From assembly GCF_015752315.1 (NCBI RefSeq), contig NZ_JADOVJ010000001.1, forward strand, positions 2,906,501 to 2,970,500: 64,000 nt of DNA, given 5' to 3'. Position 1 is the first letter of the stretch. Each line of letters starts with the position of its first letter. The position numbers and the translations under genes were made by a program. The notes under the pieces are model-generated. The model made no database searches. It was not told the origin of the DNA and worked only from the letters and a program-made list of their open reading frames with translations. Source of the DNA: Nocardioides luteus (GTDB lineage Bacteria > Actinomycetota > Actinomycetes > Propionibacteriales > Nocardioidaceae). Shown piece after piece: positions 1 through 64,000 of this stretch.

Positions 1-997
1 ACTCGATGTCGATCCCCTCGCCGCACAGCGTGCGCAGCGTCTCGAAGAAGTCGTCCTCGAAGCCGGGCAGGAAGCGGCCGTCGACGTGAGCGGTGGCCTC
101 GGTGGGGATGACGTTGACCTTGTAGCCCGCGCTGGTCATCGTCGGGTTGGTGACGTTGCGCAGGGTGGCGCCGATCATCCGGGCCGCCGGTCCGAACTCC
201 TCGACGAGCCGCTCGGCGTTCTCCGGGGTCGGCTCCTCCCCCGCGATCTCGCCGACCGCGGCGAGCAGCGTCTGCATCGTCGGGGTCAGCTGCATCGGCC
301 ACTCGTGGGCTCCGATGCGGGCGATCGCGCCGGAGAGGCGGGTGATCGGGTTGTCGCGGTTGATCATCGAGCCGTGCCCGGCGGTGCCGCGGGCGGTCAG
401 CTTCATCCAGGCCATGCCCTTCTCGGCCGCCTCGATGAGATAAAGACGACGGCCCTTCACCGTGGTCGAGAAGCCGCCGACCTCGCCGACCGCCTCGGTG
501 CAGTGCGCGAGCAGGTCGGGGTGGTCTTCGACGAGCACGTGGGCGCCCTTCATCCCGCCGGCCTCCTCGTCGGCGGTGAAGGCCAGCGTGATCGGGCGCT
601 CGGGGATCCGGGCGGTGCGCTGACGCTCGCGGACGACCGCGAGCAGCATCGCGTCGAAGTCCTTCATGTCGACGGCACCGCGGCCCCAGACGTACCCGTC
701 CTGGATCTCGCCGGAGAAGGGGTCGACCTGCCAGTCCTCGGCCGCGGCCGGGACGACGTCGAGGTGGCCGTGGAGCAGGAGTCCGTCGCCCGTCGAGCCA
801 CCCCACTGGGCGACGACCGAGGCCCGGCCCGACTCGGACTCGTAGATCTCGGAGGAGATCCCGACCTCGTCGAGCTGCGCCGCGACGTACTCGGCCGCCT
901 TCCGCTCCCCCGGTCCCGGGTCGTTGCCGTAGTTGCTGGTGTCGATGCGGATCAGGTCACGGCAGAGGTCGACGACCTCGGTCTCGGCGCTGGTCAT
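1..997 (-). CDS. M20-family metallopeptidase/deacylase (C-terminus outside window)
   Basis: About 332 residues are visible; the reading frame stays open to the window edge, so the C-terminal end with the last metal ligand is missing. The start is the ATG whose complement is cat at 995-997; the protein begins MTSAETEVVDLCRDLI. Seen: HGHLDVVP near residues 76-83 (first zinc ligand His and the Asp of the M20 active site), GRGAVDMKDF near 105-115 (bridging Asp), and TADEEAGG near 145 (catalytic Glu-Glu). This is the M20/M25/M40 layout shared by ArgE/DapE, carboxypeptidase G2 and aminoacylases, cytosolic enzymes that hydrolyse amide or peptide bonds with two zinc ions. Exact substrate cannot be read from sequence. 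It lies divergently to the glycerophosphodiesterase gene. Confidence 0.85.
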   Translation of the reverse strand, partial: MTSAETEVVDLCRDLIRIDTSNYGNDPGPGERKAAEYVAAQLDEVGISSEIYESESGRASVVAQWGGSTGDGLLLHGHLDVVPAAAEDWQVDPFSGEIQDGYVWGRGAVDMKDFDAMLLAVVRERQRTARIPERPITLAFTADEEAGGMKGAHVLVEDHPDLLAHCTEAVGEVGGFSTTVKGRRLYLIEAAEKGMAWMKLTARGTAGHGSMINRDNPITRLSGAIARIGAHEWPMQLTPTMQTLLAAVGEIAGEEPTPENAERLVEEFGPAARMIGATLRNVTNPTMTSAGYKVNVIPTEATAHVDGRFLPGFEDDFFETLRTLCGEGIDIE

Positions 998-1100
998 ACC
1001 GCCACCGTATCGACCGGTGACGACAAACAGCCGCCTGACGTCCACCTATGCGATGGCAAAGGATTTCGTTGTGGTCGGATGCGTGGGTTTCCATGGGCGC

Positions 1101-1868
1101 ATGCAGAAGCGTGCCCTTCTCTCCGCTCACCGCGCCGCCGCGCGCCAGTCGGGGCACCGTGACAACTCCTGGGAGTCGCTCCAGGAGGCCGTCCGGATGG
1201 AGGTCGACTACGTCGAGTTCGACGTCCACCGCACCCGTGACGGCGAGTTCGTACTGCATCACGACGGCCACATCCGCGACCGCATCGGCCGCAAGGTGAG
1301 GATCGCGGACAGGACGTACGCCGCGCTCTCCAGGCTCGCGCCGTTCCGCCTGGTGCGCTACCGAGAGGCCCTCGAGCTGCTCGCCGCCCACGGCAAGCAC
1401 GCCCACATCGACCTCAAGTTCGCCTCGCCGTCGAACCACCTCGGGCTCCCGCACGAGGTCGACGCCGCCGAGATCGCCCTCGAGGTGATGAGGGAGAGCT
1501 TCATCGTGACCACGATGGTCGACGAGTCCGTACGCGTCCTGCGCGACTGGGCCGACCTCCGCGCTCCTGAGACCCTCGTCGGCCTCTCCCTCGGTGGCGT
1601 CGACTTCCGCCACCACCCGCTGAAGCTCGTCCGCCTCAAGCTCTCGGAGTTCTTCCCCGAGGGCCGCATCCGGCGCTGCCGTTCCAACCTGGTCGTCGTC
1701 GAGCACCGCCTCGCCGACGTCTGGCTGCTGCGCTGGGCCCACCGCCGCAACATCAAGGTCCTCGTCTGGACCGTCGACAACCCCGGCCGGCTGCGTCGTT
1801 TCGTCTACGACAAGCGCGTCTGGATGGTCACCAGCAACCACCCCGCCCGCGCCCTCCTCCCGGCCTGA
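1101..1868 (+). CDS. Glycerophosphodiester phosphodiesterase family protein
   Basis: The product is about 255 residues. It opens with SAHRAAARQSGHRDNSWES, the HR...E-type start of the GDPD TIM barrel, followed by VEFDVHRTRDGEFVLHHD, which holds the ExD metal ligands and the HxD catalytic motif. HIDLKF and VWTVDNPGRL match later barrel strands. The family hydrolyses glycerophosphodiesters to sn-glycerol-3-phosphate and an alcohol. The ATG at 1101 places the barrel start as in relatives; an in-frame ATG at 1053 is possible but adds unlikely residues. No clear ribosome site precedes either. The usual 'HRG' Gly is replaced by Ala (HRAAA) and the insertion before the 'ENS/DNS' segment is slightly long. 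No signal peptide seen. Confidence 0.8.
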   Translation: MQKRALLSAHRAAARQSGHRDNSWESLQEAVRMEVDYVEFDVHRTRDGEFVLHHDGHIRDRIGRKVRIADRTYAALSRLAPFRLVRYREALELLAAHGKHAHIDLKFASPSNHLGLPHEVDAAEIALEVMRESFIVTTMVDESVRVLRDWADLRAPETLVGLSLGGVDFRHHPLKLVRLKLSEFFPEGRIRRCRSNLVVVEHRLADVWLLRWAHRRNIKVLVWTVDNPGRLRRFVYDKRVWMVTSNHPARALLPA

Positions 1869-1940
1869 CCTGCGCGTGTGCGCAGAGGGCCATCCCGATT
1901 CGGCACCGGGACGGGGTCCTGATAATGTTCTTCTTGTTGC

Positions 1941-2026
1941 GCGCGGGTGGCGGAATAGGCAGACGCGCTAGCTTGAGGTGCTAGTCCACGTATTAGTGGG
2001 TGGGGGTTCAAGTCCCCCCTCGCGCA
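1941..2026 (+). tRNA. tRNA-Leu (anticodon GAG)
   Basis: The 86-nt sequence folds as a type II tRNA. The acceptor stem GCGCGGG pairs with CTCGCGC with one G-T pair. The anticodon stem CTAGC/GCTAG carries the loop TTGAGGT, giving GAG at the anticodon positions. A long variable arm follows, then the T arm GGGGG-TTCAAGT-CCCCC. The discriminator base is A, and CCA is not encoded. The long variable arm and A73 are leucine identity features. Confidence 0.95.
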
Positions 2027-2030
2027 CAGA

Positions 2031-2060
2031 GAGAAACCCCAGGGAGACCTGGGGTTTCTC
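2031..2060 (+). terminator. Hairpin terminator behind tRNA-Leu
   Basis: GAGAAACCCCAGG (2031-2043) and CCTGGGGTTTCTC (2048-2060) form a perfect 13-bp stem with a GAGA tetraloop four bases after the tRNA. There is no long T run, as is common in high-G+C actinobacteria. Confidence 0.85.
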
Positions 2061-2803
2061 GCATTTCACGAGGCCGCAGGATCGCCTAGTGGGGCAGCCG
2101 TAGGGCAGATCGGCGCACAGACCCAGTGTTGTGTTGGCTCACACCGCGCCGCTCCCTCTCAGGAGACCTCCCAGAACGTGTCGACGGCTCGTGTTGCCGA
2201 TCATCCGGTGGCCTCGTCTGCGTGAGAGCACGCTGCATTCAACGTCATGGGTCATCGGGAAGGCCTTGATGCTGGCGAGCGCTAGCGCGATCCATCGCGA
2301 TTGCCTGCGTTCTTGAGCCAGACCCTCCGTTGAACTGCGGTGATGTGGACTTACGCCTCCGCTGGCCGCCGCACACACGACATAGCGCGTACGGCGAGAC
2401 CTCGCCGGGCCACATTGCCGTCACGACGATGTGCCCAGGTCAAAGTGCTATCCATCCAACGACCGACCTCCCTGATGTACGGCCTGAACGGTGCGCACTG
2501 AACGCCAGGATCTCCCGTTGCCACCAAGATCCCGATACCAGCTCCTGACGTGCGCAAACCGGATAATCGCGACGCTTCCCGGATCGTGGCGAACGCCCAA
2601 CGGTGCCATCTTTGGAAGCACCCCATCAGAGGGACTGGCACGAAAGGCGCAACAGATGTCCAGCACTCGACAGCTTCAGATCGCAAAGCCGAAGGCCCGC
2701 TGCCTCCTCGCCGTAATTGACAGGCGTACCCCTCCGGTCGAGTCCCCCCTTCTGATGCAACACAAGTCGGTTCGATGAGGCACACCACGGACAGGAGAAA
2801 GTC
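2061..2803. other. Gene-poor stretch of lower G+C after tRNA-Leu
   Basis: About 740 bases with no convincing gene on either strand: open frames here lack ribosome sites and third-position G+C bias. Base composition drops visibly below the roughly 70% G+C of the flanks. The ten bases agtcccccct of the tRNA T arm (2011-2020) recur at 2741-2750, with 13 of 15 matching when the five preceding bases are included. This could be a decayed integration site, but no integrase is present. Confidence 0.45.
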
Positions 2804-2974
2804 ATGTGGAAAAACACGCAGAACTCCGGTAACACCAACGTACGGACCTTCCCGATGTCGCACTTCCTGCCGTGCCCACGGTGTGGTCACGAGGTGCACA
2901 CCTATCTCGCCTGCAGCGACACCTGCGCCTGCGCTCCGGTCGTCATGCCCGGCAGCGTCCCGCTGGCCGCCTGA
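2804..2974 (+). CDS. Small cysteine-rich protein (56 aa), unknown function
   Basis: An AGGAG ribosome site lies nine bases before the ATG. The product starts MWKNTQNSGNTNVRTFP and then has CPRCGHEVHTYLACSDTCAC: a CxxC knuckle, a histidine, and three further cysteines (C-x3-C-x-C), which could bind one zinc ion as a zinc-ribbon-like element. The tail ends PGSVPLAA. I do not recognise the family. The good ribosome site and the cysteine spacing argue for a real gene. A second small gene with an equally strong ribosome site follows 77 bases downstream, so the two may be one unit. Confidence 0.55.
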   Translation: MWKNTQNSGNTNVRTFPMSHFLPCPRCGHEVHTYLACSDTCACAPVVMPGSVPLAA

Positions 2975-3051
2975 TCCCCGGACCCGGACCTCCACTACCG
3001 AGACAGCTGGTCCGTTGACCGGTCCCGTCCCGGCGGGACAGAGGAGGAACA

Positions 3052-3225
3052 ATGGAGAACGCCGACCGACTCCCTGAAGTGTTGTCTGACTACCTCGCCC
3101 TCTGCCTGCACCTCGGCGACCGCACCCCGGAGCAGCCCATCGGGACAGCTCAACAGCTCCAGGGTTCAGGGCACACCACTGAGTTCTACGCCCTGCGCGC
3201 CGCGTACCGGGATCCAGCCTTCTGA
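3052..3225 (+). CDS. Small hypothetical protein (57 aa)
   Basis: A strong GAGGAGG site sits six bases before the ATG. The product, beginning MENADRLPEVLSDYLALCLH, looks soluble, with an N-terminal stretch likely to be helical (DRLPEVLSDYLALCLHL) and a C-terminal FYALRAAYRDPAF. No family recognised. It follows the cysteine-rich small gene and precedes a permease pseudogene. The sequence gives no functional hint beyond possible co-translation with its upstream neighbour. Confidence 0.5.
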   Translation: MENADRLPEVLSDYLALCLHLGDRTPEQPIGTAQQLQGSGHTTEFYALRAAYRDPAF

Positions 3226-3243
3226 GGGAGCCTTGGCCGGCCC

Positions 3244-4126
3244 GTGGACCACGTCGCATACAGGTCTGGGACCTCCGGCACCGTCACCTCGCGCTTCTAC
3301 GGCCTCGGCCCCCGCGGGTCGGCGCTTGCATCCCTCGTCTTCACATTCATGACCATCGGTCTCCTGTCCCTGGAGAACGCAGTGCTCTACTACGGCGCTC
3401 TCTTCGTGTTCGGACTAGAGCCCAGCGCACGAATCCCCTCTTCCGCTACAGCCTGCTCACCGTCGCCTGGATCGTCCTCCCACTTTCGGGCTGAAGGTCG
3501 TGCAACGGCTCTCGACGATCCTGCTTGCCGCTTGTCGAGCTCACTGTCGTCATGATGGGCGTCGCGCTGGCCGAATCCGGTACGTCGAACGGTGATGTTC
3601 TCTCGTCCGGCCCGTTGCTCCCGGCTTCGGCAGGGGAGGTGAACGGTTCACGACCGTCCTCCCGATCCTCGCCGGCTCCGCCCGCGCACTGGCGCTCACC
3701 GACCCCGACTTCGCCCCCTACGTGCGATTCAGGAGGGACGTCGGGATCCTGACCATCGGTGGCGCTCTCATGATCGACCTCGTCGTTGTTGTCCTCGGCG
3801 CTCTCATCGTCCACGCGGGCAGCAATCTCGTTGCGACCTACCTCGAGAAGCATCCGGCCCTGGCTGCCTCGCAGCAGGGCCAGACCGTCGCGGACAAGGT
3901 TGCCTGGATGGTCAGCCGCAACTCCAAGGCCAGCTTCATGGTCATCGCCGGACTTCTGGGCTTCCTCCTGATGTATGCAGCGCATGCGAAAGCTCAGGTG
4001 CTCAACACCTACGCCGGCGTGGTCAGCGTCCTCGCCTCATCGGTCACCCGAGCGATTCTCACCGGTCCTTCGCGAGGGACACGTCACCGTTCCCGTCGCC
4101 CGGAGACATCGTTACTCGACGCCTGA
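3244..4126 (+). pseudogene. NCS1-type nucleobase/cation symporter remnant, frameshifted
   Basis: Fragments of one membrane transporter occur in order but in different frames. The first frame reads GTSGTVTSRFYGLGPRGSA then a membrane segment and LLSLENAVLYYGALF. A second frame gives RYSLLTVAWIVLPLSG followed by a stop. A third covers KVVQRLSTILL, a fourth PLVELTVVMMGVALAESGT. The last long frame resumes with YVRFRRDVGILTIGGALMID, continues through two membrane segments and reaches KAQVLNTYAGVVSV. The fragments resemble cytosine/purine permeases of the NCS1 family, normally near 450-500 residues; N-terminal helices are missing and at least three frameshifts separate the pieces. A functional protein is very unlikely. 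Confidence 0.7.
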
Positions 4127-4242
4127 CCGCCACATGCGCGCGCCCGCCTGCGAAGTGACAGCCATGTTCCGGCAGGCGGGCGAACCATTTTGAACGTCGC
4201 CTCACGTGCCCTCGACGTCCGGATGACGGGATGTGCGTCAAC

Positions 4243-4278
4243 TGGATACTCACGTCGCTTGGTGGATGGCGACGCCCC
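4243..4278 (+). promoter_or_regulatory. Two-part repeat, candidate AraC operator of operon 1
   Basis: TGGATAC at 4243-4249 is followed 20 bases later by GGATGGCGACGCCCC (4264-4278). The same arrangement, same spacing, occurs upstream of the second catabolic operon at 13134. Outside the 14-base middle, 20 of 22 positions agree. Two half-sites about two helical turns apart suit the two HTH motifs of an AraC protein. It lies about 150 bases before the first gene of the operon. Binding is inferred. Confidence 0.5.
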
Positions 4279-4426
4279 TATGGCGAGTGCGACGGTGATC
4301 ACACAAGGCAGGTTGCGCACCACTCGACGGCGGTCTGATCAGTGCGACCCCAGCGTCCACGTCATCAACATCAACCAGCCTCGCCGGCCAGATTGTGCGC
4401 CGGACATCTCCGATCGGAAGGACCCC

Positions 4427-5503
4427 ATGACCGACCACGCGCTCGTCAGCAGCCAATGGCTGCGCGACACCGTCCACGCAGTCTTCGAAGCCGCCGGGCT
4501 CCAGCACGATGCTGCCGGCCGCGTCGCGGACTCGCTCGTCTCAGCGGACCTCCGCGGGGTGCCGTCGCACGGCACGATGCTGGTGCCGATGTACGTCGAG
4601 CGCATCCAGCGAGGTTCTGTTGCCCGACACTCCAGTGCCGGGGTTCTCGTCGATGCCGGGGCGGTCGCCGTCCTGGACGCTCGCGGCGCCCTGGGCCAAG
4701 TGACCAGCGACCAGGCGATGGACCTCGCGGTCGCGAAGTCCCGTCTGCACGGCGTAGGAGCCGTGGTCGTACGCAACGCCTTCCACTTCGGGGGCGCGTT
4801 CCGCTACGTCGAGGCGGCGGCCAAGTCCGGCTGTATCGGGATCGCCGCATCGAACACCCGCCCGCTGATGCCGGCGCCCGGTGGCGCCGCAGCCGTCGTC
4901 GGCAACAACCCGCTGGCCGTCGGCATCCCCGTCCTTGATCGCGAGCCGCTCATCCTCGACATGGCTCTGTCCGAGGCGGCGCTGGGCAAAATCCGCCTCG
5001 CCGCGCAGGAGGGACGGCCGATCCCGGCGACATGGGCCACCGACAGCGAAGGTGCACCGACCACCGACGCAGCGGCGGCGATCGCGGGACTCTTGCTGCC
5101 CGCGGCCGGCCACAAGGGCTACGGTCTCGCACTCGTCATCGACATGCTCACCGGCGTTCTGTCCGGTGGCGGGTTCGGCAACGCCGTCCAGGGCCTCTAC
5201 GCCGACACGTCGGTCCCGAACAACTGCGCCCACTTCTTCCTCGCCCTCGACATCGCACACTTCGGCAACGTGACCGAGTTCCTGACCCGCGCGGCCCAGC
5301 TCGCCGACCAGGTGCTGACGTCACCGACCGCTCCTGGAGTCGAGCGGACACTGCTTCCCGGGCAGCTGGAGGCCGAGCGTCTCGCTGCCTCGACGGCCTC
5401 GGGTGTACGGGTCGACTCCAGCGTTCTTGACGCTCTCGAGGCGACGGCCCGCGATCTCGGTATGACGTGGCGGTCCCCGGTTGCGGCAACGGCCTCGGCC
5501 TGA
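4427..5503 (+). CDS. Ldh family (malate/L-lactate dehydrogenase type) NAD(P)-dependent oxidoreductase
   Basis: The product is 358 residues, normal for the Ldh_2 family, whose members reduce 2-oxo acids or cyclic imines (for example delta1-piperideine-2-carboxylate). Seen: the N-terminal helical start, SADLRGVPSHGTMLVPMY with the catalytic-region His, RNAFHFGGAFRY, GNNPLAVGIP, ALGKIRLA and GHKGYGLALVIDML, all family landmarks. The ATG follows GGAAGGAC. It opens an eight-gene operon and is preceded by a 300-base non-coding leader holding the candidate operator. Its role may be to reduce a ring-cleavage oxo acid or an imine, but the substrate is unknown. The long upstream in-frame extension has no coding character and was left out. 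Confidence 0.8.
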   Translation: MTDHALVSSQWLRDTVHAVFEAAGLQHDAAGRVADSLVSADLRGVPSHGTMLVPMYVERIQRGSVARHSSAGVLVDAGAVAVLDARGALGQVTSDQAMDLAVAKSRLHGVGAVVVRNAFHFGGAFRYVEAAAKSGCIGIAASNTRPLMPAPGGAAAVVGNNPLAVGIPVLDREPLILDMALSEAALGKIRLAAQEGRPIPATWATDSEGAPTTDAAAAIAGLLLPAAGHKGYGLALVIDMLTGVLSGGGFGNAVQGLYADTSVPNNCAHFFLALDIAHFGNVTEFLTRAAQLADQVLTSPTAPGVERTLLPGQLEAERLAASTASGVRVDSSVLDALEATARDLGMTWRSPVAATASA

Positions 5504-5515
5504 TCGGCGTACGAC

Positions 5516-7126
5516 ATGCACAGCACAACGGACGCCGTCATCATCGGCGGCGGGATCAACGCGATGGTTGCCGCGGCGGAGCTCTCGGGTGCCGGCTGGT
5601 CCGTCACCCTGATCGAACGCAATCAGGAGCTGGGCGGCTTCATCGCGTCGGGCGAGCGGACCCTGCCCGGCTATGTCCACGACACGTACTCCTCCTGGCA
5701 CCCCCTCTTCCTCGCTGGTCCCGCCTACGCAAGTCTCGGCGCCGACCTGCATCGTCACGGGCTCGAGTACCGCAACACCGACGGCTACGTGACCGCGAGC
5801 GTCGATGACGACGGCAACGTCGCCATCGCACACCGCGATCCCGAACGGACCGCGGCAGGTTTTGAGCACGCCGCCGATCGAGCCTTCTACCTCGCCTCGC
5901 TGGACCGCTTCGTCGACAACGTCGATCGCGTCGGCAGCCTCCTTGGGACTGAACTGCACTCATGGTCGGCCGTTCGTCAAGGACTCGGCCTTCTCCGCAG
6001 CGTCGGACGTCGGTCCGGCGAGTCCTGGGCACGAGACGTGCTCACCAGCGGCCGGTCATGGTGTCGAAATGGCTTCGCCGGAACCGAGGTCGACCAGCTC
6101 TGGACCCCGTGGCTGCTCCACGCAGGGCTCTCCCCGGACCACGCCTCGGGCGGCTTCATGCTGCCCGTGCTGGCGGCCACGGTGCACGGCTTTGGTCTGC
6201 CGGTCGTCGCCGGCGGCGCCGGCAACTTCGTCGCGGCGTTCCGAGGCCTGCTCGAGGAGCGCGGAGTCCAGATCGTCACGGGCCTCGAGGTCGACTCTGT
6301 GCAGGTGGCACGAAAGCGTGCGGTCGGGGTCTCAGCAGGCCCACACCGCTGGGAGGCCCGGCGGGCCGTGCTCGCTTCCGTGGCACCTCGAACCCTCTAC
6401 CACGACCTGCTCCGTGGCACTGACATGGTGAGCGCAACGACCCGCCTGGATGCGCAGCGCTACCGGGCCGGCCGCGGCGAGATGCAGATCCACGTGGCTC
6501 TTTCCTCGCCTCTTGCATGGAAAGACCAACGCCTGAGCGAGACGCCGCTGATCCACATCTCAGACGGCTCGCGCAGTACCGGGATCGCGTGTGCCGAAGC
6601 CGAGGCCGGGCTGCTCCCGCGTCAGCCCACGGTCGTGGTCGGTCAGCAATATCTGCTCGACCCCTCACGAGTACCGCCCGGTGCGGCCTCACTATGGCTG
6701 CAGCTCCAAGAGGTCCCCTACTCCCCCGCTGGAGACGCCAGCGGGAAGATCGATACCTCAGCGGGCTGGACCCCCGACACCGCGGCCGCGTACGCCGAGC
6801 GGGTCCTCGATCGCATCGAGCAGCACGCACCGGACCTGCGGGCCAAGGTCCTCGCCGTCGACATCGTCACGCCGGTGGATCTGGAGCGATACAACCCGAA
6901 CGCCATCTACGGCGACCCATACGGCGGGTCGGCGGAGCTCGACCAGAACTTCCTCTGGCGCCCACTTCCGTCCGCGGGATCGCACCGGACGCAGGTGCAG
7001 AGCCTGTGGCACATCGGCGCGGCCACCCATCCGGGTCCAGGGCTCGGCGGCGGCTCCGGCCACCTCGTCGCTCAAGAACTCACCACCAGCCGAAACCCCT
7101 TCCGACTCTCCAGGAGCAAGCGATGA
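5516..7126 (+). CDS. FAD-dependent oxidoreductase, phytoene desaturase (CrtI)-like
   Basis: The product is 536 residues. AVIIGGGINAMVAAAELSGA at the N-terminus is the Rossmann FAD site, followed by LIERNQELGGF. The acidic residue at the end of the second strand and the ELGG motif fit the CrtI/amine-oxidase superfamily. The C-terminal GAATHPGPGLGGGSGH matches the second FAD motif of CrtI-like proteins (GxxTHPGxGvpGv). No carotenoid genes are nearby; instead it is embedded in an aromatic-type catabolic operon, so it more likely oxidises or desaturates a pathway intermediate. Its stop overlaps the next start (ATGA). Confidence 0.8.
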   Translation: MHSTTDAVIIGGGINAMVAAAELSGAGWSVTLIERNQELGGFIASGERTLPGYVHDTYSSWHPLFLAGPAYASLGADLHRHGLEYRNTDGYVTASVDDDGNVAIAHRDPERTAAGFEHAADRAFYLASLDRFVDNVDRVGSLLGTELHSWSAVRQGLGLLRSVGRRSGESWARDVLTSGRSWCRNGFAGTEVDQLWTPWLLHAGLSPDHASGGFMLPVLAATVHGFGLPVVAGGAGNFVAAFRGLLEERGVQIVTGLEVDSVQVARKRAVGVSAGPHRWEARRAVLASVAPRTLYHDLLRGTDMVSATTRLDAQRYRAGRGEMQIHVALSSPLAWKDQRLSETPLIHISDGSRSTGIACAEAEAGLLPRQPTVVVGQQYLLDPSRVPPGAASLWLQLQEVPYSPAGDASGKIDTSAGWTPDTAAAYAERVLDRIEQHAPDLRAKVLAVDIVTPVDLERYNPNAIYGDPYGGSAELDQNFLWRPLPSAGSHRTQVQSLWHIGAATHPGPGLGGGSGHLVAQELTTSRNPFRLSRSKR

Positions 7127-7851
7127 AGACCTCATTCGACGCCCACGGCGAGGTGCTCCTCGTCACCGGCGGCGCGCAGGGCATCGGTGCCGCGCTCGCC
7201 CGTGCCTACGCCGAAGCGGGTGGCACCGCCGTCGTCCTCGACGTGGCCGATGCGCCAGAGCTGGCCCAGCACCCGCGCATCGAGTGCCACCGCGTGGACA
7301 TCTCTGATCGCGACGCCGTGTTCGAGACCGTGTCGCGGGCCGTGAACCGACACGGCCGCATCGACGCGCTCGTCGCTGGTGCGGCGATCCAGCCCCGCAG
7401 CAACGTGGCTGACATGGATCCCGACGAGTGGCGTCGCGTCCTGGCCGTCAACCTCGACGGCGTCGTCTGGAGCTGCCAGGCAGTGCTCCCCCATATGCGA
7501 AGCGCGCGCTCCGGAGCGATCGTCGTCTTCGCGTCCGGACTCGCCCTCCATGGACGGGCCCAGGCCTCTGCCTATGCCGCGAGCAAGGGCGCTCTCGTTG
7601 CGTACGCGAAGTCGCTGGCGTCCGAGGTCGCGGAAGACCGCATCCGGGTCAACACCATCTTCCCGGGGGTCATCGACACCGCGCAGTTCCGTGACGCCAA
7701 CCCGGCGGGCGGTGAAAGAGAGCACTGGCAGAAGACGACCGGGATCGGCACCAGCGAGGACGTCGTCGGCCCGTTGCTCTACCTGCTCTCGGACGCCGCG
7801 ACCATGACCGGTTCGACGCTGACGCGCGACCGCGCCTTCTCCAAGGAGTGA
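7123..7851 (+). CDS. Short-chain dehydrogenase/reductase
   Basis: The product is 242 residues of the classical SDR fold: TGGAQGIG (NAD-binding glycine motif, residues about 15-22), a downstream LVAGAA in place of NNAG, catalytic Ser in VVFASG, and SAYAASKGAL giving the YxxxK pair. An Asp after the second strand (VVLDVAD) favours NAD(H). The end, TGSTLTRDRAFSKE, diverges from the usual TG...VDGG tail. ATG lies behind CAGGAG and overlaps the upstream stop. Likely role: alcohol/ketone interconversion on an intermediate of the operon's pathway. Confidence 0.85.
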   Translation: MKTSFDAHGEVLLVTGGAQGIGAALARAYAEAGGTAVVLDVADAPELAQHPRIECHRVDISDRDAVFETVSRAVNRHGRIDALVAGAAIQPRSNVADMDPDEWRRVLAVNLDGVVWSCQAVLPHMRSARSGAIVVFASGLALHGRAQASAYAASKGALVAYAKSLASEVAEDRIRVNTIFPGVIDTAQFRDANPAGGEREHWQKTTGIGTSEDVVGPLLYLLSDAATMTGSTLTRDRAFSKE

Positions 7852-7853
7852 CC

Positions 7854-9461
7854 ATGAGCACCAACACCACCCCCGTATCCGACGAGCTTCCCGTCATCGT
7901 GGTCGGCGCCGGGCCGGTCGGCCTCATCACGGCGCTCGGTCTCGCCCACTACGGCGTGCCGTTCATCGTCCTCGAGGAGGACGACCGGCTCTCGCTCGAC
8001 ACCAAGGCCGGCACCGTCCTGACGCGGACGCTGGAAGTCCTCGATCGCTACGGCGCCCTCGACGACGTCCTCCGTGCATCGCTGCGCGTCGACGAGATCG
8101 GCGAGATCGACCGGGAGACGAACACGTCGACCCTGAGCGTACGGACCGATGACCTCACCGAGGACACGCGGTTCCCCTTCGTGATCAACATCCCGCAGCA
8201 TCACCTCGAACCGGTGCTCAAGCGCGTTCTCGAGGAGAAGGCGCCCGGCGCTCTGCGGATGAGCAGCCGCGTCACCAAGTTCGTCCAGCACCCCGACCAC
8301 GTCGAGGTGCAGGTCGACACACCCGACGGAGAGCAGGTGCTGTCCGGTCGCTACCTGCTCGCCTGCGATGGCGGCCGCTCCCAGATCAGGGAGGCTCTCG
8401 GCATCGTCGTCGAGGGCAAGACCCTGGAGGAGCGATACATGCTGGTCGACCTCAAGGTCGACCTGGACGTGGCCAACCAGCGGGACTACCCCTATCTTGC
8501 GTACTTCGGCGACCCCACCGAGTGGATGATCCTCGTTCGGCAGCCCCACTGCTGGCGCTTCCTCTACCCGCTCCCTCCCGGCACCCCCGAGCCGAGCAGG
8601 GAGGAGCTGCGCGACAAGGCCCTGAGGTTCATCGGTGACGTCAGCGACATCGAGGTCATCGGCACCAACATCTACCCGGTCCACATCCGCGTCGCCGACC
8701 AGTGGCGCGACGGCCGTGTCTTCCTGATGGGAGACGCAGCCCACCTCATCACCCCGATGTGGGCTCTCGGCCTCAACACGGGTGTCCTCGACGCGTCCAA
8801 CCTGCCGTGGCGCCTCGCTTGGGTGCTCCGAGGATGGGCCGACGAGAAGCTCCTGGACGGCTACGAGCGAGAGCAGAGCCCGGTCGCGAGCCAAGGATCC
8901 GGGCAGATGGCCGAGGCCGCGCGGGCCTACATGGACCGCCGGGGCGAGAAGGTCGAGGCGATGTCGGAGGGAAACTGGGGCAACGCCTTCACCCGTGCCA
9001 TGTTGGGCGTCTCGCTCGACGTGGACGACAACGGGGACTGGTCCATGGTCAAGAACGGCAACGCCCCGCTCCCGGTCCGACCCGGCGACCGGGCTCCGGA
9101 CCTCCCCCTCTTCGGCGACGAAGGAACCCTGCACGTCCACGACCTCTGTCGCGACGGCTTCGTGGCCCTGCACTTCACCGACACCCGCCGCCGGCCCGAC
9201 ATCCCCGAGTCCACACCGGCCCTCGAGCACTACGTCATCAGCCGATGGGACGCACCGCTGGACTCCGGAATCCGCGACCGGGCGCTGTTCGACCCCGGAG
9301 ACCGGGTACGCCGCCGGTTCGGAGTCGCGGAGTCGACCGTGGTTCTCCTGCGTCCGGACGCCCACATCGCCGCCATCGTGTCCGGGTCGCCCGATCGCGC
9401 GATCGAGGAGATCTACCGGACCATCACGGGACTCGACGCCGCGGCGAGCGAACGGGCCTGA
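7854..9461 (+). CDS. Class A flavin-dependent aromatic hydroxylase (MhpA/PheA-like)
   Basis: The product is 535 residues. IVVGAGPVGLITALGLAHYG is the FAD Rossmann motif, LLACDGGRSQIREALG the DG motif that also touches NAD(P)H, and GDAAHLITPMWALGLNTG the GD motif. The C-terminal 150 residues (from PVRPGDRAPDLPLF) are the thioredoxin-like tail typical of phenol hydroxylase/MhpA-type enzymes. Such proteins insert one oxygen atom ortho or para to a ring hydroxyl with NAD(P)H. I chose the ATG five bases behind AAGGAG rather than the GTG that overlaps the ribosome site. A likely ring-activating step before cleavage. Confidence 0.88.
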   Translation: MSTNTTPVSDELPVIVVGAGPVGLITALGLAHYGVPFIVLEEDDRLSLDTKAGTVLTRTLEVLDRYGALDDVLRASLRVDEIGEIDRETNTSTLSVRTDDLTEDTRFPFVINIPQHHLEPVLKRVLEEKAPGALRMSSRVTKFVQHPDHVEVQVDTPDGEQVLSGRYLLACDGGRSQIREALGIVVEGKTLEERYMLVDLKVDLDVANQRDYPYLAYFGDPTEWMILVRQPHCWRFLYPLPPGTPEPSREELRDKALRFIGDVSDIEVIGTNIYPVHIRVADQWRDGRVFLMGDAAHLITPMWALGLNTGVLDASNLPWRLAWVLRGWADEKLLDGYEREQSPVASQGSGQMAEAARAYMDRRGEKVEAMSEGNWGNAFTRAMLGVSLDVDDNGDWSMVKNGNAPLPVRPGDRAPDLPLFGDEGTLHVHDLCRDGFVALHFTDTRRRPDIPESTPALEHYVISRWDAPLDSGIRDRALFDPGDRVRRRFGVAESTVVLLRPDAHIAAIVSGSPDRAIEEIYRTITGLDAAASERA

Positions 9462-9532
9462 GGTCACGAGCCGTCCGCATCGCGCGCGTTCGGCTCCCAT
9501 CAAGCACGTACACAAAAGAAGGAGGTCGCTTC

Positions 9533-10225
9533 ATGAAGGGCGACATCGTCTACTCGCCGGAGGGCGAGAAGATCGAACTGGTCGACATCGGGATCACCGT
9601 GCTCGTCGACAATCCGGTGGTCCGGGTCTGGGACGTGACCCTCGAGGGACACGCCCAACATCCCTGGCACCTGCACCACAACCCGTACGTCGTCCTCAGC
9701 CTCCAGGGCTCGGACGGACGTATGGACTGGCTCGACGGCAGCCCCGAGCGATTCATCTCCGAGTACCGAGGCGGAGCCGTCTACCGGCCGACCTCCCCGG
9801 TCCACAGGCTCACCAACCTGCGCGACAACACCTACCAGAACCGGCTCGTGGAGCTGAAGGACCTCGGCGAGCTGCTTCCCGAGCCGCTCGACATCGGTGA
9901 AGGTGCCCGCAGCGTCGAAGGCGAGGCCGCGGGCCCCGATCTCACTGACGGTCGCCGCCCCGTCCTCGACCACCCGCACGTCAAGGTCTGGACCGTGGAC
10001 GTCCAGGGCAACCAGAGCGTGGACCTGCAGCTCGCCGAGCTCCCCCACGTGCTCGCCCTGGTCGATGCACCCGACCCTGCGCAGGAGTCCACCGGCGGCG
10101 TCGTCTACCACGACGGCGGACAGCTGGATCTTGCCAACAGCTCGGCAGACGTTCAGACCTGGTTCGTCGTCGAGCTCACCTATCTGGCCGACCTCGACGC
10201 AGTCCTGAACGGAGACCGTGCATGA
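9533..10225 (+). CDS. Cupin-domain protein (bicupin-like, 230 aa)
   Basis: The N-terminal half has a cupin motif 1, HPWHLHHNPYVVLSLQG, with HxHH but with hydrophobic residues where the metal-binding Glu normally stands, and motif 2 around PTSPVHRLTNL with one His. The C-terminal half (from HPHVKVWTVDVQGNQ) looks like a second cupin repeat that has lost its ligands. A strong GAAGGAGG ribosome site precedes the ATG. It could be a ring-cleavage dioxygenase subunit, an isomerase or a structural partner of the cupin encoded next. The two reading frames overlap at ATGA, which supports coupled synthesis. Confidence 0.75.
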   Translation: MKGDIVYSPEGEKIELVDIGITVLVDNPVVRVWDVTLEGHAQHPWHLHHNPYVVLSLQGSDGRMDWLDGSPERFISEYRGGAVYRPTSPVHRLTNLRDNTYQNRLVELKDLGELLPEPLDIGEGARSVEGEAAGPDLTDGRRPVLDHPHVKVWTVDVQGNQSVDLQLAELPHVLALVDAPDPAQESTGGVVYHDGGQLDLANSSADVQTWFVVELTYLADLDAVLNGDRA

Positions 10226-10737
10226 CAACGATCCCCCGCCCCGCCGACATCTCGCCCGAGGAGTGGGAGAACAACCTCTCCGAACCGGCCCGCTACTCCG
10301 GCGCTGCGCCCGACATCTCCCGGGAGGTGGAGGTCGAGGTCGACGGTGAAGACCCGATGGCCCGCTTCCGGGAGATCCTGATCCAGACGAACGACCTCGA
10401 CTGGGTCGACAAGACTCTCGCCGGCCTCACCCACAAGGCACTGTGGCGCAACGACGACACCGGCGCCTCGATCTCGCTCGTGAAGTTCGAGAAGGGCATC
10501 GGAATCCCCTCGCGGCACTCGCACGCCTCGAACCAGTTCATGTTCTGCCTCTCCGGCCGATACACCTACCTGCCGACGGGGATCACGCTGACCCCGGGTT
10601 CCTTCTACTGGAACCCGAAGGGGAGCCTCCACGGCCCGACGCTGGCGGAGGAGGAGTCCGTCCTGCTCGAGGTGTACGACGGCCCGCACTACCCCACTCA
10701 GCCGGACTGGTACTCCGACCCGGCCGACGCCCACTGA
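10222..10737 (+). CDS. Cupin protein, candidate ring-cleaving or C-C-cleaving dioxygenase
   Basis: The 171-residue product has a ChrR/dihydroxyacetophenone-dioxygenase-like cupin: PSRHSHASNQFMFCLSGRY supplies HxH in motif 1, and GSFYWNPKGSLHGP the motif 2 His. Size and layout resemble the 177-residue 2,4'-dihydroxyacetophenone dioxygenase encoded near the end of this window, though the sequences are clearly different. Small single-cupin iron dioxygenases cleave hydroxyketones and catechol-like rings. Its place between a flavin hydroxylase and an FAH-family hydrolase makes an oxygen-dependent cleavage step the natural guess. No experiment is implied by the sequence. Confidence 0.75.
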   Translation: MTTIPRPADISPEEWENNLSEPARYSGAAPDISREVEVEVDGEDPMARFREILIQTNDLDWVDKTLAGLTHKALWRNDDTGASISLVKFEKGIGIPSRHSHASNQFMFCLSGRYTYLPTGITLTPGSFYWNPKGSLHGPTLAEEESVLLEVYDGPHYPTQPDWYSDPADAH

Positions 10738-10767
10738 CCTGATCGACCAGTACGAAGGAAACACACC

Positions 10768-11175
10768 ATGAGCAAGACGAACGTCGTGTCCCCGGCCCTC
10801 GCCACCCCCAACGGGCACTTCTCCCAGGCATCCACGATCGAGGCCAGCGGGAAGCTGGTCTTCGTGTCTGGCATGACCGCCCGCAACAACGAAGGCGGCA
10901 TCACGGGCATCGGCAACATCACCGAGCAGACCCACCAGGTGTGCCAGAACCTCAAGGCGGCGGTCGAGGCCGCCGGTGGGACCCTCGACGACATCTGCCG
11001 CGTCGACGTGTACGTACGGAACATGGAGGACTTCCAGGCCATTCACGAGGTGCGCCGCCAGTACTTCACCGGCGAACCGCCGGCCTCCACGATGGTCGAG
11101 GTCTCCAAGTTCGTGTCCAAGGACTACCTCATCGAGATCAACGCCATCGCGGTCGTCCAGGAGCAGGCGTCATGA
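10768..11175 (+). CDS. RidA/YjgF/UK114 family enamine deaminase
   Basis: The 135-residue product contains the trimeric RidA fold landmarks: FSQASTIEASGKLVFVSGMT, TEQTHQVCQNLKAAVEAAGG and the catalytic-region PPASTMVEVSKFV. The Arg-containing RidA signature (xCxRxxxE-like) is replaced here by VEVSKF/IEINAIAV, so the protein belongs to an Rid subfamily outside the archetypal RidA. RidA-like proteins hydrolyse enamines/imines, and one branch (2-aminomuconate deaminase) releases ammonia in aromatic degradation. Inside this operon such a deaminase would suggest a nitrogen-containing substrate. GAAGGAAAC precedes the ATG, and the stop overlaps the next start. Confidence 0.85.
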   Translation: MSKTNVVSPALATPNGHFSQASTIEASGKLVFVSGMTARNNEGGITGIGNITEQTHQVCQNLKAAVEAAGGTLDDICRVDVYVRNMEDFQAIHEVRRQYFTGEPPASTMVEVSKFVSKDYLIEINAIAVVQEQAS

Positions 11176-12056
11176 GGTTGGCGTCGGTCCTCATGGGCGA
11201 TCAGCGACGTGCAGCCGCGGTGTTCCCGGACGAGGAGTATGTGGCGCTGCTGCCTGAAGGCGTAGCGGTCGACGACATCGTGCGCGGCGGGAGCGACGCG
11301 CTCGGTGCCCTGGACGCCACGATCGCCGAGGCGCCGCGCCTGTCGCTCGGTGAGGTGCAGCTTCTCGCCCCGCTGACCCGGTTCAACCGCGACATCCTCT
11401 GCACGGGGTGGAACTACTGGGATCATTTCGAGGAGTCGAAGGGCAAGCGCGAGGGACAGGACCCGCCCGAGCCGCCGGCCCACCCGACGTTCTTCACCAA
11501 GGGCCCCGACACCGTCATCGGCCCCTACGACGGCATCGCCTTCGACCCGGAGATCTCCTCGAAGTGGGACTATGAGGCGGAGGTGGCGATCATCATCGGC
11601 AAGGACGGGCGCTCGATCCCCGAGGACCAGGCACGCGAGCACATCTTCGGCTACTGCGTCGCCAACGACGTCAGTCAGCGTGACCTTCAGCGCCAGCACG
11701 GTGGCCAGTGGCTCAAGGGCAAGAGCATCGACCAGACCATGCCGTTGGGCCCGTGGATCACGACCGCTGACGAGATCGAGGACCCGTACTCGCTCGACAT
11801 CGAGTTCGAGCTCGACGGTCGCCTCATGCAGAAGGCCTCGACCAGCCAGGTGGCTTTCTCCTTCGAGAGGATCATCAGCGAGCTGTCCTGGGGGATGACC
11901 TTGAGGGCCGGCGACGTCATCCTGACCGGAACGCCCAGCGGCATCGGAAACGCTCGTGAACCCCAGATCTTCCTGGAAGCAGGCTCCGAGCTGGTCTCGA
12001 CGGTCTCTCAGCTGGGAACACTCCGAAATCAGATGAGCCCGACCAAGCTCTCCTGA
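11172..12056 (+). CDS. Fumarylacetoacetate hydrolase family protein
   Basis: The 294-residue product shows the FAH C-terminal domain: FNRDILCTGWNYWDHFEE, then WDYEAEVAIIIGKDGRSIP with the metal-binding Glu residues, GYCVANDVSQRDLQ, KGKSIDQTMPLGPWI, and VILTGTPSGIGNAR. This is the single-domain FAH fold of 2-hydroxyhepta-2,4-diene-1,7-dioate isomerases, acylpyruvate hydrolases and similar enzymes that cleave C-C bonds after ring opening, using Mg/Mn. It is the last gene of the operon, overlapping the RidA gene at ATGA, and is followed by a strong hairpin. The true fumarylacetoacetase of the homogentisate route is a separate gene in this window. Confidence 0.88.
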   Translation: MRLASVLMGDQRRAAAVFPDEEYVALLPEGVAVDDIVRGGSDALGALDATIAEAPRLSLGEVQLLAPLTRFNRDILCTGWNYWDHFEESKGKREGQDPPEPPAHPTFFTKGPDTVIGPYDGIAFDPEISSKWDYEAEVAIIIGKDGRSIPEDQAREHIFGYCVANDVSQRDLQRQHGGQWLKGKSIDQTMPLGPWITTADEIEDPYSLDIEFELDGRLMQKASTSQVAFSFERIISELSWGMTLRAGDVILTGTPSGIGNAREPQIFLEAGSELVSTVSQLGTLRNQMSPTKLS

Positions 12057-12064
12057 GCCGTCAT

Positions 12065-12102
12065 CGCAGCGGGGTCCAGGCGCACGCCTGGACCCCGCTG
12101 CG
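12065..12102. terminator. Bidirectional hairpin between operon 1 and the AraC gene
   Basis: CGCAGCGGGGTCCAGGC (12065-12081) pairs perfectly with GCCTGGACCCCGCTGCG (12086-12102), a 17-bp stem with a GCAC loop. It sits in the 73-base gap between two convergent genes and can serve both. Confidence 0.9.
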
Positions 12103-12129
12103 CATTCTGCTCCGTCGAACGGACCGGGA

Positions 12130-13098
12130 TCAGCTACGCAGCGTGTCCGAAGGAGACTCCCCGTAGCGCTCCCGATAGGCCTGCGCGAAACGGCTGAGGT
12201 GCGTGAAGCCCCGGGCCAGGGCCAGCTGGGTGACGCTGACCCCCTCGCTCGGATCGGCAGCGATCAGGTCCTTGTGGACGAGCTCGAAACGTACGTCCCG
12301 CAGGTACGCCATGGGAGACGAGCCCATGTGACGTCGGAATCCCGACTGGAGGGCACGCACGCTTACGCCGACAGCCTCGGCGATGTCCTCGACGACCAAG
12401 GGCTCGTGGGCGTGAGCCTCGATCAGCTCGACCGCCTTGCGCACACAACGCGGCGTCGCGGTGCCGCCATCCTCTTCCAGCCAGGACGAGTACGTGTTCG
12501 GAGCGCTGAGGAGGAGCGACGTCATCACCAGGTCTTCGAGCTGACCGGCCATCACCGAACGTGACGCGAGGCTCCGTTCGGCATCCAGCTCGGTCTGCAA
12601 CAGATCCAAGTAGTGCCGCATCGACCGCGCTTCCGGGGTCGTCATCGGTACACCCAGGTCGAACTTGAGAGGGTCCCGGAGGGTCCGCCCGAGCAAACGC
12701 GCTGCTTTGGTCTCGAGGGTCTTGCGATCGACTCGCAGGCACAGGTGCGGCGCACCGCTCGACCATTGCATCGCGACGCGATCCTCGGGATCGAGGAGCG
12801 TCGCCGTGCTCGGGTCCGAGACCACCTCGATCCCGCGGGCGGATGCTCGAGCCGCCCCGTTCAGGGGAATCTGCAACAGGTAGAACGAGGTCAAGGGTTC
12901 CGGGTTGATCTGGACCTCGGCACCGTAGTCGAGGAAGTGCAGCGACAGATGGGGCAGCGCGGCCGACTGGGTTCGCATGTTCAGCGCACCGTCGACCACG
13001 CGCAGGTTGTGCCCGCAGAAGGCATGCGCAACCACGGCGCGTGCCTCATCGGGGTCGTGCGTCTTGAAGGTGTCGCGGTGCGGAAGTGGTGTCTTCAT
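12130..13098 (-). CDS. AraC/XylS-family regulator, probable activator of the flanking catabolic operons
   Basis: The 322-residue product has an N-terminal AraC_binding_2-type sensor (residues about 30-170) as in regulators of aromatic catabolism (XylS/NphR type), and a C-terminal double HTH: EDIAEAVGVSVRALQSGFRR and VSVTQLALARGFTHLSRFAQ, ending YRERYGESPSDTLRS. ATG at 13098 was chosen (MKTPLPHRDTFKT) because the upstream extension is rich in residues read from the promoter. The gene lies exactly between the two catabolic operons, reading toward operon 1 and divergent from operon 2. The repeat found in both upstream regions is a natural binding candidate. Confidence 0.88.
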   Translation of the reverse strand: MKTPLPHRDTFKTHDPDEARAVVAHAFCGHNLRVVDGALNMRTQSAALPHLSLHFLDYGAEVQINPEPLTSFYLLQIPLNGAARASARGIEVVSDPSTATLLDPEDRVAMQWSSGAPHLCLRVDRKTLETKAARLLGRTLRDPLKFDLGVPMTTPEARSMRHYLDLLQTELDAERSLASRSVMAGQLEDLVMTSLLLSAPNTYSSWLEEDGGTATPRCVRKAVELIEAHAHEPLVVEDIAEAVGVSVRALQSGFRRHMGSSPMAYLRDVRFELVHKDLIAADPSEGVSVTQLALARGFTHLSRFAQAYRERYGESPSDTLRS

Positions 13099-13133
13099 AG
13101 GTCTCGGCGGCCGGAAATGTGATCTACGCAATA

Positions 13134-13169
13134 TGGATACCACCAGCGTCCCACGGATAGCGACCCCCC
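13134..13169 (+). promoter_or_regulatory. Two-part repeat, candidate AraC operator of operon 2
   Basis: TGGATAC (13134-13140) and GGATAGCGACCCCCC (13155-13169) stand 20 bases apart, start to start, the same spacing as in the element before operon 1. The site is in the 134-base divergent region between the AraC gene and the SDR gene, about 64 bases before the SDR start, a usual place for an activator site just upstream of -35. Confidence 0.5.
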
Positions 13170-13232
13170 GACTACCCACCTAGCGTTCTTGACGTCAGAT
13201 CCACCTCCCCACCAACAACCGGAGGACACTCA

Positions 13233-14021
13233 ATGAACGGCTTGTCGGGCAAGGTGGCGGTCGTCACCGGCGGCGCCACCAAGATCGGAGCGGCGGTCGT
13301 CGCTGCCTTCGTCGACGCCGGAGCGAACGTCGTCGTCGCTGACATCGACGAGGACGGCGGCCAGAAGGTGGCCGCCGACATCGGTGACGCGGTCCGCTTC
13401 ATCCGGACCGACATCTCCGACGACACCCAGGTGGACGCCTGCGTCAACGGTGCCGTCGACGCGTTCGGCGGAGTCGACTTCCTCGTCAACCTGGCCTGTT
13501 CGTACGTGGACAACGGCTTCGAATCAACCCGCGACGAGTGGTTGCTCTCCTACAACGTCAACGTCGTAGGTGCCGTCGCCATGGCGAAGGCCGCCCACCC
13601 GCACATGGTCGCTCGAGGTGGTGGCTCCATCGTGAACTTCACCTCGATCTCCTCCAGCGTGGCGCAGACCGGCCGATGGCTCTACCCCGTCAGCAAGGCG
13701 GCCATCGTTCAGCTCACGCGAAACATGGCGATGGACCTGGCCGGCGACGGCATCCGGGTGAACTCCGTGTCCCCGGGCTGGACCTGGTCGAAGGTCATGG
13801 ACGACCTCACCGGTGGCGACCGCGCCAAGACGGACCGAGTCGCGGCGCCGTACCACCTCCTGGGCCGCGTCGGCGACCCCGACGAGGTCGCCGCCGTCGT
13901 CGCCTTCCTGTGTTCGCCGGCGGCGTCGTTCGTCACCGGTGCCGACTGGGCCGTCGACGGCGGCTACTCCGCCATGGGGCCCGAGCAAGCGGTCCCGGCG
14001 ATCCCGAAGCTCGCCGAGTAA
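13233..14021 (+). CDS. Short-chain dehydrogenase/reductase, first gene of operon 2
   Basis: The 262-residue product is a classical SDR: VTGGATKIGAAV for NAD binding with VADIDE after strand 2 (Asp, NAD preference), NLACSY in place of NNAG, Ser in NFTSISSS, YPVSKAAI as YxxxK, and the C-terminal GADWAVDGGYSAMGP. GGAGG lies before the ATG. An SDR next to a StyA/indole-oxygenase-type flavoprotein also occurs in bacterial indole clusters, where it acts on the oxygenated product; the same role here is an inference. It leads the nine-gene transcription unit and directly follows the candidate operator. Confidence 0.87.
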   Translation: MNGLSGKVAVVTGGATKIGAAVVAAFVDAGANVVVADIDEDGGQKVAADIGDAVRFIRTDISDDTQVDACVNGAVDAFGGVDFLVNLACSYVDNGFESTRDEWLLSYNVNVVGAVAMAKAAHPHMVARGGGSIVNFTSISSSVAQTGRWLYPVSKAAIVQLTRNMAMDLAGDGIRVNSVSPGWTWSKVMDDLTGGDRAKTDRVAAPYHLLGRVGDPDEVAAVVAFLCSPAASFVTGADWAVDGGYSAMGPEQAVPAIPKLAE

Positions 14022-14066
14022 CCACACCACGGCACCCCCAAGATCTCATCAACCCAGGAGCAACAG

Positions 14067-15287
14067 ATGCGCAAGATCACCATCGTCGGAGCAGGTCAGT
14101 CCGGCCTCCAGCTGGGCATCGGACTCGTCGACAACGGGTATGACGTCACGATCGTCAGCAACCGAACCGCCGACGAGATCCATGCCGGCAAGGTCATGTC
14201 CAGCCAGTGCATGTTCAACACCTCCCTTTCCCACGAGCGAGACCTCGGACTCGACTTCTGGGCCGACGACTGTCCGCCCGTCGAAGGAATCGGGTTGACC
14301 GTCCCCTCCCCCGACGGCGACATCGCCTTCTCCTGGGCGGCGAAGCTCGACGCTCCGGCCCAGTCCGTGGATCAGCGCCTCAAGATGCCCCGTTGGATGA
14401 CGGAGTTCGAGAATCGCGGCGGCAAGATCGAGCTCGTCGATGCAGGCATCAACGAGCTCGAGGAGTACGCCGACAGCAGCGACCTGGTGATCGTCGCCGC
14501 CGGTAAGGGCGAGATCGCCCGCCTCTTCGAGCGCGACGCCGAGCGGTCCCAGTTCGACAAGCCGCAGCGGGCCCTCTCCCTGACCTACGTGACCGGTCTC
14601 CAGCGCCAGCCCGACTACTCGACCGTCTCCTTCAACCTCCTCCCCGGCATCGGTGAGTACTTCGTCTTCCCGGCCCTCACCACCACCGGCCCGTGCGACA
14701 TCATGGTCTTCGAGGGGGTCCCAGGGGGCCCGCTCGACTGCTGGGGCGCCATCAGCAGCCCCGAGGAACACCTCGCGAACGCGCAGCGGCTCCTCCGAGA
14801 GTTCGTTCCGTGGGAAGCCGAGCGCGCGACCGACGTCGAGCTGACCGACCCGAACGGCGTACTTGCCGGCCGCTTCCCGCCGACCATCCGCAAGCCGGTC
14901 GCGCTGCTGCCGTCGGGCAATCCCGTTCTCGGCCTGGCGGACGTCGTCGTGCTCAACGACCCCATCACGGGCCAGGGATCGAACAACGCGAGCAAGTGCG
15001 CGGCCTCCTACCTGGCCAGCATCCTCGAACACGGCACCGCCACGTTCGACGCCGCCTTCATGCAGGAGGCGTTCGAGAGGTACTACGCCTATGCGCAGTA
15101 CGTCGCGACCTGGACCAACGCCCTGCTCCTGCCGCCGCCTCCGCACGTGCTCGAGCTCCTCGGCGCCGCGGCACAGCACCCGGAGATCGCCCAGCGTTTC
15201 GCCAACGGGTTCGACGACCCCCGTGACTACTTCGAGTGGTTCATGGACCCGGAGAAGGCCTCCGCCTACCTCGCCCAGTTCGCCTGA
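14067..15287 (+). CDS. styA1: StyA1-like FAD monooxygenase (group E, styrene/indole type)
   Basis: The 406-residue product has the single-domain layout of StyA: KITIVGAGQSGLQLGIGL for FAD, SNRTADEIHAGKVMSSQCMF, and the C-terminal LNDPITGQGSNNASK that closes over FAD. Length and motifs match group E flavoprotein monooxygenases, which take reduced FAD from a separate reductase and epoxidise styrene or indole. It lacks a reductase domain. The next gene encodes a second copy fused to a flavin reductase; the pair mirrors StyA1/StyA2B described in Rhodococcus opacus 1CP. CAGGAG before ATG. In this arrangement the fused partner probably feeds it FADH2. The natural substrate is not settled by the sequence. 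Confidence 0.87.
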   Translation: MRKITIVGAGQSGLQLGIGLVDNGYDVTIVSNRTADEIHAGKVMSSQCMFNTSLSHERDLGLDFWADDCPPVEGIGLTVPSPDGDIAFSWAAKLDAPAQSVDQRLKMPRWMTEFENRGGKIELVDAGINELEEYADSSDLVIVAAGKGEIARLFERDAERSQFDKPQRALSLTYVTGLQRQPDYSTVSFNLLPGIGEYFVFPALTTTGPCDIMVFEGVPGGPLDCWGAISSPEEHLANAQRLLREFVPWEAERATDVELTDPNGVLAGRFPPTIRKPVALLPSGNPVLGLADVVVLNDPITGQGSNNASKCAASYLASILEHGTATFDAAFMQEAFERYYAYAQYVATWTNALLLPPPPHVLELLGAAAQHPEIAQRFANGFDDPRDYFEWFMDPEKASAYLAQFA

Positions 15288-15309
15288 GCAACCGACCCGA
15301 GGAGAGACC

Positions 15310-17028
15310 ATGCGTCGAATCGCCATCGTCGGCGCCGGCCAAGCAGGGACCCAGCTGGCTCTGGGACTGCTCGAGCACGGATACGACGTCACGCTCGTCA
15401 CCGACCGCACCGCGGACGACATCCGCAACGGCCAAGTGATGTCCAGCCAGTGCATGTTCGAGACCGCACTCCAAGCCGAGCGCATGCTGGGGCTCAACAT
15501 GTGGGAGCGCGAGTGCCCGAGCGTCGAGGCCATCGCCTTCACGCTGGCAGACGAGAAGGGAGCCGAGTACGGCTGGGAGGCCCCGCTCGATGGAGCAGCC
15601 CAGTCGGTCGACCAGCGTGTGAAGGTGTCGGCATGGCTCGAGCTGTTCTCCGATCGGGGCGGCAAGCTCGTGCACCGATCGGCGAGCAGCCGAGACCTGG
15701 AGGAGTACAGCCGCAGTCACGATCTTGTGATCGTGTCCACCGGCAAGGGCGACCTGGGCCGGCTGTTCGCTCGCGACGCCGAACGCTCGCCGTTCGACCA
15801 GCCGCAACGAGTGCTGGCGCTCACCTATGTGACCGGAATGGCCCCACGCCCCGAGGGTTCTGCGGTCTCCTTCCACGCCGTTCCGGGTGTCGGGGAGTAC
15901 TTCACGTTCCCGGCGCTCACGACGACCGGTGCCTGCGACATCATGGTCTTCGAGGGCGTTCCCGGCGGGCCGATGGACCGCTGGGAGGACGTTCGCAGTC
16001 CCGACCAGCACCTTGCCCGTTCGCTGGAGCTTCTCGAGGAGTTCTTCCCGTGGGAGGCCGAACGGTGTCGCGACGTGCAGCTCACCGACGACAACGGGGT
16101 CCTGCGCGGCCGGCTCACGCCGACCGTCCGTAAGCCGGTCGCCACCCTCCCCTCGGGAGCCACGATCCTCGGCCTCGGCGACGCGGTCGTCCTGAACGAC
16201 CCGATCACCGGCCAGGGATCCAACAACGCGGCGAAGGCCGCCAACTACTACCTCGACAGCATCCTCGGCCGCGGCGACGAGCCGTTCACACCGGAGTGGA
16301 TGCAGCACACCTTCGAGACGTACTGGCGCGGCTGGCTGCAGTGGGTCGTCGCGTGGACCAACTCGATGTTGGGCTCCGCCCCTGATCACGTACGCAGCAT
16401 CCTTGCCGAGTCGAGCGAGCTGCCCGGGCTGGCCGCGACGGTGGCCAACGGCTTCGACGATCCGCGGGTCTACTTCCCGTGGTGGTTCGACGCCGAGGCG
16501 GCCGAACGCTTCATTGCAGAGAAGCGAGCTCAGGCCGCTGCGGCGTTCGACCCACGTGAGCTGCGCCAGGCGTTCGGCCAGTTCGCCACCGGCGTGACGG
16601 TGGTGACCAGCCGCAGCGAGGACGGCCACCGCGTCGGCATGACCGCCAACTCGTTCACCTCGGTCTCGATGGACCCTCCGCTGGTGCTGTGGTGCCCGAA
16701 CAAGAACGCCCCGAGCCTGGACGACTTCATGCTCGGCACCCACTTCGCCATCAACGTGCTGGCCGCCGATCAGCACCATCTCTCCCGCCAGTTCGCGACA
16801 CCGGCGGCGGACAAGTTCGCCGATGTCGCCTGCCGCGACGGCCTCGCCGGGGTGCCGGTGCTCGACGGAGCGGTGGCGACCTTCGAGTGCCGCACGGTCT
16901 CGACGTACGACGCGGGCGACCACGTGATCATGCTCGGCGAGATCGAGCGCTTCGACGCGCCAGGAGGCGAGCCGCTGGTCTTCCACTCCGGCTTCTACCA
17001 CCTGGCCACCAACCATCCCGACTTCTGA
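15310..17028 (+). CDS. styA2B: StyA2B-like self-sufficient monooxygenase-flavin reductase fusion
   Basis: The 572-residue product is a fusion. Residues 1 to about 402 repeat the StyA fold (RIAIVGAGQAGTQLALGLLE; VMSSQCMFETAL; LNDPITGQGSNNAAK). After an Ala-rich linker (EKRAQAAAA), residues about 413-572 are a flavin reductase of the StyB/HpaC type: FGQFATGVTVVTS, RVGMTANSFTSVSMDPPLVL and the end FHSGFYHLATNHPDF. One chain can therefore reduce FAD with NAD(P)H and use it for oxygenation. The StyA part is closely similar to the upstream StyA1, so the tandem arose by duplication before or after fusion. GAGGAGAG before ATG; 22-base gap to the upstream gene. Confidence 0.9.
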   Translation: MRRIAIVGAGQAGTQLALGLLEHGYDVTLVTDRTADDIRNGQVMSSQCMFETALQAERMLGLNMWERECPSVEAIAFTLADEKGAEYGWEAPLDGAAQSVDQRVKVSAWLELFSDRGGKLVHRSASSRDLEEYSRSHDLVIVSTGKGDLGRLFARDAERSPFDQPQRVLALTYVTGMAPRPEGSAVSFHAVPGVGEYFTFPALTTTGACDIMVFEGVPGGPMDRWEDVRSPDQHLARSLELLEEFFPWEAERCRDVQLTDDNGVLRGRLTPTVRKPVATLPSGATILGLGDAVVLNDPITGQGSNNAAKAANYYLDSILGRGDEPFTPEWMQHTFETYWRGWLQWVVAWTNSMLGSAPDHVRSILAESSELPGLAATVANGFDDPRVYFPWWFDAEAAERFIAEKRAQAAAAFDPRELRQAFGQFATGVTVVTSRSEDGHRVGMTANSFTSVSMDPPLVLWCPNKNAPSLDDFMLGTHFAINVLAADQHHLSRQFATPAADKFADVACRDGLAGVPVLDGAVATFECRTVSTYDAGDHVIMLGEIERFDAPGGEPLVFHSGFYHLATNHPDF

Positions 17029-17053
17029 CCCAGCAGCGAGTGAGGTTCCCTCC

Positions 17054-17923
17054 ATGATCATTCCCCCCTTGCGCTACCTGCGGCCCACCTCTCTCGAGCA
17101 GGCCACGAACTGGCTGACGCATCTTGACGGCGCCACCGTCCTGGCCGGCGGGCAAACGCTCGTGAACGCGCTCAAGCTCGACCTCGTCGCCCCGGACTTC
17201 CTGATCGACGTCCACCGGCTCGAGGAGCTCTCCGGCATCGAGGTGGCGACCGATGGCACCGTGTCCATCGGCGCGGCGACGACGTACGCAGCGATCGCCG
17301 CGGACCCTGGAGTCCAGGCGAACGCGCCCGCCGTCGCCACGATGGCTGCCGGGCTCGTCGACCGGCAGGTCCGCAATCGCGGCACCATCGGCGGAAACGT
17401 CTGCCTCAACGACCCGACGAACAACTACCCGCCGCTGCTGCTTGCTCTCGGGGCACGCTTCCACGTCGCCGGGCCCGACGGCATTCGGGTCATCGAGGCG
17501 TCAGACTTCTTCGTCGGCACCCTCGCGACCGCCCTCGGCACCGGGGAGATCCTCGTACGCATCGAGGTGCCCCACCTGCCCGAAGAAGCGCGAGTCGTCC
17601 ACCGACACCTGCAGCTCGCCAAGGACTCGTGGGCCGTCGCCCGATGTGTCGTGCGGCTCGATGTCCACGACGGCGTCGTTGCCGGCGCCACCGTGGCGCT
17701 CGGCACCGTTCTCGGGTCGCCCGTCCGCCTGGCGGCCGTCGAGGCCGCGCTCGTCGGCCAGCCCCTGGACGTACGGCTCATCGACCTCGCCTCCGCCTCC
17801 TTCGACAACGAGACGTTCGAGGCAGCGAGCGACGTGCACTGCTCGGCCGACTACCGGCGGCGCATGGCCAAAGTCCAGCTCCACCGCGCACTGACCGACC
17901 TTGTGAACGGAGACCACGCATGA
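17054..17923 (+). CDS. Molybdenum hydroxylase FAD-binding (medium) subunit, CoxM-like
   Basis: The 289-residue product carries the two FAD signatures of medium subunits of the xanthine oxidase family: VLAGGQTLV (residues about 34-42) and NRGTIGGNVCLND (about 112-124), then the CO_deh_flav_C domain. In the complex it passes electrons from the iron-sulfur clusters to FAD and the final acceptor. It begins the M-S-L gene order; its stop overlaps the small-subunit start (ATGA). The start context MIIPPLRYLRPTSLEQA is the usual beginning of the family. Confidence 0.92.
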   Translation: MIIPPLRYLRPTSLEQATNWLTHLDGATVLAGGQTLVNALKLDLVAPDFLIDVHRLEELSGIEVATDGTVSIGAATTYAAIAADPGVQANAPAVATMAAGLVDRQVRNRGTIGGNVCLNDPTNNYPPLLLALGARFHVAGPDGIRVIEASDFFVGTLATALGTGEILVRIEVPHLPEEARVVHRHLQLAKDSWAVARCVVRLDVHDGVVAGATVALGTVLGSPVRLAAVEAALVGQPLDVRLIDLASASFDNETFEAASDVHCSADYRRRMAKVQLHRALTDLVNGDHA

Positions 17924-18498
17924 CCGCCACACCGGCACCGGATGAACTCGCCCTCCCGGACCTGTCGGCCCCCGACGTACACGCGATCGCCGTGACCGTC
18001 GATGGTCGCGAGGTCCAGGGACAGGTCTCCTCTCGCAAGCTGCTGGTGCACTGGCTGCGCGACGAGCTCGACCTGCGTGGGCCGAAGATCGGTTGCGACA
18101 CCGGAAACTGTGGAGCGTGCACCGTTCGCTGGGACGGGCGGATCGCGAAGTCCTGCATGATCCTGGCCGCGCAGACCGACGGCACCACGGTGGAGACCGC
18201 TGCCTCGCTCGCCGAGCCCGACGGCTCGCTCAACAACCTTCAGCAGTGCTTCAAGTCCCATCACGGCCTCCAGTGCGGCTACTGCACGTCCGGGATGCTC
18301 ATGACCGCGACCGACCTGCTCGAGTCAGGCGAGGAGATCTCCGAGCAGTCCGTACGCCGGGCGTTGAAGGGCAACATCTGCCGGTGCACCGGCTACGAGA
18401 ACATCGTGCGCGCGATCCGCGCCGCCGCCGGCCAGGACGTGCCCAAGCCACACGGATCCCCCACGCACACCGACGACGGAGCGGAGGACGCGTTGTGA
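17920..18498 (+). CDS. Molybdenum hydroxylase [2Fe-2S] (small) subunit, CoxS-like
   Basis: The 192-residue product has both clusters: the plant-ferredoxin-type set C59, C64, C67, C79 in IGCDTGNCGACTV...KSC, and the molybdopterin-proximal set C119, C122, C154, C156 in LQCGYCTSGM...ICRCTGY. It is somewhat longer than a minimal CoxS because of about 20 extra N-terminal and C-terminal residues. It shuttles electrons from the molybdenum centre to the FAD subunit. Start and stop both overlap neighbouring genes by four bases, so the three subunits are translationally coupled. Confidence 0.93.
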   Translation: MTATPAPDELALPDLSAPDVHAIAVTVDGREVQGQVSSRKLLVHWLRDELDLRGPKIGCDTGNCGACTVRWDGRIAKSCMILAAQTDGTTVETAASLAEPDGSLNNLQQCFKSHHGLQCGYCTSGMLMTATDLLESGEEISEQSVRRALKGNICRCTGYENIVRAIRAAAGQDVPKPHGSPTHTDDGAEDAL

Positions 18499-20939
18499 CG
18501 ACCCAGCAGGAGACACGCAGCTCGGTCTGGACGGGCAAGACCGTCCAGCGCAAAGAGGACGACCGGCTGCTCAAGGCCCAGGGCGAGTTCGGCGACGACA
18601 CCCCGATCGCACACCTCGGCTACGTCGTGTTCGTACGCTCCCCGTACGCGCACGCCCTCATCAAGAACATCGACATCTCCGCAGCCGAGACCGTCCCCGG
18701 CTACCTGGGCAGCCTCCTGCCCGACGAGGTCGATGCCCTGACCGACGGCTTCATGGAGATCCAGGGGCCTCCGGCCGACGCCGAGATCGACAAGTGCCTC
18801 GCCGTCGGCGGAAAGGTCCGCTTCGTCGGCGAGCCCGTCGTCGCAGTCGCCGGCGCCTCCCGTGAGGCGGCTCGCGACGCAGCCGCAGCGGTGGTCGTCG
18901 ACTACGAACCCATGGAGGTCGTGCTCGACGCCCGCGCGGCGGTCGAGTCGGAGGCCCCGCTCGTTCATGACCAGATCGGCAGCAACGTCGCCTGGGACGG
19001 TACCTACGACTGGGGCGACATCGATGACGCCCTGAGCACGGCCGACCACGTCATCGAGGTCGACGAGCTCCATTTCCACCGCTTCTCGTCGACGCCGCTC
19101 GAGTGTTCGGTCGTGACCGCGTCATATGACGCGGGCACAGATACGTTCACCCTCATCGGCGGGTGCGCGATGCCACAGATCACCACGCTCAACCTCGCCG
19201 TGGCCATGCGTCACCCGGCCGAGAAGATCCGCATCATCAGCAAGGACTTCGGCGGATCGTTCGGACTCAAGATCGGCATCTACGTCCCGGCCACGGCCGT
19301 CGCCCTCCTGGCCCGCAAGCTCGGCCGGCCGATGCGGTGGACCGAGACGCGGACCGAGCACCACTGGATGGGCGGCCACGGCAACGAGCGCTGGTTCCAG
19401 AACGTGAAGATGGCGATCCAGAAGGACGGCACGGTGCTGGGGCTGACCTACGACGCGCTCGACGACGTAGGCGCCTACACCCGCTACGAGCCGCTCGGGG
19501 CGGTCATCTGGACCCAGGTCGCCAACGCCTGCTACCAGCTGCAGCATCTGAAGGTCCACTACCGCACCGTGTACTCCAACAAGGGACCGGTCCACCCCAA
19601 CCGCGGCTACTCGCGACTACAGCACATGTGGCTGGTCGAGCGGATGATGGACATCGCCGCGCACCGTCTCGGGTTCGACCCGGTCGAGTTCCGGCTGAAG
19701 AACTACGTCCAACCCGACCAGTACCCCTACACGACCGTCAACGGCTGCGTGTACGACTCGGGTGACCTGCCCCTCTCTCTGCGCAAGGCCCTAGACCTCA
19801 TCGACTACGAGGACGCCCGCCGTCTGCAGCGCGAGGCTGCCGGTTCCGGGAAGCGGATCGGCATCGGCATCGGGTCGACCCTGGACTCCGGCACGAACAA
19901 TTTCGGCCAGGCCCGGCTGGTCAACCAGTTCCTCCCGTTCAGCGGCAACACCGAGGGCGGACTGGTGCGGATGGGCGTGGACGGGAGCGTCTACGCCATC
20001 ACCGGCGGCGTCGCCTTCGGCCAGGGCCACGAGACCACCGTCGCCCAGGTCGTCGCCGACATGCTGGGACTGACTCCCGACGACATCATCACCCACCGCG
20101 GTGGTGACTCATCGCTGTCGGCGCAGACCGGATTCTCCGGGTCCTATGCCTCCCAGTTCGCCGTCACGGGCATCGGGGCGATCCTGAACGCGACGAAGAA
20201 GCTCGTGCGTGAGATCCAGCTGGTCGCCGGGGCAACTCTGGGTGCGGAGCCCGACGAGATCATCCTCGAGGGCGGGTTCGCGCGCGTCGTCGGCGACCCG
20301 GACCGCGCACTTCCCTTCGCAGCGGTCGCGGGGATCGTGCACTTCTCCCCCGGCGACCTGCCACCGGAGATCGCCGAGCAGGTCGGCCTGGTCGGTCGTG
20401 CTGTCTACCGGGCGCCGTTCGAGATCCCCGACGTCGAGAACAAGTACGGCAACCTGACCCTGACGTACGCCTCGCAAATCCACGCCTGTGTGCTCGAGAT
20501 CGACGAGGAGACCGGCGAGACGCAGATCCTGCGCTATGCGATGGTCGATGACTGCGGTACCCCGATCAACCCGATGATCATCGAGGGTCAGGTCCACGGG
20601 GCCACCGTCCATGGCATCTCCGGCGCACTGTTCGAGCACTTCGCCTACGACCCCGACGGGCAGCTGACAGCCGCGAACTTCTACGACTATCACGCTGCCA
20701 CGGCACTCGACATGCCATCACTGCGGTACGACAGCGTCGTGTCCCCCTCCCCGTTCACGCCCATCGGCGCCAAGGGCATGGGCGAGGGTGGCGGTGCTCC
20801 GCTGCACGCCATCTCGGCTGCCGTCCAGGACGCGATCGGCAGCGAGGGCGGCATCGTCCGCAACTCCTACAACCCGCCGGAGGCAGTGCTCGACCTGCTG
20901 CACGCCGGCAACGACACGAAGGTGAGGGTCCTCCGATGA
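18495..20939 (+). CDS. Molybdenum hydroxylase catalytic (large) subunit, CoxL-like
   Basis: The 814-residue product begins at GTG overlapping the CoxS stop. Seen: KTVQRKEDDRLLKAQGEFGDD at the start, DFGGSFGLKIGIY for molybdopterin binding, GGVAFGQGHETTVAQ (the Gln facing molybdenum), and IGAKGMGEGGGAPL with the catalytic Glu near residue 764. The CO-dehydrogenase active-site loop AYRCSFR is absent (here HPNRGYSRLQH), so it is an aldehyde/N-heteroaromatic hydroxylase rather than a true CO dehydrogenase. Such enzymes put water-derived oxygen on an electron-poor ring carbon next to nitrogen or on an aldehyde. Confidence 0.92.
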   Translation: MTTQQETRSSVWTGKTVQRKEDDRLLKAQGEFGDDTPIAHLGYVVFVRSPYAHALIKNIDISAAETVPGYLGSLLPDEVDALTDGFMEIQGPPADAEIDKCLAVGGKVRFVGEPVVAVAGASREAARDAAAAVVVDYEPMEVVLDARAAVESEAPLVHDQIGSNVAWDGTYDWGDIDDALSTADHVIEVDELHFHRFSSTPLECSVVTASYDAGTDTFTLIGGCAMPQITTLNLAVAMRHPAEKIRIISKDFGGSFGLKIGIYVPATAVALLARKLGRPMRWTETRTEHHWMGGHGNERWFQNVKMAIQKDGTVLGLTYDALDDVGAYTRYEPLGAVIWTQVANACYQLQHLKVHYRTVYSNKGPVHPNRGYSRLQHMWLVERMMDIAAHRLGFDPVEFRLKNYVQPDQYPYTTVNGCVYDSGDLPLSLRKALDLIDYEDARRLQREAAGSGKRIGIGIGSTLDSGTNNFGQARLVNQFLPFSGNTEGGLVRMGVDGSVYAITGGVAFGQGHETTVAQVVADMLGLTPDDIITHRGGDSSLSAQTGFSGSYASQFAVTGIGAILNATKKLVREIQLVAGATLGAEPDEIILEGGFARVVGDPDRALPFAAVAGIVHFSPGDLPPEIAEQVGLVGRAVYRAPFEIPDVENKYGNLTLTYASQIHACVLEIDEETGETQILRYAMVDDCGTPINPMIIEGQVHGATVHGISGALFEHFAYDPDGQLTAANFYDYHAATALDMPSLRYDSVVSPSPFTPIGAKGMGEGGGAPLHAISAAVQDAIGSEGGIVRNSYNPPEAVLDLLHAGNDTKVRVLR

Positions 20940-21361
20940 TCCAGGTCGCTGGACGTTTCACGACGTCCGTAGGCGCAGATGAGCTGCGCGCTCGCCACAC
21001 CCAGGTGGACCAGCTCTCCGCCGTCGAGACGCTGAGCGATGTCGGGGTCGCCGAAGACGGCACCGTCCGTGCCCGATTCACCCCGAGGCTGCCGCTGGGC
21101 CAGATCCCGCTCGACACCCAGATCACGACGACCCACACCGACGAGAGCCGGAGCCTCGTCACCGTGCACGCCTCGCGGGGACCGCACAGCATGGACGCCA
21201 CGCTGGCGATCGCCTTGAACAGCGTCGACGCCGGGACCGAGGTCGCTTGGGCGGGCGAGCTCAGGCTCCGCGGCACCGCCGCAAGCGTGGGCCAGCGCGT
21301 CGGCGCGGACGTCGCGCAGCGCGTCATCAACGACGTCCTCGTCCAGCTCGCACGTCCCTGA
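20936..21361 (+). CDS. CoxG-like SRPBCC-domain protein
   Basis: The 141-residue product is a START/SRPBCC-fold protein of the CoxG family (starts MIQVAGRFTTSVGADELRA, ends VGADVAQRVINDVLVQLARP). CoxG genes accompany molybdenum hydroxylases and in the CO dehydrogenase system help anchor the enzyme at the membrane or quinone pool. This copy lacks the hydrophobic C-terminal anchor of many CoxG proteins. ATG overlaps the CoxL stop, which ties it to the hydroxylase. Confidence 0.82.
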   Translation: MIQVAGRFTTSVGADELRARHTQVDQLSAVETLSDVGVAEDGTVRARFTPRLPLGQIPLDTQITTTHTDESRSLVTVHASRGPHSMDATLAIALNSVDAGTEVAWAGELRLRGTAASVGQRVGADVAQRVINDVLVQLARP

Positions 21362-21371
21362 GGAAGAAGCC

Positions 21372-22349
21372 ATGACTCGTACTGACATCCACGTCCACGT
21401 CGCTCCGGCCCTCGACAGCAAGACCGCGGCAACGCTCAGCGGAGCATCCGTCGACTCCGACGGCCGCATCCAGATCGACGGCCGCCAGGTCGGACCCGCG
21501 AAGCTGTACGACGTGCCTGCACTGGAGGCCTACCTCGCCGCGGCAGGGCTCGACCACGCCATCGTCTCGTTGCCGCCGCCGTTCTACCGACAGCAACTGT
21601 CGGTCGACGAGGCCCGAGCCTGGGTCCGTGCGGTCAACGACGGGATCCTGGCGCGCATCGGCGAGCACCCGGCCCTGACCGCGCTCGTCTACCTGCCTCT
21701 GGAGCACCCGGAGCTTGCCGTCGAGGAGTACCAGCGGACCCGCAGCCAGAAGCGCTTCGTCGGCGCCACGGCTGCAGCGGGAGGTCGTTCCGCCCTGGGA
21801 ACCGATCCGCGACTCGTGCCGTTGTGGGAAGCCCTGGACGCGGACGGGGCAGCCCTGCTCCTCCACCCGGGAACCTCGCCCGACCACCGCCTCGACGACT
21901 TCTACCTCTCCAACCTGTTGGGGAACCCCAGCGAGACGACCGTCAGCGTCGCGCATCTCGCGCTGGGTGGAGTGCTTCAGCGCTACCCCGACATGCAGGT
22001 CGTCCTCGTCCACTGCGGCGGCACCCTGCCCGCGATCGTGGGTAGGTGGGAACGCGGCGCCGAGACCCATCGACCGGGCCTCGAGGACCTGGCGGAGTCG
22101 CCGCGCGAGTCGATCCGCAGGCTCTACGTCGACTGCCTCGCGCACGACCCAGCGGTGGTCGACCTGGCGGTGGGCATCTTCGGCGAGGAGCACATCCTGC
22201 TCGGCAGCGACTGGCCCTTCCCCATGGGGACCGACGACCCGATCGCGCTCATCCAGCACCTTGACGGGGAGTTCGTCGAACGAGTCGCCACCGACAACCC
22301 CGCGAAGGTGTTCCCGGCCATCAAGAGCACCCTCTCGCGGGCCGGCTGA
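21372..22349 (+). CDS. ACMSD-like amidohydrolase_2 family protein, possible decarboxylase
   Basis: The 325-residue TIM-barrel product has DIHVHV at the start (metal ligands H7, H9), HPG with H165, VHCGGTLP with H214, and GSDWPFPMG with D280. This is the metal-site set of the aminocarboxymuconate-semialdehyde decarboxylase group, which removes carboxyl groups from aromatic acids or hydrolyses C-C/C-N bonds. It lies between CoxG and XdhC in the operon. Decarboxylation of a hydroxylated (hetero)aromatic acid would fit, as in the picolinate route where a member of this family decarboxylates a dihydroxypicolinate. Hydrolysis is the alternative. AGGAAGAAGCC precedes the ATG. Confidence 0.82.
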   Translation: MTRTDIHVHVAPALDSKTAATLSGASVDSDGRIQIDGRQVGPAKLYDVPALEAYLAAAGLDHAIVSLPPPFYRQQLSVDEARAWVRAVNDGILARIGEHPALTALVYLPLEHPELAVEEYQRTRSQKRFVGATAAAGGRSALGTDPRLVPLWEALDADGAALLLHPGTSPDHRLDDFYLSNLLGNPSETTVSVAHLALGGVLQRYPDMQVVLVHCGGTLPAIVGRWERGAETHRPGLEDLAESPRESIRRLYVDCLAHDPAVVDLAVGIFGEEHILLGSDWPFPMGTDDPIALIQHLDGEFVERVATDNPAKVFPAIKSTLSRAG

Positions 22350-22363
22350 CAGGAGCACCGGCA

Positions 22364-23542
22364 GTGGACGACATCCTCGAGACCCTGGTCGAGCACTGGG
22401 AGGCGAACACACCCGTCGCGCTCGCGACCGTGGTGTCGACGTTCAAGTCGGCGCCGCGGGTTCCGGGCGCCTCCCTGCTCGTCACCCCCGGCGGGGAGGT
22501 CACCGGATCGGTCTCGGGAGGCTGTGTCGAGGGGGCGGTCTATGAACTCGCCACACAGGTGTTGAGCGACGGGACGCCGCAGCTGGTGCGATACGGCTTC
22601 AGCGACGCTGATGCGTTCGAGATCGGCCTGACCTGTGGCGGAATCGTCGACATCTTCGTTCAGCGGATCGACCGCGACACCGCCCCGTGGGTCGGCGAGC
22701 TCGCTGCAGCTGTTCGGGACGGACGAGAGGTGGCCGTGGCGACCGTCATCGAACACCCCGTCTCAGGCACACTGGCTCGGGCCGTACTGCTCGGCGGCGA
22801 CGATGCGGCGACCCTCGGTCACCTCGGCGATGAGCGGCTGGACCGAGTCGTCCTCGACGACGCGCGTGGTGTTCTACGGACCGGCCGAAGCGGAACGCTC
22901 AGCTACGGAACCGACATCCGGAGGCAGGGCGAAGGCATCCGGGTCTTCGTGTGGTCGTTCGCACCTCCACCACGGCTCATCGTCTTCGGGGCCATCGACT
23001 TCGCCGCCGCCCTTGCCGAGGTGGGATCGTTCTTGGGCTACCGGGTGACGGTCTGTGACGCGCGACCGATCTTTGCGACGAACGCCCGGTTCCCGAAGGC
23101 TGACGAGGTCGTCGTCGAATGGCCCCATCGCTACCTGCGCCGTGAAGCAGAGGAACATCGCGTCGACGCCCGCACCGCCATCTGCGTGTTGACGCACGAC
23201 GCGAAGTTCGACGTCCCCGTTCTCGAGGTGGCCCTGAGGCTGCCATCAGTCGGCTATGTCGGTGCCATGGGATCGCGTACGACCCATGCCGACCGACTGT
23301 CACGGCTGGTCGAGGTCGGCATTTCGAACGACCTCCTCGACCAACTCCACAGCCCCATCGGCCTGGACATCGGCGCCAACACACCGCATGAGACGGCCCT
23401 CAGCATCGCTGCGGAGATTCTGGCGACGCGGTCTAGGGCTACCGGCATGCCGCTGCGTACGCTCGGCGGACCCATTCATGGCCGCACCGCACTTCTAGCG
23501 GGGACCGCACACGCAGAACAACGTGAATCGCCCCGGGTCTGA
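22364..23542 (+). CDS. xdhC: XdhC-family molybdenum cofactor insertion protein
   Basis: The 392-residue product has the N-terminal XdhC/CoxI domain (APRVPGASLLVTPGGEVTGS, SGGCVEGAVYE, and LTCGG with conserved cysteines) and the C-terminal Rossmann half (VGYVGAMGSRTTHADRL). XdhC proteins bind the molybdenum cofactor, help its sulfuration and load it into xanthine oxidase-family enzymes. GTG start behind CAGGAG. Its presence as the last gene supports that the upstream hydroxylase is a functional molybdoenzyme. Cofactor synthesis genes are not in the window. Confidence 0.88.
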   Translation: MDDILETLVEHWEANTPVALATVVSTFKSAPRVPGASLLVTPGGEVTGSVSGGCVEGAVYELATQVLSDGTPQLVRYGFSDADAFEIGLTCGGIVDIFVQRIDRDTAPWVGELAAAVRDGREVAVATVIEHPVSGTLARAVLLGGDDAATLGHLGDERLDRVVLDDARGVLRTGRSGTLSYGTDIRRQGEGIRVFVWSFAPPPRLIVFGAIDFAAALAEVGSFLGYRVTVCDARPIFATNARFPKADEVVVEWPHRYLRREAEEHRVDARTAICVLTHDAKFDVPVLEVALRLPSVGYVGAMGSRTTHADRLSRLVEVGISNDLLDQLHSPIGLDIGANTPHETALSIAAEILATRSRATGMPLRTLGGPIHGRTALLAGTAHAEQRESPRV

Positions 23543-23817
23543 GGATTTGCCTGATTGGACAGCGCCCTCACACCGCATCCATCCAGGCATCGTTCGACGC
23601 CGGCCAGCCCCATACCAATGACGTCCCGGTCGAAGGCACCGAACCGGCGTCCAGCAATACCTGACGGGGCAGGACGACGAGCCTGGGGACGGTTCCAGTG
23701 GTTGGTCGGTGCGCACGAGTTCACTGACCTGCGCTCGATCATCGTGCAGACCGGGAAGTTGCAGCCCTTCTGAACCGTCGTGGTCCTCGGCGATACTCCT
23801 CCGTTGCACTTCCGCGG

Positions 23818-24999
23818 CTAAGGCTTACCGGGGACCACACGTCCGCGTGCCTCGCCGAAGGCGAGGCGGCGACCTCCGGCAGCCGGAGCGGTGGCCGTGA
23901 GGGTGATCTCGTCGCCGTCCTCGAGGAACGTACGTTCCACACCGCCGACCTCGACGGGCTGCTGCCCACCCCAGGTGAGCTCGATGAACGCGCCCTGCTC
24001 GCCTTCCCCCGGCCCGGAGATGGTCCCCGAGGCGAAGATGTCGCCCGTACGCGTCGGGGCGCCGTTGACCGTCAGGTGGGCGAGCATCTGGGCCGGCGAC
24101 CAGTACATCGCGGCGTACGGCGGACAGCTCACGACGTGGCCGTTCCACACCACCTCGAGGTCGATGTCGAGACCCCATGGCCTCTCGAGCGCGAGATAAG
24201 GGAACACCTGGGGCTCCTGGGTCGGGGTGTCGACGCGGGCGGCTTCCAGCGCGAGCATCGGGACCACCCACGCGGAGATGGTCGAGGCGAAGGACTTGCC
24301 GAGGTTGGGGCCGAGCGGGACGTACTCCCAGGCCTGGATGTCGCGGGCCGACCAGTCGTTGAAGAGCACCACTCCGAAGAGGTGGTCCTCGGCCTGATCG
24401 GCGGGGATGGGCTCGCCCATCGGACTTCCGGTGCCGACCACGAAACCGAGCTCAGCCTCGATGTCTAGCCGGATCGACGGCCCGAACAGTGGCGCCTTGT
24501 CCGACGGTCCTTTCCGTTGCCCGGACGGTCGCACGATGTCGGTGCCTGACACGACGATCGAGGCTGAGCGTCCGTGGTAGCCGATCGGCAGGTGCTTCCA
24601 GTTCGGGGTCAGTGGGTCCGGGCTGTCGGGCCGGAACAACCGCCCCAGGTTCGATGCGTGATGCTCGGAGGCGTAGAAGTCGACGTAGTCGGCGACCTCG
24701 AAGGGCAGGTGCAGGGTCACCGCCTCCACGCGATGCACTGCGGCTTCCGGCAGATCGGCACCCAGCGCCGTGGTGATGGCGGCCCGGACCTCGATCCAGC
24801 GCTCCCGGCCTTGGGCCATGAAGGTGTTGATCGTGGACCGGCCGAAGGTGTCCTCGTCGCCGAGGAGCAGGCCGAGGTCGACCACGTGGCCGCCGTAGCG
24901 TACGGCGACGCGCGGTTCCTGCCCTGGCACGGAGTAGACGCCGTAGGGGAGGTTGTGCAGGCCGAAGAGGTCGTCGTCGGGCACAGTCAGTCGAGTCAT
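23818..24999 (-). CDS. fahA: Fumarylacetoacetase
   Basis: The 393-residue product has both domains of eukaryote-type fumarylacetoacetase: the N-terminal SH3-like domain and the catalytic part with DYVDFYASEHHASNLGRLFR, NWKHLPIGYHGRSASIVVSG, the metal ligands in DIEAELGFVVG, VLFNDWSARDIQAWEY, and ASGTISGPGEGEQG. It splits fumarylacetoacetate into fumarate and acetoacetate, the last step of homogentisate degradation. ATG at 24999 shares one base with the upstream stop; a GTG one codon earlier is also possible. Terminal gene of the five-gene minus-strand operon. Confidence 0.93.
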   Translation of the reverse strand: MTRLTVPDDDLFGLHNLPYGVYSVPGQEPRVAVRYGGHVVDLGLLLGDEDTFGRSTINTFMAQGRERWIEVRAAITTALGADLPEAAVHRVEAVTLHLPFEVADYVDFYASEHHASNLGRLFRPDSPDPLTPNWKHLPIGYHGRSASIVVSGTDIVRPSGQRKGPSDKAPLFGPSIRLDIEAELGFVVGTGSPMGEPIPADQAEDHLFGVVLFNDWSARDIQAWEYVPLGPNLGKSFASTISAWVVPMLALEAARVDTPTQEPQVFPYLALERPWGLDIDLEVVWNGHVVSCPPYAAMYWSPAQMLAHLTVNGAPTRTGDIFASGTISGPGEGEQGAFIELTWGGQQPVEVGGVERTFLEDGDEITLTATAPAAGGRRLAFGEARGRVVPGKP

Positions 25000-25847
25000 C
25001 ACAGATCCTTCATCAGGTGGGCGTCCAGCAGACCGAGACCGACCAGGTCCTCGATCGGCTCGGCGAGGGAGCAGGTCCCGAACGACCGGAAGGCATCCCG
25101 GACCGAGGGCCCCAGGACACGCACGCGGTCAACGACACGGCTGTCGTCGCGGTCGGCGAGCAAGGCGGCCACGGCGGCCTCGTCGGCGCCGTCGAGAGCG
25201 GCTCCGGTAGCTGCGATCAGGTTGAGGAATCCGTGCTGCTCGAACCCGGTGGCGGGATCGGTGTTGCGCAGGGCGTGGTGCAGCCCCGCGGTGGCCTTGA
25301 ACGGCACTCCGGCCGCGGTCAACGCGACGACGGAGGCGGCCAGCTCCTTCTCGTCCGGGTAGAGGTCGGCGCGGACGCCGCCGGTGCGGAGCTTGGCCAT
25401 GTGGCCGGCGTCCGCCAGGGCGCTCGTGACCTCCTGGCGGCGTACGTCACGGGGCAACTCCACGAAGATCGGCAGCGATCGGCCGGCGAGCGCGCGCTCG
25501 ATGGCCGGGACGACCGTCGAGGCGGCCACGTCTTCCGCGAGCGCGACCTCGGCGGCGTCGACGCGTACGGCAGGGATCGTGTAGGCCGCAGCCAGGGCGG
25601 TGTCGAGCTCGGTCAGCGACGCCGTCAGGGACAGCCGGAACGAGCTCAGGCCGAGGTCGGCGACCAGTGGGGCCAGATGGTCGAGATCCTTGGCCGCCAG
25701 CACGAACGCGCCGACCACCGGGGCGTGGGCCGACACATCGTGAGCGACGTGCGCGGGGACTGCCTCCGCGAGCGGCAGGTTGCCGGGCGGGAAGACGGCG
25801 GCATCGTCGAACAGGCCGGCGAAGAGGGCGGGAACGGCGGCGCTCAT
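24999..25847 (-). CDS. Unknown protein of the homogentisate operon (282 aa)
   Basis: The product starts MSAAVPALFAGLFDDAAVFP and is Ala/Leu-rich without a signal peptide or long membrane helix. Alternating strand-helix patterns (SFRLSLT, PAVRVDAAEV, SLPIFVELP, LRTGGVRADLYPDEKELAA, VPFKATAGLHHAL) suggest an alpha/beta barrel. Charged motifs FVELPRD, RTGG and KATAGLHHALR are placed like barrel-end active-site residues. I do not recognise a characterised family. It overlaps both neighbours (HmgA and FAH) by one to four bases, so it is made together with them; an accessory or isomerase-like role in homogentisate breakdown is possible, since no separate maleylacetoacetate isomerase is visible. Confidence 0.65.
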   Translation of the reverse strand: MSAAVPALFAGLFDDAAVFPPGNLPLAEAVPAHVAHDVSAHAPVVGAFVLAAKDLDHLAPLVADLGLSSFRLSLTASLTELDTALAAAYTIPAVRVDAAEVALAEDVAASTVVPAIERALAGRSLPIFVELPRDVRRQEVTSALADAGHMAKLRTGGVRADLYPDEKELAASVVALTAAGVPFKATAGLHHALRNTDPATGFEQHGFLNLIAATGAALDGADEAAVAALLADRDDSRVVDRVRVLGPSVRDAFRSFGTCSLAEPIEDLVGLGLLDAHLMKDL

Positions 25848-27055
25848 CCGTCCGTCGGCTCCGTCCCCGCGTCACCGCGGGCCCAGGAGTAGGCGTACAC
25901 GCCGTCGTCGGTGGCCCGGGCGGCCTCACCGAGCTCGAGCGGGCGGAAGGTGTCGACCATGACCGCGAGCTCGTCGAAGAACTCTGCTCCGATGCTGCGC
26001 TCGTAGGCGCCGGGCTGCGGGCCGTGCGGGTGGCCTCCCGGGTGGAGGCTGATGGAGCCCTGCCCGATGCCTGACCCCTTGCGGGCCTCGTAGTCCCCAC
26101 CGCAGTAGAACATGACCTCGTCGGAGTCGACGTTGGAGTGGTAGTACGGCACCGGGATCGACAGCGGGTGGTAGTCCACCTTGCGCGGCACAAAGTTGCA
26201 GATCACGAAGTTGTTGCCCTCGAAGACCTGGTGCGCGGGCGGCGGCTGGTGCACCTTGCCGGTGATCGGCATGTAGTCGGCGATGTTGAAGACGTAGGGA
26301 TAGAGGCAGCCGTCCCAGCCGACCACGTCGAACGGATGGTCGGGCAGCACATGGATGGTGCCGGCGATACCGCCTGCGCCGGGGCCACGGTGCTTGATGT
26401 AGACCTCCACATCCACCTCATCGACCACCCGTGGTTCCTCCGGGCCCCGGAGGTCGCGTTCACAGTAGGGCGCGTGCTCGAGCAGCTGGCCGAAGCGGGA
26501 GAGGTAGCGCTTCGGCGGGGTGATGTGGGAGTTGGCCTCGATCGCGTAGATCCGCACGCTGCCCTTCGGCACGATCCGATGGGTCGTAGCCCGCGGGACG
26601 ACGACGTAGTCGCCCTCCCCGACCGCGAGGTCACCGAAGACAGTCTCGACGACAGCCTCGCCGGCCTCGACGTAGAGGCACTCGTCGCCGATGGCGTTGC
26701 GGTAGTAGGGCGAGGCGGAGTCGGCCACCACGTACGACAGGCGTACGTCGGCGTTGCCGAGAAGCAGGCGGCGACCGGTGACCGCGTCGACGCCGGTGTC
26801 GCACTCGTCGAAGAGCTTGTGCGTGGAGAGGTGGATCGGCACCAGCGGGTGGTTGGCGACGGTGGACAGGTCAGGGAGCTCCCAGGATCGGTACTCGCTG
26901 ATGGCGGAAGGAATGTTGCGGTGGTAGAGCAGCGAGGAGTCGGAGGAGAATCCTTCCTCCCCCATCAGCTCCTCGAAGTACAGCGAGCCGTCGGCGGCGC
27001 GGTGCTGGGTGTGGCGCTTCTGCGGGACGGATCCTGAGGATCGGTAGTAGGGCAT
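25844..27055 (-). CDS. hmgA: Homogentisate 1,2-dioxygenase
   Basis: The 403-residue product begins MPYYRSSGSVPQKRHTQHR, typical of the actinobacterial branch. The C-terminal iron site is visible: YYHSNVDSDEVMFYCGGDY with His and Glu ligands and HPGGHPHGPQPG with the last His. GNNFVICNFVPRK and VPYYHSN are family hallmarks. The enzyme opens homogentisate to maleylacetoacetate with O2 and Fe(II). AGAGGAAA precedes the ATG. It overlaps the downstream unknown gene (ATGA) and follows the flavin hydroxylase gene by 23 bases. Confidence 0.94.
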   Translation of the reverse strand: MPYYRSSGSVPQKRHTQHRAADGSLYFEELMGEEGFSSDSSLLYHRNIPSAISEYRSWELPDLSTVANHPLVPIHLSTHKLFDECDTGVDAVTGRRLLLGNADVRLSYVVADSASPYYRNAIGDECLYVEAGEAVVETVFGDLAVGEGDYVVVPRATTHRIVPKGSVRIYAIEANSHITPPKRYLSRFGQLLEHAPYCERDLRGPEEPRVVDEVDVEVYIKHRGPGAGGIAGTIHVLPDHPFDVVGWDGCLYPYVFNIADYMPITGKVHQPPPAHQVFEGNNFVICNFVPRKVDYHPLSIPVPYYHSNVDSDEVMFYCGGDYEARKGSGIGQGSISLHPGGHPHGPQPGAYERSIGAEFFDELAVMVDTFRPLELGEAARATDDGVYAYSWARGDAGTEPTDG

Positions 27056-27078
27056 GTCGGTTTCCTCTCTCGTGACCG

Positions 27079-28695
27079 TCAGGACGCCGCACCGACAGCG
27101 CGGCGCACGGTGGTGTCCAGGTCGTCCTGGGTGGTGGAGTCGAGCACGGCGGCGACGTGCCCGTCGGGCCGGATCAGCCAGGTCTCGCCCGGCTGGGCGC
27201 CGAGTGCGTCGGCCACGGTGCCCTCCGGGTCGATGTCGGCCAGCCGAAGCACGCGAGACGGCGCGTCGGTGGCCGACTTGAGCGCGATGGCGGTCTCGGC
27301 GGCGTCGATGCCTTCGGTGATGAGCGCGAGCAGGCCGTCGCGTACGACCTGGCGCAGCCGGACCACGTCGGGGCGGTCGTGCACGCTCACCGGAGCGTCC
27401 GGCACGAGCACGCCGGGGACGACGGCCGGCATCTCGCCGCGAGGCGGTCGACCGGCGAATGCTCGACTCGGGTTGCTCGTGGTCAGCGGGGAGTCGACGT
27501 ACCAGAACGGCTCGGCGAAACGACCGCTGTCGACGCGCGAGCGTGCCTCGGGACTGGCGACAGCCTCCTCCAGCAGGCTTCGGCGGGCCTCCCACTCGAG
27601 CTCGTCCTGCGGGACGAGGAAGCGCATGGTGTCGCTGGTGACCTCGAGATTCTCGTGGGCCGCCGAGAGGCGCTCCTCGTCGTAGCTGTCGAGGAGAATG
27701 TCAGGTGCCCAGCCGTGCAGCACGAAGGCGAGCTTCCAGGCTGCGTTCTCGGCGTCGGCGACGCCGGAGTTGAGGCCGCGGGCTCCGAACGGAGCGACCA
27801 GATGTGCGCAGTCCCCGGCCAGCAGCACCCGGCCGACACGCATGTGGTCGACGCTGCGCGCGTGGAATCGATAGACCGACTTCCACACGATCTCGTAGGG
27901 CCGCTCCCCGATGATCTGCCGGATCCGGGCGTCGAGACGTCCGTCGGCCGCCTCGGCGTCCAGGTCGAACTCGGCGGGCACCTGCCAGTCGATACGGAAG
28001 GTGGAGTCGGGGCACGGGTGGATCAGCACCTGTCGCCTCGGGTTCCACTCCGGGTCGAAGTGGAACCGGCGCTCGGTCTCCCAGCCCGGCATATCCGCAC
28101 GGATGTCGCAGATCAGGAAACGGTCGTCGAAGGTCTGGCCCTCAAAGCTGACCCCGAGCATGCGCCGGACCTCGTCGCCCCGGGCTCCGGCCGCAGCGAC
28201 GGCGTACGCTGCCCGGACTCGGGTCTGCCCGCCGGCCGTGGCGCAGGTGATGGTCACACCGTCTGCGTCCTGATCGATCGCCACGACCTCATGGGCCCAA
28301 CGCACGTCGATCTGCGGACGAGTCGCGATCTGCTCGTCCAGGACCTGCTCCGAGTGGCCCTGGGAGACATTGACGAACGCCGGCAGGGGCGAGTGGCCAC
28401 GATCCACGAAGGACCAGCTGAAGAGCTCCTGGTCCCGGTAGAACGTACGGGCAGTGGTCCAGGTCAGGCCGTCCTCGGCGATCCGCCCGGCACCGACGGC
28501 CGACCAGATGTCGAGGACGTCACGCTGCTGGCAGATCGCCTTCGAGCCGATGGCATCACGCTCGACGCGGGCGTCGAGCAGGACGACCGGAATGCCCCAT
28601 CGAGCCAGCAGCAGCGCCGTCGTCTGCCCGACCGGACCGTTGCCGATGACCGCCACCGGGGGCCCGGAGTAGGTGGGAACGCTCATCGAACTCAT
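27079..28695 (-). CDS. FAD-dependent aromatic hydroxylase in the homogentisate operon
   Basis: The 538-residue product has AVIGNGPVGQTTALLLARWG (FAD), GDCAHLVAPFGARGLNSGV (GD motif) and a C-terminal thioredoxin-like tail, as in MhpA-type hydroxylases. The DG motif is unusual: AAAGARGDEVRRMLG has Ala where the Asp of DG normally is. In this operon a hydroxylation that makes homogentisate, for example of 3-hydroxyphenylacetate at C6, would be logical, but this is an inference from context. The start at 28695 overlaps the upstream stop (ATGA); an alternative ATG is three codons later. Confidence 0.82.
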   Translation of the reverse strand: MSSMSVPTYSGPPVAVIGNGPVGQTTALLLARWGIPVVLLDARVERDAIGSKAICQQRDVLDIWSAVGAGRIAEDGLTWTTARTFYRDQELFSWSFVDRGHSPLPAFVNVSQGHSEQVLDEQIATRPQIDVRWAHEVVAIDQDADGVTITCATAGGQTRVRAAYAVAAAGARGDEVRRMLGVSFEGQTFDDRFLICDIRADMPGWETERRFHFDPEWNPRRQVLIHPCPDSTFRIDWQVPAEFDLDAEAADGRLDARIRQIIGERPYEIVWKSVYRFHARSVDHMRVGRVLLAGDCAHLVAPFGARGLNSGVADAENAAWKLAFVLHGWAPDILLDSYDEERLSAAHENLEVTSDTMRFLVPQDELEWEARRSLLEEAVASPEARSRVDSGRFAEPFWYVDSPLTTSNPSRAFAGRPPRGEMPAVVPGVLVPDAPVSVHDRPDVVRLRQVVRDGLLALITEGIDAAETAIALKSATDAPSRVLRLADIDPEGTVADALGAQPGETWLIRPDGHVAAVLDSTTQDDLDTTVRRAVGAAS

Positions 28696-29654
28696 CCCTG
28701 CAGCTCGTTCCAGACCTCACGGTCGCGGTCGGCGGTCCAGACCTGCGGCCAGTCGACGCCGTTGAACTCGTCCCACAGACGGGAGACGTCGAAGGGCAGG
28801 CAGTGCTCGAAGATCGGCCAGGCGCCGAACTTCGGCGCCAGCGCCGTGTGGGTGGCCTCGAAGGCCTCCTTGAGGCTCCCGCCACGGGCATGCACCTCGC
28901 CGACCTTCTCGCGCATGACGAGAAGGAAGTCGCGGGTCTGCTCGATGGCCGCGTCGACGGCCTCACGACCACGCGGCACCATGCCACGCCCGCCGACGAG
29001 GACCTCGGCCTGGAACGCCTTGACCCGGTCGAGGGTGCCGGTGGACCAGTCCGTGTGGAACGCGTCGCCGGTGTAGAGCGCCGCCTCCGCCTCGACCAGG
29101 TCGCCGGCGAAAAGCACCTTCTGCCGTGGCAGCCACGCGACGATGTCTCCGGCGGTGTGGCCGCGACCGCAGTACTGCAGCACGAGCTCGCCCCGGTCAC
29201 CACCGAGATCGATGGTCATGGAGTCGCTGAACGTGACGTCCGGCCACGTCAAGCCGGGCACCGAGTCGGGGTCGCGGAAGAGCCGGGGCATCCGGCCGAA
29301 CTCGCTGTCCCAGTCCTCCTTGCCGCGCTCCTCGATGAGCCGTCGGGTGTTGTCGTGGGCGACGATCACCTCGGCGTCGAAGGCGGACGCACCGAGCACC
29401 CGGACCGCGTGGTAGTGCGAGAGGACCAGGTACTTCACCGGCTTGTCGGTGTGCTCCCTCAGCTGGGCGAGCCAGTCGCGTGCCGCGACCGGAGTGGCGC
29501 GGGCCTCGAAGGCGACGACGAAGTCCTCCCCCTCGATGGCACCAACGTTGGGATCGCCCTCGGCGGTCAGCGCGTAGACGCCGTCGGCGAGGACCTCGAG
29601 CGTCTCTGTCTTCTCCCCGAGGTCGGCGGAGGAGGCGAACGGCTTGGCAGCCAT
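28692..29654 (-). CDS. Metallo-beta-lactamase-fold hydrolase
   Basis: The 320-residue product has the MBL-fold course: GVYALTAEGDPNVGAIEG, KYLVLSHYHAVRVLGAS, CGRGHTAGDIVAWLP and KVLFAGDLVEA. The metal motif normally HxHxDH is altered: only the first two His remain (H-Y-H-A-V-R), with Val-Arg in place of Asp-His, so the second metal site may be lost. MBL proteins next to aromatic genes include thioesterases and lactonases. AAAGGACA precedes the ATG; first gene of the homogentisate operon and divergent to the LysR gene. An upstream extension to 29744 is weakly coding and was rejected. Confidence 0.75.
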   Translation of the reverse strand: MAAKPFASSADLGEKTETLEVLADGVYALTAEGDPNVGAIEGEDFVVAFEARATPVAARDWLAQLREHTDKPVKYLVLSHYHAVRVLGASAFDAEVIVAHDNTRRLIEERGKEDWDSEFGRMPRLFRDPDSVPGLTWPDVTFSDSMTIDLGGDRGELVLQYCGRGHTAGDIVAWLPRQKVLFAGDLVEAEAALYTGDAFHTDWSTGTLDRVKAFQAEVLVGGRGMVPRGREAVDAAIEQTRDFLLVMREKVGEVHARGGSLKEAFEATHTALAPKFGAWPIFEHCLPFDVSRLWDEFNGVDWPQVWTADRDREVWNELQG

Positions 29655-29755
29655 GGCGGTTGTCCTTTCGGAAGGGAGGCGAGGGCAATCAATATGACAT
29701 CGGTCACCTATGATGGAAAAGGACAAGAAAACGTTGAACTTCATAAGGTGAACTG

Positions 29756-30670
29756 ATGAATTCGTTGCGCTTCTCCCTGCGCCAGCTCGAGTACTTCGTA
29801 GCCATCGCAGAGGCCGGGACCCTGAGCGGTGCGGCGGAGGACCTGCGTGTCTCGCAGTCTGGTCTCTCTCAGTCGCTCACCGACCTCGAACGCGCGCTCG
29901 GTGCCCAGCTCGCCGTACGTCGCAAGGCTCATGGAGTGGCGTTGACACCAACCGGCACCCAGGTGCTTCGACATGCTCGGGACCTCCTCCGACATGGCGA
30001 GGACCTGGCGAACATCGCTGCAGGAGGTGACTCGCTCCGCGGCGTGCTGCACCTCGGCTGCTATGTGACCCTCGCCCCGACGACGCTGCCACCGCTGCTC
30101 GAGAGCTTCGGTGACCTCCATCCAGGCCTCCGGATCGACTTCGCGGAGGGCACCCAGGACGTGCTGCAGCGCAGGCTTTTGGCGGGGGAGCTGGATCTTG
30201 CCGTCCTCTACGACATGGAGGTTCAGCCAGAGATGGCGCGTACCGTGATTTCACGCGCCCGCCCCTACGTGCTCCTAGCGGATGGCCACCGCCTGGCGAA
30301 CGAGCCGACAGTCTCCCTCGTCGATCTGGCCGCCGAGCCGATGGTGCTCCTGGATGCTCCCCCGAGCTCACACAACACACTGGCCATCTTCGACCGACTC
30401 GGGATCACTCCAGAGGTGCGCTACCGGCCGAAGACCTTCGAGCTGACGCGAGCGCTGGTGGGCCGGGCAATGGGTTATGCCCTCTTGGTCCAGCGCCCCG
30501 CGAACAACCGCACCTATGAGGGCAAGAAGGTGACGATCAAGGAGATCTCCGAAGACGTCGGAGACTTCCGGATACTGCTCGCCTGGTCAAAGGCAACGCG
30601 CCTCAACCAGCGAGCGCAGGCGTTCGTCACCTTCTGCCAGAACCGGTATCGACGCAGTTCGGCGCCCTGA
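29756..30670 (+). CDS. LysR-family transcriptional regulator
   Basis: The 304-residue product has a LysR HTH at the N-terminus (LRQLEYFVAIAEAGTLSGAA, QSGLSQSLTDLERALGAQL) and a periplasmic-binding-protein-like effector domain from about residue 90 (GVLHLGCYVTLAPTTLPPLL). It is divergent to the homogentisate operon with a 101-base gap, the classic layout for a LysR activator of the neighbouring operon. In the gap, TTCATAAGGTGAA (a TTCA-N5-TGAA repeat) lies just before the LysR start and is a weak operator candidate. Ligand probably an aromatic acid of this pathway. Confidence 0.88.
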   Translation: MNSLRFSLRQLEYFVAIAEAGTLSGAAEDLRVSQSGLSQSLTDLERALGAQLAVRRKAHGVALTPTGTQVLRHARDLLRHGEDLANIAAGGDSLRGVLHLGCYVTLAPTTLPPLLESFGDLHPGLRIDFAEGTQDVLQRRLLAGELDLAVLYDMEVQPEMARTVISRARPYVLLADGHRLANEPTVSLVDLAAEPMVLLDAPPSSHNTLAIFDRLGITPEVRYRPKTFELTRALVGRAMGYALLVQRPANNRTYEGKKVTIKEISEDVGDFRILLAWSKATRLNQRAQAFVTFCQNRYRRSSAP

Positions 30671-30692
30671 GATCGGAAAGAGGCCGCCCCAT

Positions 30693-31307
30693 TCAGCGTG
30701 CCCTGGACGAGGCCGGGACTGGCGAGTCGTCCCTGACCGCAGCGAGCAACCGCCGCAGGGCGTCGACGGCGGCCTCCGTGACCGCAACAGGTCCCACGGT
30801 GATCTGCTGGAAGACAAGGCCGTCGAGAGCGGCGAAGACCAAGTCGGCCAAGGGCCCGTCTGCGATACCGAGTTGTGCCAGCCCCTCACGAGCCGCGGAA
30901 CGGTACGACGCGTACAACTCCGCAGCATGCTCGCGCACCTCCGGGCTCCGGCGCGCCTCCAGCAACACCTCGTACTGAAACGCATGGAGGTCGGGGGCGC
31001 GTTCGACCATGTCGGCGAGGCCCTGCACGAAGTCTTCGGGGTCACTGCTCGGGGTCCGCAACTCGGTGATGTCGATGGAGCGTTCCACGCTGTGACGGAG
31101 TGCGGCGAGCAGCAGCGCGTCACGCGACCCGAAGTGGTGTGCCACCAGACCATGCGTCACCCCGGCCTCCGCGGCGACGGCGCGGTAGGTCAGGTACCGC
31201 AGTCCCCGGCGTGCGACCACCGTGATCGCTGCCTCGAGCAGCGCCTCACGTCCCGAGCCGTATGGGGGGCGGCTACCTCGTTGACCAGCGGCGATGTCGG
31301 CGCTCAT
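30693..31307 (-). CDS. TetR-family transcriptional regulator
   Basis: The 204-residue product has an HTH at LTYRAVAAEAGVTHGLVAHHFGSRDALLLAA and a C-terminal helical ligand domain. ATG at 31307 is taken; a GTG six codons upstream is possible. TGACAACATTAGTCA (31310-31324, 10 of 14 paired positions) overlaps the upstream edge and could be an autoregulatory operator. The gene ends 22 bases from the LysR end (convergent) and is divergent to the MoaF-like gene 317 bases away. Which genes it controls is not evident. Confidence 0.82.
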   Translation of the reverse strand: MSADIAAGQRGSRPPYGSGREALLEAAITVVARRGLRYLTYRAVAAEAGVTHGLVAHHFGSRDALLLAALRHSVERSIDITELRTPSSDPEDFVQGLADMVERAPDLHAFQYEVLLEARRSPEVREHAAELYASYRSAAREGLAQLGIADGPLADLVFAALDGLVFQQITVGPVAVTEAAVDALRRLLAAVRDDSPVPASSRAR

Positions 31308-31624
31308 GCTGACAACATTAGTCACGCCCGCTATCCATCTGGCAAGTGAACGGTCCTGAGGTTGGCGGTCGGCGCCGCAGAGCGGACCTCCACCGCTGTG
31401 TGCGAACGGTCAAGGACAGTGCCGGTCCGCACCATGTGTCCTGACACCCACCCGGCGAAGACTGGCAACCACCGCGTGGGAACAACTGCCCAGCCACCCA
31501 CGCCCGGCGTCCGTCGCGGTGGCCATTCGCCTCTGGGGCCAGCACCAGTCCGCCCTGAATCCCGTAGCCCAAGCCGGGACCTCGAGGAACCTCCACCCGT
31601 CCCACACCAGAAAGATGTTCAATC
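31308..31624. promoter_or_regulatory. Divergent intergenic region between TetR and MoaF-like genes
   Basis: No gene of coding character. It holds the imperfect palindrome TGACAACATTAGTCA near the TetR start and GCTATCCATCTGGCAAGT at 31330-31347, which recurs with 15 of 18 matches before the AraC gene at 32765. Five of the next nine bases also agree. The shared element suggests that one regulator, perhaps the AraC protein encoded at 32843, acts at both places. No clear terminator or riboswitch was seen. Confidence 0.4.
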
Positions 31625-32470
31625 ATGACCATGCAGACCTCTCCCTCGTTCAGCTGGAACAAGGACGACTGGACACCGCTGACCGAGATGGCTGACGGGT
31701 TCGACGAGTACCGTCCCCCACTGAGCGAGGCACTCACCGGCCGGCGGATCGAGCTCGACTGCGTCTTCGTCGATCTCGAGCAGCCTTCGTACACCTTGAC
31801 CCACGAGTTCGGTCCCGACGATCTGTCGTGGTCCGTCACCACGGACGACGGCATCGAGAGCGGCCGCGCCCCGTATGAGCTGTTCGAGATGCAGCCGGGT
31901 CTCTTCTTCCTCCACTACCGTCGCATCGAGGCTGACCACCCGGTGGCGGTAACCCTGGCTCTCGATCTGACCGCCGGGCAGGTCACCGGTGCCATCGGCG
32001 AGCTCGGGCTGGGCCCCGAACCGCATCTCGCACAGCAAACCTGGTTCCAGGGCCAGGTCGTCGACTCCGGTGCAACGGCCGCTGGAGCCCACGCCCGCAC
32101 CGACGACCTCATCGGCCGCCGCGTGCGCTATGCCTACAGCAGCGACGACGTGTACGACCACATCTACCTGAACGGACAACTGTTCACCTGGTTGTGCGTC
32201 AGCGGCGCGGAGGAAGGTCTCGGGGACACCGACCGCTGCTTCCATTGGAAGCTGCGCGAGCAGACCTACCTGTTCTCGTGGCTGGAGAAGAACATCGGCG
32301 TGGAGGGCATGGTCCTCGTTGATCTCGCCGCACTCCGCACGGTCGGCATTCAGTTCGGTCTCGACCAGCAAACGGGCGACCTGGTCGACATCACCATGGG
32401 AGCCTACGCGATGCCTCTGGGTCATACCCCAGGCGTGGAGCGCGCCCTCCCAGGCCCCAGCAGCCTCTGA
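31625..32470 (+). CDS. MoaF-like protein
   Basis: The 281-residue product resembles MoaF of the enterobacterial monoamine (moa) regulon, with an N-terminal MoaF domain (GRRIELDCVFVDLEQPSYTL, LSWSVTTDDGIESGRAPYEL) and a C-terminal lipocalin-like MoaF_C repeat (GRRVRYAYSSDDVYDHIYLN). The exact activity of MoaF is not established; it is associated with amine and aromatic alcohol/aldehyde metabolism. It is followed by an AraC gene, an aldehyde dehydrogenase and an amine/amino-acid permease, a set that supports a role in amine-derived aldehyde catabolism. Only a weak ribosome site precedes the ATG; a second ATG is two codons later. Confidence 0.75.
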   Translation: MTMQTSPSFSWNKDDWTPLTEMADGFDEYRPPLSEALTGRRIELDCVFVDLEQPSYTLTHEFGPDDLSWSVTTDDGIESGRAPYELFEMQPGLFFLHYRRIEADHPVAVTLALDLTAGQVTGAIGELGLGPEPHLAQQTWFQGQVVDSGATAAGAHARTDDLIGRRVRYAYSSDDVYDHIYLNGQLFTWLCVSGAEEGLGDTDRCFHWKLREQTYLFSWLEKNIGVEGMVLVDLAALRTVGIQFGLDQQTGDLVDITMGAYAMPLGHTPGVERALPGPSSL

Positions 32471-32842
32471 GCACGCGGCGCGATGGACCTCGAGTCGGTC
32501 GGCCGCCCCGACGATCACCGCCGACACGTCCAGCGTCAGTCGCGCATGCTCCGAACTCCCACTGGAACCGCGTCAGGGCAGCCAACGTCCGGGCACCGTC
32601 CTGACAACACAGGAACGCGCTGGCAGGGCTGACCGATGGGCGGTCATGTCCGTCGGTCGGACCCCGCGCCTGCGTCCTTCGTAGGCGGGTGCGTCAGCCT
32701 CCAGACTGATCCCCGAAGCCGTAGCTGACGAAAGCAACCCGGCGCGAGATCGCACATCCTCCTGGCTATCCACTTGACAAGTTCTCCGTCCGAATGGACG
32801 CTTGAGAGCGACGGCGCGACGCCGATCAGAGGAGGCTCGACC
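32471..32842. promoter_or_regulatory. Intergenic region upstream of AraC gene
   Basis: About 370 bases without a gene. GCTATCCACTTGACAAGT at 32765-32782, with CCGTCC close behind, is the second copy of the element found at 31330. It ends roughly 60 bases before the AraC start, so it may be an operator for self-control. Nothing else of note was recognised. Confidence 0.4.
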
Positions 32843-33790
32843 ATGACGACGATGCTCGACACCGAACGGCTCGATCAGACCGACCGGTTCGAGGCCTACC
32901 GAGAGACGGTGTCGAAGACGTTCGTCCCGCTTACGCCGCAGACACGCATCCCCACCGACGGTTTCGCCTGTCGCCTGGACAGCCACGAGGTCGGAAGCGT
33001 CCAGATCAGCACCATTCGCGCTACCCCTCATGCTGTGGTGAGAACGCCCGCTGCGGCACGCCGCGGCGACGAGGCATACTTCAAGCTGGGCCTCCAGATG
33101 GCCGGCCATGCGCGACTCGACCAAGATGGGCGGCAGGCCGATCTCGGGCCCGGCGACCTGGCGATCTACGACACCACCCGGCCCTACCGTCTCGAGTTCC
33201 TGAGCGACTACAGGATCATGGTGGTGATGTTCCCGCAGTCGCTCCTGCGGATCCCGCGCTGCCGTGTCGAGGAGATGACAGCCCGTGCCGTGTCGGGCCG
33301 GACCGGGCTCGGCGCGCTGCTCTCCCCAGTGCTCGCCGGCCTCGAGACGGACGTCGACACCGGAGCGACCGTGGCCGCCCATCTCAGCGACGCCGTCATC
33401 GACCTCGTCGCCGCCTGCTTCGCAGGCGACGACCTTGTCGGACCGCCCGGTGCTCGCCGCGACCAGCTGATGACCGCGATCATCGCTCACATCGAGGCGA
33501 ACCTTCCCGACCCGACACTCGACGTTGCGTCGATAGCCGCCGCCCACCACATCTCGACGAGCTACCTGCAAAAGCTCTTCGCGGGCCGGTCGATCAGCGT
33601 CGCTGCGTTCATCCGCGAACGCCGTCTCGAGCAATGCCGTCGCGACCTGGCGAACCCCGCGAACGCTCTCCGATCAGCCGCGTCGATCGCTGCGCGATGG
33701 GGATTTCAGGACCCATCCCACTTCTCCCGTCTGTTCCGGAGAACGTTCGGCATGACGCCCGGCGAGTGCCGCGTCACCCCGCGTCCCTGA
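32843..33790 (+). CDS. AraC/XylS-family regulator (NphR-like)
   Basis: The 315-residue product has an AraC_binding_2 sensor starting at RFEAYRETVSKTFVPL and a C-terminal HTH pair: DVASIAAAHHISTSYLQKLF and RSAASIAARWGFQDPSHFSR, ending TFGMTPGECRV. NphR-like regulators activate aromatic oxidation genes. GAGGAGG lies seven bases before the ATG. It precedes the aldehyde dehydrogenase by 138 bases on the same strand and is the likely regulator of the MoaF-ALDH-permease group. It is a paralogue of the AraC proteins at 12130 and 57236 only in general layout. Confidence 0.87.
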   Translation: MTTMLDTERLDQTDRFEAYRETVSKTFVPLTPQTRIPTDGFACRLDSHEVGSVQISTIRATPHAVVRTPAAARRGDEAYFKLGLQMAGHARLDQDGRQADLGPGDLAIYDTTRPYRLEFLSDYRIMVVMFPQSLLRIPRCRVEEMTARAVSGRTGLGALLSPVLAGLETDVDTGATVAAHLSDAVIDLVAACFAGDDLVGPPGARRDQLMTAIIAHIEANLPDPTLDVASIAAAHHISTSYLQKLFAGRSISVAAFIRERRLEQCRRDLANPANALRSAASIAARWGFQDPSHFSRLFRRTFGMTPGECRVTPRP

Positions 33791-33928
33791 GGCAACACCC
33801 ATGCGGCGTGGGGAGTGAGCGTTTCGACCATCGCTGTCCACGGCCGTCCAATGCACGACAGCCTCCGCTGCCAGAGGGTGAGACTACGACCCGATGTGAC
33901 TCCGATCACGAACAGCGAAGGCGAGACG

Positions 33929-35347
33929 ATGGACGCGCTGACCCCCCTGACCTACAAGACGCTCCTGAGCAAGGTGACCGAGACCACCGGTCGACCGATG
34001 CACGACCCTGCGACCGGCGACCTCATCGGCCATGCTCCGGTCCGCTCGATCTCGGACGTCGACAACGCTGTACGGCGGGCGCGAGCTGCTCAACCTGGTT
34101 GGGCTGCCCGGTCGGACGACGAACGGGTCCAGACCCTGCTCCACGCCGCCGACGCGGTCGAGGCCTCTACGGAGGCACTCGCCGAGCTGCTGTGCCGCGA
34201 GCAGGGCAAGCCGCTCAACGGGCCCAACGCCCGATTCGAGGTCGGTGCGTGCGCCGCCTGGCTCCGAGCAACCGCCGGGACACCCCTGCCCGGCGGAACC
34301 GTGTTCGAGGACGACGAGATCCACGCCGAGTTGCACTACCGCCCCGTGGGCGTGGTCGGGGCAATCGGCCCATGGAACTGGCCGATGATGATCACGACCT
34401 GGCAGGTCGCCCCGTCCCTGAGGATGGGCAACACCGTCGTGGTCAAGCCTTCCGAATACACGCCGCTGAGCGTGCTGGCCCTCGGCGAGGTGCTCAACAG
34501 CGCCCTCCCGGACGACGTTCTCACCGTCGTCCCGGGCGAAGGCGATCTCGGCGCACACCTCACCACCCACCCCGACGTCGACAAGCTGATGTTCACCGGC
34601 TCGACGGGCACGGGAAAGGCCATCGCCCGTGACTCGGCGAGCACTCTCAAGCGCCTGACCCTCGAACTCGGCGGCAACGACGCCGGTATCGTGCTGCCTG
34701 ACGTCGACCCCTCGAAGATCGCCGAAGGCCTGTTCTGGGGCGCCTTCATCAACACCGGCCAGACCTGCGCCGCACTCAAACGGCTCTACGTCCACACCGA
34801 CGTTTACGACCAGGTGTGCGCCGCCCTCGTCGAGTTTGCCCGACAGATGCCGATGGGGCCCGGCCTGGACGAGCAGAACGTACTCGGGCCGCTCCAGAAC
34901 AAGGCGCAGTACGACATCGTGGCCGGTCTCGTGGATGCTGCCATCGCCTCCGGGGCCAAGGTTCTGCTCGGCGGCGATCCCGCGAACGACGGCGGCGGAC
35001 TCTTCTACCCGACCACGCTCGTAGCCGACATCGACAACGACAACCCGCTGGTGGCCCAAGAGCAGTTCGGGCCGGCTCTCCCGATCGTCCGGTACAGCGA
35101 CCTCGACGAAGCCGTGGCCATGGCGAACGGCCTCGACGTCGGTCTCGGTGCCTCCGTGTGGAGCGCGGACCCCGCTGCCGCGCGCTCCGTTGCCGCGCGG
35201 CTGGAGGCCGGCACCGTCTGGATCAACTCGCACGGCGGCGTCCATCCGATGATCCCGTTCGGCGGGATCAAAGGCTCCGGCTACGGCCTCGAGTTCGGGT
35301 CGGAAGGCCTCAAATCCGTCTCGGTCCCGCAGGTCATCAACGGCTGA
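33929..35347 (+). CDS. NAD(P)-dependent aldehyde dehydrogenase
   Basis: The 472-residue product is a complete ALDH: GAIGPWNWPMMI and KPSEYTPLS for cofactor binding, FTGSTGTGKAI, catalytic Glu246 in LELGGNDAGIV, nucleophile Cys280 in NTGQTCAALKR, and the end PFGGIKGSGYG. Substrate cannot be read; arylacetaldehyde or aminoaldehyde oxidation fits the neighbouring MoaF and permease genes, and an arylacetate product could feed the homogentisate operon. GAAGGCGAG precedes the ATG. The upstream in-frame 38 codons were not included because they lack a ribosome site. Confidence 0.9.
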   Translation: MDALTPLTYKTLLSKVTETTGRPMHDPATGDLIGHAPVRSISDVDNAVRRARAAQPGWAARSDDERVQTLLHAADAVEASTEALAELLCREQGKPLNGPNARFEVGACAAWLRATAGTPLPGGTVFEDDEIHAELHYRPVGVVGAIGPWNWPMMITTWQVAPSLRMGNTVVVKPSEYTPLSVLALGEVLNSALPDDVLTVVPGEGDLGAHLTTHPDVDKLMFTGSTGTGKAIARDSASTLKRLTLELGGNDAGIVLPDVDPSKIAEGLFWGAFINTGQTCAALKRLYVHTDVYDQVCAALVEFARQMPMGPGLDEQNVLGPLQNKAQYDIVAGLVDAAIASGAKVLLGGDPANDGGGLFYPTTLVADIDNDNPLVAQEQFGPALPIVRYSDLDEAVAMANGLDVGLGASVWSADPAAARSVAARLEAGTVWINSHGGVHPMIPFGGIKGSGYGLEFGSEGLKSVSVPQVING

Positions 35348-35656
35348 AGACTCGCGCCAGAAGACATCAGGAGCAACCCGTGAAGAACGCCTCGATTGCC
35401 ATCGGCGAGGAAATCTGGGGCTTCGCGCACGAGGGGCCGCGTCGTCGGCGAGGTCCCCTGGAAACACCGTCCGCTGAACGACCGATGTAGCCGACAGCCC
35501 TGCGGTCACCGGCTGTATACGAACCACCAAGCAGTGTGCCCGTCTGCCACATGCCTCTCGGGTGCCGTGAGACGAGAGTCCCTCTCACTCACCGTGAGCC
35601 GGATTACACGAAGACCGGCAAACCGCGATCAACAGGCCAAGAGGAAGGACCCGACC
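35348..35656 (+). other. Intergenic region with a short, possibly decayed reading frame
   Basis: A GTG at 35380, seven bases behind CAGGAG, opens a 36-codon frame (VKNASIAIGEEIWGFAHEGP...) ending at 35490. The first 20 residues look protein-like, the rest is Arg/Pro-rich and typical of a shifted frame, so this may be the 5' remnant of a gene once following the aldehyde dehydrogenase. The remaining 165 bases before the permease show no recognised element apart from the ribosome site GAGGAAGG. Confidence 0.3.
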
Positions 35657-37120
35657 ATGGGCAGTGACATCCCGAACAACAACGCGATGGCGGCGGAGCA
35701 CCACCATCGACCACTCATCGACGACAAGGCAGTCGAACCGAGACTGGCACGCGACAAGCTCGGCGTCTTGGCGATCGCGTTCTTTGTGATCGCCGCTGCT
35801 GCCCCCATGGCTGCCGTGGTTGGCGCATCGCCGGTCATCTTCGCATCCGTCGGCCCCGCCGCACCGATCGTCTATGCCCTTGCCGCCGGCATGATCGCAT
35901 TGTTCGCAGTGGGATACCTGCGCATGAGCCGGCACATCACCAACGCCGGTGGATTCGTCGCCTATATCTCCAAGGGGCTCGGCACCAACTGGGCGAGCGC
36001 CGGAGCCGGCCTGGCGATTCTGTGCTATGTGACGCTCCAGATCGGGCTGTGGTCCCAGTACGGTGTCTTCGCGCAGTCGTTGCTCAAGGACATCGCAAAT
36101 ATCGACCTGCCGCCTGTGCTCTGGATCCTCATCACGCTCGCGGTGGTCACCGCCCTGGTGACGCGCGGGATCGACGCGAGCCTGGTGGTGCTGGGTGTCC
36201 TGATCGCCGGGGAGACACTCGTGGTTGCCTTTCTCCTCGTCTCGCTGGTGGCACAAAGAGGCTTCGGCGTGTTCTCTGTGCAGGGCTTCACGGCCGACAA
36301 CCTCTTCAGCCCCGGGCTGGGCGTCGCATTGCTCTTTGGCCTGCTGTGCTTCACCTCGTTCGAAGCGACCGTGGTCTTCTCCGAAGAAGCGCGTGACCCG
36401 CGTCGCACGATTCCACGAGCCCTCTACGTGGTCCTCTTGTTCGTCGGCACGTTCTACGGACTCTCGACCTGGGTGATCGGCGGCGCGATAGGGCCTGACA
36501 AGATCCAAGCGGCTGCGGCCGCCGACCCCGCCGGCGTCATCTTCGGTCTTGCCGAGACCAGCACCGGACACTGGCTGAGCGTCGCCATGCAGATCCTGGT
36601 TGTCACGAGTTTCATCGCCATGCTCCTCGGCTTGGCGAACATGTTCGCCCGCTACCTCTTCGCGCTCGGACGAGCCGGAGCCATGCCGAAGAAGCTCGCG
36701 CAGGTCTCCCGATTCGGCACCCCTGCGACCGCAGCGGTGATCAACTGCCTGATCGTGGGCGCCTCCCTCGCCGCGGCTCTCTTCATGGGCGCCGACCCCA
36801 TCCTGAATCTGTTCGCACCGTTCAGCGCCCTCGGCACGGCGGCGTTCATGGCGATCCTGTTCGTGACCTCGGTCTCCATCGTGGTCTTCTTCACGCGGAA
36901 CAAGCACGAGCACAGCCGGTTGGTCACGATCGCCGCTCCGGTCGCCTCGATCGTCGTCTTCGGATACGTCGGCTACCTGACGTGGGACAACTACTCACTA
37001 TTGAGCGGACCGAGCACGACGGGTCGCTGGCTCCTCCTGCTCGTGCCCGCGTGTCTCGTGGCCGGGTACGTACTCGGGCGCCTCAAGCCAACGATCAACT
37101 ACGACGCACAGCAGTTCTGA
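35657..37120 (+). CDS. APC-family amino acid/amine permease
   Basis: The 487-residue integral membrane protein has about 12 predicted helices, the first at LGVLAIAFFVIAAAAPMAAV, followed by YLRMSRHITNAGGFVAYISK, a hallmark of the APC superfamily. FTSFEATVVFSEEARDPRRT is the conserved loop motif after helix 6. APC permeases import amino acids, GABA or biogenic amines by proton or substrate exchange. Context (aldehyde dehydrogenase, MoaF-like protein) points to an amine or amino acid as substrate. GAGGAAGG precedes the ATG, and a strong hairpin follows the stop. Confidence 0.88.
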   Translation: MGSDIPNNNAMAAEHHHRPLIDDKAVEPRLARDKLGVLAIAFFVIAAAAPMAAVVGASPVIFASVGPAAPIVYALAAGMIALFAVGYLRMSRHITNAGGFVAYISKGLGTNWASAGAGLAILCYVTLQIGLWSQYGVFAQSLLKDIANIDLPPVLWILITLAVVTALVTRGIDASLVVLGVLIAGETLVVAFLLVSLVAQRGFGVFSVQGFTADNLFSPGLGVALLFGLLCFTSFEATVVFSEEARDPRRTIPRALYVVLLFVGTFYGLSTWVIGGAIGPDKIQAAAAADPAGVIFGLAETSTGHWLSVAMQILVVTSFIAMLLGLANMFARYLFALGRAGAMPKKLAQVSRFGTPATAAVINCLIVGASLAAALFMGADPILNLFAPFSALGTAAFMAILFVTSVSIVVFFTRNKHEHSRLVTIAAPVASIVVFGYVGYLTWDNYSLLSGPSTTGRWLLLLVPACLVAGYVLGRLKPTINYDAQQF

Positions 37121-37130
37121 CCCAGTCCAC

Positions 37131-37166
37131 AGCGGCGGGTCGGACCTCGATGTCCGTCCCGCCGCT
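37131..37166. terminator. Hairpin between APC permease and crotonase operon
   Basis: AGCGGCGGGTCGGAC (37131-37145) pairs with GTCCGTCCCGCCGCT (37152-37166), 14 of 15 positions, loop of six. It lies in the 89-base gap between convergent genes and can end transcription from both sides. Confidence 0.85.
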
Positions 37167-37209
37167 CGGTGCTCGGTCCTCACATCCTTACGATCATGGC
37201 CGTGGGAAC

Positions 37210-37974
37210 TCAGCGCCGCAATATCGCGCGGAGCCGGCCCACCTGTGCGGTGCGCTCGGCGAGGCGCTGCTCGTCGAGGCTCCGGCCGGGCGCGGCCGCC
37301 AGCAGCTCGTGCGTACGCCGCACCGCCGTCGCGTCATGGGCGAGGAGGGCTGCCACCAGCTCGGTGAGGGTGGCGTCCAGCTCGACCGCCGGCACCACGC
37401 TCTGCGCCAGCCCGATCCGCTCGGCCTCGTGCGCGCCCACCTTGCGCGCGGTCGCACAGATCTCCAGGGCCCGCGAGTAGCCCACCGCCTCGACCAACGG
37501 CTTGGTCCCGGCCAGATCGGGAACCAGCCCCAGCGCCGGCTCCTTCATGCAGACCCAGGCGTCCTCGGCCATGATCCGCAGGTCGCACGCCAGCGCCATC
37601 TGGAAGCCCGCCCCGATCGCGTACCCGTCGACGACCGCGATCGAGATGAACCGCGGGTCGGCCAACGCCACGAACGGCCGCTGGTACTCCCCGATCAGGT
37701 CGACGACCTCCTGGTCGCTGCGCGCCAGCGTCGCGACCAGGCTGCCCTCCACCTCGGTCTGCCCCGGGTCGACCAGCGACAGATCCAGCCCCGCCGAGAA
37801 GGTGCCACCGGCCCCACGCACCACCACGACCCGGACCTCGTCCGGAAGCGACTCGAGGAACCCCGCGATCGCCGCCCACATCGCCGGATGCTGCGCGTTG
37901 CGTACGTCAGGACGATCCAGCAGCACGGTCGCCACAGCGCCGTCGATGCTCAGCTCGACACCCGGCTCATTCAT
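37210..37974 (-). CDS. Enoyl-CoA hydratase/isomerase (crotonase) family protein
   Basis: The 254-residue product has the crotonase fold: GAGGTFSAGLDLS for the CoA oxyanion hole, GYAIGAGFQMALACDLRI, and KEPALGLVPDLAGT. The second catalytic Glu is present (KEP), while the first is replaced by Gln (GFQMAL), so activity may be isomerisation or hydrolysis rather than classical hydration. Its ATG overlaps the WS/DGAT stop. Last gene of a six-gene minus-strand operon. Confidence 0.85.
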   Translation of the reverse strand: MNEPGVELSIDGAVATVLLDRPDVRNAQHPAMWAAIAGFLESLPDEVRVVVVRGAGGTFSAGLDLSLVDPGQTEVEGSLVATLARSDQEVVDLIGEYQRPFVALADPRFISIAVVDGYAIGAGFQMALACDLRIMAEDAWVCMKEPALGLVPDLAGTKPLVEAVGYSRALEICATARKVGAHEAERIGLAQSVVPAVELDATLTELVAALLAHDATAVRRTHELLAAAPGRSLDEQRLAERTAQVGRLRAILRR

Positions 37975-39362
37975 GGCTTCGCCGATCCATCCGCTCCTCG
38001 TGTCACGCTCGACTCAGCACCCCGGAGCTCGTTGAGGGCCGATGCGAGGCCGTCGGTGATCAAGTCCACGTCGATGATCTGTTCGCTGGCCGCTGCGACG
38101 CCGAACGTCATCTTCCCGTCGTAGCCGATGCAGGTCATGTTGAAGGGGCTGTTGTGCATCGGGATCGAGATCGGGATCATCGCGTCCAGCCGAGCACCGT
38201 TGAGGTAGAGCGGTTGGGGCGGCCCCGGCACGTTGGAGACGACCACGCCGAAAGCGGGCAGGGTCTTGCCGCGCATCCCCATCGCCATCGTGGCGATCAT
38301 GGGGCCGTTGGCGACGACGGTCTGCAACGCAAGGGCCTCGGGACCGAGCGTGGCCACCTGGGCCTTGCTGGCGTCGTTCGATGCCTTGACCCGGGCGAGC
38401 CGTTCGCGGCCGTCGGCGATGTCGGTACCGAGGTCGACGGTCAGGAAGGCGAACGAGGAGCCCGGACGTTCATCACCTTCGGCTCGGATGTTGAACGGGG
38501 CACCTGCAGTGAGCGATCGAGCAGGCACGTCTCCGTGGGCGAGGAGGTAGGTGCGCAGGGCGCTGCCGCACATGTAGAGCACCAGATCGCTGACCCCGAC
38601 GCCATGCGCCCGCGCGACTGTCTTGAGCTCGTTGAGCTCGAAGGACCGGTAGGAGATGCTGCGGCCCCGAGAAACGGGACCGGACCACACCGTCTTGGGC
38701 ACGCCGTACGGCGCCGCGAGCCGCTGACCGTCGAACTCCTTGCGGACCAGCTGCGATACGTTTCGGGAGAGCTCGGCCACGGCGATGGACCTGCGACGGA
38801 CGCGCTCCCCCACGGTCAGCACCTCGCGCGGCGGCGCCAGCGGGTCCGGGCCGACCGAGAAGAGCGCTGGGCGGGAGAGGTCGGTCGGGTCGGTCGTGAG
38901 CCAGCGCAGCATCCGCCGCATCCCGGTGACACCGTCGAGGATCGAGTGGTGGAGCTTCATGAAGATGCCGAACCGGCTGCCCGAGATCCCGTCGATCAGG
39001 TGCATCTCCCAGGACGGATGCCTCGGATCGAGGCCCTCGCCGTGTATCTCGGAGACGAGTGCCAACAGGTCCTGATCGTCGGCCCCGTCGGGAAGAGTGT
39101 GCAACCGGACATGATGGTCGAAGTCGATCGCTTCGACCCGGCGCTGAAGGGGAAACCATCGGGCGCTGGGGAAGGCAGGCGCCTGGTCGTACGGCGCGAC
39201 CACGCTCTGACCGCGCATCTGCTCGCGCAGTGCGGGCACGAAGTCGGGGGCGGCGCCGGACGGCTTCGCGAACAGCATGAGGTTGGCGATGTGCCAGGGC
39301 ATGTCGTCGCGTTCGACCATCATGAACGCGGCATCGAGGGGCGAGACGTACTTGATCTTCAT
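37971..39362 (-). CDS. Wax ester synthase/diacylglycerol acyltransferase (WS/DGAT)
   Basis: The 463-residue product has MKIKYVSPLDAAFMMVERDD at the start and the acyltransferase motif HHxxxDG at LHHSILDG (H138, H139, D143). NVPGPPQPLYLNGARL near the C-terminus is the second family landmark. Such enzymes transfer acyl-CoA to alcohols or diacylglycerol to make wax esters or triacylglycerol storage lipid, common in actinobacteria. AGAGGT precedes the ATG, 26 bases after the SDR gene. With the Baeyer-Villiger-type FMO and SDR upstream, it recalls the mycobacterial mymA region. Confidence 0.9.
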   Translation of the reverse strand: MKIKYVSPLDAAFMMVERDDMPWHIANLMLFAKPSGAAPDFVPALREQMRGQSVVAPYDQAPAFPSARWFPLQRRVEAIDFDHHVRLHTLPDGADDQDLLALVSEIHGEGLDPRHPSWEMHLIDGISGSRFGIFMKLHHSILDGVTGMRRMLRWLTTDPTDLSRPALFSVGPDPLAPPREVLTVGERVRRRSIAVAELSRNVSQLVRKEFDGQRLAAPYGVPKTVWSGPVSRGRSISYRSFELNELKTVARAHGVGVSDLVLYMCGSALRTYLLAHGDVPARSLTAGAPFNIRAEGDERPGSSFAFLTVDLGTDIADGRERLARVKASNDASKAQVATLGPEALALQTVVANGPMIATMAMGMRGKTLPAFGVVVSNVPGPPQPLYLNGARLDAMIPISIPMHNSPFNMTCIGYDGKMTFGVAAASEQIIDVDLITDGLASALNELRGAESSVTRGADGSAKP

Positions 39363-39388
39363 GTGCTACCTCTGAACGTTGTCGGGTT

Positions 39389-40258
39389 TCAGCGGGTCGC
39401 CCGGGGGCGACGGGTCTCGAGCTCGCGGACCAGGTGGTGCACGCGCCGGTCTCGGACGAGCACCTGGTCCATGCCGGGGTTGAGCATCCCGCGCAGCATC
39501 GAGTAGGGCAACCAGCGTCTGGGTGCGTAGGTCGCGCCGGCCCGGGACGTGATGCCGTCGGCGATCGACGTCGCCGCGGCCTCGGCGGAGATGCGGTGGT
39601 TGAGCGGCCATCCGAGCAGCTCGTCGAGCTTGCGGCCGGTCGGGTCGTCGTCGAGGGTCGCGGTGGCCAACGGGGTCTCGACGAAGCCGAAGTAGGCCAC
39701 CCCGGCCGACGCGCCGTGCGGGGCCAGCTCGATCTTCAGCGCACGCCCGATCTGCTCTGCCGCAGCCTTGCTCGACATGTAGGCGACCCCGCCGACGCCC
39801 GGTGAGAATGCTGCACAGGAGGCGACCACAACGACATGCCCCTGACGGGCGATGACCTCGGGGAGGGCGGGTTGCACGGTGTTGAGCACGCCGGTCTGGT
39901 TGATCGCCACGACGCGGTCGTAGTCGGCCAGGTCCATCGTGGTGATGGTCGCCGGGGCGGGAGTGACGCCTGCGTTGGCGACCACGAGGTCCAAGCGACC
40001 GTGATGATCGATCGCCTCCGCGACGACCTCGGCCATCAGCGCCCGGTCCGTGACGTCGGCGACGTGGACGCTGACGCGCTCGGGGCCGACGGCGGCACGG
40101 ACAGACTCGAGGCCAGTCGCGTTCACGTCGACCAGCGCTACCGAGGCGCCCCGCTCGTGCAGCAGGCGCGCGAGCGCACGCCCGATGCCGGACCCGGCGC
40201 CGGTGACCAGCGCGACCCGGTCGCGTACGTCGAACCTGCTGGTCGCCGGGCGCTTCAT
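39389..40258 (-). CDS. Short-chain dehydrogenase/reductase
   Basis: The 289-residue product is a classical SDR: VTGAGSGIGRALARLL, VADVTD, VANAGV, Ser in VVVASCAAF and YMSSKAAAEQ (YxxxK). The C-terminal part, RRWLPYSMLRGMLNPGMDQVL, is the hydrophobic tail common in SDRs that accompany BVMO-like flavoproteins and that probably act on lipid alcohols or ketones near the membrane. Asp after strand 2 (LVDVNA) suggests NAD. ATG overlaps the FMO stop (ATGA). Confidence 0.87.
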   Translation of the reverse strand: MKRPATSRFDVRDRVALVTGAGSGIGRALARLLHERGASVALVDVNATGLESVRAAVGPERVSVHVADVTDRALMAEVVAEAIDHHGRLDLVVANAGVTPAPATITTMDLADYDRVVAINQTGVLNTVQPALPEVIARQGHVVVVASCAAFSPGVGGVAYMSSKAAAEQIGRALKIELAPHGASAGVAYFGFVETPLATATLDDDPTGRKLDELLGWPLNHRISAEAAATSIADGITSRAGATYAPRRWLPYSMLRGMLNPGMDQVLVRDRRVHHLVRELETRRPRATR

Positions 40259-41742
40259 GCGTCGGCTCCTATCGGCTCGGTTCGCCGTGCCCGCACGACG
40301 TAGTCGGCGAGATCGACCTTGCGAGTCTGGGCCCGGAAGCTCGCCGAGAAGCCCGGGTAGTGGGTGAAGTTCCGGCCGGAGGGGCTGAGGTAGTAGCTCT
40401 GGCAGCCGCCTGCCACGAACACGGACCGGCGCAGCCCGTGATCGACCCAGGAGACGAACCGCTCCTGCGCCGTCGCGGAGGGCTCCAGGCTGATCAGGTC
40501 GTGCTCGTCGATCGTGCGCAGCGCTTCCAGGATGTAGTGCACCTGCGCCTCGATGGTGATCACCGCCGAGGTGTAGACGCCGGAGTTGGGGCCGAGGATC
40601 AGGAACAGGTTCGGGAAGCCGTGCACGGCGGTGCCGAGGTAGGCCGACATCTCCCCGGCCCGCCACACATCGCCCAGACGTACTCCGTCGCGCCCGTGCA
40701 TCAGGTCGAAGGCCGGGTGGTCGACCATCTTGAATCCGGTGCCGAGGATGATCGTGTCGAGCTCGTGCTGGCGCCCGTCGGCGGTGATGATGCCGCGCTC
40801 GTTGATCTCGACGATGCCGTCGACGACGACGTCGGTGTTGTCGGCAGTCAGAGCCGGGTAGTACGCGTTGGAGAAGGTGGGCCGCTTGCACCCGACCGCG
40901 TAGGACGGGGTGAGTCGGGCGCGGAGCTCGGGGTCGGCGACCTGCCTGCGGAGCAGGCCACGACCGAGCGCCTCGAGCGGCTTCTGCAGCAACGGCTCGT
41001 GGACGAACCCCGGCACCATCGCCTCGAAGGCGAGCTCCCAGGTCTTCCGAGCGACCGCCTGGGCACGAGGAAAGCGACTGTAGAGCGCCCGGACACCATC
41101 GCCGACCGGACGGTCCGGGTGGGGCAGGATCCAGGTGGGCGTGCGCTGGAAGACGGTCAAGTGGTCGACCTGTGGCTGGATACGGGGGATGAACTGCACC
41201 GCCGAGGCGCCGGTCCCGATCACTCCGACACGCTCGCCGGTCAGGTCGTGGTCGTGCTCCCATCCCTGGGAATGGAAGACGGTTCCTGCGAACGTGTCCA
41301 GGCCAGGCAGGTCTGGCACCGAGGGTGCGCTGAACGGTCCGACCGCGCCGACGAGCACCGTCGCGGTCAGGTTGCCTTCGGTCGTCGAGATGTCCCACCG
41401 GCCGGCCAGATCGTCCCAGGACGCGTCGGTGACCTCGGTGTCGAACCGGATATGTGGCAGGACGCCGAAGTCCACCGCGCACCGGTGCAGGTAGGCCTGG
41501 ATCTCCTCCTGGAGCGGGTAGAGCCGGCTCCAGTCGGGGTTGGGGGCGAACGAGAACGAGTAGATCAGGGACGGCACGTCGCACTGGGCTCCTGGGTAGG
41601 TGTTGACCTGCCAGGTGCCCCCGACCTCTCCGGCTTTCTCGAGCACGACGAAGTCGTCGATCCCCTCCTGCTTGAGCCTGATCGCCGTGCAGAGACCGCC
41701 GAAGCCGGCTCCGATCACGGCAACGCGTAGATGCTGGGTCAT
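40255..41742 (-). CDS. Flavin-containing/Baeyer-Villiger-type monooxygenase
   Basis: The 495-residue product shows VAVIGAGFGGLCTAIRLKQ for FAD, EVGGTWQVNTYPGAQCDVP, the BVMO fingerprint FxGxxxHxxxW as FAGTVFHSQGW near residue 160 (followed by Glu rather than Pro/Asp), and GTGASAVQFIP for NADPH. These enzymes insert oxygen into ketones or hydroxylate/oxidise lipid-like substrates. The ATG six bases behind GGAGG was chosen; a GTG six codons earlier overlaps the upstream stop. It resembles MymA of mycobacteria in neighbours (SDR, WS/DGAT). Confidence 0.88.
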   Translation of the reverse strand: MTQHLRVAVIGAGFGGLCTAIRLKQEGIDDFVVLEKAGEVGGTWQVNTYPGAQCDVPSLIYSFSFAPNPDWSRLYPLQEEIQAYLHRCAVDFGVLPHIRFDTEVTDASWDDLAGRWDISTTEGNLTATVLVGAVGPFSAPSVPDLPGLDTFAGTVFHSQGWEHDHDLTGERVGVIGTGASAVQFIPRIQPQVDHLTVFQRTPTWILPHPDRPVGDGVRALYSRFPRAQAVARKTWELAFEAMVPGFVHEPLLQKPLEALGRGLLRRQVADPELRARLTPSYAVGCKRPTFSNAYYPALTADNTDVVVDGIVEINERGIITADGRQHELDTIILGTGFKMVDHPAFDLMHGRDGVRLGDVWRAGEMSAYLGTAVHGFPNLFLILGPNSGVYTSAVITIEAQVHYILEALRTIDEHDLISLEPSATAQERFVSWVDHGLRRSVFVAGGCQSYYLSPSGRNFTHYPGFSASFRAQTRKVDLADYVVRARRTEPIGADA

Positions 41743-41756
41743 GACAGTCCTCCGGG

Positions 41757-42824
41757 TCACAGGTCGATGGTGAGCGCGTCACCCTCGGCGCGAGAGACGC
41801 AGATGAGCATCTCGGTCTCGCGCTCTGCGGGCCGCAGCTTGGTGTCGCGGTGCTCGACGGTGCCCTCGAGGACCCGGTGCTTGCAGCTGCCGCAGAAGCC
41901 CTGCTGGCACGAGTAGCGCACTCCCGGGACCGCCCGGCGGATCGCTGCGAGCGCGGACTCGTCGGCATCGACAGGCACGGTCACGCCGGTCCGGGCGAGG
42001 CGTACGGAGAAGGGGCGGCCGCCCACGACAGGCGGCGCCGAGAACCGCTCGGAGTGGAGCGAGCTGGTGGTGCTCAGCAACGGCTGGAGCGCGCGGGCGG
42101 CGTCGATCAACGGCGTCGGGCCGCACAGGTAGATCGCCGCGCCGGGTTCGGCGAGCGCAAGCAGCTCGGCCGCATCGGGTATGCCGAAGTCGGTGTCGGG
42201 ACGCACCTCCAGCCGGCCGCCGGGCACGTCCCGCAGCTCGTCGAGGAACGGCATCGTCGCGAGCGAGCGGCCGAGATAGACCAGCCGCCAGCGGGCACCT
42301 CGACGCGAGGCCTCCCGCACCATCGGCAGGATCGGGGTGATGCCGATGCCGCCGGCGACGAAGAGGTAGTCCTCGACGTCGACGAAGGGGAACGCGTTGC
42401 GCGGACCTCTCACCGTGATCCGGTCACCGACCCGCACCCGGTCGTGTATCTCCACGGAGCCGCCGCCACCGTCGGAGATCCGGCGGACCGCGATGCGGTA
42501 GCGGCTGCGATCCGTGGGGTCGCCGCACAGGGAGTACTGCCGCTGCGCGCCTGAGGGCAGGAACACGTCCAGGTGCGCGCCCGGCCGCCAGCGCGGCAGC
42601 GCGTCACCGTCGGGATGGCGCAGGGCGAGGCTGACCACGTCGTCGGCCTCCTCGGTTCGCCCGTCGACGACGAGGTCGAGGTCGTAGCCGACCCGGCGGA
42701 CCGGGTTGGCGCGGGACAGGTAGGGCGCGGCGGGACCGGCTGCGAAGACGGTCGAGTACGCCCGCGCGCCGCGCGCCAGCGCGCGGAGTCCGCGCGAAGG
42801 TTCGTGAGCCGTGATGGTGGTCAT
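41757..42824 (-). CDS. FAD/NAD-binding ferredoxin reductase with C-terminal [2Fe-2S] domain
   Basis: The 355-residue product combines an FNR-like reductase (RQYSLCGDPTD for FAD; FVAGGIGITPILPMV and YLCGPTPLIDAA for NAD(P)H) with a C-terminal plant-type ferredoxin whose cysteines are C306, C311, C314 and C342 (CQQGFCGSCKHRVLEG...LICVSRA). Such VanB/PDR-type proteins feed electrons to oxygenases. Its genetic coupling to the PF10118 hydrolase-like protein (stop and start share one base) suggests that the latter is its acceptor, possibly a diiron oxidase/hydroxylase. Confidence 0.9.
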   Translation of the reverse strand: MTTITAHEPSRGLRALARGARAYSTVFAAGPAAPYLSRANPVRRVGYDLDLVVDGRTEEADDVVSLALRHPDGDALPRWRPGAHLDVFLPSGAQRQYSLCGDPTDRSRYRIAVRRISDGGGGSVEIHDRVRVGDRITVRGPRNAFPFVDVEDYLFVAGGIGITPILPMVREASRRGARWRLVYLGRSLATMPFLDELRDVPGGRLEVRPDTDFGIPDAAELLALAEPGAAIYLCGPTPLIDAARALQPLLSTTSSLHSERFSAPPVVGGRPFSVRLARTGVTVPVDADESALAAIRRAVPGVRYSCQQGFCGSCKHRVLEGTVEHRDTKLRPAERETEMLICVSRAEGDALTIDL

Positions 42825-43711
42825 CAGTGTCCGTTCGCGGCCGGAGACTGCGCCAGGTAGCGCACGGCCTTGTCGATCGGGCCCATCTGCGATGGGTGGA
42901 ACCCGGGCCGCAGATACTGCGGAATCTCCCGGAAGAGAAACCGCACACCGGGCATGAGGCCACGGCGGACGCCCAGGAAGAAGGCCAGCGGCCAGGGCAT
43001 CCGGCGCCGGGAGTTCGTCGGATCGTTGGCGTACATCCAGCTCGAGATGTAGAGCCACAGCACGAGCAGCCCGAAGGCGGCCAGAACCGCGGTTCGGACC
43101 CGGCGTGCGTAGCTGCCGTCGATGTGCTGGAAGACGTCGTAGGCGACGTTGCGGTGCTCCATCTCCTCGGCACCGTGCCAGCGGAGCAGGTCCAGCATCG
43201 TCGGGTCGACCCCGATTTCGTCGAAGGTCTTGTTGTCCAGCAGCCACTCCCCCACCGTGGCGGTGAAGTGCTCGGCGGCGGCGTAGATGCCGAGCCGCTC
43301 CTTGAACCAAGCGTCACCGGCGCGGCCGGTGAGGCCGTGGTCGCCGAAGACCTGGTCCATCAGGAACTCCATCATCCGCATGATCTTCGGGATGTCGAAG
43401 CCGTTCCGCTCCAGATGGACGCGGAAGGACTCGTGCGAGCTGGCGTGCGTCTCCTCCTGGCCGATGAATCCGACCAGTTCCTCCTGCAGCCGCGGGTCTG
43501 TGATCTCAGGCAGTGCCCGACCCAGCACGTCGGCCATCGCACGCTCCCCCTCGGGGAGCACCAGGTGCATGACATTCCAGAAGTGCGTGGCGTACGGGTG
43601 CCCGGGGATGTACTCGGTCGGCACGTCGGTCCAGTCGAAGTGGACGTCACGGGCATGGATCGCCAAAGCCTCGTCCTGGTACGCCGCTGAGTCGGTGTGT
43701 AGATCCGTCAT
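42824..43711 (-). CDS. PF10118-type 'metal-dependent hydrolase' (ferritin-like membrane-associated protein)
   Basis: The 295-residue product has many conserved His/Glu pairs on predicted helices: FIGQEETHASSHESF, AAAEHFTATVGEWLL, WHGAEEMEHRNVAYDVF, followed by one hydrophobic helix (TAVLAAFGLLVLWLYISS). E-x-x-H pairs repeated along helices look like a diiron site. Family members are called metal-dependent hydrolases but no solid activity is assigned; the adjacent [2Fe-2S] reductase makes a redox role plausible. AAGGAGG precedes the ATG. It is the first gene of the operon and faces the divergent TetR gene over an 82-base gap with a palindrome. Confidence 0.75.
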   Translation of the reverse strand: MTDLHTDSAAYQDEALAIHARDVHFDWTDVPTEYIPGHPYATHFWNVMHLVLPEGERAMADVLGRALPEITDPRLQEELVGFIGQEETHASSHESFRVHLERNGFDIPKIMRMMEFLMDQVFGDHGLTGRAGDAWFKERLGIYAAAEHFTATVGEWLLDNKTFDEIGVDPTMLDLLRWHGAEEMEHRNVAYDVFQHIDGSYARRVRTAVLAAFGLLVLWLYISSWMYANDPTNSRRRMPWPLAFFLGVRRGLMPGVRFLFREIPQYLRPGFHPSQMGPIDKAVRYLAQSPAANGH

Positions 43712-43749
43712 CGATCCTCCTTGGCTTGTGATGACGGCCACTGTAACAA

Positions 43750-43768
43750 TGCAACACTGTTTGTTGCA
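43750..43768. promoter_or_regulatory. Palindromic operator candidate for the divergent TetR gene
   Basis: TGCAACA-ctgtt-TGTTGCA is a perfect 7-bp inverted repeat with a 5-base centre. On the minus strand a TTGCAA / TACAGT pair spaced 18 bases resembles -35/-10 boxes and overlaps the repeat, so binding would block the operon promoter. Confidence 0.65.
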
Positions 43769-43793
43769 ATGTTCGGTTGCGTAGGCTGGCCCC

Positions 43794-44450
43794 ATGAAGG
43801 ACATGCTGAGCCGAGCAGCGAGTGCGCTGACCGAGTCCGCCGGACCCTCGCCCCGGGCCCCTGAGATCGAGCGGATCCTGGATGCGGGGCTGGAGCTCTT
43901 CGTCGAGCACGGCATCAAGCGCACGACGATCGGCGACATCGCCCGGGCGGCCGGCATCGATCGGGTGACGGTCTATCGCCGTGTGGGAGGCAAGGATGCC
44001 GTGATCCACGCGGTGGTCACCCGAGAGGCGACCGCGCTCTTCGAGCTCGTCGCGAACGAGGCTCGATCAGGCCGCACGATCGATGAGCGCGTGGAGCTGG
44101 GCTTCACCTCGATGATGGAGCAGATCCGGGGCCACTCGCTGCTGGCGCGGATGCTCAAGACCGAGCCCGAGACCGTGCTGACCCAGCTGACCACCGAGGG
44201 GACGCTGCTGGTCACGGGGGCCACGTTGGCCACCATGCGGTTCTTCCAGGAGGCCGTCGACGACGGCCTCCTGGACAGTGCTGAGGGGATGGAGCCGAGT
44301 GCCGAGCTCTTGGTGCGGGTCGTGCACTCCTACCTGCTGACGCCACAGGCGTTGATCGACCTGACCACACCCCAGCAGCTACGCGCCTTCGCTCGGACGC
44401 ACATCGTTCCGATGGTGCTGATGGGCACCCGAACGTCTCAGCGTCCGTGA
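43794..44450 (+). CDS. TetR-family regulator of the mymA-like operon
   Basis: The 218-residue product has an N-terminal HTH (KRTTIGDIARAAGIDRVTVY, YRRVGGKDAVIHAV) and an all-helical C-terminal ligand domain. Divergent position and the palindrome in the gap make it the probable repressor of both itself and the six-gene operon, with a lipid or acyl-CoA-like inducer expected. Its last 13 bases overlap the end of the convergent aldehyde dehydrogenase gene. Confidence 0.88.
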   Translation: MKDMLSRAASALTESAGPSPRAPEIERILDAGLELFVEHGIKRTTIGDIARAAGIDRVTVYRRVGGKDAVIHAVVTREATALFELVANEARSGRTIDERVELGFTSMMEQIRGHSLLARMLKTEPETVLTQLTTEGTLLVTGATLATMRFFQEAVDDGLLDSAEGMEPSAELLVRVVHSYLLTPQALIDLTTPQQLRAFARTHIVPMVLMGTRTSQRP

Positions 44451-45904
44451 CGGACGCCCAGCATCTTCTTCATCAGTGGCAGTACGTGTCCGGCCCGGCG
44501 CAGTGAGATGAGCTCCAAGCCAGGCAGGGCGAACCGCTGGCGCACGACCGAACGTGGCCGCGCGAACTCACGCAGTCCGTCGGCGCCGTGGACCCGGCCG
44601 AACCCGCTGTCGCCGACACCGCCCATCGGGACCGCGCCCATCCCTGCGAAGGCGATCACCGAGTTGATGGTGACCTGACCGGCACGGAGCCGCCTCGCGA
44701 TCTCGTCGCCGCGGCTGCGCGAGAACACCGCCGCGCTCAACGCGTAGTCGTGGTCGTTGGCGAGTCGGATCGCCTCGCCGACGTCGACGACGCGTTTGAC
44801 CGTGACGGTGGGCCCGAACGTCTCCTCCCGCACCGCGATCGCGTCCTCATCGAGGTCGGTGATGACGATCGGCGAGATGAATCGCTCGCCGACCGACTCA
44901 GGACCGCCCATGAGGAAGGTGGCGCCTCGCGCCACGGCGTCCTCGACATGACGGCGGACGATATCGACCTGTGCCGGCATCGTCATCGGACCGTAGGCGG
45001 CGCCCTCGCCCGAGCCGGGACGCACGCCGTCGAGCTCGGCGAGCAGCCGAGTGCAGAACTCATCGGCGACCTCGTCGACGACGTACACGCGTTCGACACC
45101 GACACAGGTCTGTCCCGAGTTGGTGAAGGCGCCCCACGCGACGGCGCGGGCGGCCGCGGCGACGTCGGCATCGGCGGCCACCACGACCGGGTCCTTGCCG
45201 CCGCACTCGAGCACGACCGGAGTGAGGGTCTGCGCGCACTGTGCCATGACCTGGCGGCCCGTGCGGCTCGACCCGGTGAAGGCGATCTTGTCGACACCGG
45301 CGCTGCACAGCGCGGCACCGGTCTCGCCGAAACCGGTCACCACGGAGAGCACGCCGGCCGGCGCCTGCGGGTTGGCGGCGGTGAACGCCTCGACGTACCA
45401 GCGGCTGACCGCAGGGGTGAGCTCGCTCGGCTTGATCACGACAGTGTTGCCGGCTGCGAGCGCGAACGCGACGGCGCTGTTGGGCGCGTAGAGCGGATAG
45501 TTCCAGGGCCCGATGACGCCGACCACTCCGAGAGGGTCGTAGTCGACGCGGGCGGTGTAGTTGGCGAACAGGGGACCAGGGTTGACGCGTTGGGACGCGA
45601 GCACCTTTCCGGCGTTCTTCTCCGCCCAGAGGACGTGCTCGACCGCGAGCACGACCTCGAGCACGGCGTCGTCGACCGGCTTGCCGTTCTCGAGGTGGAT
45701 CAGCTCGGCGATCTCCTCGACGTGGCGCCACATCCAGGTGCGCCATCGGGCCAGATGAGCCGCCCGCCCCTTGAACCCCTGCGCGCGCCACCACGCAGCA
45801 GCCGACCGCGCGCCGGCGACGATCTCGCGGACCTCGTCCTCCGCCATCACGGGAAACTCGGCGATCGCGGAGCCGTCGGCCGGACGTACGCTCAGCAGGC
45901 TCAT
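44438..45904 (-). CDS. Aldehyde dehydrogenase (AlkH/succinic semialdehyde-like group)
   Basis: The 488-residue product is a full ALDH: GVIGPWNYPLYAPNS, KPSELTPAVSRWY, FTGSSRTGRQVM, catalytic Glu in VLECGGKDPVV, Cys in NSGQTCVGVERVY, and MGAVPMGGVGDSGFGRVHG. The C-terminal tail (ISLRRAGHVLPLMKKML) resembles long-chain aldehyde dehydrogenases that associate with membranes. As the last gene after an acyl-CoA ligase it may supply fatty acids from fatty aldehydes. ATG shares a base with the ligase stop. Confidence 0.88.
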   Translation of the reverse strand: MSLLSVRPADGSAIAEFPVMAEDEVREIVAGARSAAAWWRAQGFKGRAAHLARWRTWMWRHVEEIAELIHLENGKPVDDAVLEVVLAVEHVLWAEKNAGKVLASQRVNPGPLFANYTARVDYDPLGVVGVIGPWNYPLYAPNSAVAFALAAGNTVVIKPSELTPAVSRWYVEAFTAANPQAPAGVLSVVTGFGETGAALCSAGVDKIAFTGSSRTGRQVMAQCAQTLTPVVLECGGKDPVVVAADADVAAAARAVAWGAFTNSGQTCVGVERVYVVDEVADEFCTRLLAELDGVRPGSGEGAAYGPMTMPAQVDIVRRHVEDAVARGATFLMGGPESVGERFISPIVITDLDEDAIAVREETFGPTVTVKRVVDVGEAIRLANDHDYALSAAVFSRSRGDEIARRLRAGQVTINSVIAFAGMGAVPMGGVGDSGFGRVHGADGLREFARPRSVVRQRFALPGLELISLRRAGHVLPLMKKMLGVRHGR

Positions 45905-47433
45905 CAAGCACCAGCCGCGTGGGTCTTGCGCAGGTCCCGCTTGAGGATCTTCCCGGCCCCGTTGACGGGCAGCTCCTCGAGGAACTCGATGCTCCGCGGC
46001 ACCTTGTAGTTGGCGATGAGCTGCTTGCAGTGCTGCTGCAGGTCCTCCGCGGTGAAGTCGGCATCAGGAGCCCTCACGACGTACGCGTGGACGGTCTCGC
46101 CCCACTGCTCGCTGGGCACTCCGATGACGGCCGACATCAGCACGCCGGGGAACTTCGAGAGCGCGGTCTCCACCTCGGCGGAGTAGACGTTCTCTCCCCC
46201 GGTGACGATCATGTCCTTGAGCCGGTCGACCACGAAGACGTAGCCGTTGTCATCGATGTAGCCGCCGTCGCCGGTGTGCATCCAGCCGTCACGCAGGACC
46301 GCCGCGGTCTCCTTCGGCTTGTTCAGGTAGCCGAGCATCACGTTGGCCCCGAAGACGCAGATCTCGCCGACGGTGCCGTTCGGGACCGGGTTGCCGTCCG
46401 GGTCGCAGATGCGCACCTCGGTGTGGGGCACGGCGCGTCCGGCCGAGGTGAGCAGGCCGTCGACGTGATCGTCGGGGCCGAGCAGGGTGGCCACCGGAGC
46501 GAGCTCTGTCATGCCGTAGGCCTGGGTCAGCTTCAGGTGCGGCAGCAGCGCCTGCGTACGCCGCAGGACGCCCTCGGAGATGACCGAGCCGCCGTACATC
46601 AGGCGACCCAGCGAGGACAGGTCGTAGTCCTTGGCCTCGGGGTGGTCGACGGTCATCTGGATCATCGTCGGCACCATCAGCACGTCGGTGACGCGGTGCT
46701 TCTGGATGGTCTCCAGGACGTTCTTCGGCTCGAAGAACGGGATCGTGACGTGGGTGCACCCGAGCATGCTGGCGCCCAGGTTGCCGGCCAGGTCGGCGAG
46801 GTGGAACATCGGGGCAGCATGCAGATAGGTCGACGTCCGGTCCAGCAGGTAGCCGCTGGCGACCGCTCCCAGCGCCGAGGTGAGGAGGTTGCGGTGGGAG
46901 AGCATCACGCCCTTGGGGAACCCGGTGGTGCCGCCGGTGTAGAAGATCCCGGCGAGCTGGTCGCCGGAACGGCGTACGTCGGCGATCGGCTCGTTGTCGG
47001 CGATCAGCTGCTCGTAGGACGCCATCCCCTCCGGCGTGGGTCCGTCACCGCAGTGGACCAGGGCCTCGAGCGATGCGCACCTGGCCTTGATCACCGACGC
47101 CATGGGGGCGAACGCGTCATCGACGAGCAGCACCGAGGTGCTGGAGTCGTTGAGGGCGTAGACAATCTCCTCCGGGCTCCACCGGATGTTGATCGGGTTG
47201 AGGACCGCGTCCGCCCACGGGACGGCGGAGTAGTACTCCACGAACCGGTCGCTGTTCAGCGACAGGATCGCGACGACGTCCCCTTCGGTGACACCGAGCC
47301 CCTTGAGGCCGGCGGCCAGACGTGCCACCCGGTCCCCTTGCTCGGCGAAGGTGCGGGTGCGATCGCCGTTGATCGTGGCGACCTTGTTCGGCGCGGCCTG
47401 GAGGGCGCGGTGCAATCCCTGGGTGAGATACAT
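45904..47433 (-). CDS. AMP-dependent acyl-CoA synthetase (FadD-type)
   Basis: The 509-residue product contains the adenylation P-loop YTGGTTGFPKGVMLSH, YGMTELAP, the GYIDDNGYVFVVDRLKDMI motif and the C-terminal Lys in NGAGKILKRDLRK. It forms acyl-CoA from a carboxylic acid, ATP and CoA. AGGAG precedes the ATG. Resembles FadD13-type ligases of mycobacteria; context suggests medium to long or cyclic aliphatic acids entering the beta-oxidation genes of the same operon. Confidence 0.9.
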   Translation of the reverse strand: MYLTQGLHRALQAAPNKVATINGDRTRTFAEQGDRVARLAAGLKGLGVTEGDVVAILSLNSDRFVEYYSAVPWADAVLNPINIRWSPEEIVYALNDSSTSVLLVDDAFAPMASVIKARCASLEALVHCGDGPTPEGMASYEQLIADNEPIADVRRSGDQLAGIFYTGGTTGFPKGVMLSHRNLLTSALGAVASGYLLDRTSTYLHAAPMFHLADLAGNLGASMLGCTHVTIPFFEPKNVLETIQKHRVTDVLMVPTMIQMTVDHPEAKDYDLSSLGRLMYGGSVISEGVLRRTQALLPHLKLTQAYGMTELAPVATLLGPDDHVDGLLTSAGRAVPHTEVRICDPDGNPVPNGTVGEICVFGANVMLGYLNKPKETAAVLRDGWMHTGDGGYIDDNGYVFVVDRLKDMIVTGGENVYSAEVETALSKFPGVLMSAVIGVPSEQWGETVHAYVVRAPDADFTAEDLQQHCKQLIANYKVPRSIEFLEELPVNGAGKILKRDLRKTHAAGA

Positions 47434-47478
47434 GTCTGACTCCTGCGTACGGGTTCTGAAAGGGCGGATCAGCGGCAG

Positions 47479-49659
47479 CTAATCGGCCGGGACCATTTCG
47501 AAGGACTCGCCTGCCTCGGCCTTGGCGACCAGTGAGTCCGGCGGGGTGAACTGCGGACCGTAGGCGGCCGCGAGCTCACGAGCGCGCGCCACGAAGCCGG
47601 CGAGACCGCCCTCGTAGCCGTTCATGTACTGCACGACGCCGCCGGTCCAGCCGGGGAAGCCGATGCCCAGGATCGAGCCCACGTTGGCATCCTCGACCGA
47701 CCGCAGCACACCTTCGTCGAAGCACTTGACCGTCTCGATGGACTCGGCGAAGAGCATCCGCTCCTTCATGTCCTCGAACGGGATCTCCTTGCTGCCCGCG
47801 CCGAAGTGCTCGGCCAGTCCGGGCCACAGGCCCGTGGCCCGTCCGTCCTCGTAGTCGTAGAAGCCTCCGCCGCCTGCGCGGCCGGTTCGGCCGAACTCCT
47901 CGAGCATGCGGTCGATGACGTCGTAGGCCGGGTGGTGGAAGTAGAGGTGGCCCTTGCCGTCGGCCTCCAGGCCACTCTGGGTCGCCTTCTGGATCTTGCT
48001 CATCGTCGAGAAGTTGAGCTCGTCGGAGAGCTTCAGCGGCGCGGCCGGGTAGCCCGCCTGCAGGCCAGCTTGCTCGATCGAGGCTGCTGAGATGCCCTCG
48101 GCGACCATGGCGTGGGCCTCGTTGAGGAAGGTGCCGATCACGCGGCTGGTGAAGAACCCGCGGCTGTCGTTGACGACGATCGGGGTCTTCTTGATCTGCT
48201 GGGCGATGTCGAAGGCCTTGGCCAGGGTCTCGTCGCTGGTCTTGTCGCCGGCGATGATCTCCAGCAGCGGCATCTTGTCGACCGGGCTGAAGAAGTGCAG
48301 GCCGATGAAGTCCTCCGGCTTCTGCACGCCGTCGGCCAGGCCCGTGATCGGCAGCGAGGAGGTGTTGGAACCGAGGACCGCGCCGTCAGCAACGTACGGC
48401 TCGATCTCCTGGAACACCTGGTGCTTGAGCTCGACGCTCTCGAAGACCGCCTCGATCACCAGGTCGCAGCCGGTGAGCGCGCTCGGCTCGACGGCCGGGA
48501 CGATCCTCGCCAAGAGAGCATCAGCCTGCTCCTGGGTCATCTTGTTGCGCGCGACGGCCTTGTCGACGAGGTTCTTGGAGTAGCCCTTGCCACGTTCGGC
48601 GTTCTCGATCGACACGTCCTTGAGGACGACCTCCATCCCCGCCTTGGCACACACGAACGCGATCGCCGCGCCCATCATGCCGGCGCCCAGCACACCGGCC
48701 TTGGTGGCGACGAACCTCTCGTGGCCCTCGGGGCGGCTGCCGCCGGCCGCGATGTGCTGCATGTCGAAGAAGAAGGCCTTGATCATGTTCTTCGACACCT
48801 GACCGGTGACGAGTTCGACGAGATAACGCGACTCGATGTCCAAGGCGGTGTCGAAGTCGACCTGCGCGCCCTCGACGGCGGCCGCGAGGATCGCCCGGGG
48901 TGCGGGGTAGTTGGCGCCCTTGAGCTGCTTGCGGACGTTCGCCGGGAAGGACGGCAGGTTGGCCGCGAGCGCCGGGGTTGCGGGGGTACCGCCGGGGATC
49001 TTGTGGCCCTTGACGTCCCAGGGCTGGACCGGTTCGGGGTTGGCCACGATCCACGCCTTGGCGGCGGCGAGCAGCTCCTCGGGAGCGACGACCTCGTCGA
49101 CCAGGCCGACCTCGAGAGCCTGGGCGGGCCGGTAGCGCTGGCCCTGGCCGAGCACCTTCATGACCGCGTCGACGATGCCGAGCATGCGCACGGTGCGTAC
49201 GACGCCACCGCCGCCGGGCAGCAGCCCGAGTCCGACCTCGGGCAGCCCGATCTGGGAGCCCTTGACGTCGGCGGCGATCCGGTGGTGGGTGGCGAGCGCG
49301 ATCTCGAGGCCGCCGCCGAGTGCCGCACCGTTGATCGCTGAGACGACGGGCTTGCCCAGTCTCTCGAGCGTACGGAGCTGGGCCTTGATATCGGTGACCA
49401 GATCGAAGACGCGCTGGGCGTCCTCCGGGCCGGCCGCGCTGAGGTCGTTGAGGTCACCGCCGGCGAAGAAGGTCTTCTTCGCCGAGGTGAGCACGACCCC
49501 GGCCACCTCGTCCTTCTCGGCCACCAGGCGCGCGACGGTGGCGCGCAGCGACTCGATGAAGATCGCGTTCATCGTGTTGGCGGACTGGGTCGGGTCATCC
49601 ATCGTCAGCGTGACGATGCCGTCGGCGTCCTGCTCCCAGCCGATCATGTTCGCACTCAT
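47479..49659 (-). CDS. fadJ: Bifunctional enoyl-CoA hydratase/3-hydroxyacyl-CoA dehydrogenase (FadB/FadJ)
   Basis: The 726-residue product has an N-terminal crotonase domain (FFAGGDLNDL; GAALGGGLEIALATHHRI; GLPEVGLGLLPGGGG with both catalytic Glu) and, from about residue 340, a hydroxyacyl-CoA dehydrogenase domain (KAGVLGAGMMGAAIAFVCAK for NAD; GLHFFSPVDKMPLLEI with the catalytic His). C-terminal helical domain ends EMVPAD. It runs steps two and three of beta-oxidation and pairs with the thiolase encoded just upstream. AAAGGAAA precedes the ATG. Confidence 0.94.
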   Translation of the reverse strand: MSANMIGWEQDADGIVTLTMDDPTQSANTMNAIFIESLRATVARLVAEKDEVAGVVLTSAKKTFFAGGDLNDLSAAGPEDAQRVFDLVTDIKAQLRTLERLGKPVVSAINGAALGGGLEIALATHHRIAADVKGSQIGLPEVGLGLLPGGGGVVRTVRMLGIVDAVMKVLGQGQRYRPAQALEVGLVDEVVAPEELLAAAKAWIVANPEPVQPWDVKGHKIPGGTPATPALAANLPSFPANVRKQLKGANYPAPRAILAAAVEGAQVDFDTALDIESRYLVELVTGQVSKNMIKAFFFDMQHIAAGGSRPEGHERFVATKAGVLGAGMMGAAIAFVCAKAGMEVVLKDVSIENAERGKGYSKNLVDKAVARNKMTQEQADALLARIVPAVEPSALTGCDLVIEAVFESVELKHQVFQEIEPYVADGAVLGSNTSSLPITGLADGVQKPEDFIGLHFFSPVDKMPLLEIIAGDKTSDETLAKAFDIAQQIKKTPIVVNDSRGFFTSRVIGTFLNEAHAMVAEGISAASIEQAGLQAGYPAAPLKLSDELNFSTMSKIQKATQSGLEADGKGHLYFHHPAYDVIDRMLEEFGRTGRAGGGGFYDYEDGRATGLWPGLAEHFGAGSKEIPFEDMKERMLFAESIETVKCFDEGVLRSVEDANVGSILGIGFPGWTGGVVQYMNGYEGGLAGFVARARELAAAYGPQFTPPDSLVAKAEAGESFEMVPAD

Positions 49660-49694
49660 GAGTTTCCTTTGCGTGTGTCGGAAGATGGGGGCGC

Positions 49695-50906
49695 TCAGAT
49701 GCGCTCGATGATGGTGGCGACGCCCATGCCGCCGCCGATGCACAAGGTGACGACGGCGCGACGGCCACCGGTCCGCTCCAGCTCGTCGACCATGGTGCCG
49801 AGGATCATGGCGCCGGTCGCGCCGAGCGGGTGGCCCATCGCGATGGCGCCGCCGTTGACGTTGAGCACCTCGTCGGGGATGTTGAAGTCCTTCTGCCACT
49901 TCAGGGCCACCGAGGCGAACGCCTCGTTGATCTCCCACAGGTCGATGTCCTCCGCGGTCAGACCGGCGGTCGCCAGCACCTTGTGCGTGGCCGGGGTCGG
50001 GCCGGTCAGCATGATGGTGGAGTCGGCACCGGAGGTCGCGGTCGCGACGATCCTGGCGCGAGGACGCAGACCGAGGTCCTTGCCGATCTGCTCCGAACCG
50101 ACGAGCACCAGCGCGGCACCGTCGACGATGCCGGAGCTGTTGGCGGCGGTGTGGACATGGTTGATCCGCTCCACGGTGTGGAACTTCTGCAGCGCCACCG
50201 CGTCGAACCCACCGAGATCGCCCATCGTCTCGAACGACGGCTTGAGCTTCCCGAGGGACTCGACGGTCGACTCGGGGCGCATGTGCTCGTCACGGTCGAG
50301 GAGGAGCAGGCCGTTCTGGTCGTGCACGGGCACGATCGAGCCCGTGAATCGGCCCTCCTCCCAGGCGCGGGCGGCCCGCTGCTGGGAACGTACGGCGTAG
50401 GTGTCCACGTCCTCACGGCTGAAGCCCTCGATGGTCGCGATCAGGTCGGCACCGATGCCCTGTGGCACGAAGTAGGTGTCGTAGTTGGTGGCCGGGTCCA
50501 TCGCCCAGGCGCCGCCGTCCGACCCGATCGGAACGCGCGACATCACCTCGACACCACCGGCGAGCACCAGCGAGTCCCAGCCGGAGACGACCTTCTGGGC
50601 CGCGGTGTTGACGGCCTCGAGCCCAGAGCCGCAGAAGCGGTTGATCTGCAGACCGCCCACGGTGTCGGGCAGGCCCGCGGCCAGCGCCGCGGTCTTCGGG
50701 ATGACCGAGCCCTGGTCGCCGATCGGGGAGACGACGCCGGCGACGAAGTCGTCGATCGCGTCGGTGTCCAGGCCGGGGTTGCGCTTGCGCAGCTCGTCGA
50801 TCAGGTCGACGAGCAGCGTGACCGGCTTGACGCCGTGGAGCGAGCCGTTGCGGCCGCGGCCGCGCGGGGTGCGGATATGGTCGTAGATGAATGCGTCGGT
50901 GCTCAC
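49695..50906 (-). CDS. fadI: Acetyl-CoA acetyltransferase/3-ketoacyl-CoA thiolase
   Basis: The 403-residue product has the nucleophile Cys in [34 protein letters not shown] with the catalytic His, and LCIGGGMG with the second Cys. It cleaves 3-ketoacyl-CoA to acetyl-CoA and a shortened acyl-CoA. GTG start (VSTDAF) behind AAAGGAC. Directly upstream of the FadJ gene, as in typical FadI-FadJ/FadA-FadB operons. Confidence 0.93.
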
Positions 50907-50965
50907 AGCGAGCTGTCCTTTCGAGACGGGTCGTCGGTGACGTACGTCGGTGGCAGGTGGGCGGG

Positions 50966-52093
50966 TCAGAGGGAACGGGCGATGAGCTCCTTCATCACCT
51001 CGTTGGCACCCGCGAGAATCCGCAGCACCCGGACATCGGTGTAGATGCGGGCGATCGGGAACTCGTTGATGTAGCCGTAGCCGCCGAACAGCTGCAGGCA
51101 GCGGTCGGCCACCTCGGTGGCACGGTCGGAGATCCAGTACTTCGCCATCGAGGCCTCGGAGGCGTCGAGCTCACCACGAAGGTGCTTCTCGATGCACTGG
51201 TCGAGGAACGCACGGTTGACCCGGGCGATGGTGGCGCACTCAGCGAGCTCGAAGCGGGTGTTCTGCAGCGCCAGCAGGGGCTTGCCGAAGGCGTGCCGGT
51301 CCTTGGTGTAGTCGACCGCGAGGCGGACGGTGCGCTCGATCTGGGCCTGCGCCAGGATCGCGGTGATCAACCGCTCCTGCGGGAGCTGCTCCATCATCTG
51401 GTAGAAGCCCTTGCCCTCCTCGGGACCGAGGAGGTGCGACTGCGGGACGCGGAAGTCGTCGAAGAAGAGCTCAGCGGTGTCCTGATCCTTCTGGCCCATC
51501 TTGTCCAGCACCCTGCCGCGGGTGAAGCCTTCGGGGTCGTCGGCGACCTCTGCCACGATCAGCGAGATCCCGGCCGCACCCGGCTCGTCGCTCGTTCGGG
51601 CCGCGATCACCAGCAGTCCGCAGACATGCCCGTTCGAGATGAACGTCTTGGACCCGTTGATGACGTAGTCGTCGCCGTCCTTGACCGCGCGGGTGCTGAT
51701 GGCCTGCAGGTCGGAGCCGGTGCCCGGCTCGGTCATCGCGATGGAGAGCACCCACTCGCCGCTGGCGACCTTCGGCAGCCAGCGACGCTTCTGCTCCTCC
51801 GTCGCGTACGCCGCGATGTAGTGCGCCACGATCCCGACCGACACGGCGAATCCCATCGAGGTGTCCCCCGCGGCGACCTGCTCCTCGATCAGGACGGTCT
51901 CGTGCGCAAAGGAGCCTCCTCCCCCTCCGTACGCCTCGGGCAGCGACATCCCGACGAGACCGAGCTCGCCGGCCTTCAGGTAGGCCTCAGGGCTCGCGTG
52001 ACCTTGGGCACGGTGCTCCTCGGCGCGCGGCAGCACTTCCTTGGCGAAGTACGTCGCCGCCAGCTCACGCAGCGCATGAAGGTCTTCCGTCAT
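50966..52093 (-). CDS. Acyl-CoA dehydrogenase
   Basis: The 375-residue product shows [16 protein letters not shown] for FAD/substrate binding, [15 protein letters not shown], and the C-terminal [20 protein letters not shown]. It carries out the first oxidation of beta-oxidation with electrons to ETF. ATG at 52093 chosen; a GTG nine codons upstream is also open and neither has a good ribosome site. First gene of the operon, divergent from the crotonase-TetR pair, with a palindrome in the 90-base gap. Confidence 0.92.
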
Positions 52094-52124
52094 CCAGGAT
52101 CGAGTCGTAGTTGTTGGCACAGCG

Positions 52125-52145
52125 CCAATAGTGCACTACTGTTGG
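52125..52145. promoter_or_regulatory. Palindromic operator candidate in beta-oxidation divergent promoter
   Basis: The 21-base imperfect palindrome CCAATAGT-gcact... ends in ACTGTTGG; 7 of 10 pairs are complementary (CCAAnAGT/ACTnTTGG). It sits between the divergent acyl-CoA dehydrogenase and crotonase genes. The TetR protein encoded behind the crotonase is the obvious candidate to bind it. Confidence 0.55.
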
Positions 52146-52183
52146 CAGCCGGTCAACAAGCAATCCGGAACAGAGGTCATCTC

Positions 52184-53056
52184 ATGGACACGAGCACCAT
52201 CACCGACTACTCCGACATCACCTACGAGGTCTCCGAGCGGATCGCCACCATCACCCTCAACCGGCCCCAGGCCAGGAATGGCTACACGCTCGCCATGGCA
52301 GACGACCTCAACGCTGCCCTCCACCGCGCCGACCACGACGAGGACGTCCGGGTGGTCGTGCTCACCGGAGCCGGCACCGACTTCTGCGTGGGCGCCGACC
52401 TGTCCGGCGGCGGCTTCGACGTCAACGAGACGGTCGACGACGTCAGCGCCTGGCAGGAACCCGCGGGACGATGCTCCCGGCGCGTCTTCGAGATGAACAA
52501 GCCGGTGATCGCGGCGATGCGCGGCGCCGCGATCGGCGCCGGACTGACGATCACGCTGGCGTGTGACTTCCGGCTCGGCTCCACGGATTCGAAGTTCGGG
52601 TTCGTCTTCGGCCGCCGTGGCATCTTCCCGGAAGGAGGATCCGCCTGGCACCTCCCCCGCCTGGTCGGAATGACCAAGGCGCACGACTGGATGACCAGCG
52701 GCCGCGTCTTCTTCGCCGAAGAGGCCCAGGCAGCCGGCCTGCTGACCTCCACGCACGCGCCGACCGACGTCCTCGATGCGGCGTACGAGCTCGCCCGCGA
52801 CATCCGGGACAACACCGCGCCGGTCTCGGTCGCCGTGATCCGGCAGATGCTCAACCATCTGAGCGGGCAGCCGACTCCATACCTGGCCCACGAGGTGGAC
52901 TCCCGGCTCATCGCAGGCCTGCCGACCAGCGCAGACGCGGTCGAGGGGGTGATGTCGTTCCTGGAGAAGCGTCCCCCCGCTTTCCCGACGACGGTCGCGG
53001 AGGGACTGCCCTCGTGGCTGCCCTGGTCGCGACCGATGGAAGACTCGACCCCATGA
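52184..53056 (+). CDS. Crotonase-family protein lacking both catalytic glutamates
   Basis: The 290-residue product has the crotonase fold (RIATITLNRPQARNGYTLAM; GAGTDFCVGADLSGG; GAAIGAGLTITLACDFRL). The two Glu residues used for hydration are missing: the first site reads GLTITL and the second FGRRGIFPEGG. It may therefore act as an isomerase, hydrolase or non-catalytic CoA binder. It precedes a TetR gene with an ATGA overlap and is divergent to the acyl-CoA dehydrogenase gene. Confidence 0.85.
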   Translation: MDTSTITDYSDITYEVSERIATITLNRPQARNGYTLAMADDLNAALHRADHDEDVRVVVLTGAGTDFCVGADLSGGGFDVNETVDDVSAWQEPAGRCSRRVFEMNKPVIAAMRGAAIGAGLTITLACDFRLGSTDSKFGFVFGRRGIFPEGGSAWHLPRLVGMTKAHDWMTSGRVFFAEEAQAAGLLTSTHAPTDVLDAAYELARDIRDNTAPVSVAVIRQMLNHLSGQPTPYLAHEVDSRLIAGLPTSADAVEGVMSFLEKRPPAFPTTVAEGLPSWLPWSRPMEDSTP

Positions 53057-53670
53057 GCACCGCCGAAGAGCCCAGGTGGAGACGCCTCGGTCCGGACCAG
53101 CGACGCGAAGAGATCCTTGCGTCCGCAAAGAATCTCTTCGCCGAGCGACCCTACGGCGAGGTGTCCACGGCCGAGATCGCGCGAGCGGCAGGGGTCGCCC
53201 GCGGGCTGCTCAACCACTACTTCGGCACGAAACGCGATCTCTACCTGGAGGTCGTACGCGAGGCCGCCACCGTTCCCGCGATCGCCGTCAGCGAGCTGCC
53301 CGATGGCCCCCTCGAAGAGCGCATCGACGCCGCGGTCACGTGGTTCCTCGACTCACTAGCCGAGCAAGGGGCCAGCTGGATCAGCGCGAGCGGGGCGATG
53401 GGCGTCGGCAGGGATCCCGAGCTGGAGAAGATCCTGCTCAAGGCCGAGAACGACTCGGTCGACCGTGTGCTCGAGGCGGTCGGCCTGGCCGACGACACTC
53501 GCCATCGGTCCGAGCTGCGGGCGATGATCAGGGCCTACGGCCAGCTCGCCAGGTCCGCCGGACGCGACTGGTTGCTCAAGGGTGTCCTCACCCGAGCCCA
53601 GGCGCACAGCCTGCTGCGTCACTGCCTGCTGACGATCGTGAAGGACGTCCTTCCTGACGCCATCGCGTGA
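53053..53670 (+). CDS. TetR-family transcriptional regulator
   Basis: The 205-residue product has the HTH GEVSTAEIARAAGVARGLLN followed by HYFGTKRDLYLEVVRE, and a helical effector domain. ATG chosen (MSTAEEPRWRRLG) because it overlaps the crotonase stop; the longer in-frame extension lies inside the crotonase gene. It probably represses the divergent beta-oxidation operon and its own unit through the palindrome at 52125, responding to an acyl-CoA. Confidence 0.87.
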   Translation: MSTAEEPRWRRLGPDQRREEILASAKNLFAERPYGEVSTAEIARAAGVARGLLNHYFGTKRDLYLEVVREAATVPAIAVSELPDGPLEERIDAAVTWFLDSLAEQGASWISASGAMGVGRDPELEKILLKAENDSVDRVLEAVGLADDTRHRSELRAMIRAYGQLARSAGRDWLLKGVLTRAQAHSLLRHCLLTIVKDVLPDAIA

Positions 53671-54023
53671 AGGGGCATGATCCCCAGCACCCCGGCCGCA
53701 ACAAAAGTCACCGGCCCGGATGGCCTCATCCCAGCCATAGGCATCAGATGGAAAATCGGAAGGTCCTCTGAACTCCGCTACCGCATCCCATCTCTCCGTT
53801 CACATTCGCCCCTTACCCGCACCCGGCCCCGCATTGGGAATCCCTCTCGCCGCAGGGATCACGCTCTCCGACCTGATCGTCGCCGCAGTCGCCTACCGCG
53901 GATGAAATGGGAGCTGGACATAGGCCGGCCGCTGACGCCGGACGTGCGTCGATCTCCAGCCCCACCCGCTCCTGCCGCCGCGGTCACTGAGCTGCGAGCA
54001 CGGATGACACAAGGCCGCCTGAT
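53671..54023. other. Intergenic region between convergent TetR and alcohol dehydrogenase genes
   Basis: About 350 bases, lower in G+C at first. The stretch 53766-53909 can be read as LNSATASHLSVHIRPLPAPG and then LAAGITLSDLIVAAVAYRG before a stop, which looks like the C-terminus of a lost gene but has no start codon or ribosome site. No clear terminator hairpin was found. Confidence 0.3.
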
Positions 54024-55148
54024 CTACGTCCGTACCTGCGAGACGTTGGTGAAGACAGTGGGCACCGAAGCACCGATATCGGCGCCGGCACAGCGGATCA
54101 AAGTCTTGAGCCCTTGACGCCGCCCGCGTGCCAGGTCGTTCAGAACTTCCACAGCATCGGCAAGTGGCTCCATGTCGCCAGTGAACGGGTCTAGGTCGAG
54201 CTGACCCTGGGCGACGAGATCGATGAGTTCGGGATAGCAGTCGTTGTAGCCCACACTCGCACGGATTGTGATTTCCGCGTTCACAGCGGCGAACCCGTCG
54301 AAGTGCAGTCCCCCGGCCAGCCCCACCAGCAGCACCGTCCCTCCTGAACGAACGCTTGCCAGAGCCATGTCGAAGGTCGACTGGTGACCGACGACCTCGA
54401 AAGACACGGTCGCGCCACCGCCCAGAAGCTTCCGGACGAGGTCAGCTGGTCCATTCTCGGTTCTCGACGGGTCGATGACGTGGTCGACGCCCATGCTCAG
54501 AGCCAAGGCGCGTCGTTGCTCGGAGGGTTCTACACCCACGATGGTTTGCACACCGCGCAGTCGCAGCAGCAGGCAGACGAGCAGCCCGACAGGTCCGAGG
54601 CCGATCACGACTGCCGTGTCGCCTGCGCCGATACCCGAGCGCCGGGTGGCGTGCAGCGCCACCGCCGCGGGCTCGAGTACAGCTGCTTGGGCAAGGTCGA
54701 CCCGACTCGGCAGACGGTGCAGCATGTAGGAGGGCAAGACGGCGAGGCCCGCCATGCCGCCGTCGCCCATCAGCCCCGCGAACCCGAAGTGCTCGCAGAC
54801 GTGGTATCGCCCGCTCTGGCACGCGGCGCAGGTGCCGCAGCGGTAGTTGGGCTCGACCGCGACCCGGTCGCCGGGGGCGAGCCCCTCGACGCCGGGGCCT
54901 ACGGATTCCACGACCGCAGAGAACTCGTGCCCGAGCACGAGAGGGGCTCGGCCGCCGGAGAGGCCGTGGGGGCGGCTGACCGGTATCGCATGCGGGCCGT
55001 CGACGATCTCGTGAAGATCGCTGCCGCATACGCCGACGTAGGCCGGGCGCACCCGCACCTCCCCCACGCCCGGCGTCCGCACGTGTACCTCCTCGAGCCT
55101 GAGGTCGCCAGGAGCGTGCCAACGCAGCGCCGTTGTCGTGTTCGTCAT
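54024..55148 (-). CDS. Zinc-dependent alcohol dehydrogenase (MDR family, butanediol-dehydrogenase-like)
   Basis: The 374-residue product has catalytic zinc ligands in VGVCGSDLHE and VLGHEFSAVV, the structural zinc lobe CGTCAACQSGRYHVC, and the NAD Rossmann motif VVIGLGPVGLLVCLLL. Resembles (R,R)-butanediol dehydrogenase-like MDR proteins, which oxidise vicinal hydroxy compounds or reduce hydroxyketones. In the operon with 2,4'-dihydroxyacetophenone dioxygenase, oxidation of an aryl-1,2-diol to the hydroxyketone is a reasonable role. ATG shares one base with the MFS stop. Confidence 0.88.
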   Translation of the reverse strand: MTNTTTALRWHAPGDLRLEEVHVRTPGVGEVRVRPAYVGVCGSDLHEIVDGPHAIPVSRPHGLSGGRAPLVLGHEFSAVVESVGPGVEGLAPGDRVAVEPNYRCGTCAACQSGRYHVCEHFGFAGLMGDGGMAGLAVLPSYMLHRLPSRVDLAQAAVLEPAAVALHATRRSGIGAGDTAVVIGLGPVGLLVCLLLRLRGVQTIVGVEPSEQRRALALSMGVDHVIDPSRTENGPADLVRKLLGGGATVSFEVVGHQSTFDMALASVRSGGTVLLVGLAGGLHFDGFAAVNAEITIRASVGYNDCYPELIDLVAQGQLDLDPFTGDMEPLADAVEVLNDLARGRRQGLKTLIRCAGADIGASVPTVFTNVSQVRT

Positions 55149-56467
55149 CACGATGCCTGCATCCGAGCGGGGGCGGTCTCTCGCAGCCCGAGAGAGAGCG
55201 CGACCACGATGGCGGCCGCAGCCGCGGAGATGAACATGCTCACCTGCAGTCCAAAGGAATCCGACAACACGCCAGCTATCCAGGGGGCGACGAATCCCCC
55301 GAAGATCTCGCCGATACCCATGATGAGCCCCAGGCACGTCGCGACCAGATGCCGTGGCACGGTTTCAGCCGGGATCGTGGCCATCATGAGCGTGAAGCAG
55401 CCCAGGCCGGTGTAGGTCAGCGCCAGAGCCAGGAACAGCAGTCCCGGAGAGTCGATGACGATGACTGCCATAGGAGCGATGACAGCCAGCGCACTGAACC
55501 CGACCATGGCCGGCCGGCGCCCGATGCGGTCGGAGATACCTGGCACCAGGGCGCCCCAGACGACCCAGGCCATACCGATCCCGGCCAATGCCGATGACAT
55601 CTGGCCGCCGTTGAAACCCTTGACCTCGCTGAGGTAGAGGGGTGCGAATGTCTGAGTGGTCGTGAACCACGTCAGGTAGAAGATCGAGATTGTCAGGCAC
55701 AGCAGGACGTTGCGACTCCGCAGCGCCATGGACAAGGTCATGGCGCTTCGCTCCGCACTCTCGGTTTCGATGCGATCGGCACGGTCCTGCGCGAGGGTCG
55801 CCGGATGCTGCAGGCGCAGGTCCTTGACCAGGAAGAGAACCAGTAGCGCGAGAATCGCGCCGGGAACGACCGTCGCGAGGAAGGCCATGCGCCACCCGTA
55901 AGCCTCGGCTAGATAGACCGTGATGATGGGGCCGAGCACGCCGCCCAGCAGGCCGGCAGACGAGCCTTGGACAAGGCCCATGTTCAGTCCGCGCCTACGC
56001 GGCCTGGATGAGTGGATCATCATCGGCTGGGCAAGTGGGAGGACCGCACCCTCCGCGCCGCCCATGACCGCACGGAGCAACAGCAGGCTGGCCAGTCCCC
56101 CCACCAGCCCGGAGAGTGCGGAGAAGGCGGTGAAGAGAACGATCGCGCCGATGAGGAAAGGTTTACGCCGGTCGACCCGGTCAGAGAGGTAGCCCATGGC
56201 GAGGCCGGACAGAGCCCACGCCAGAGCCGGAAGACCGCCCAGCAGGCCGATATCTGAGTTGCTCAGTCCCAGCTCTGCCTTGAAGTACGGGCTCAAGAAG
56301 TTCAGGGCCAGCCGGTCGAAGAACACGAAGCCGAAGGTGGCGAAGAGGACGGCGAGAAGGACGTTCTCGTACGCACCGCCCCGAGGCGGCGGCCGGTAGC
56401 CATCGTTGTCGCTGCGGTCGTAGCGCCGAGGATCGCTGGGCACGGAGGCAGGTCTCGTGGTGGTCAT
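55148..56467 (-). CDS. MFS transporter, probable aromatic substrate uptake
   Basis: The 439-residue protein has about 12 transmembrane helices, the first at VLLAVLFATFGFVFFDRLAL. MGYLSDRVDRRKPFLIGA is the loop 2-3 MFS motif A (G-x-x-x-D-R-x-x-R-R) and PGISDRIGRRPAMVG its repeat in the second half. Such transporters often import aromatic acids or phenolic compounds by proton symport. It lies between the dioxygenase (13 bases upstream) and the alcohol dehydrogenase, so the three form one operon. Confidence 0.87.
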   Translation of the reverse strand: MTTTRPASVPSDPRRYDRSDNDGYRPPPRGGAYENVLLAVLFATFGFVFFDRLALNFLSPYFKAELGLSNSDIGLLGGLPALAWALSGLAMGYLSDRVDRRKPFLIGAIVLFTAFSALSGLVGGLASLLLLRAVMGGAEGAVLPLAQPMMIHSSRPRRRGLNMGLVQGSSAGLLGGVLGPIITVYLAEAYGWRMAFLATVVPGAILALLVLFLVKDLRLQHPATLAQDRADRIETESAERSAMTLSMALRSRNVLLCLTISIFYLTWFTTTQTFAPLYLSEVKGFNGGQMSSALAGIGMAWVVWGALVPGISDRIGRRPAMVGFSALAVIAPMAVIVIDSPGLLFLALALTYTGLGCFTLMMATIPAETVPRHLVATCLGLIMGIGEIFGGFVAPWIAGVLSDSFGLQVSMFISAAAAAIVVALSLGLRETAPARMQAS

Positions 56468-56480
56468 GGTCGTCGGCCGA

Positions 56481-57014
56481 TCAGCGGATCAGGGAGTCGA
56501 TGTAGTCGGCCCCGACGCCGGACTCGTCGTAGTGCCGGCGGCAGAGGTCAAGGTAGTCGTGGACGTCGAAGTAACCCTGGCCGTTGCCGTCCTCGTCGAG
56601 CCAGACCAGCGGGCCGGTGACCACGAAGAAGGCCCGCATCTGCTCCTCGTGCTCGTAGGAGACCAGGGTGTGACCCTCGCCGGGAGTCTCGTAGACGAAG
56701 GATCCGGCGGTCGCTGTCCAGGGCTGCTCGAGGTAGCCCCACTTGCCGGAGATCGTGTAGGCGAAGACCTCGTGGGGGTGGTAGTGCCGGTTGACCAGTC
56801 CGGGTGTCTTGGCCCAGAGGATGTCCGCCCACCGATTGTCGCGCGGGGAGATCCAGAGCGGGCGGGAGAAAACTGTCTCCGAGAGCGGCGCGTAGTAGCG
56901 CTCGTCCTCGATCGGGGCGAACTGGTGGAAGACCTCCGGCTGGGCATCGGGCTTGAGTGCGTTGGCGATGGGCTTGAGGTGGGACCAGAACTCGCTGGTG
57001 GGTTCTTCGGGCAT
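56481..57014 (-). CDS. 2,4'-dihydroxyacetophenone dioxygenase family cupin
   Basis: The 177-residue product matches the length of 2,4'-dihydroxyacetophenone dioxygenase. The cupin iron site is seen as NRHYHPHEVFAYTISGKWGY (H77, H79 and neighbouring H81, E82) and GEGHTLVSY (H115). The enzyme cleaves 2,4'-dihydroxyacetophenone with O2 to 4-hydroxybenzoate and formate using non-haem iron. GAGGAG lies before the ATG. Homology to the known enzyme is from recall; specificity is inferred. Unlike the smaller cupin of operon 1 it keeps all expected ligands. Confidence 0.82.
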   Translation of the reverse strand: MPEEPTSEFWSHLKPIANALKPDAQPEVFHQFAPIEDERYYAPLSETVFSRPLWISPRDNRWADILWAKTPGLVNRHYHPHEVFAYTISGKWGYLEQPWTATAGSFVYETPGEGHTLVSYEHEEQMRAFFVVTGPLVWLDEDGNGQGYFDVHDYLDLCRRHYDESGVGADYIDSLIR

Positions 57015-57123
57015 GACATCTCCTCGTGACTTGGGTGCCAGTGATCTGACAGGTCGAGTCAACGCCGCAAGACAGTGCCTGGTCTTTCCCCAGGCGGACA
57101 GGCCGACGGTCAGATATGGACAT

Positions 57124-57201
57124 CGGATCGCGCGTGATTGACGCCAGGTCGACGCCGCCGAATACTTGAAGCGCGAAGTGACAGACGTCACGCGCGATCC
57201 G
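57124..57201. promoter_or_regulatory. 14-bp inverted repeat in the dioxygenase/AraC divergent promoter
   Basis: CGGATCGCGCGTGA at 57124-57137 and its exact complement TCACGCGCGATCCG at 57188-57201 flank 50 bases; corresponding edges are 64 bases apart, about six helical turns. They lie between the dioxygenase operon and the AraC gene. Two facing sites for the AraC protein, perhaps with a DNA loop, are the likely meaning. Confidence 0.6.
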
Positions 57202-57235
57202 GGTCGCGACGCAGTCCAGGAGGGTCAGAACCCAG

Positions 57236-58213
57236 ATGTCGGTACAACTGAGCGTGGCTAGCACCGACCAGGTCGATGCGCCGGACCGCACCGCCTTCTG
57301 GGAGGAGTACAACGAACGTCAGCTTGTGGCACTGAGGTGCATGACCGTGCACGATGGTGGCCTGCGGGCACGTGAGATGAACCTTGATCTCGGCGGCGTA
57401 TGCGTCGCCGACATCGTGGGGAATCCCCACGTGGTAGAGCGCAGCGCCAAGCATGTCGAACGCACACCTAAGGCATCGATCTTCCTCACACACCTTGTGC
57501 AGGGTTCGGCTTTCTTCGTCCACGCCGACGGTTGCCTGCGACTCAGAGCCGGTGACACCGTGGTCTACGACGCCTCGCGTCCCTATCTCTTCGGATTCGA
57601 GACGCAGATGCACCAGGTTTTGCTCGACCTACCGCACGACGTGCTGCCACGGCTGGGCCCCGCCAGGGAGTCCCTGGCCCGTGGCGCGGCGGTCGCCGTT
57701 GGGGGCAGTCGGAGCCGCGCGCTGTCGCGACTGATGCGGGAAATGCTGCGAGCCTCAGCCACCGACGAGGGATCGACGACTCGTGACACAAGCGAGCTCG
57801 TCGAGGCCGCGATCGCCATCATCGCTCCCGAGAACGCACCGTCCGCGGCCGTTGCCGACGCAGCCGTGAACGAGGTCCGACGGCGCTTGGGCGACGCGGA
57901 TCTCACCCCCGATGCGGTGGCCCAGGCCGTCGGCGTCTCCACGCGTCACCTCAACCGCCTGCTCGCCCGCGAGGGTCGGACGCTTGGAGAACTCATCACC
58001 ACAGAGCGACTCGATGCCGCGCATCGCGACCTGCTCGACCCGGCCTGTCAGCACCTCCGTGTTGCCGATATCGCTGCCCGTTGGGGCTTCTCCTCGCAGG
58101 CGCATTTCACTCGAGCCTTTCGCCGCGCCTTCGATACCACGCCGGGCCGGATGCGCGAGGCCTACGCCGGGGTCTCGGAACCGACCAATTTGCAGCCGCC
58201 CGAAATCGGGTAG
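57236..58213 (+). CDS. AraC/XylS-family regulator of the dihydroxyacetophenone module
   Basis: The 325-residue product has an AraC_binding_2-type sensor (FWEEYNERQLVALRCMTVHD; RLRAGDTVVYDASRPYLFGF) and C-terminal HTH pair TPDAVAQAVGVSTRHLNRLL and RVADIAARWGFSSQAHFTRA, ending RAFDTTPGRMREAY. AGGAGG lies about 12 bases from the ATG, a little far. It is divergent to the dioxygenase-MFS-ADH operon and is its probable activator through the inverted repeat in the gap. Confidence 0.87.
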   Translation: MSVQLSVASTDQVDAPDRTAFWEEYNERQLVALRCMTVHDGGLRAREMNLDLGGVCVADIVGNPHVVERSAKHVERTPKASIFLTHLVQGSAFFVHADGCLRLRAGDTVVYDASRPYLFGFETQMHQVLLDLPHDVLPRLGPARESLARGAAVAVGGSRSRALSRLMREMLRASATDEGSTTRDTSELVEAAIAIIAPENAPSAAVADAAVNEVRRRLGDADLTPDAVAQAVGVSTRHLNRLLAREGRTLGELITTERLDAAHRDLLDPACQHLRVADIAARWGFSSQAHFTRAFRRAFDTTPGRMREAYAGVSEPTNLQPPEIG

Positions 58214-58264
58214 CAGCGTCGCGACAGGGAGTCCAGCGAACCTGGCAGCCGGCGTTCCCGTTCG

Positions 58265-58319
58265 GGGGACGGTCGGCCTCGCGGCGCCAGTCGATGGGCA
58301 CCGTGGGCCAACCGTCCCC
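58265..58319. terminator. Weak hairpin candidate between AraC and glycosidase genes
   Basis: GGGGACGGTCGG (58265-58276) pairs with CCAACCGTCCCC (58308-58319), 11 of 12 positions, but with a 31-base loop. It lies between convergent genes, so a shared terminator is possible. Confidence 0.3.
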
Positions 58320-58326
58320 GTAGGAC

Positions 58327-60990
58327 TCAGCGTCCTTCGTTGCGCACGTCGATGACGAACGGGGCCACAGTGACCGCATCGATATTCGGCGCGTCCCCGG
58401 CTGGGTTGCCGATCACGATGCCACCGCTGCGCGTGGTGAGGGCGAGCGGAGTCGTTCGCGTCCAGAAGTTGTAGTCGCTGTAGGTGTGCTGGTACGCGAC
58501 CGTGCTCGTGGATTCGGCGCCCTCCTCACGGATGTCCGCCCTGCGCGAGATGATGTCCGCGTTGTATGGGTGCCCGGTGAACTTGTCGGCGTTGGCATAG
58601 GTGACGCCGATGTCGTATGCCCCGGGCTCGACCCCAGCCGGTCGTGGGATGGTGATCGTGCGCCCGGCGGTGAGCCAACCGACGAACTGCCCGCGAACAT
58701 TGGAGCCTGCTGCCGCCGGCGGCGTCTCCACCGTTGCGCCGGCGCTCCGGACGACCGACGGGTGCTCGGCCTGCACCGTCGTCGCATGGACGTCGGAGGC
58801 TGCGTCGCGGATCAGCCGCAGCTCGTCGACACCGAGACGCTGGCGAGCTGTGACGTGCACCTGGTGCATACCGCGCCCGAGGTGGATGGTCGCGGTGGTG
58901 CGACCATCCCGTCCAGTTGGGCTGGTCGCACCCGGGATCTCGCGCCCGTCGACCGCGAGGTCGTACGCCCCGCTGCCCCCGGCGACGCCGGTGTCGACCT
59001 GCAGCTTGTAGTAGCCATCCTCCTCCGCGACGACGAAGAACTCGGCTCGTGCACCCGGCGAGAGGTGAAGTCGGCCGCCGTCAGTCGGCAGGACGGTGGC
59101 CTTGCCCGTCGTCCGGGCCGACGACGCCGGGTACGTCGAGGTCTCGGGCCCGCCCTCGGTCACGAGGTCGACGACGTCGATCGCAAGGTTGCTGCCGGGG
59201 AGCGCCGTGGCGCCGCCGTCCGCGCTGGTGCGCAAGGAGAGCGTCGACGCGCCCGCAGGGAGGTCGACAAGGACGCCGACCCGTCCCTTGTAGGTGTCGC
59301 CGAGGGTAGAGGAGTACTGGACCACCTGGTCCAGCCGATCATCCACGTAGAGCGCGTGGCGACCCGAGGTTCGGCTTCGCGGCTGGCCGGGGACGTTCGT
59401 GCCGGTGCCGTAGAGGATGTCGAGCCGATAGGTGCCGGCGGCAGGGACGTCGACGTCCCAGGTCAGCCGGGCCGTCGACGTGCTGAGACCACGGACGTCC
59501 TGACCGCCGGACGTCGCATACGTGCCGGACTGGGTCGCGACGCGGGCCCCGCCGGCCAGCGTCATGGACTCCGCTTCAGTCTTCTGGGACCAGGGGACGT
59601 CGGCAGTCGCGACCGGCCCGTCCGCAGACGGCGTGATCGTCAGGCGGTAGGCGTCCATCTCGGTCCCAGCAGGTACGTCGATGTCGAGCGTCCCGTCGGC
59701 GCCCAGCCTGGCTCTCTCGACCGAGAGGGTCGTCGGCAGATCGCCCAGGCCCTCCTGGCCGGTGAACCGGGTGCGCTCCAGTCGCACGTCGACCTCTGCG
59801 CCGAACACGGAGGGATCGAGGCCCTCCACGTCGACGGTGACAGGGCTGCCCGTGCCACCGAAGAGGACTGTGCCCGTGCGACGGTCGTCGTCGAGGGCGG
59901 CCAGGCCCTGCAACGTGTCCGGCGTCTCCGGCTGGGGCGGCGTCGCCTCGACCGTCTCGCCGGTCAGATCGCCGTACCACTTGAGCAGCCACCAGGCGCC
60001 GTTGCCGCCCTGGGTGCGCGAGGTGTGGTCGCTGAGGTTGCCGGCCGCGGTCCAGTACGCGACCTCGGCATCCACCTTGTGCGTCTCGAACAGCGAGATC
60101 CACCGGATCATCCGGCCCGGAACGCCGGTGTCGCTCCGCCAGGGCGAGTATTCCGTGACGTTGACGGGCGTCTCGGGGAGGCCGAGCGACTCCTCGAGCG
60201 CGCGGAAGTGCTCGAGGTGGTCCGAGAAGGTGGCCAGGTCGCCTTTGTCCAACTCGTGCCACGTCATGATGTCGGGCAGAACGTCCCGCTCGGCTGCCCA
60301 CGTCATGAAGTCGGTGAGGCGCTGCCGGTTGTAGTTGGCCTCCCCCAGCCCCGCGATGCGCGCGCCGGGGATGATCTCTCGGATCAGCCGGTACGCCGCC
60401 TCCCAGTCGGCGAAGAAACGCTCGCGGCTGGCGCTCCAGTTTCCGTACCAGATCCAGTCGGGCTCGTTGAACGGCGTGAACACGTAGCGGTCGAGCGCAT
60501 CCGGGTCCGCGTCCCGGGCGACGCGCTCAACGACGGTGCGGACCTTCGCGAGGAAGTCCGCCTGACCCGGGTAGGTGTTCTGCGGGTCCTCGGCGTTCGC
60601 GTAGCCCCACTTGGGGTAGTAGTCCTGGATGTTGATGTAGATGTCGTCTCCGCCCGCGCTGAAGAACGTGTCGGACACGCTCAGCGCCCCGCCGTTGGGA
60701 TGCTGCAGCCCGCCCTCGGGCATCTGGGTCACCGTCCTCGGTGCGGCGCCGGCGACCACGGCAGTCGTCGGCACCTCGTCGTCCGAGAGTCCGTAGAGGA
60801 CGCCGGTCGCGCCGCCGTGCACCTTGCCGGTGGAGGCGGAGAAGTCGATCGACAGCTGCTGTGCGTCGACGGCGCCGGCGGCGCTGGTCGTCGCGGCAGC
60901 CGAGAGTAGGCTGCCACCGAGTGCCATACAGCTGACCAAGGCGACGCTGCGGCCAGCGGCGCTCCAGTGGATGGGGATGTGCAGGACCAT
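58327..60990 (-). CDS. Secreted GH39-like glycoside hydrolase with carbohydrate-binding modules
   Basis: The 887-residue product starts with a signal peptide (hydrophobic VALVSCMALGGSLLSAAATT, Ala-x-Ala region near residue 40). The clan A TIM barrel follows: acid/base Glu176 in FTPFNEPDWIWYGN and probable nucleophile Glu280 in VNVTEYSPW. After the barrel there is a beta domain (about 380-490), then two CBM6/35-like modules beginning near KTEAESMTLAGG and near the end VQAEHPSVVRS. Family GH39 or a close clan A relative (xylosidase/other) is inferred; the exact sugar is unknown. AGGAG precedes the ATG. It is followed on the same strand by a sugar ABC importer system upstream. Confidence 0.78.
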   Translation of the reverse strand: MVLHIPIHWSAAGRSVALVSCMALGGSLLSAAATTSAAGAVDAQQLSIDFSASTGKVHGGATGVLYGLSDDEVPTTAVVAGAAPRTVTQMPEGGLQHPNGGALSVSDTFFSAGGDDIYINIQDYYPKWGYANAEDPQNTYPGQADFLAKVRTVVERVARDADPDALDRYVFTPFNEPDWIWYGNWSASRERFFADWEAAYRLIREIIPGARIAGLGEANYNRQRLTDFMTWAAERDVLPDIMTWHELDKGDLATFSDHLEHFRALEESLGLPETPVNVTEYSPWRSDTGVPGRMIRWISLFETHKVDAEVAYWTAAGNLSDHTSRTQGGNGAWWLLKWYGDLTGETVEATPPQPETPDTLQGLAALDDDRRTGTVLFGGTGSPVTVDVEGLDPSVFGAEVDVRLERTRFTGQEGLGDLPTTLSVERARLGADGTLDIDVPAGTEMDAYRLTITPSADGPVATADVPWSQKTEAESMTLAGGARVATQSGTYATSGGQDVRGLSTSTARLTWDVDVPAAGTYRLDILYGTGTNVPGQPRSRTSGRHALYVDDRLDQVVQYSSTLGDTYKGRVGVLVDLPAGASTLSLRTSADGGATALPGSNLAIDVVDLVTEGGPETSTYPASSARTTGKATVLPTDGGRLHLSPGARAEFFVVAEEDGYYKLQVDTGVAGGSGAYDLAVDGREIPGATSPTGRDGRTTATIHLGRGMHQVHVTARQRLGVDELRLIRDAASDVHATTVQAEHPSVVRSAGATVETPPAAAGSNVRGQFVGWLTAGRTITIPRPAGVEPGAYDIGVTYANADKFTGHPYNADIISRRADIREEGAESTSTVAYQHTYSDYNFWTRTTPLALTTRSGGIVIGNPAGDAPNIDAVTVAPFVIDVRNEGR

Positions 60991-61093
60991 TCTTTGCTCC
61001 TAGAGTGGTGGGGAGATGGTGCGCTCGCGCCGATGACTCGGCCTCAGCGCGGGTGGTGCGGCGACCGGTCGGCGGTCCCCGCACCACCCGGGG

Positions 61094-62455
61094 TCACTCG
61101 AACAACGCGTTGACGGCGTCGTTGGCGTCGGTCAGCGATTCGGCGTCCTTCGATCCCTTGAGGAATGCCTCGATGGCCGGCGTGACCGTGTCGTTGATCT
61201 CCGACCAGTGGTCGGCGATGGGCAGCAGGGCCGTCGTCCCGTCGGTCACCTGAACGGTGAAGCCGGACACGTCCCAGCCCTTGTCTGTGAAGGCCTGCTC
61301 TGCCTTCTTCGTCGAGGTCTTGATCGCGGGGAGAACGACACCGGATTCGGCGATCACGTCCTGACAGTCCGCGGAGGCGAGGTACTTGACCCATTCCCAC
61401 GAGGCATCGGGATTGTCCGTGCCCGCCCAGATCCCATCGGATAGACCGTTGAACAGGCTGGCTCGCGCGCCGCTGGGGCCTTGCGGGGTCGGGGCGACCT
61501 TCGTCGCCACCTCGTCCTGACCGAGGTAGGAGCTGGTCATCCAGCTGCCGTCGGTCACCGTCGCGTAGCGACCGGCGAGGTAGCCGTTGAGCGGGTCTTG
61601 CTCACTCAGTGCGATGTCCACCGACGGCATGTAGCCCTCGTCGATGAGGTGCTGGTACCAGGTCAGAGTCTCGACGAACTTCGGGTCGTCGTAGTTCCAC
61701 TGGGACGTCCAGGGCGTGGTGTCGCCGTAGTACCAGTCGTTGCTCAGCGCGAACGGCGACCAGGTCTGCTGGCCCGCGGCGTTCAGCCCGTTTCCGCTGA
61801 GTGCCAGTCCGTACACCTCGACCTTGGTCTTGTCGAAGCCCGGCTCGTTCCCCCGGACCCCGTTCTTGTCCACGGTGAGGGCACCGATGAAGTCCTCGAA
61901 CGTGCCGCCGTCGGTGGGGTTCCACTCCAGCGAGCTCACCTGTTCGGCGGTGTATCCGGCGTCGGCGACCGCCTTCTCGTCGTAGAAGAGCCCGATGGTG
62001 TCGAAGTCCTTGGGCAAGCCGTACGTTGCGTCGTCCTCCCCGACCCACAGCTCGGCGAGGCCGTCCTGATAGATCGAGAGGTCGAGGCCGTCCCCCTCGA
62101 TGCGGTCGCTCAGGTCCAGGAGCTGGCCCTGCGCCGCGAACTGCGGGAAGTAGGACAAGTGGTTGGTGAAGACGTCCGGTGCTGTGTCCGAGGCGAAGCC
62201 AGTGGTGACGTTCTGCCAGTAGTCGTCCCACCCGTACTGCTCGATCTTCACCTCGATGCCGGTGTGCTCCTGGAAGTCGGTGGCGCACTGCTGGTACGCG
62301 GGCTGCTGGTTGCTGTCCCACAGCCAGTACGTGATGGCGCCGTCGACGTCGTCGTCCCCGTCTGACGACGACCCGCATCCGGCGAGGGCGAGGGCGAGCG
62401 TCGCAGCGGCCGCGGCTGCGGCGATCGCGCGAACCCGGAGATGGAGGGTGTGCAT
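61094..62455 (-). CDS. Carbohydrate ABC transporter substrate-binding lipoprotein
   Basis: The 453-residue product has a lipoprotein signal peptide with lipobox LAGC (Cys27), after which a Ser/Asp-rich linker leads to an extracellular solute-binding family 1 domain (ITYWLWDSNQQPAYQQCATDF; NHLSYFPQFAAQGQLLDLSD). Such proteins capture oligosaccharides or sugars outside the membrane. AGGAAGG precedes the ATG. It is 103 bases from the glycosidase gene and 52 bases downstream of the permease gene; the group probably imports the glycosidase products. Confidence 0.92.
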   Translation of the reverse strand: MHTLHLRVRAIAAAAAAATLALALAGCGSSSDGDDDVDGAITYWLWDSNQQPAYQQCATDFQEHTGIEVKIEQYGWDDYWQNVTTGFASDTAPDVFTNHLSYFPQFAAQGQLLDLSDRIEGDGLDLSIYQDGLAELWVGEDDATYGLPKDFDTIGLFYDEKAVADAGYTAEQVSSLEWNPTDGGTFEDFIGALTVDKNGVRGNEPGFDKTKVEVYGLALSGNGLNAAGQQTWSPFALSNDWYYGDTTPWTSQWNYDDPKFVETLTWYQHLIDEGYMPSVDIALSEQDPLNGYLAGRYATVTDGSWMTSSYLGQDEVATKVAPTPQGPSGARASLFNGLSDGIWAGTDNPDASWEWVKYLASADCQDVIAESGVVLPAIKTSTKKAEQAFTDKGWDVSGFTVQVTDGTTALLPIADHWSEINDTVTPAIEAFLKGSKDAESLTDANDAVNALFE

Positions 62456-62507
62456 GTCGAACCTTCCTGTGTGAATCGGGACGGCTACGCCGCCCGGGAT
62501 AATGCGG

Positions 62508-63458
62508 TTACTTGATGCCCGAGTAGCCGAGGTTGTCGACGAGCCTGCGTCCGAAGACGAGGAACAGCACGAATACCGGCAAGGCCGCGATCAACGTGCC
62601 GGCCATGAGGCCTGACCAGTCGGGGCCGGTCTGCGGCGTCTGCGACCGGAAGATGCCGAGGGCCACCGTCAGGACGCGCGACTCCTCGTCGCGACCCACG
62701 AGCAGTGGCCACATGTACTCCCCCCACGCGGTGGTGTACGTCAGCAGGCCGAGGGTGAACAGGGGCGTACTCGACATGGGTAGGAGGATCTGGAGGAAGA
62801 TCCGCACATGCCCGGCGCCGTCGATCCGAGCAGACTCCTCCACCTCGCGGTTGATCCCGAGGAAGAACTGGCGCATGAAGAAGACCGCGAACGGAGTCAT
62901 GAAGAAGAACGGGAGAATGATCCCGGTCAGCGTGTTCAGCAGGCCGAGGTCCCGGATGAGGATGAAGTTGGGCAGCTGCACGAAGATCGGCGGGATCATC
63001 AGGGCGGTCAGGAACACGAAGAACACGGCGTCCCTCCCCGGCCACTGCAGCCGCGCGAACGCGTACGCGGCCATGGCGGAGAAGAAGACCTGACCGAACG
63101 TGATGGCGGTGGCGACGATCACCGAGTTGCGCAGGTACAGCCAAAGATCGATCGAGCCGGTGGTCCCGCCCTCGGCCGCAGCTTCCTCGGCCGTCGCCAC
63201 GCCCAGCACTCGCGCGAATGCTCCCCAGCTGAAGTCGACAGGCAGGAGGCTCCCCGGGTTGGTGTACAGGGCCGTGTTCGTCGACAGCGCCGTGCGAAGC
63301 ATCCAGTAGAAGGGAAACAAGGTGACGATCAGCAGGACACCCAGGGCGGCCCATGCCAACGCGCGGCCCCATCTGACTCGCGTGCGGCGTCTGACATGCG
63401 CGTTCGTGGTGCCTCGAATGTCGGTCGCAGGGACGGCGTCGTGTGTGGTCGTGGTCAT
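62508..63458 (-). CDS. Carbohydrate ABC transporter permease (MalG-type)
   Basis: The 316-residue protein has six predicted helices, starting with ALAWAALGVLLIVTLFPFYW, and the EAA loop EVEESARIDGAGHVRIFLQI that contacts the ATPase. AGGAA sits six bases before the chosen ATG (MTTTTHDAV); a GTG four codons upstream overlaps the upstream stop. It pairs with the MalF-type permease encoded next. No ATP-binding gene is in the window; such systems often use a shared MsiK-type ATPase in actinobacteria. Confidence 0.92.
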   Translation of the reverse strand: MTTTTHDAVPATDIRGTTNAHVRRRTRVRWGRALAWAALGVLLIVTLFPFYWMLRTALSTNTALYTNPGSLLPVDFSWGAFARVLGVATAEEAAAEGGTTGSIDLWLYLRNSVIVATAITFGQVFFSAMAAYAFARLQWPGRDAVFFVFLTALMIPPIFVQLPNFILIRDLGLLNTLTGIILPFFFMTPFAVFFMRQFFLGINREVEESARIDGAGHVRIFLQILLPMSSTPLFTLGLLTYTTAWGEYMWPLLVGRDEESRVLTVALGIFRSQTPQTGPDWSGLMAGTLIAALPVFVLFLVFGRRLVDNLGYSGIK

Positions 63459-63466
63459 CGGGTTCC

Positions 63467-64000
63467 TCACGTCAGATCCGACTGGTTGGAGCGCATGATT
63501 TTCAGCTGGAAGTACGCAATGCCGGCGAGTGCGACCAGCAGGAAGACGGACATCGCGGAGGCGTAGCCGAGGTCGAAGCGCTCGAACGCCTGTTGGTAGA
63601 TGTAGTAGTAGATGACCCGCGTCGAGTTGATCGGCCCGCCTTCGGTGGTGACCGCCACGGTGTCGAAGATCTGGAAGGACCCGACGACCGTGATCACCAT
63701 GACGAGGGCCAGCACGGGCCGCAGCAGCGGCAACGTGATCGACCAGAACATCCGCGGCTCAGAAGCGCCGTCCAACCCGGCTGCCTCGTACAACTGATCC
63801 GGGATGGTCTGCAGCCCGGCGAAGATCAGCAGGGCCGTGTACCCCACATAGCGCCAGACGTTGATCAGCGCGATCGTCGGGATGGCCAGCGTCTCATCGC
63901 CGAAGAAGGCGACCCTGTCCCCGGTGGCCCAGTCGAGGACGACGTTGATGAAGCCCGTCGAGTAGTCCATCATCCAGAACCACACGAGGGCGACGACGAC
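63467..64000 (-). CDS. Carbohydrate ABC transporter permease (MalF-type), N-terminus outside window
   Basis: About 178 C-terminal residues are visible, and the frame stays open to the window edge. Helices are seen at VRYVGYTALLIFAGL-like region (NVWRYVGYTALLIFAGLQTI), PVLALVMVITVVGSFQIF and AMSVFLLVALAGIAYFQL. The EAA motif is EAAGLDGASEPRMFWSI. The stop overlaps the GTG of the MalG-type gene, confirming one operon. Confidence 0.9.
   Translation of the reverse strand, partial: VVVALVWFWMMDYSTGFINVVLDWATGDRVAFFGDETLAIPTIALINVWRYVGYTALLIFAGLQTIPDQLYEAAGLDGASEPRMFWSITLPLLRPVLALVMVITVVGSFQIFDTVAVTTEGGPINSTRVIYYYIYQQAFERFDLGYASAMSVFLLVALAGIAYFQLKIMRSNQSDLT

Follow-up and report, generated by a model that had tools for sequence, protein, structure and literature searches.

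The window, a stretch of 64,000 nucleotides from Nocardioides luteus, contains a catabolic island (4427-23542) in which inspection of the open reading frames identified 17 genes for enzymes or accessory proteins and one for an AraC-type regulator, 18 genes in all, arranged in two operons. Operon 1 (+ strand, eight genes) encodes an Ldh2-type protein, a CrtI-like flavoprotein, the dehydrogenase SDR1, a class A hydroxylase, the cupins cupA and cupB, a RidA-like protein and an FAH-family hydrolase. Operon 2 (+ strand, nine genes) encodes SDR2, StyA1, StyA2B, CoxM, CoxS, CoxL, CoxG, an Amidohydro_2 protein and XdhC, and the AraC gene (12130-13179, - strand) sits between the two operons. Adjacent genes of an operon overlap or are separated by at most 71 bp. 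Pfam and NCBIfam profile searches gave a family match for every gene except cupA, and the 17-gene, two-operon cluster of the original prediction was confirmed. We read the island as one regulon made of two modules: module I, with SDR2, StyA1, StyA2B and the CrtI-like flavoprotein, and module M, with all the other enzyme and accessory genes (CoxM/CoxS/CoxL, which form a molybdenum hydroxylase, CoxG, Amidohydro_2, class A hydroxylase, cupA, cupB, RidA, FAH, Ldh2, SDR1 and XdhC). The CrtI-like gene is placed inside operon 1, and its module I partners are in operon 2.

Module I is, by its sequence, of the indole type. SDR2 (13233-14021, +), a dehydrogenase in the IifB position, scored above the cut-off of NF006121 and is 60% identical to the SDR of an Acinetobacter locus (L076). 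StyA1 (14067-15287, +; PF17885) had as nearest PDB chains 7z4x, 7z97 and 7zca (E 1.9e-183, for 7z4x, to 1.7e-181), compared with 3.7e-44 for the styrene monooxygenase 3ihm. It is followed by StyA2B (15310-17028, +; PF17885 and PF01613), a fusion of oxygenase and flavin reductase; the Smoa_sbd domain and the fused reductase in the partner are those expected of group E indole monooxygenases of the E2 type. Both proteins fit the published indole-monooxygenase fingerprint (S46-Q48-M50-V/I73-I76-A96) at five of the six positions with a constant offset of -1, the sixth lying beyond an indel, while none of the corresponding five styrene-type residues was found in StyA1. This fingerprint and the PDB matches support the indole-like substrate that had been proposed initially. 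Of the 80 StyA1 loci compared, 66 have an SDR2 homologue of at least 45% identity and 75 have an AraC match. The window thus shows the iif-operon trait of an SDR beside the oxygenase together with an AraC regulator; the cofactor-free oxygenase IifA had no match within it.

The CrtI-like flavoprotein (5516-7126, +), a proposed dioxindole-to-isatin oxidoreductase, is related to the NCBIfam CrtO/CrtI types, but its score was under every curated cut-off. It had been grouped with the other operon 1 enzymes, but belongs to the indole side. Among the 80 StyA1 loci, IifA occurred at 21 and CrtI at 24, with no locus containing both (crude p 1.3e-4; 0.5 after tree correction, which is underpowered). Isatin hydrolase was found at 14 of the 24 CrtI loci versus 1 of the 56 others (p 1.7e-8, without tree correction). 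Further evidence was obtained by comparing 394 genomes, 57 of which had an isatin hydrolase match: these included 12 of the 14 genomes with a CrtI homologue of at least 40% identity versus 45 of the 380 without (p 2e-9, also without tree correction). With tree correction, 4.2 of 7 pairs went the same way and 0.1 the opposite way (p about 0.125, underpowered). Thirteen stretches were fetched; the two genes were linked in 10 of them, none of which had a StyA1 match. In a Paenarthrobacter locus (L015), the genes for SDR2, StyA1, StyA2B, CrtI, isatin hydrolase and a TPP enzyme are consecutive; in another locus (L142), an FMO-like oxygenase lies between SDR2 and CrtI. Judging from homology and linkage, isatin is probably formed by the CrtI-like flavoprotein. 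Such an enzyme would be unnecessary if isatin arose spontaneously, as proposed in PMC9871250, or were a dead end, as in work cited in PMC6221969.

The two genomes with a CrtI homologue and no isatin hydrolase are that of the window and G446. The query that gave no match in the window genome was identical to that matching 57 of the 394 genomes, and the TPP enzyme had only 24-30% matches there. With no isatin hydrolase found in this genome, module M presumably takes over from isatin. CrtI homologues were also found near module M genes on one Agrobacterium and one Mesorhizobium plasmid. Another lies near M in G214, a genome in which genes for a PRK08255-type protein and an isatin hydrolase come after M. 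Also beside M in G214 are genes for a nitrilase-type protein and for a bicupin resembling gentisate/5-aminosalicylate dioxygenase, each scoring under its cut-off, as well as an Amdase-type gene.

The module M part of operon 1 starts with an Ldh2-family dehydrogenase/reductase (4427-5503, +; PF02615, E 3e-111) and continues, after the CrtI-like gene, with SDR1 (7123-7851, +; PF00106/PF13561) and a class A FAD aromatic hydroxylase (7854-9461, +; PF01494, E 1e-66), whose PDB matches include PnpA and RebC, among others. CupA (9533-10225, +) had no Pfam match; we call it a putative cupin from its histidine triad (H46/H48/H91), invariant in 8 aligned rows, and from the annotation of an Agrobacterium homologue as an AraC-type ligand-binding domain. 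CupB (10222-10737, +; PF12973) is a ChrR/DAD-like cupin with invariant H99/H101/H137 and a weak match to 2,4'-dihydroxyacetophenone dioxygenase (E 0.0016). On plasmids of Streptomyces and Gemmobacter, similar cupins have extradiol VOC genes as neighbours; the ring may therefore be cleaved by an enzyme other than cupB. The RidA-family protein (10768-11175, +; PF01042) has PAS where RidA structures have PAR, as do all 14 module M copies examined. The arginine of this site presumably has a role in RidA imine deaminases, and its absence makes the predicted enamine deamination doubtful. The FAH-family hydrolase (11172-12056, +; PF01557, E 3e-65) has diketo-deoxyrhamnonate hydrolase and maleylpyruvate hydrolase among its PDB matches.

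In operon 2, module M starts with the CoxM-like FAD subunit of the molybdenum hydroxylase (17054-17923, +; PF00941), followed by the CoxS-like 2Fe-2S subunit (17920-18498, +; PF01799) and the CoxL-like Mo subunit (18495-20939, +; PF02738, PF20256). A motif check found neither AYxCSFR nor AYxGAGR in CoxL; we take these to be the active-site loops of Form I or II aerobic CO dehydrogenases, and a CO dehydrogenase identity was set aside because both are missing. The CoxG-like protein (20936-21361, +) matched PF06240 weakly (E 9e-6). The Amidohydro_2 protein (21372-22349, +; PF04909; PDB match to ACMSD, E 1.2e-30) has H7, H9, H165, H214 and D280 invariant in 13 rows, presumably the metal site of ACMSD/Amidohydro_2 decarboxylases. 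Profile searches detected no ALDH, the semialdehyde dehydrogenase partner of ACMSD, among the 18 genes of the island; an ALDH gene is present at 33815-35347, 10 kb beyond it. The last gene encodes an XdhC maturation factor (22364-23542, +; PF13478, PF02625).

The regulator is an AndR-like AraC-family protein (PF14525, PF12833; NCBIfam AndR below cut-off), whose true start is probably further inside the frame. An operator-like direct repeat, GGATA-N15-GGATRGC, precedes both operons on the + strand, at 4244-4270 (starting 183 nt before Ldh2) and at 13135-13161 (starting 98 nt before SDR2). The pattern, which was derived from these same promoters before its matches were counted, has three exact matches in the 5.82-Mb genome, including these two. 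A similar box is present before both operons in the StyA1 loci L010 (where the copy before operon 1 fits only with one half-site relaxed) and L011, and a looser form precedes the module M operon of G720; a box upstream of SDR2/StyA1 was found at only 8 of the 80 loci. In an automatic promoter comparison, shuffled sequences equalled the real ones in 0 of 60 trials for L011, 2 of 60 for the window (marginal) and 14 of 60 for L010 (not significant).

Modules I and M occur together at 2 of the 80 StyA1 loci, some of which are cut by contig ends: Nocardioides immobilis has all 18 genes in the order of the window and Streptomyces cavernae has all 18 rearranged; in one of the two, operon 1 is inverted and XdhC has moved to it. 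This conservation indicates more than a chance neighbourhood. CoxL was likewise found at 2 of the 80 loci (with the same limit of contig ends), so that StyA2B beside a molybdenum hydroxylase is indeed unusual. In the three loci where both were seen (the window, L010 and L011), the StyA set and CoxL are linked, which, with the similar box on both operons, supports the single catabolic regulon that had been predicted. Elsewhere the operons do come apart, as far as the operon 1 genes are concerned: in G720 (39 kb fetched), these form an operon with the molybdenum hydroxylase and without StyA, SDR2 or CrtI, and in further genomes they occur without the hydroxylase. The molybdenum hydroxylase, originally grouped with StyA2B, goes rather with the enzymes of operon 1. 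The module M operon recurs elsewhere: its genes were found without module I in the fetched stretches of G720, G553, G240 and three genomes of one genus (g3), and M may therefore have another natural substrate. In one genus, 38 genomes have the cupB marker, and three of these were checked for the remaining M genes.

We propose, with a probability of a little under 0.6, that the two modules have been joined into a single catabolic pathway under AraC control, acting on indole or one of its close derivatives; it is a probable new route of indole degradation via isatin. From homology and linkage, StyA1/StyA2B would epoxidise the 2,3-bond of indole, SDR2 would oxidise the resulting diol to 3-hydroxyindolin-2-one (dioxindole) and the CrtI-like flavoprotein would oxidise the latter to isatin. 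Module M would replace the usual isatin hydrolase route, its enzymes opening the isatin-derived aminoaryl ring and degrading it to pyruvate-type products. The Amidohydro_2 and molybdenum enzymes may take isatin to the level of isatinate or anthranilate, with ring hydroxylation, ring cleavage by a cupin and cleavage by FAH as later steps; we infer this order and every individual step within M, the most conjectural part of the chemistry. The direct-repeat AraC box would allow both operons to be switched on jointly. The classical 3-hydroxyanthranilate/ACMSD route was not preferred because the cluster has no ALDH, the RidA-like protein has no arginine and cupB-like cupins are found with extradiol VOC genes; the case for a gentisate-like route through 5-hydroxyanthranilate is circumstantial, coming from the bicupin, nitrilase-type and Amdase-type genes beside M in G214. 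The window genome also encodes a Rieske protein (429 bits, below the anthranilate dioxygenase cut-off of 671.9) and a gentisate dioxygenase-type protein (256 bits, below 442.1), so other anthranilate routes are possible in this organism. We would give somewhat less than even odds to a joint claim on M and the CrtI-like protein: that M forms a complete lower pathway, not described so far, which uses two 3-His cupins and a molybdenum hydroxylase to convert isatin (or isatinate/anthranilate) to central metabolites and needs neither isatin hydrolase nor anthranilate dioxygenase nor CoA activation, and that the CrtI-like protein supplies the step of isatin formation for which aerobic indole catabolism has lacked an enzyme.

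Picolinate breakdown involves molybdenum hydroxylation, flavin hydroxylation and decarboxylation by an Amidohydro_2 enzyme. Module M might similarly start from an N-heteroaromatic acid, with module I feeding it from a non-indole compound. The G720 operon, which has the molybdenum hydroxylase, class A hydroxylase and Amidohydro_2 together, would fit this, as would the several molybdenum hydroxylases near the Mesorhizobium M genes and the NMT1/THI5-type transporter genes adjoining M in G240, G249 (weak), G553 and G038. Yet module I has indole-type features, CrtI tracks isatin hydrolase, and M of G214 adjoins isatin hydrolase and the PRK08255-type gene, which makes this explanation rather unlikely.

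Still less probable is the fortuitous proximity of two unrelated pathways, with one operon for indole detoxification and the other for an aromatic acid. The stretches with M alone and the 78 of 80 StyA1 loci without M are what one would then expect, but not the presence of all 18 genes in two other genomes (once with rearrangement), the split of CrtI and its partners over both operons, or the box before each. A styrene or aryl-sulfide pathway, with StyA1/StyA2B as styrene epoxidase, is suggested by the name of the protein family and by a related Variovorax pair, termed an aryl alkyl sulfoxidase, that epoxidises styrene (PMC6017014). It appears very improbable: the indole-type fingerprint of StyA1 led us to discard styrene degradation, and the SDR and AraC neighbours are those of indole operons.

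The preferred reading, an indole pathway via isatin, touches on a question that a review of the field (PMC6221969) lists as open: does aerobic degradation of indole really pass through isatin, and what are the genes for its formation and use? Since the CrtI-like protein is associated with indole oxygenases and with isatin hydrolase, this question can be put to the test on a single enzyme. In the literature searched, which left out most subscription papers, we found no relevant paper on the module M gene combination and none tying a CrtI-type enzyme to isatin or indole. The iif/dho-ipo operons known from Acinetobacter, Burkholderia and Pseudomonas savastanoi (PMC12538310, PMC6221969) share with the island a group E oxygenase, an SDR and an AraC regulator, but have IifA where it has the CrtI-like flavoprotein, and the anthranilate dioxygenase and catechol genes are not among its 18. 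The E2-type pairs of Rhodococcus opacus 1CP and Variovorax paradoxus EPS (PMC6017014) likewise consist of two oxygenase genes, one of them fused to a flavin reductase; the island adds the molybdenum hydroxylase and the rest of M. The isatin hydrolase route (PDB 5nmp, 4j0n) has the CrtI-like enzyme in common with the island in other genomes, but the window genome has no isatin hydrolase match. The iad auxin-degradation locus (PMC12633357, PMC10374108) differs in that it relies on a Rieske oxygenase and CoA steps and is controlled by MarR, features that the 18 genes lack, and resembles the island in its logic of oxygenase, dehydrogenase and amidase leading towards anthranilate.

We found all the catabolic genes of the original prediction in two operons of the window, which lies on a chromosome of 5.82 Mb. 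Operon 1 (4427-12056) encodes an Ldh-type reductase (Ldh2, a PF02615 member), a CrtI-like oxidase, SDR1, a class A hydroxylase, two cupins (cupA and cupB), RidA and an FAH hydrolase; operon 2 (13233-23542) encodes SDR2, StyA1, StyA2B, a molybdenum hydroxylase, CoxG, an ACMSD-like protein (Amidohydro_2) and XdhC. An AraC gene lies between them, on the strand opposite to both. The CrtI-like protein fell under all curated CrtI/CrtO cut-offs, and cupA had no family match. From gene content, conservation, linkage and a promoter repeat, all of which we observed, we infer that the island is one regulon, in which module I (SDR2, StyA1, StyA2B and the CrtI-like protein) would convert indole to isatin and module M (the other catabolic genes) would carry isatin further, each reaction and AraC binding being putative. 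The weakest part of this reading is the chemistry from isatin to a ring-cleaved product.

A StyA1 scan of GTDB contigs yielded 172 relatives, and 80 loci of these were kept. The expected co-occurrence of StyA and CoxL, jointly with the operon 1 set (Ldh2, class A hydroxylase, cupA, cupB, RidA), was borne out in Nocardioides immobilis and Streptomyces cavernae but did not hold more widely, as these were the only 2 of the 80 loci; absences in this survey can be artefacts because contig ends cut some loci. The N. immobilis locus had 18 of 18 genes in window order, while that of S. cavernae showed an inverted operon 1 and an XdhC match after FAH (partial, at the locus end). AraC was matched in 75 and an SDR2 homologue (at least 45%) in 66 of the 80 loci. 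Elsewhere the genome encodes a further StyA1 homologue (45%; G000:C1:733759-734985).

A second aromatic cluster adjoins operon 2 (23818-29744, minus strand). It encodes a fumarylacetoacetase (above the NCBIfam cut-off), a protein that matched no family and one resembling homogentisate dioxygenase, with a weak Pfam match; these three were matched in 0 of the 80 StyA1 loci. A metallo-beta-lactamase-fold protein and a further class A hydroxylase are also encoded there. The stretch 30693-37120 holds a TetR regulator, MoaF, a second AraC regulator, an aldehyde dehydrogenase and an amino-acid permease, with two relaxed repeats resembling the promoter box described below at 31356 and 32791 (minus strand).

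The cupB query matched 32 of 394 class genomes at E 0.001; besides the own genome, only G214, G240 and G249 had close matches (70-72%). In an order sample of 391 genomes, the 42 matches at E 1e-20 were the own genome, G553, G720, G622 and 38 genomes (7.4-9.7 Mb) of one genus, g3. G622 (cupB 57%) was left out as a carrier of module M, its only other neighbours of this kind being RidA- and FAH-like (42 and 31%). The recurring set was Ldh2, SDR1, class A hydroxylase, cupA, cupB, RidA, FAH and Amidohydro_2, with losses: G249 lacked SDR1, class A hydroxylase and cupA, the first copy of G463 lacked Amidohydro_2, and a cupA match was absent from all three other g3 copies examined. In Mesorhizobium the set lay in two separate places, with SDR1 unmatched. 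We assigned the molybdenum hydroxylase to module M because G720 has the M genes with CoxM, CoxS, CoxL (74%), CoxG and XdhC in a single operon, with no StyA, SDR2 or CrtI within the 39 kb fetched. The His triads of cupA (8 rows) and cupB (14 rows) and the His/Asp set of Amidohydro_2 (13 rows) were invariant, which fits putative metal sites. RidA of module M had PAS in 14 of 14 copies examined, versus PAR in the PDB RidA proteins shown; four remoter RidA-like proteins had PAC. Separately, at L112, L113 and L114 (Streptomyces and Gemmobacter plasmids) a cupin resembling cupB is accompanied by RidA, FAH and VOC genes and by an extra gene, RraA-type in L113 and annotated as dimethylmenaquinone methyltransferase in L112 and L114, perhaps another undescribed aromatic pathway.

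In an automatic comparison of the operon 1 and operon 2 promoters with 60 shuffles, S. cavernae scored above all, while the score was reached by 2 shuffles in the window and 14 in N. immobilis. By eye, a GGAT direct repeat was spotted in the aligned stretches. In the window GGATA-N15-GGATRGC occurs, allowing one mismatch, solely at 4244-4270 and 13135-13161 (chance expectation 0.23; two sites reached in 1 of 100 shuffles). The whole genome holds 3 exact copies, the third at genome position 650497, and none of the backward control. At 8 of the 80 loci a relaxed box stood at most 250 nt upstream of SDR2 or StyA1, a density of 0.20 per kb; the 31 matches elsewhere amount to 0.0099 per kb, and the backward control gave 0 and 3 matches, respectively. 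The relaxed box also stood upstream of operon 1 in S. cavernae and, after one more relaxation, in N. immobilis, and upstream of IifA, the cofactor-free oxygenase of iif indole operons, in 4 of 21 loci. With patterns looser still, M operons of the AraC type (G720, G463) had the box in front and those of the GntR type (G553, G240) lacked it. Since the pattern came from the operon promoters themselves, counts in those promoters are no independent test, and its rarity genome-wide is the stronger argument.

Module I is, judged by homology, a predicted indole set. The best structures for StyA1 were PDB 7z4x and relatives (E 1.9e-183), versus 3ihm, a styrene monooxygenase (E 3.7e-44); we take 7z4x to be the Variovorax indole monooxygenase, which the entry's molecule name does not state. 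StyA1 and StyA2B of the window both carry S45, Q47, M49, V72 and I75, which fit five of the six positions of the indole-enzyme fingerprint S46-Q48-M50-V/I73-I76-A96 at an offset of -1, with the sixth located beyond an indel; the styrene one is N46-V48-H50-Y73-H76-S96 (both from passages of PMC13101512).

Among the 80 loci, IifA occurred in 21 and the CrtI-like gene in 24, never together (hypergeometric p 1.3e-4; not significant on the StyA1 tree). The PF04199 protein of the Paenarthrobacter locus L015 resembles isatin hydrolase (PDB 5nmp, E 3.7e-77) and is annotated here as a predicted one; its homologues occurred in 14 of 24 CrtI loci, 1 of 56 others and 0 of 21 IifA loci. CrtI changed 10 times on the StyA1 tree, and of 7 independent pairs 4.2 linked isatin hydrolase with CrtI and 0.1 the opposite (p about 0.125). 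In a second sample, the 394 class genomes, 14 (own genome counted) had CrtI homologues of at least 40% identity, and 44, weaker ones included, reached E 1e-60. Isatin hydrolase, present in 57 of the 394, was found in 12 of these 14 (p 2e-9, kinship ignored; 6 of the 13 non-own genomes are one family), the own genome and G446 having no match. It lay near CrtI in 10 of 13 fetched stretches of 11-20 kb (not in L147, L152 and L153), none of the 10 with a StyA1 match, and it was present in 3 of the 4 class genomes with module M, the own genome being the exception (p 0.01).

In Agrobacterium pQ15_94_2, Mesorhizobium pML2037 and G214, M genes have CrtI homologues in their vicinity. Two groupings in the CrtI tree had support of 100/100, with a long-branch warning from the program: one Mesorhizobium copy with those of the StyA1 loci L022, L027 and L048, and that of S. 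cavernae with the copy of Embleya L013, a locus where isatin hydrolase is present and module M absent. This scatter, with the copies near M genes, indicates a CrtI-M association in more than one lineage; for the window, N. immobilis and S. cavernae, the identical position of CrtI inside operon 1 favours a single joining event. The CrtI and isatin hydrolase clusters L143 (G411), L145 (G364) and L108/L150 (G214) encode PRK08255-type proteins, by model in L143 (cut-off passed) and L150 (narrowly missed) and by identical domain composition in L145, with indolepyruvate-oxidoreductase-like genes in L143 and L108. The type presumably covers 2-aminobenzoyl-CoA monooxygenase/reductase, which suggests a possible route from isatinate to 2-aminobenzoyl-CoA.

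Against an isatin-forming enzyme counts the proposal, in a passage of PMC9871250 on Providencia, that isatin forms spontaneously. The company that the CrtI-like protein keeps across loci and genomes, with isatin hydrolase and with SDR2 and oxygenase genes (in L142, SDR2 is followed by an FMO-like oxygenase and then CrtI), argues for its being the isatin-forming enzyme. For homologous genes, a passage of PMC12538310 describes conversion of indole to a dihydrodiol, from which an SDR and IifA then yield anthranilate.
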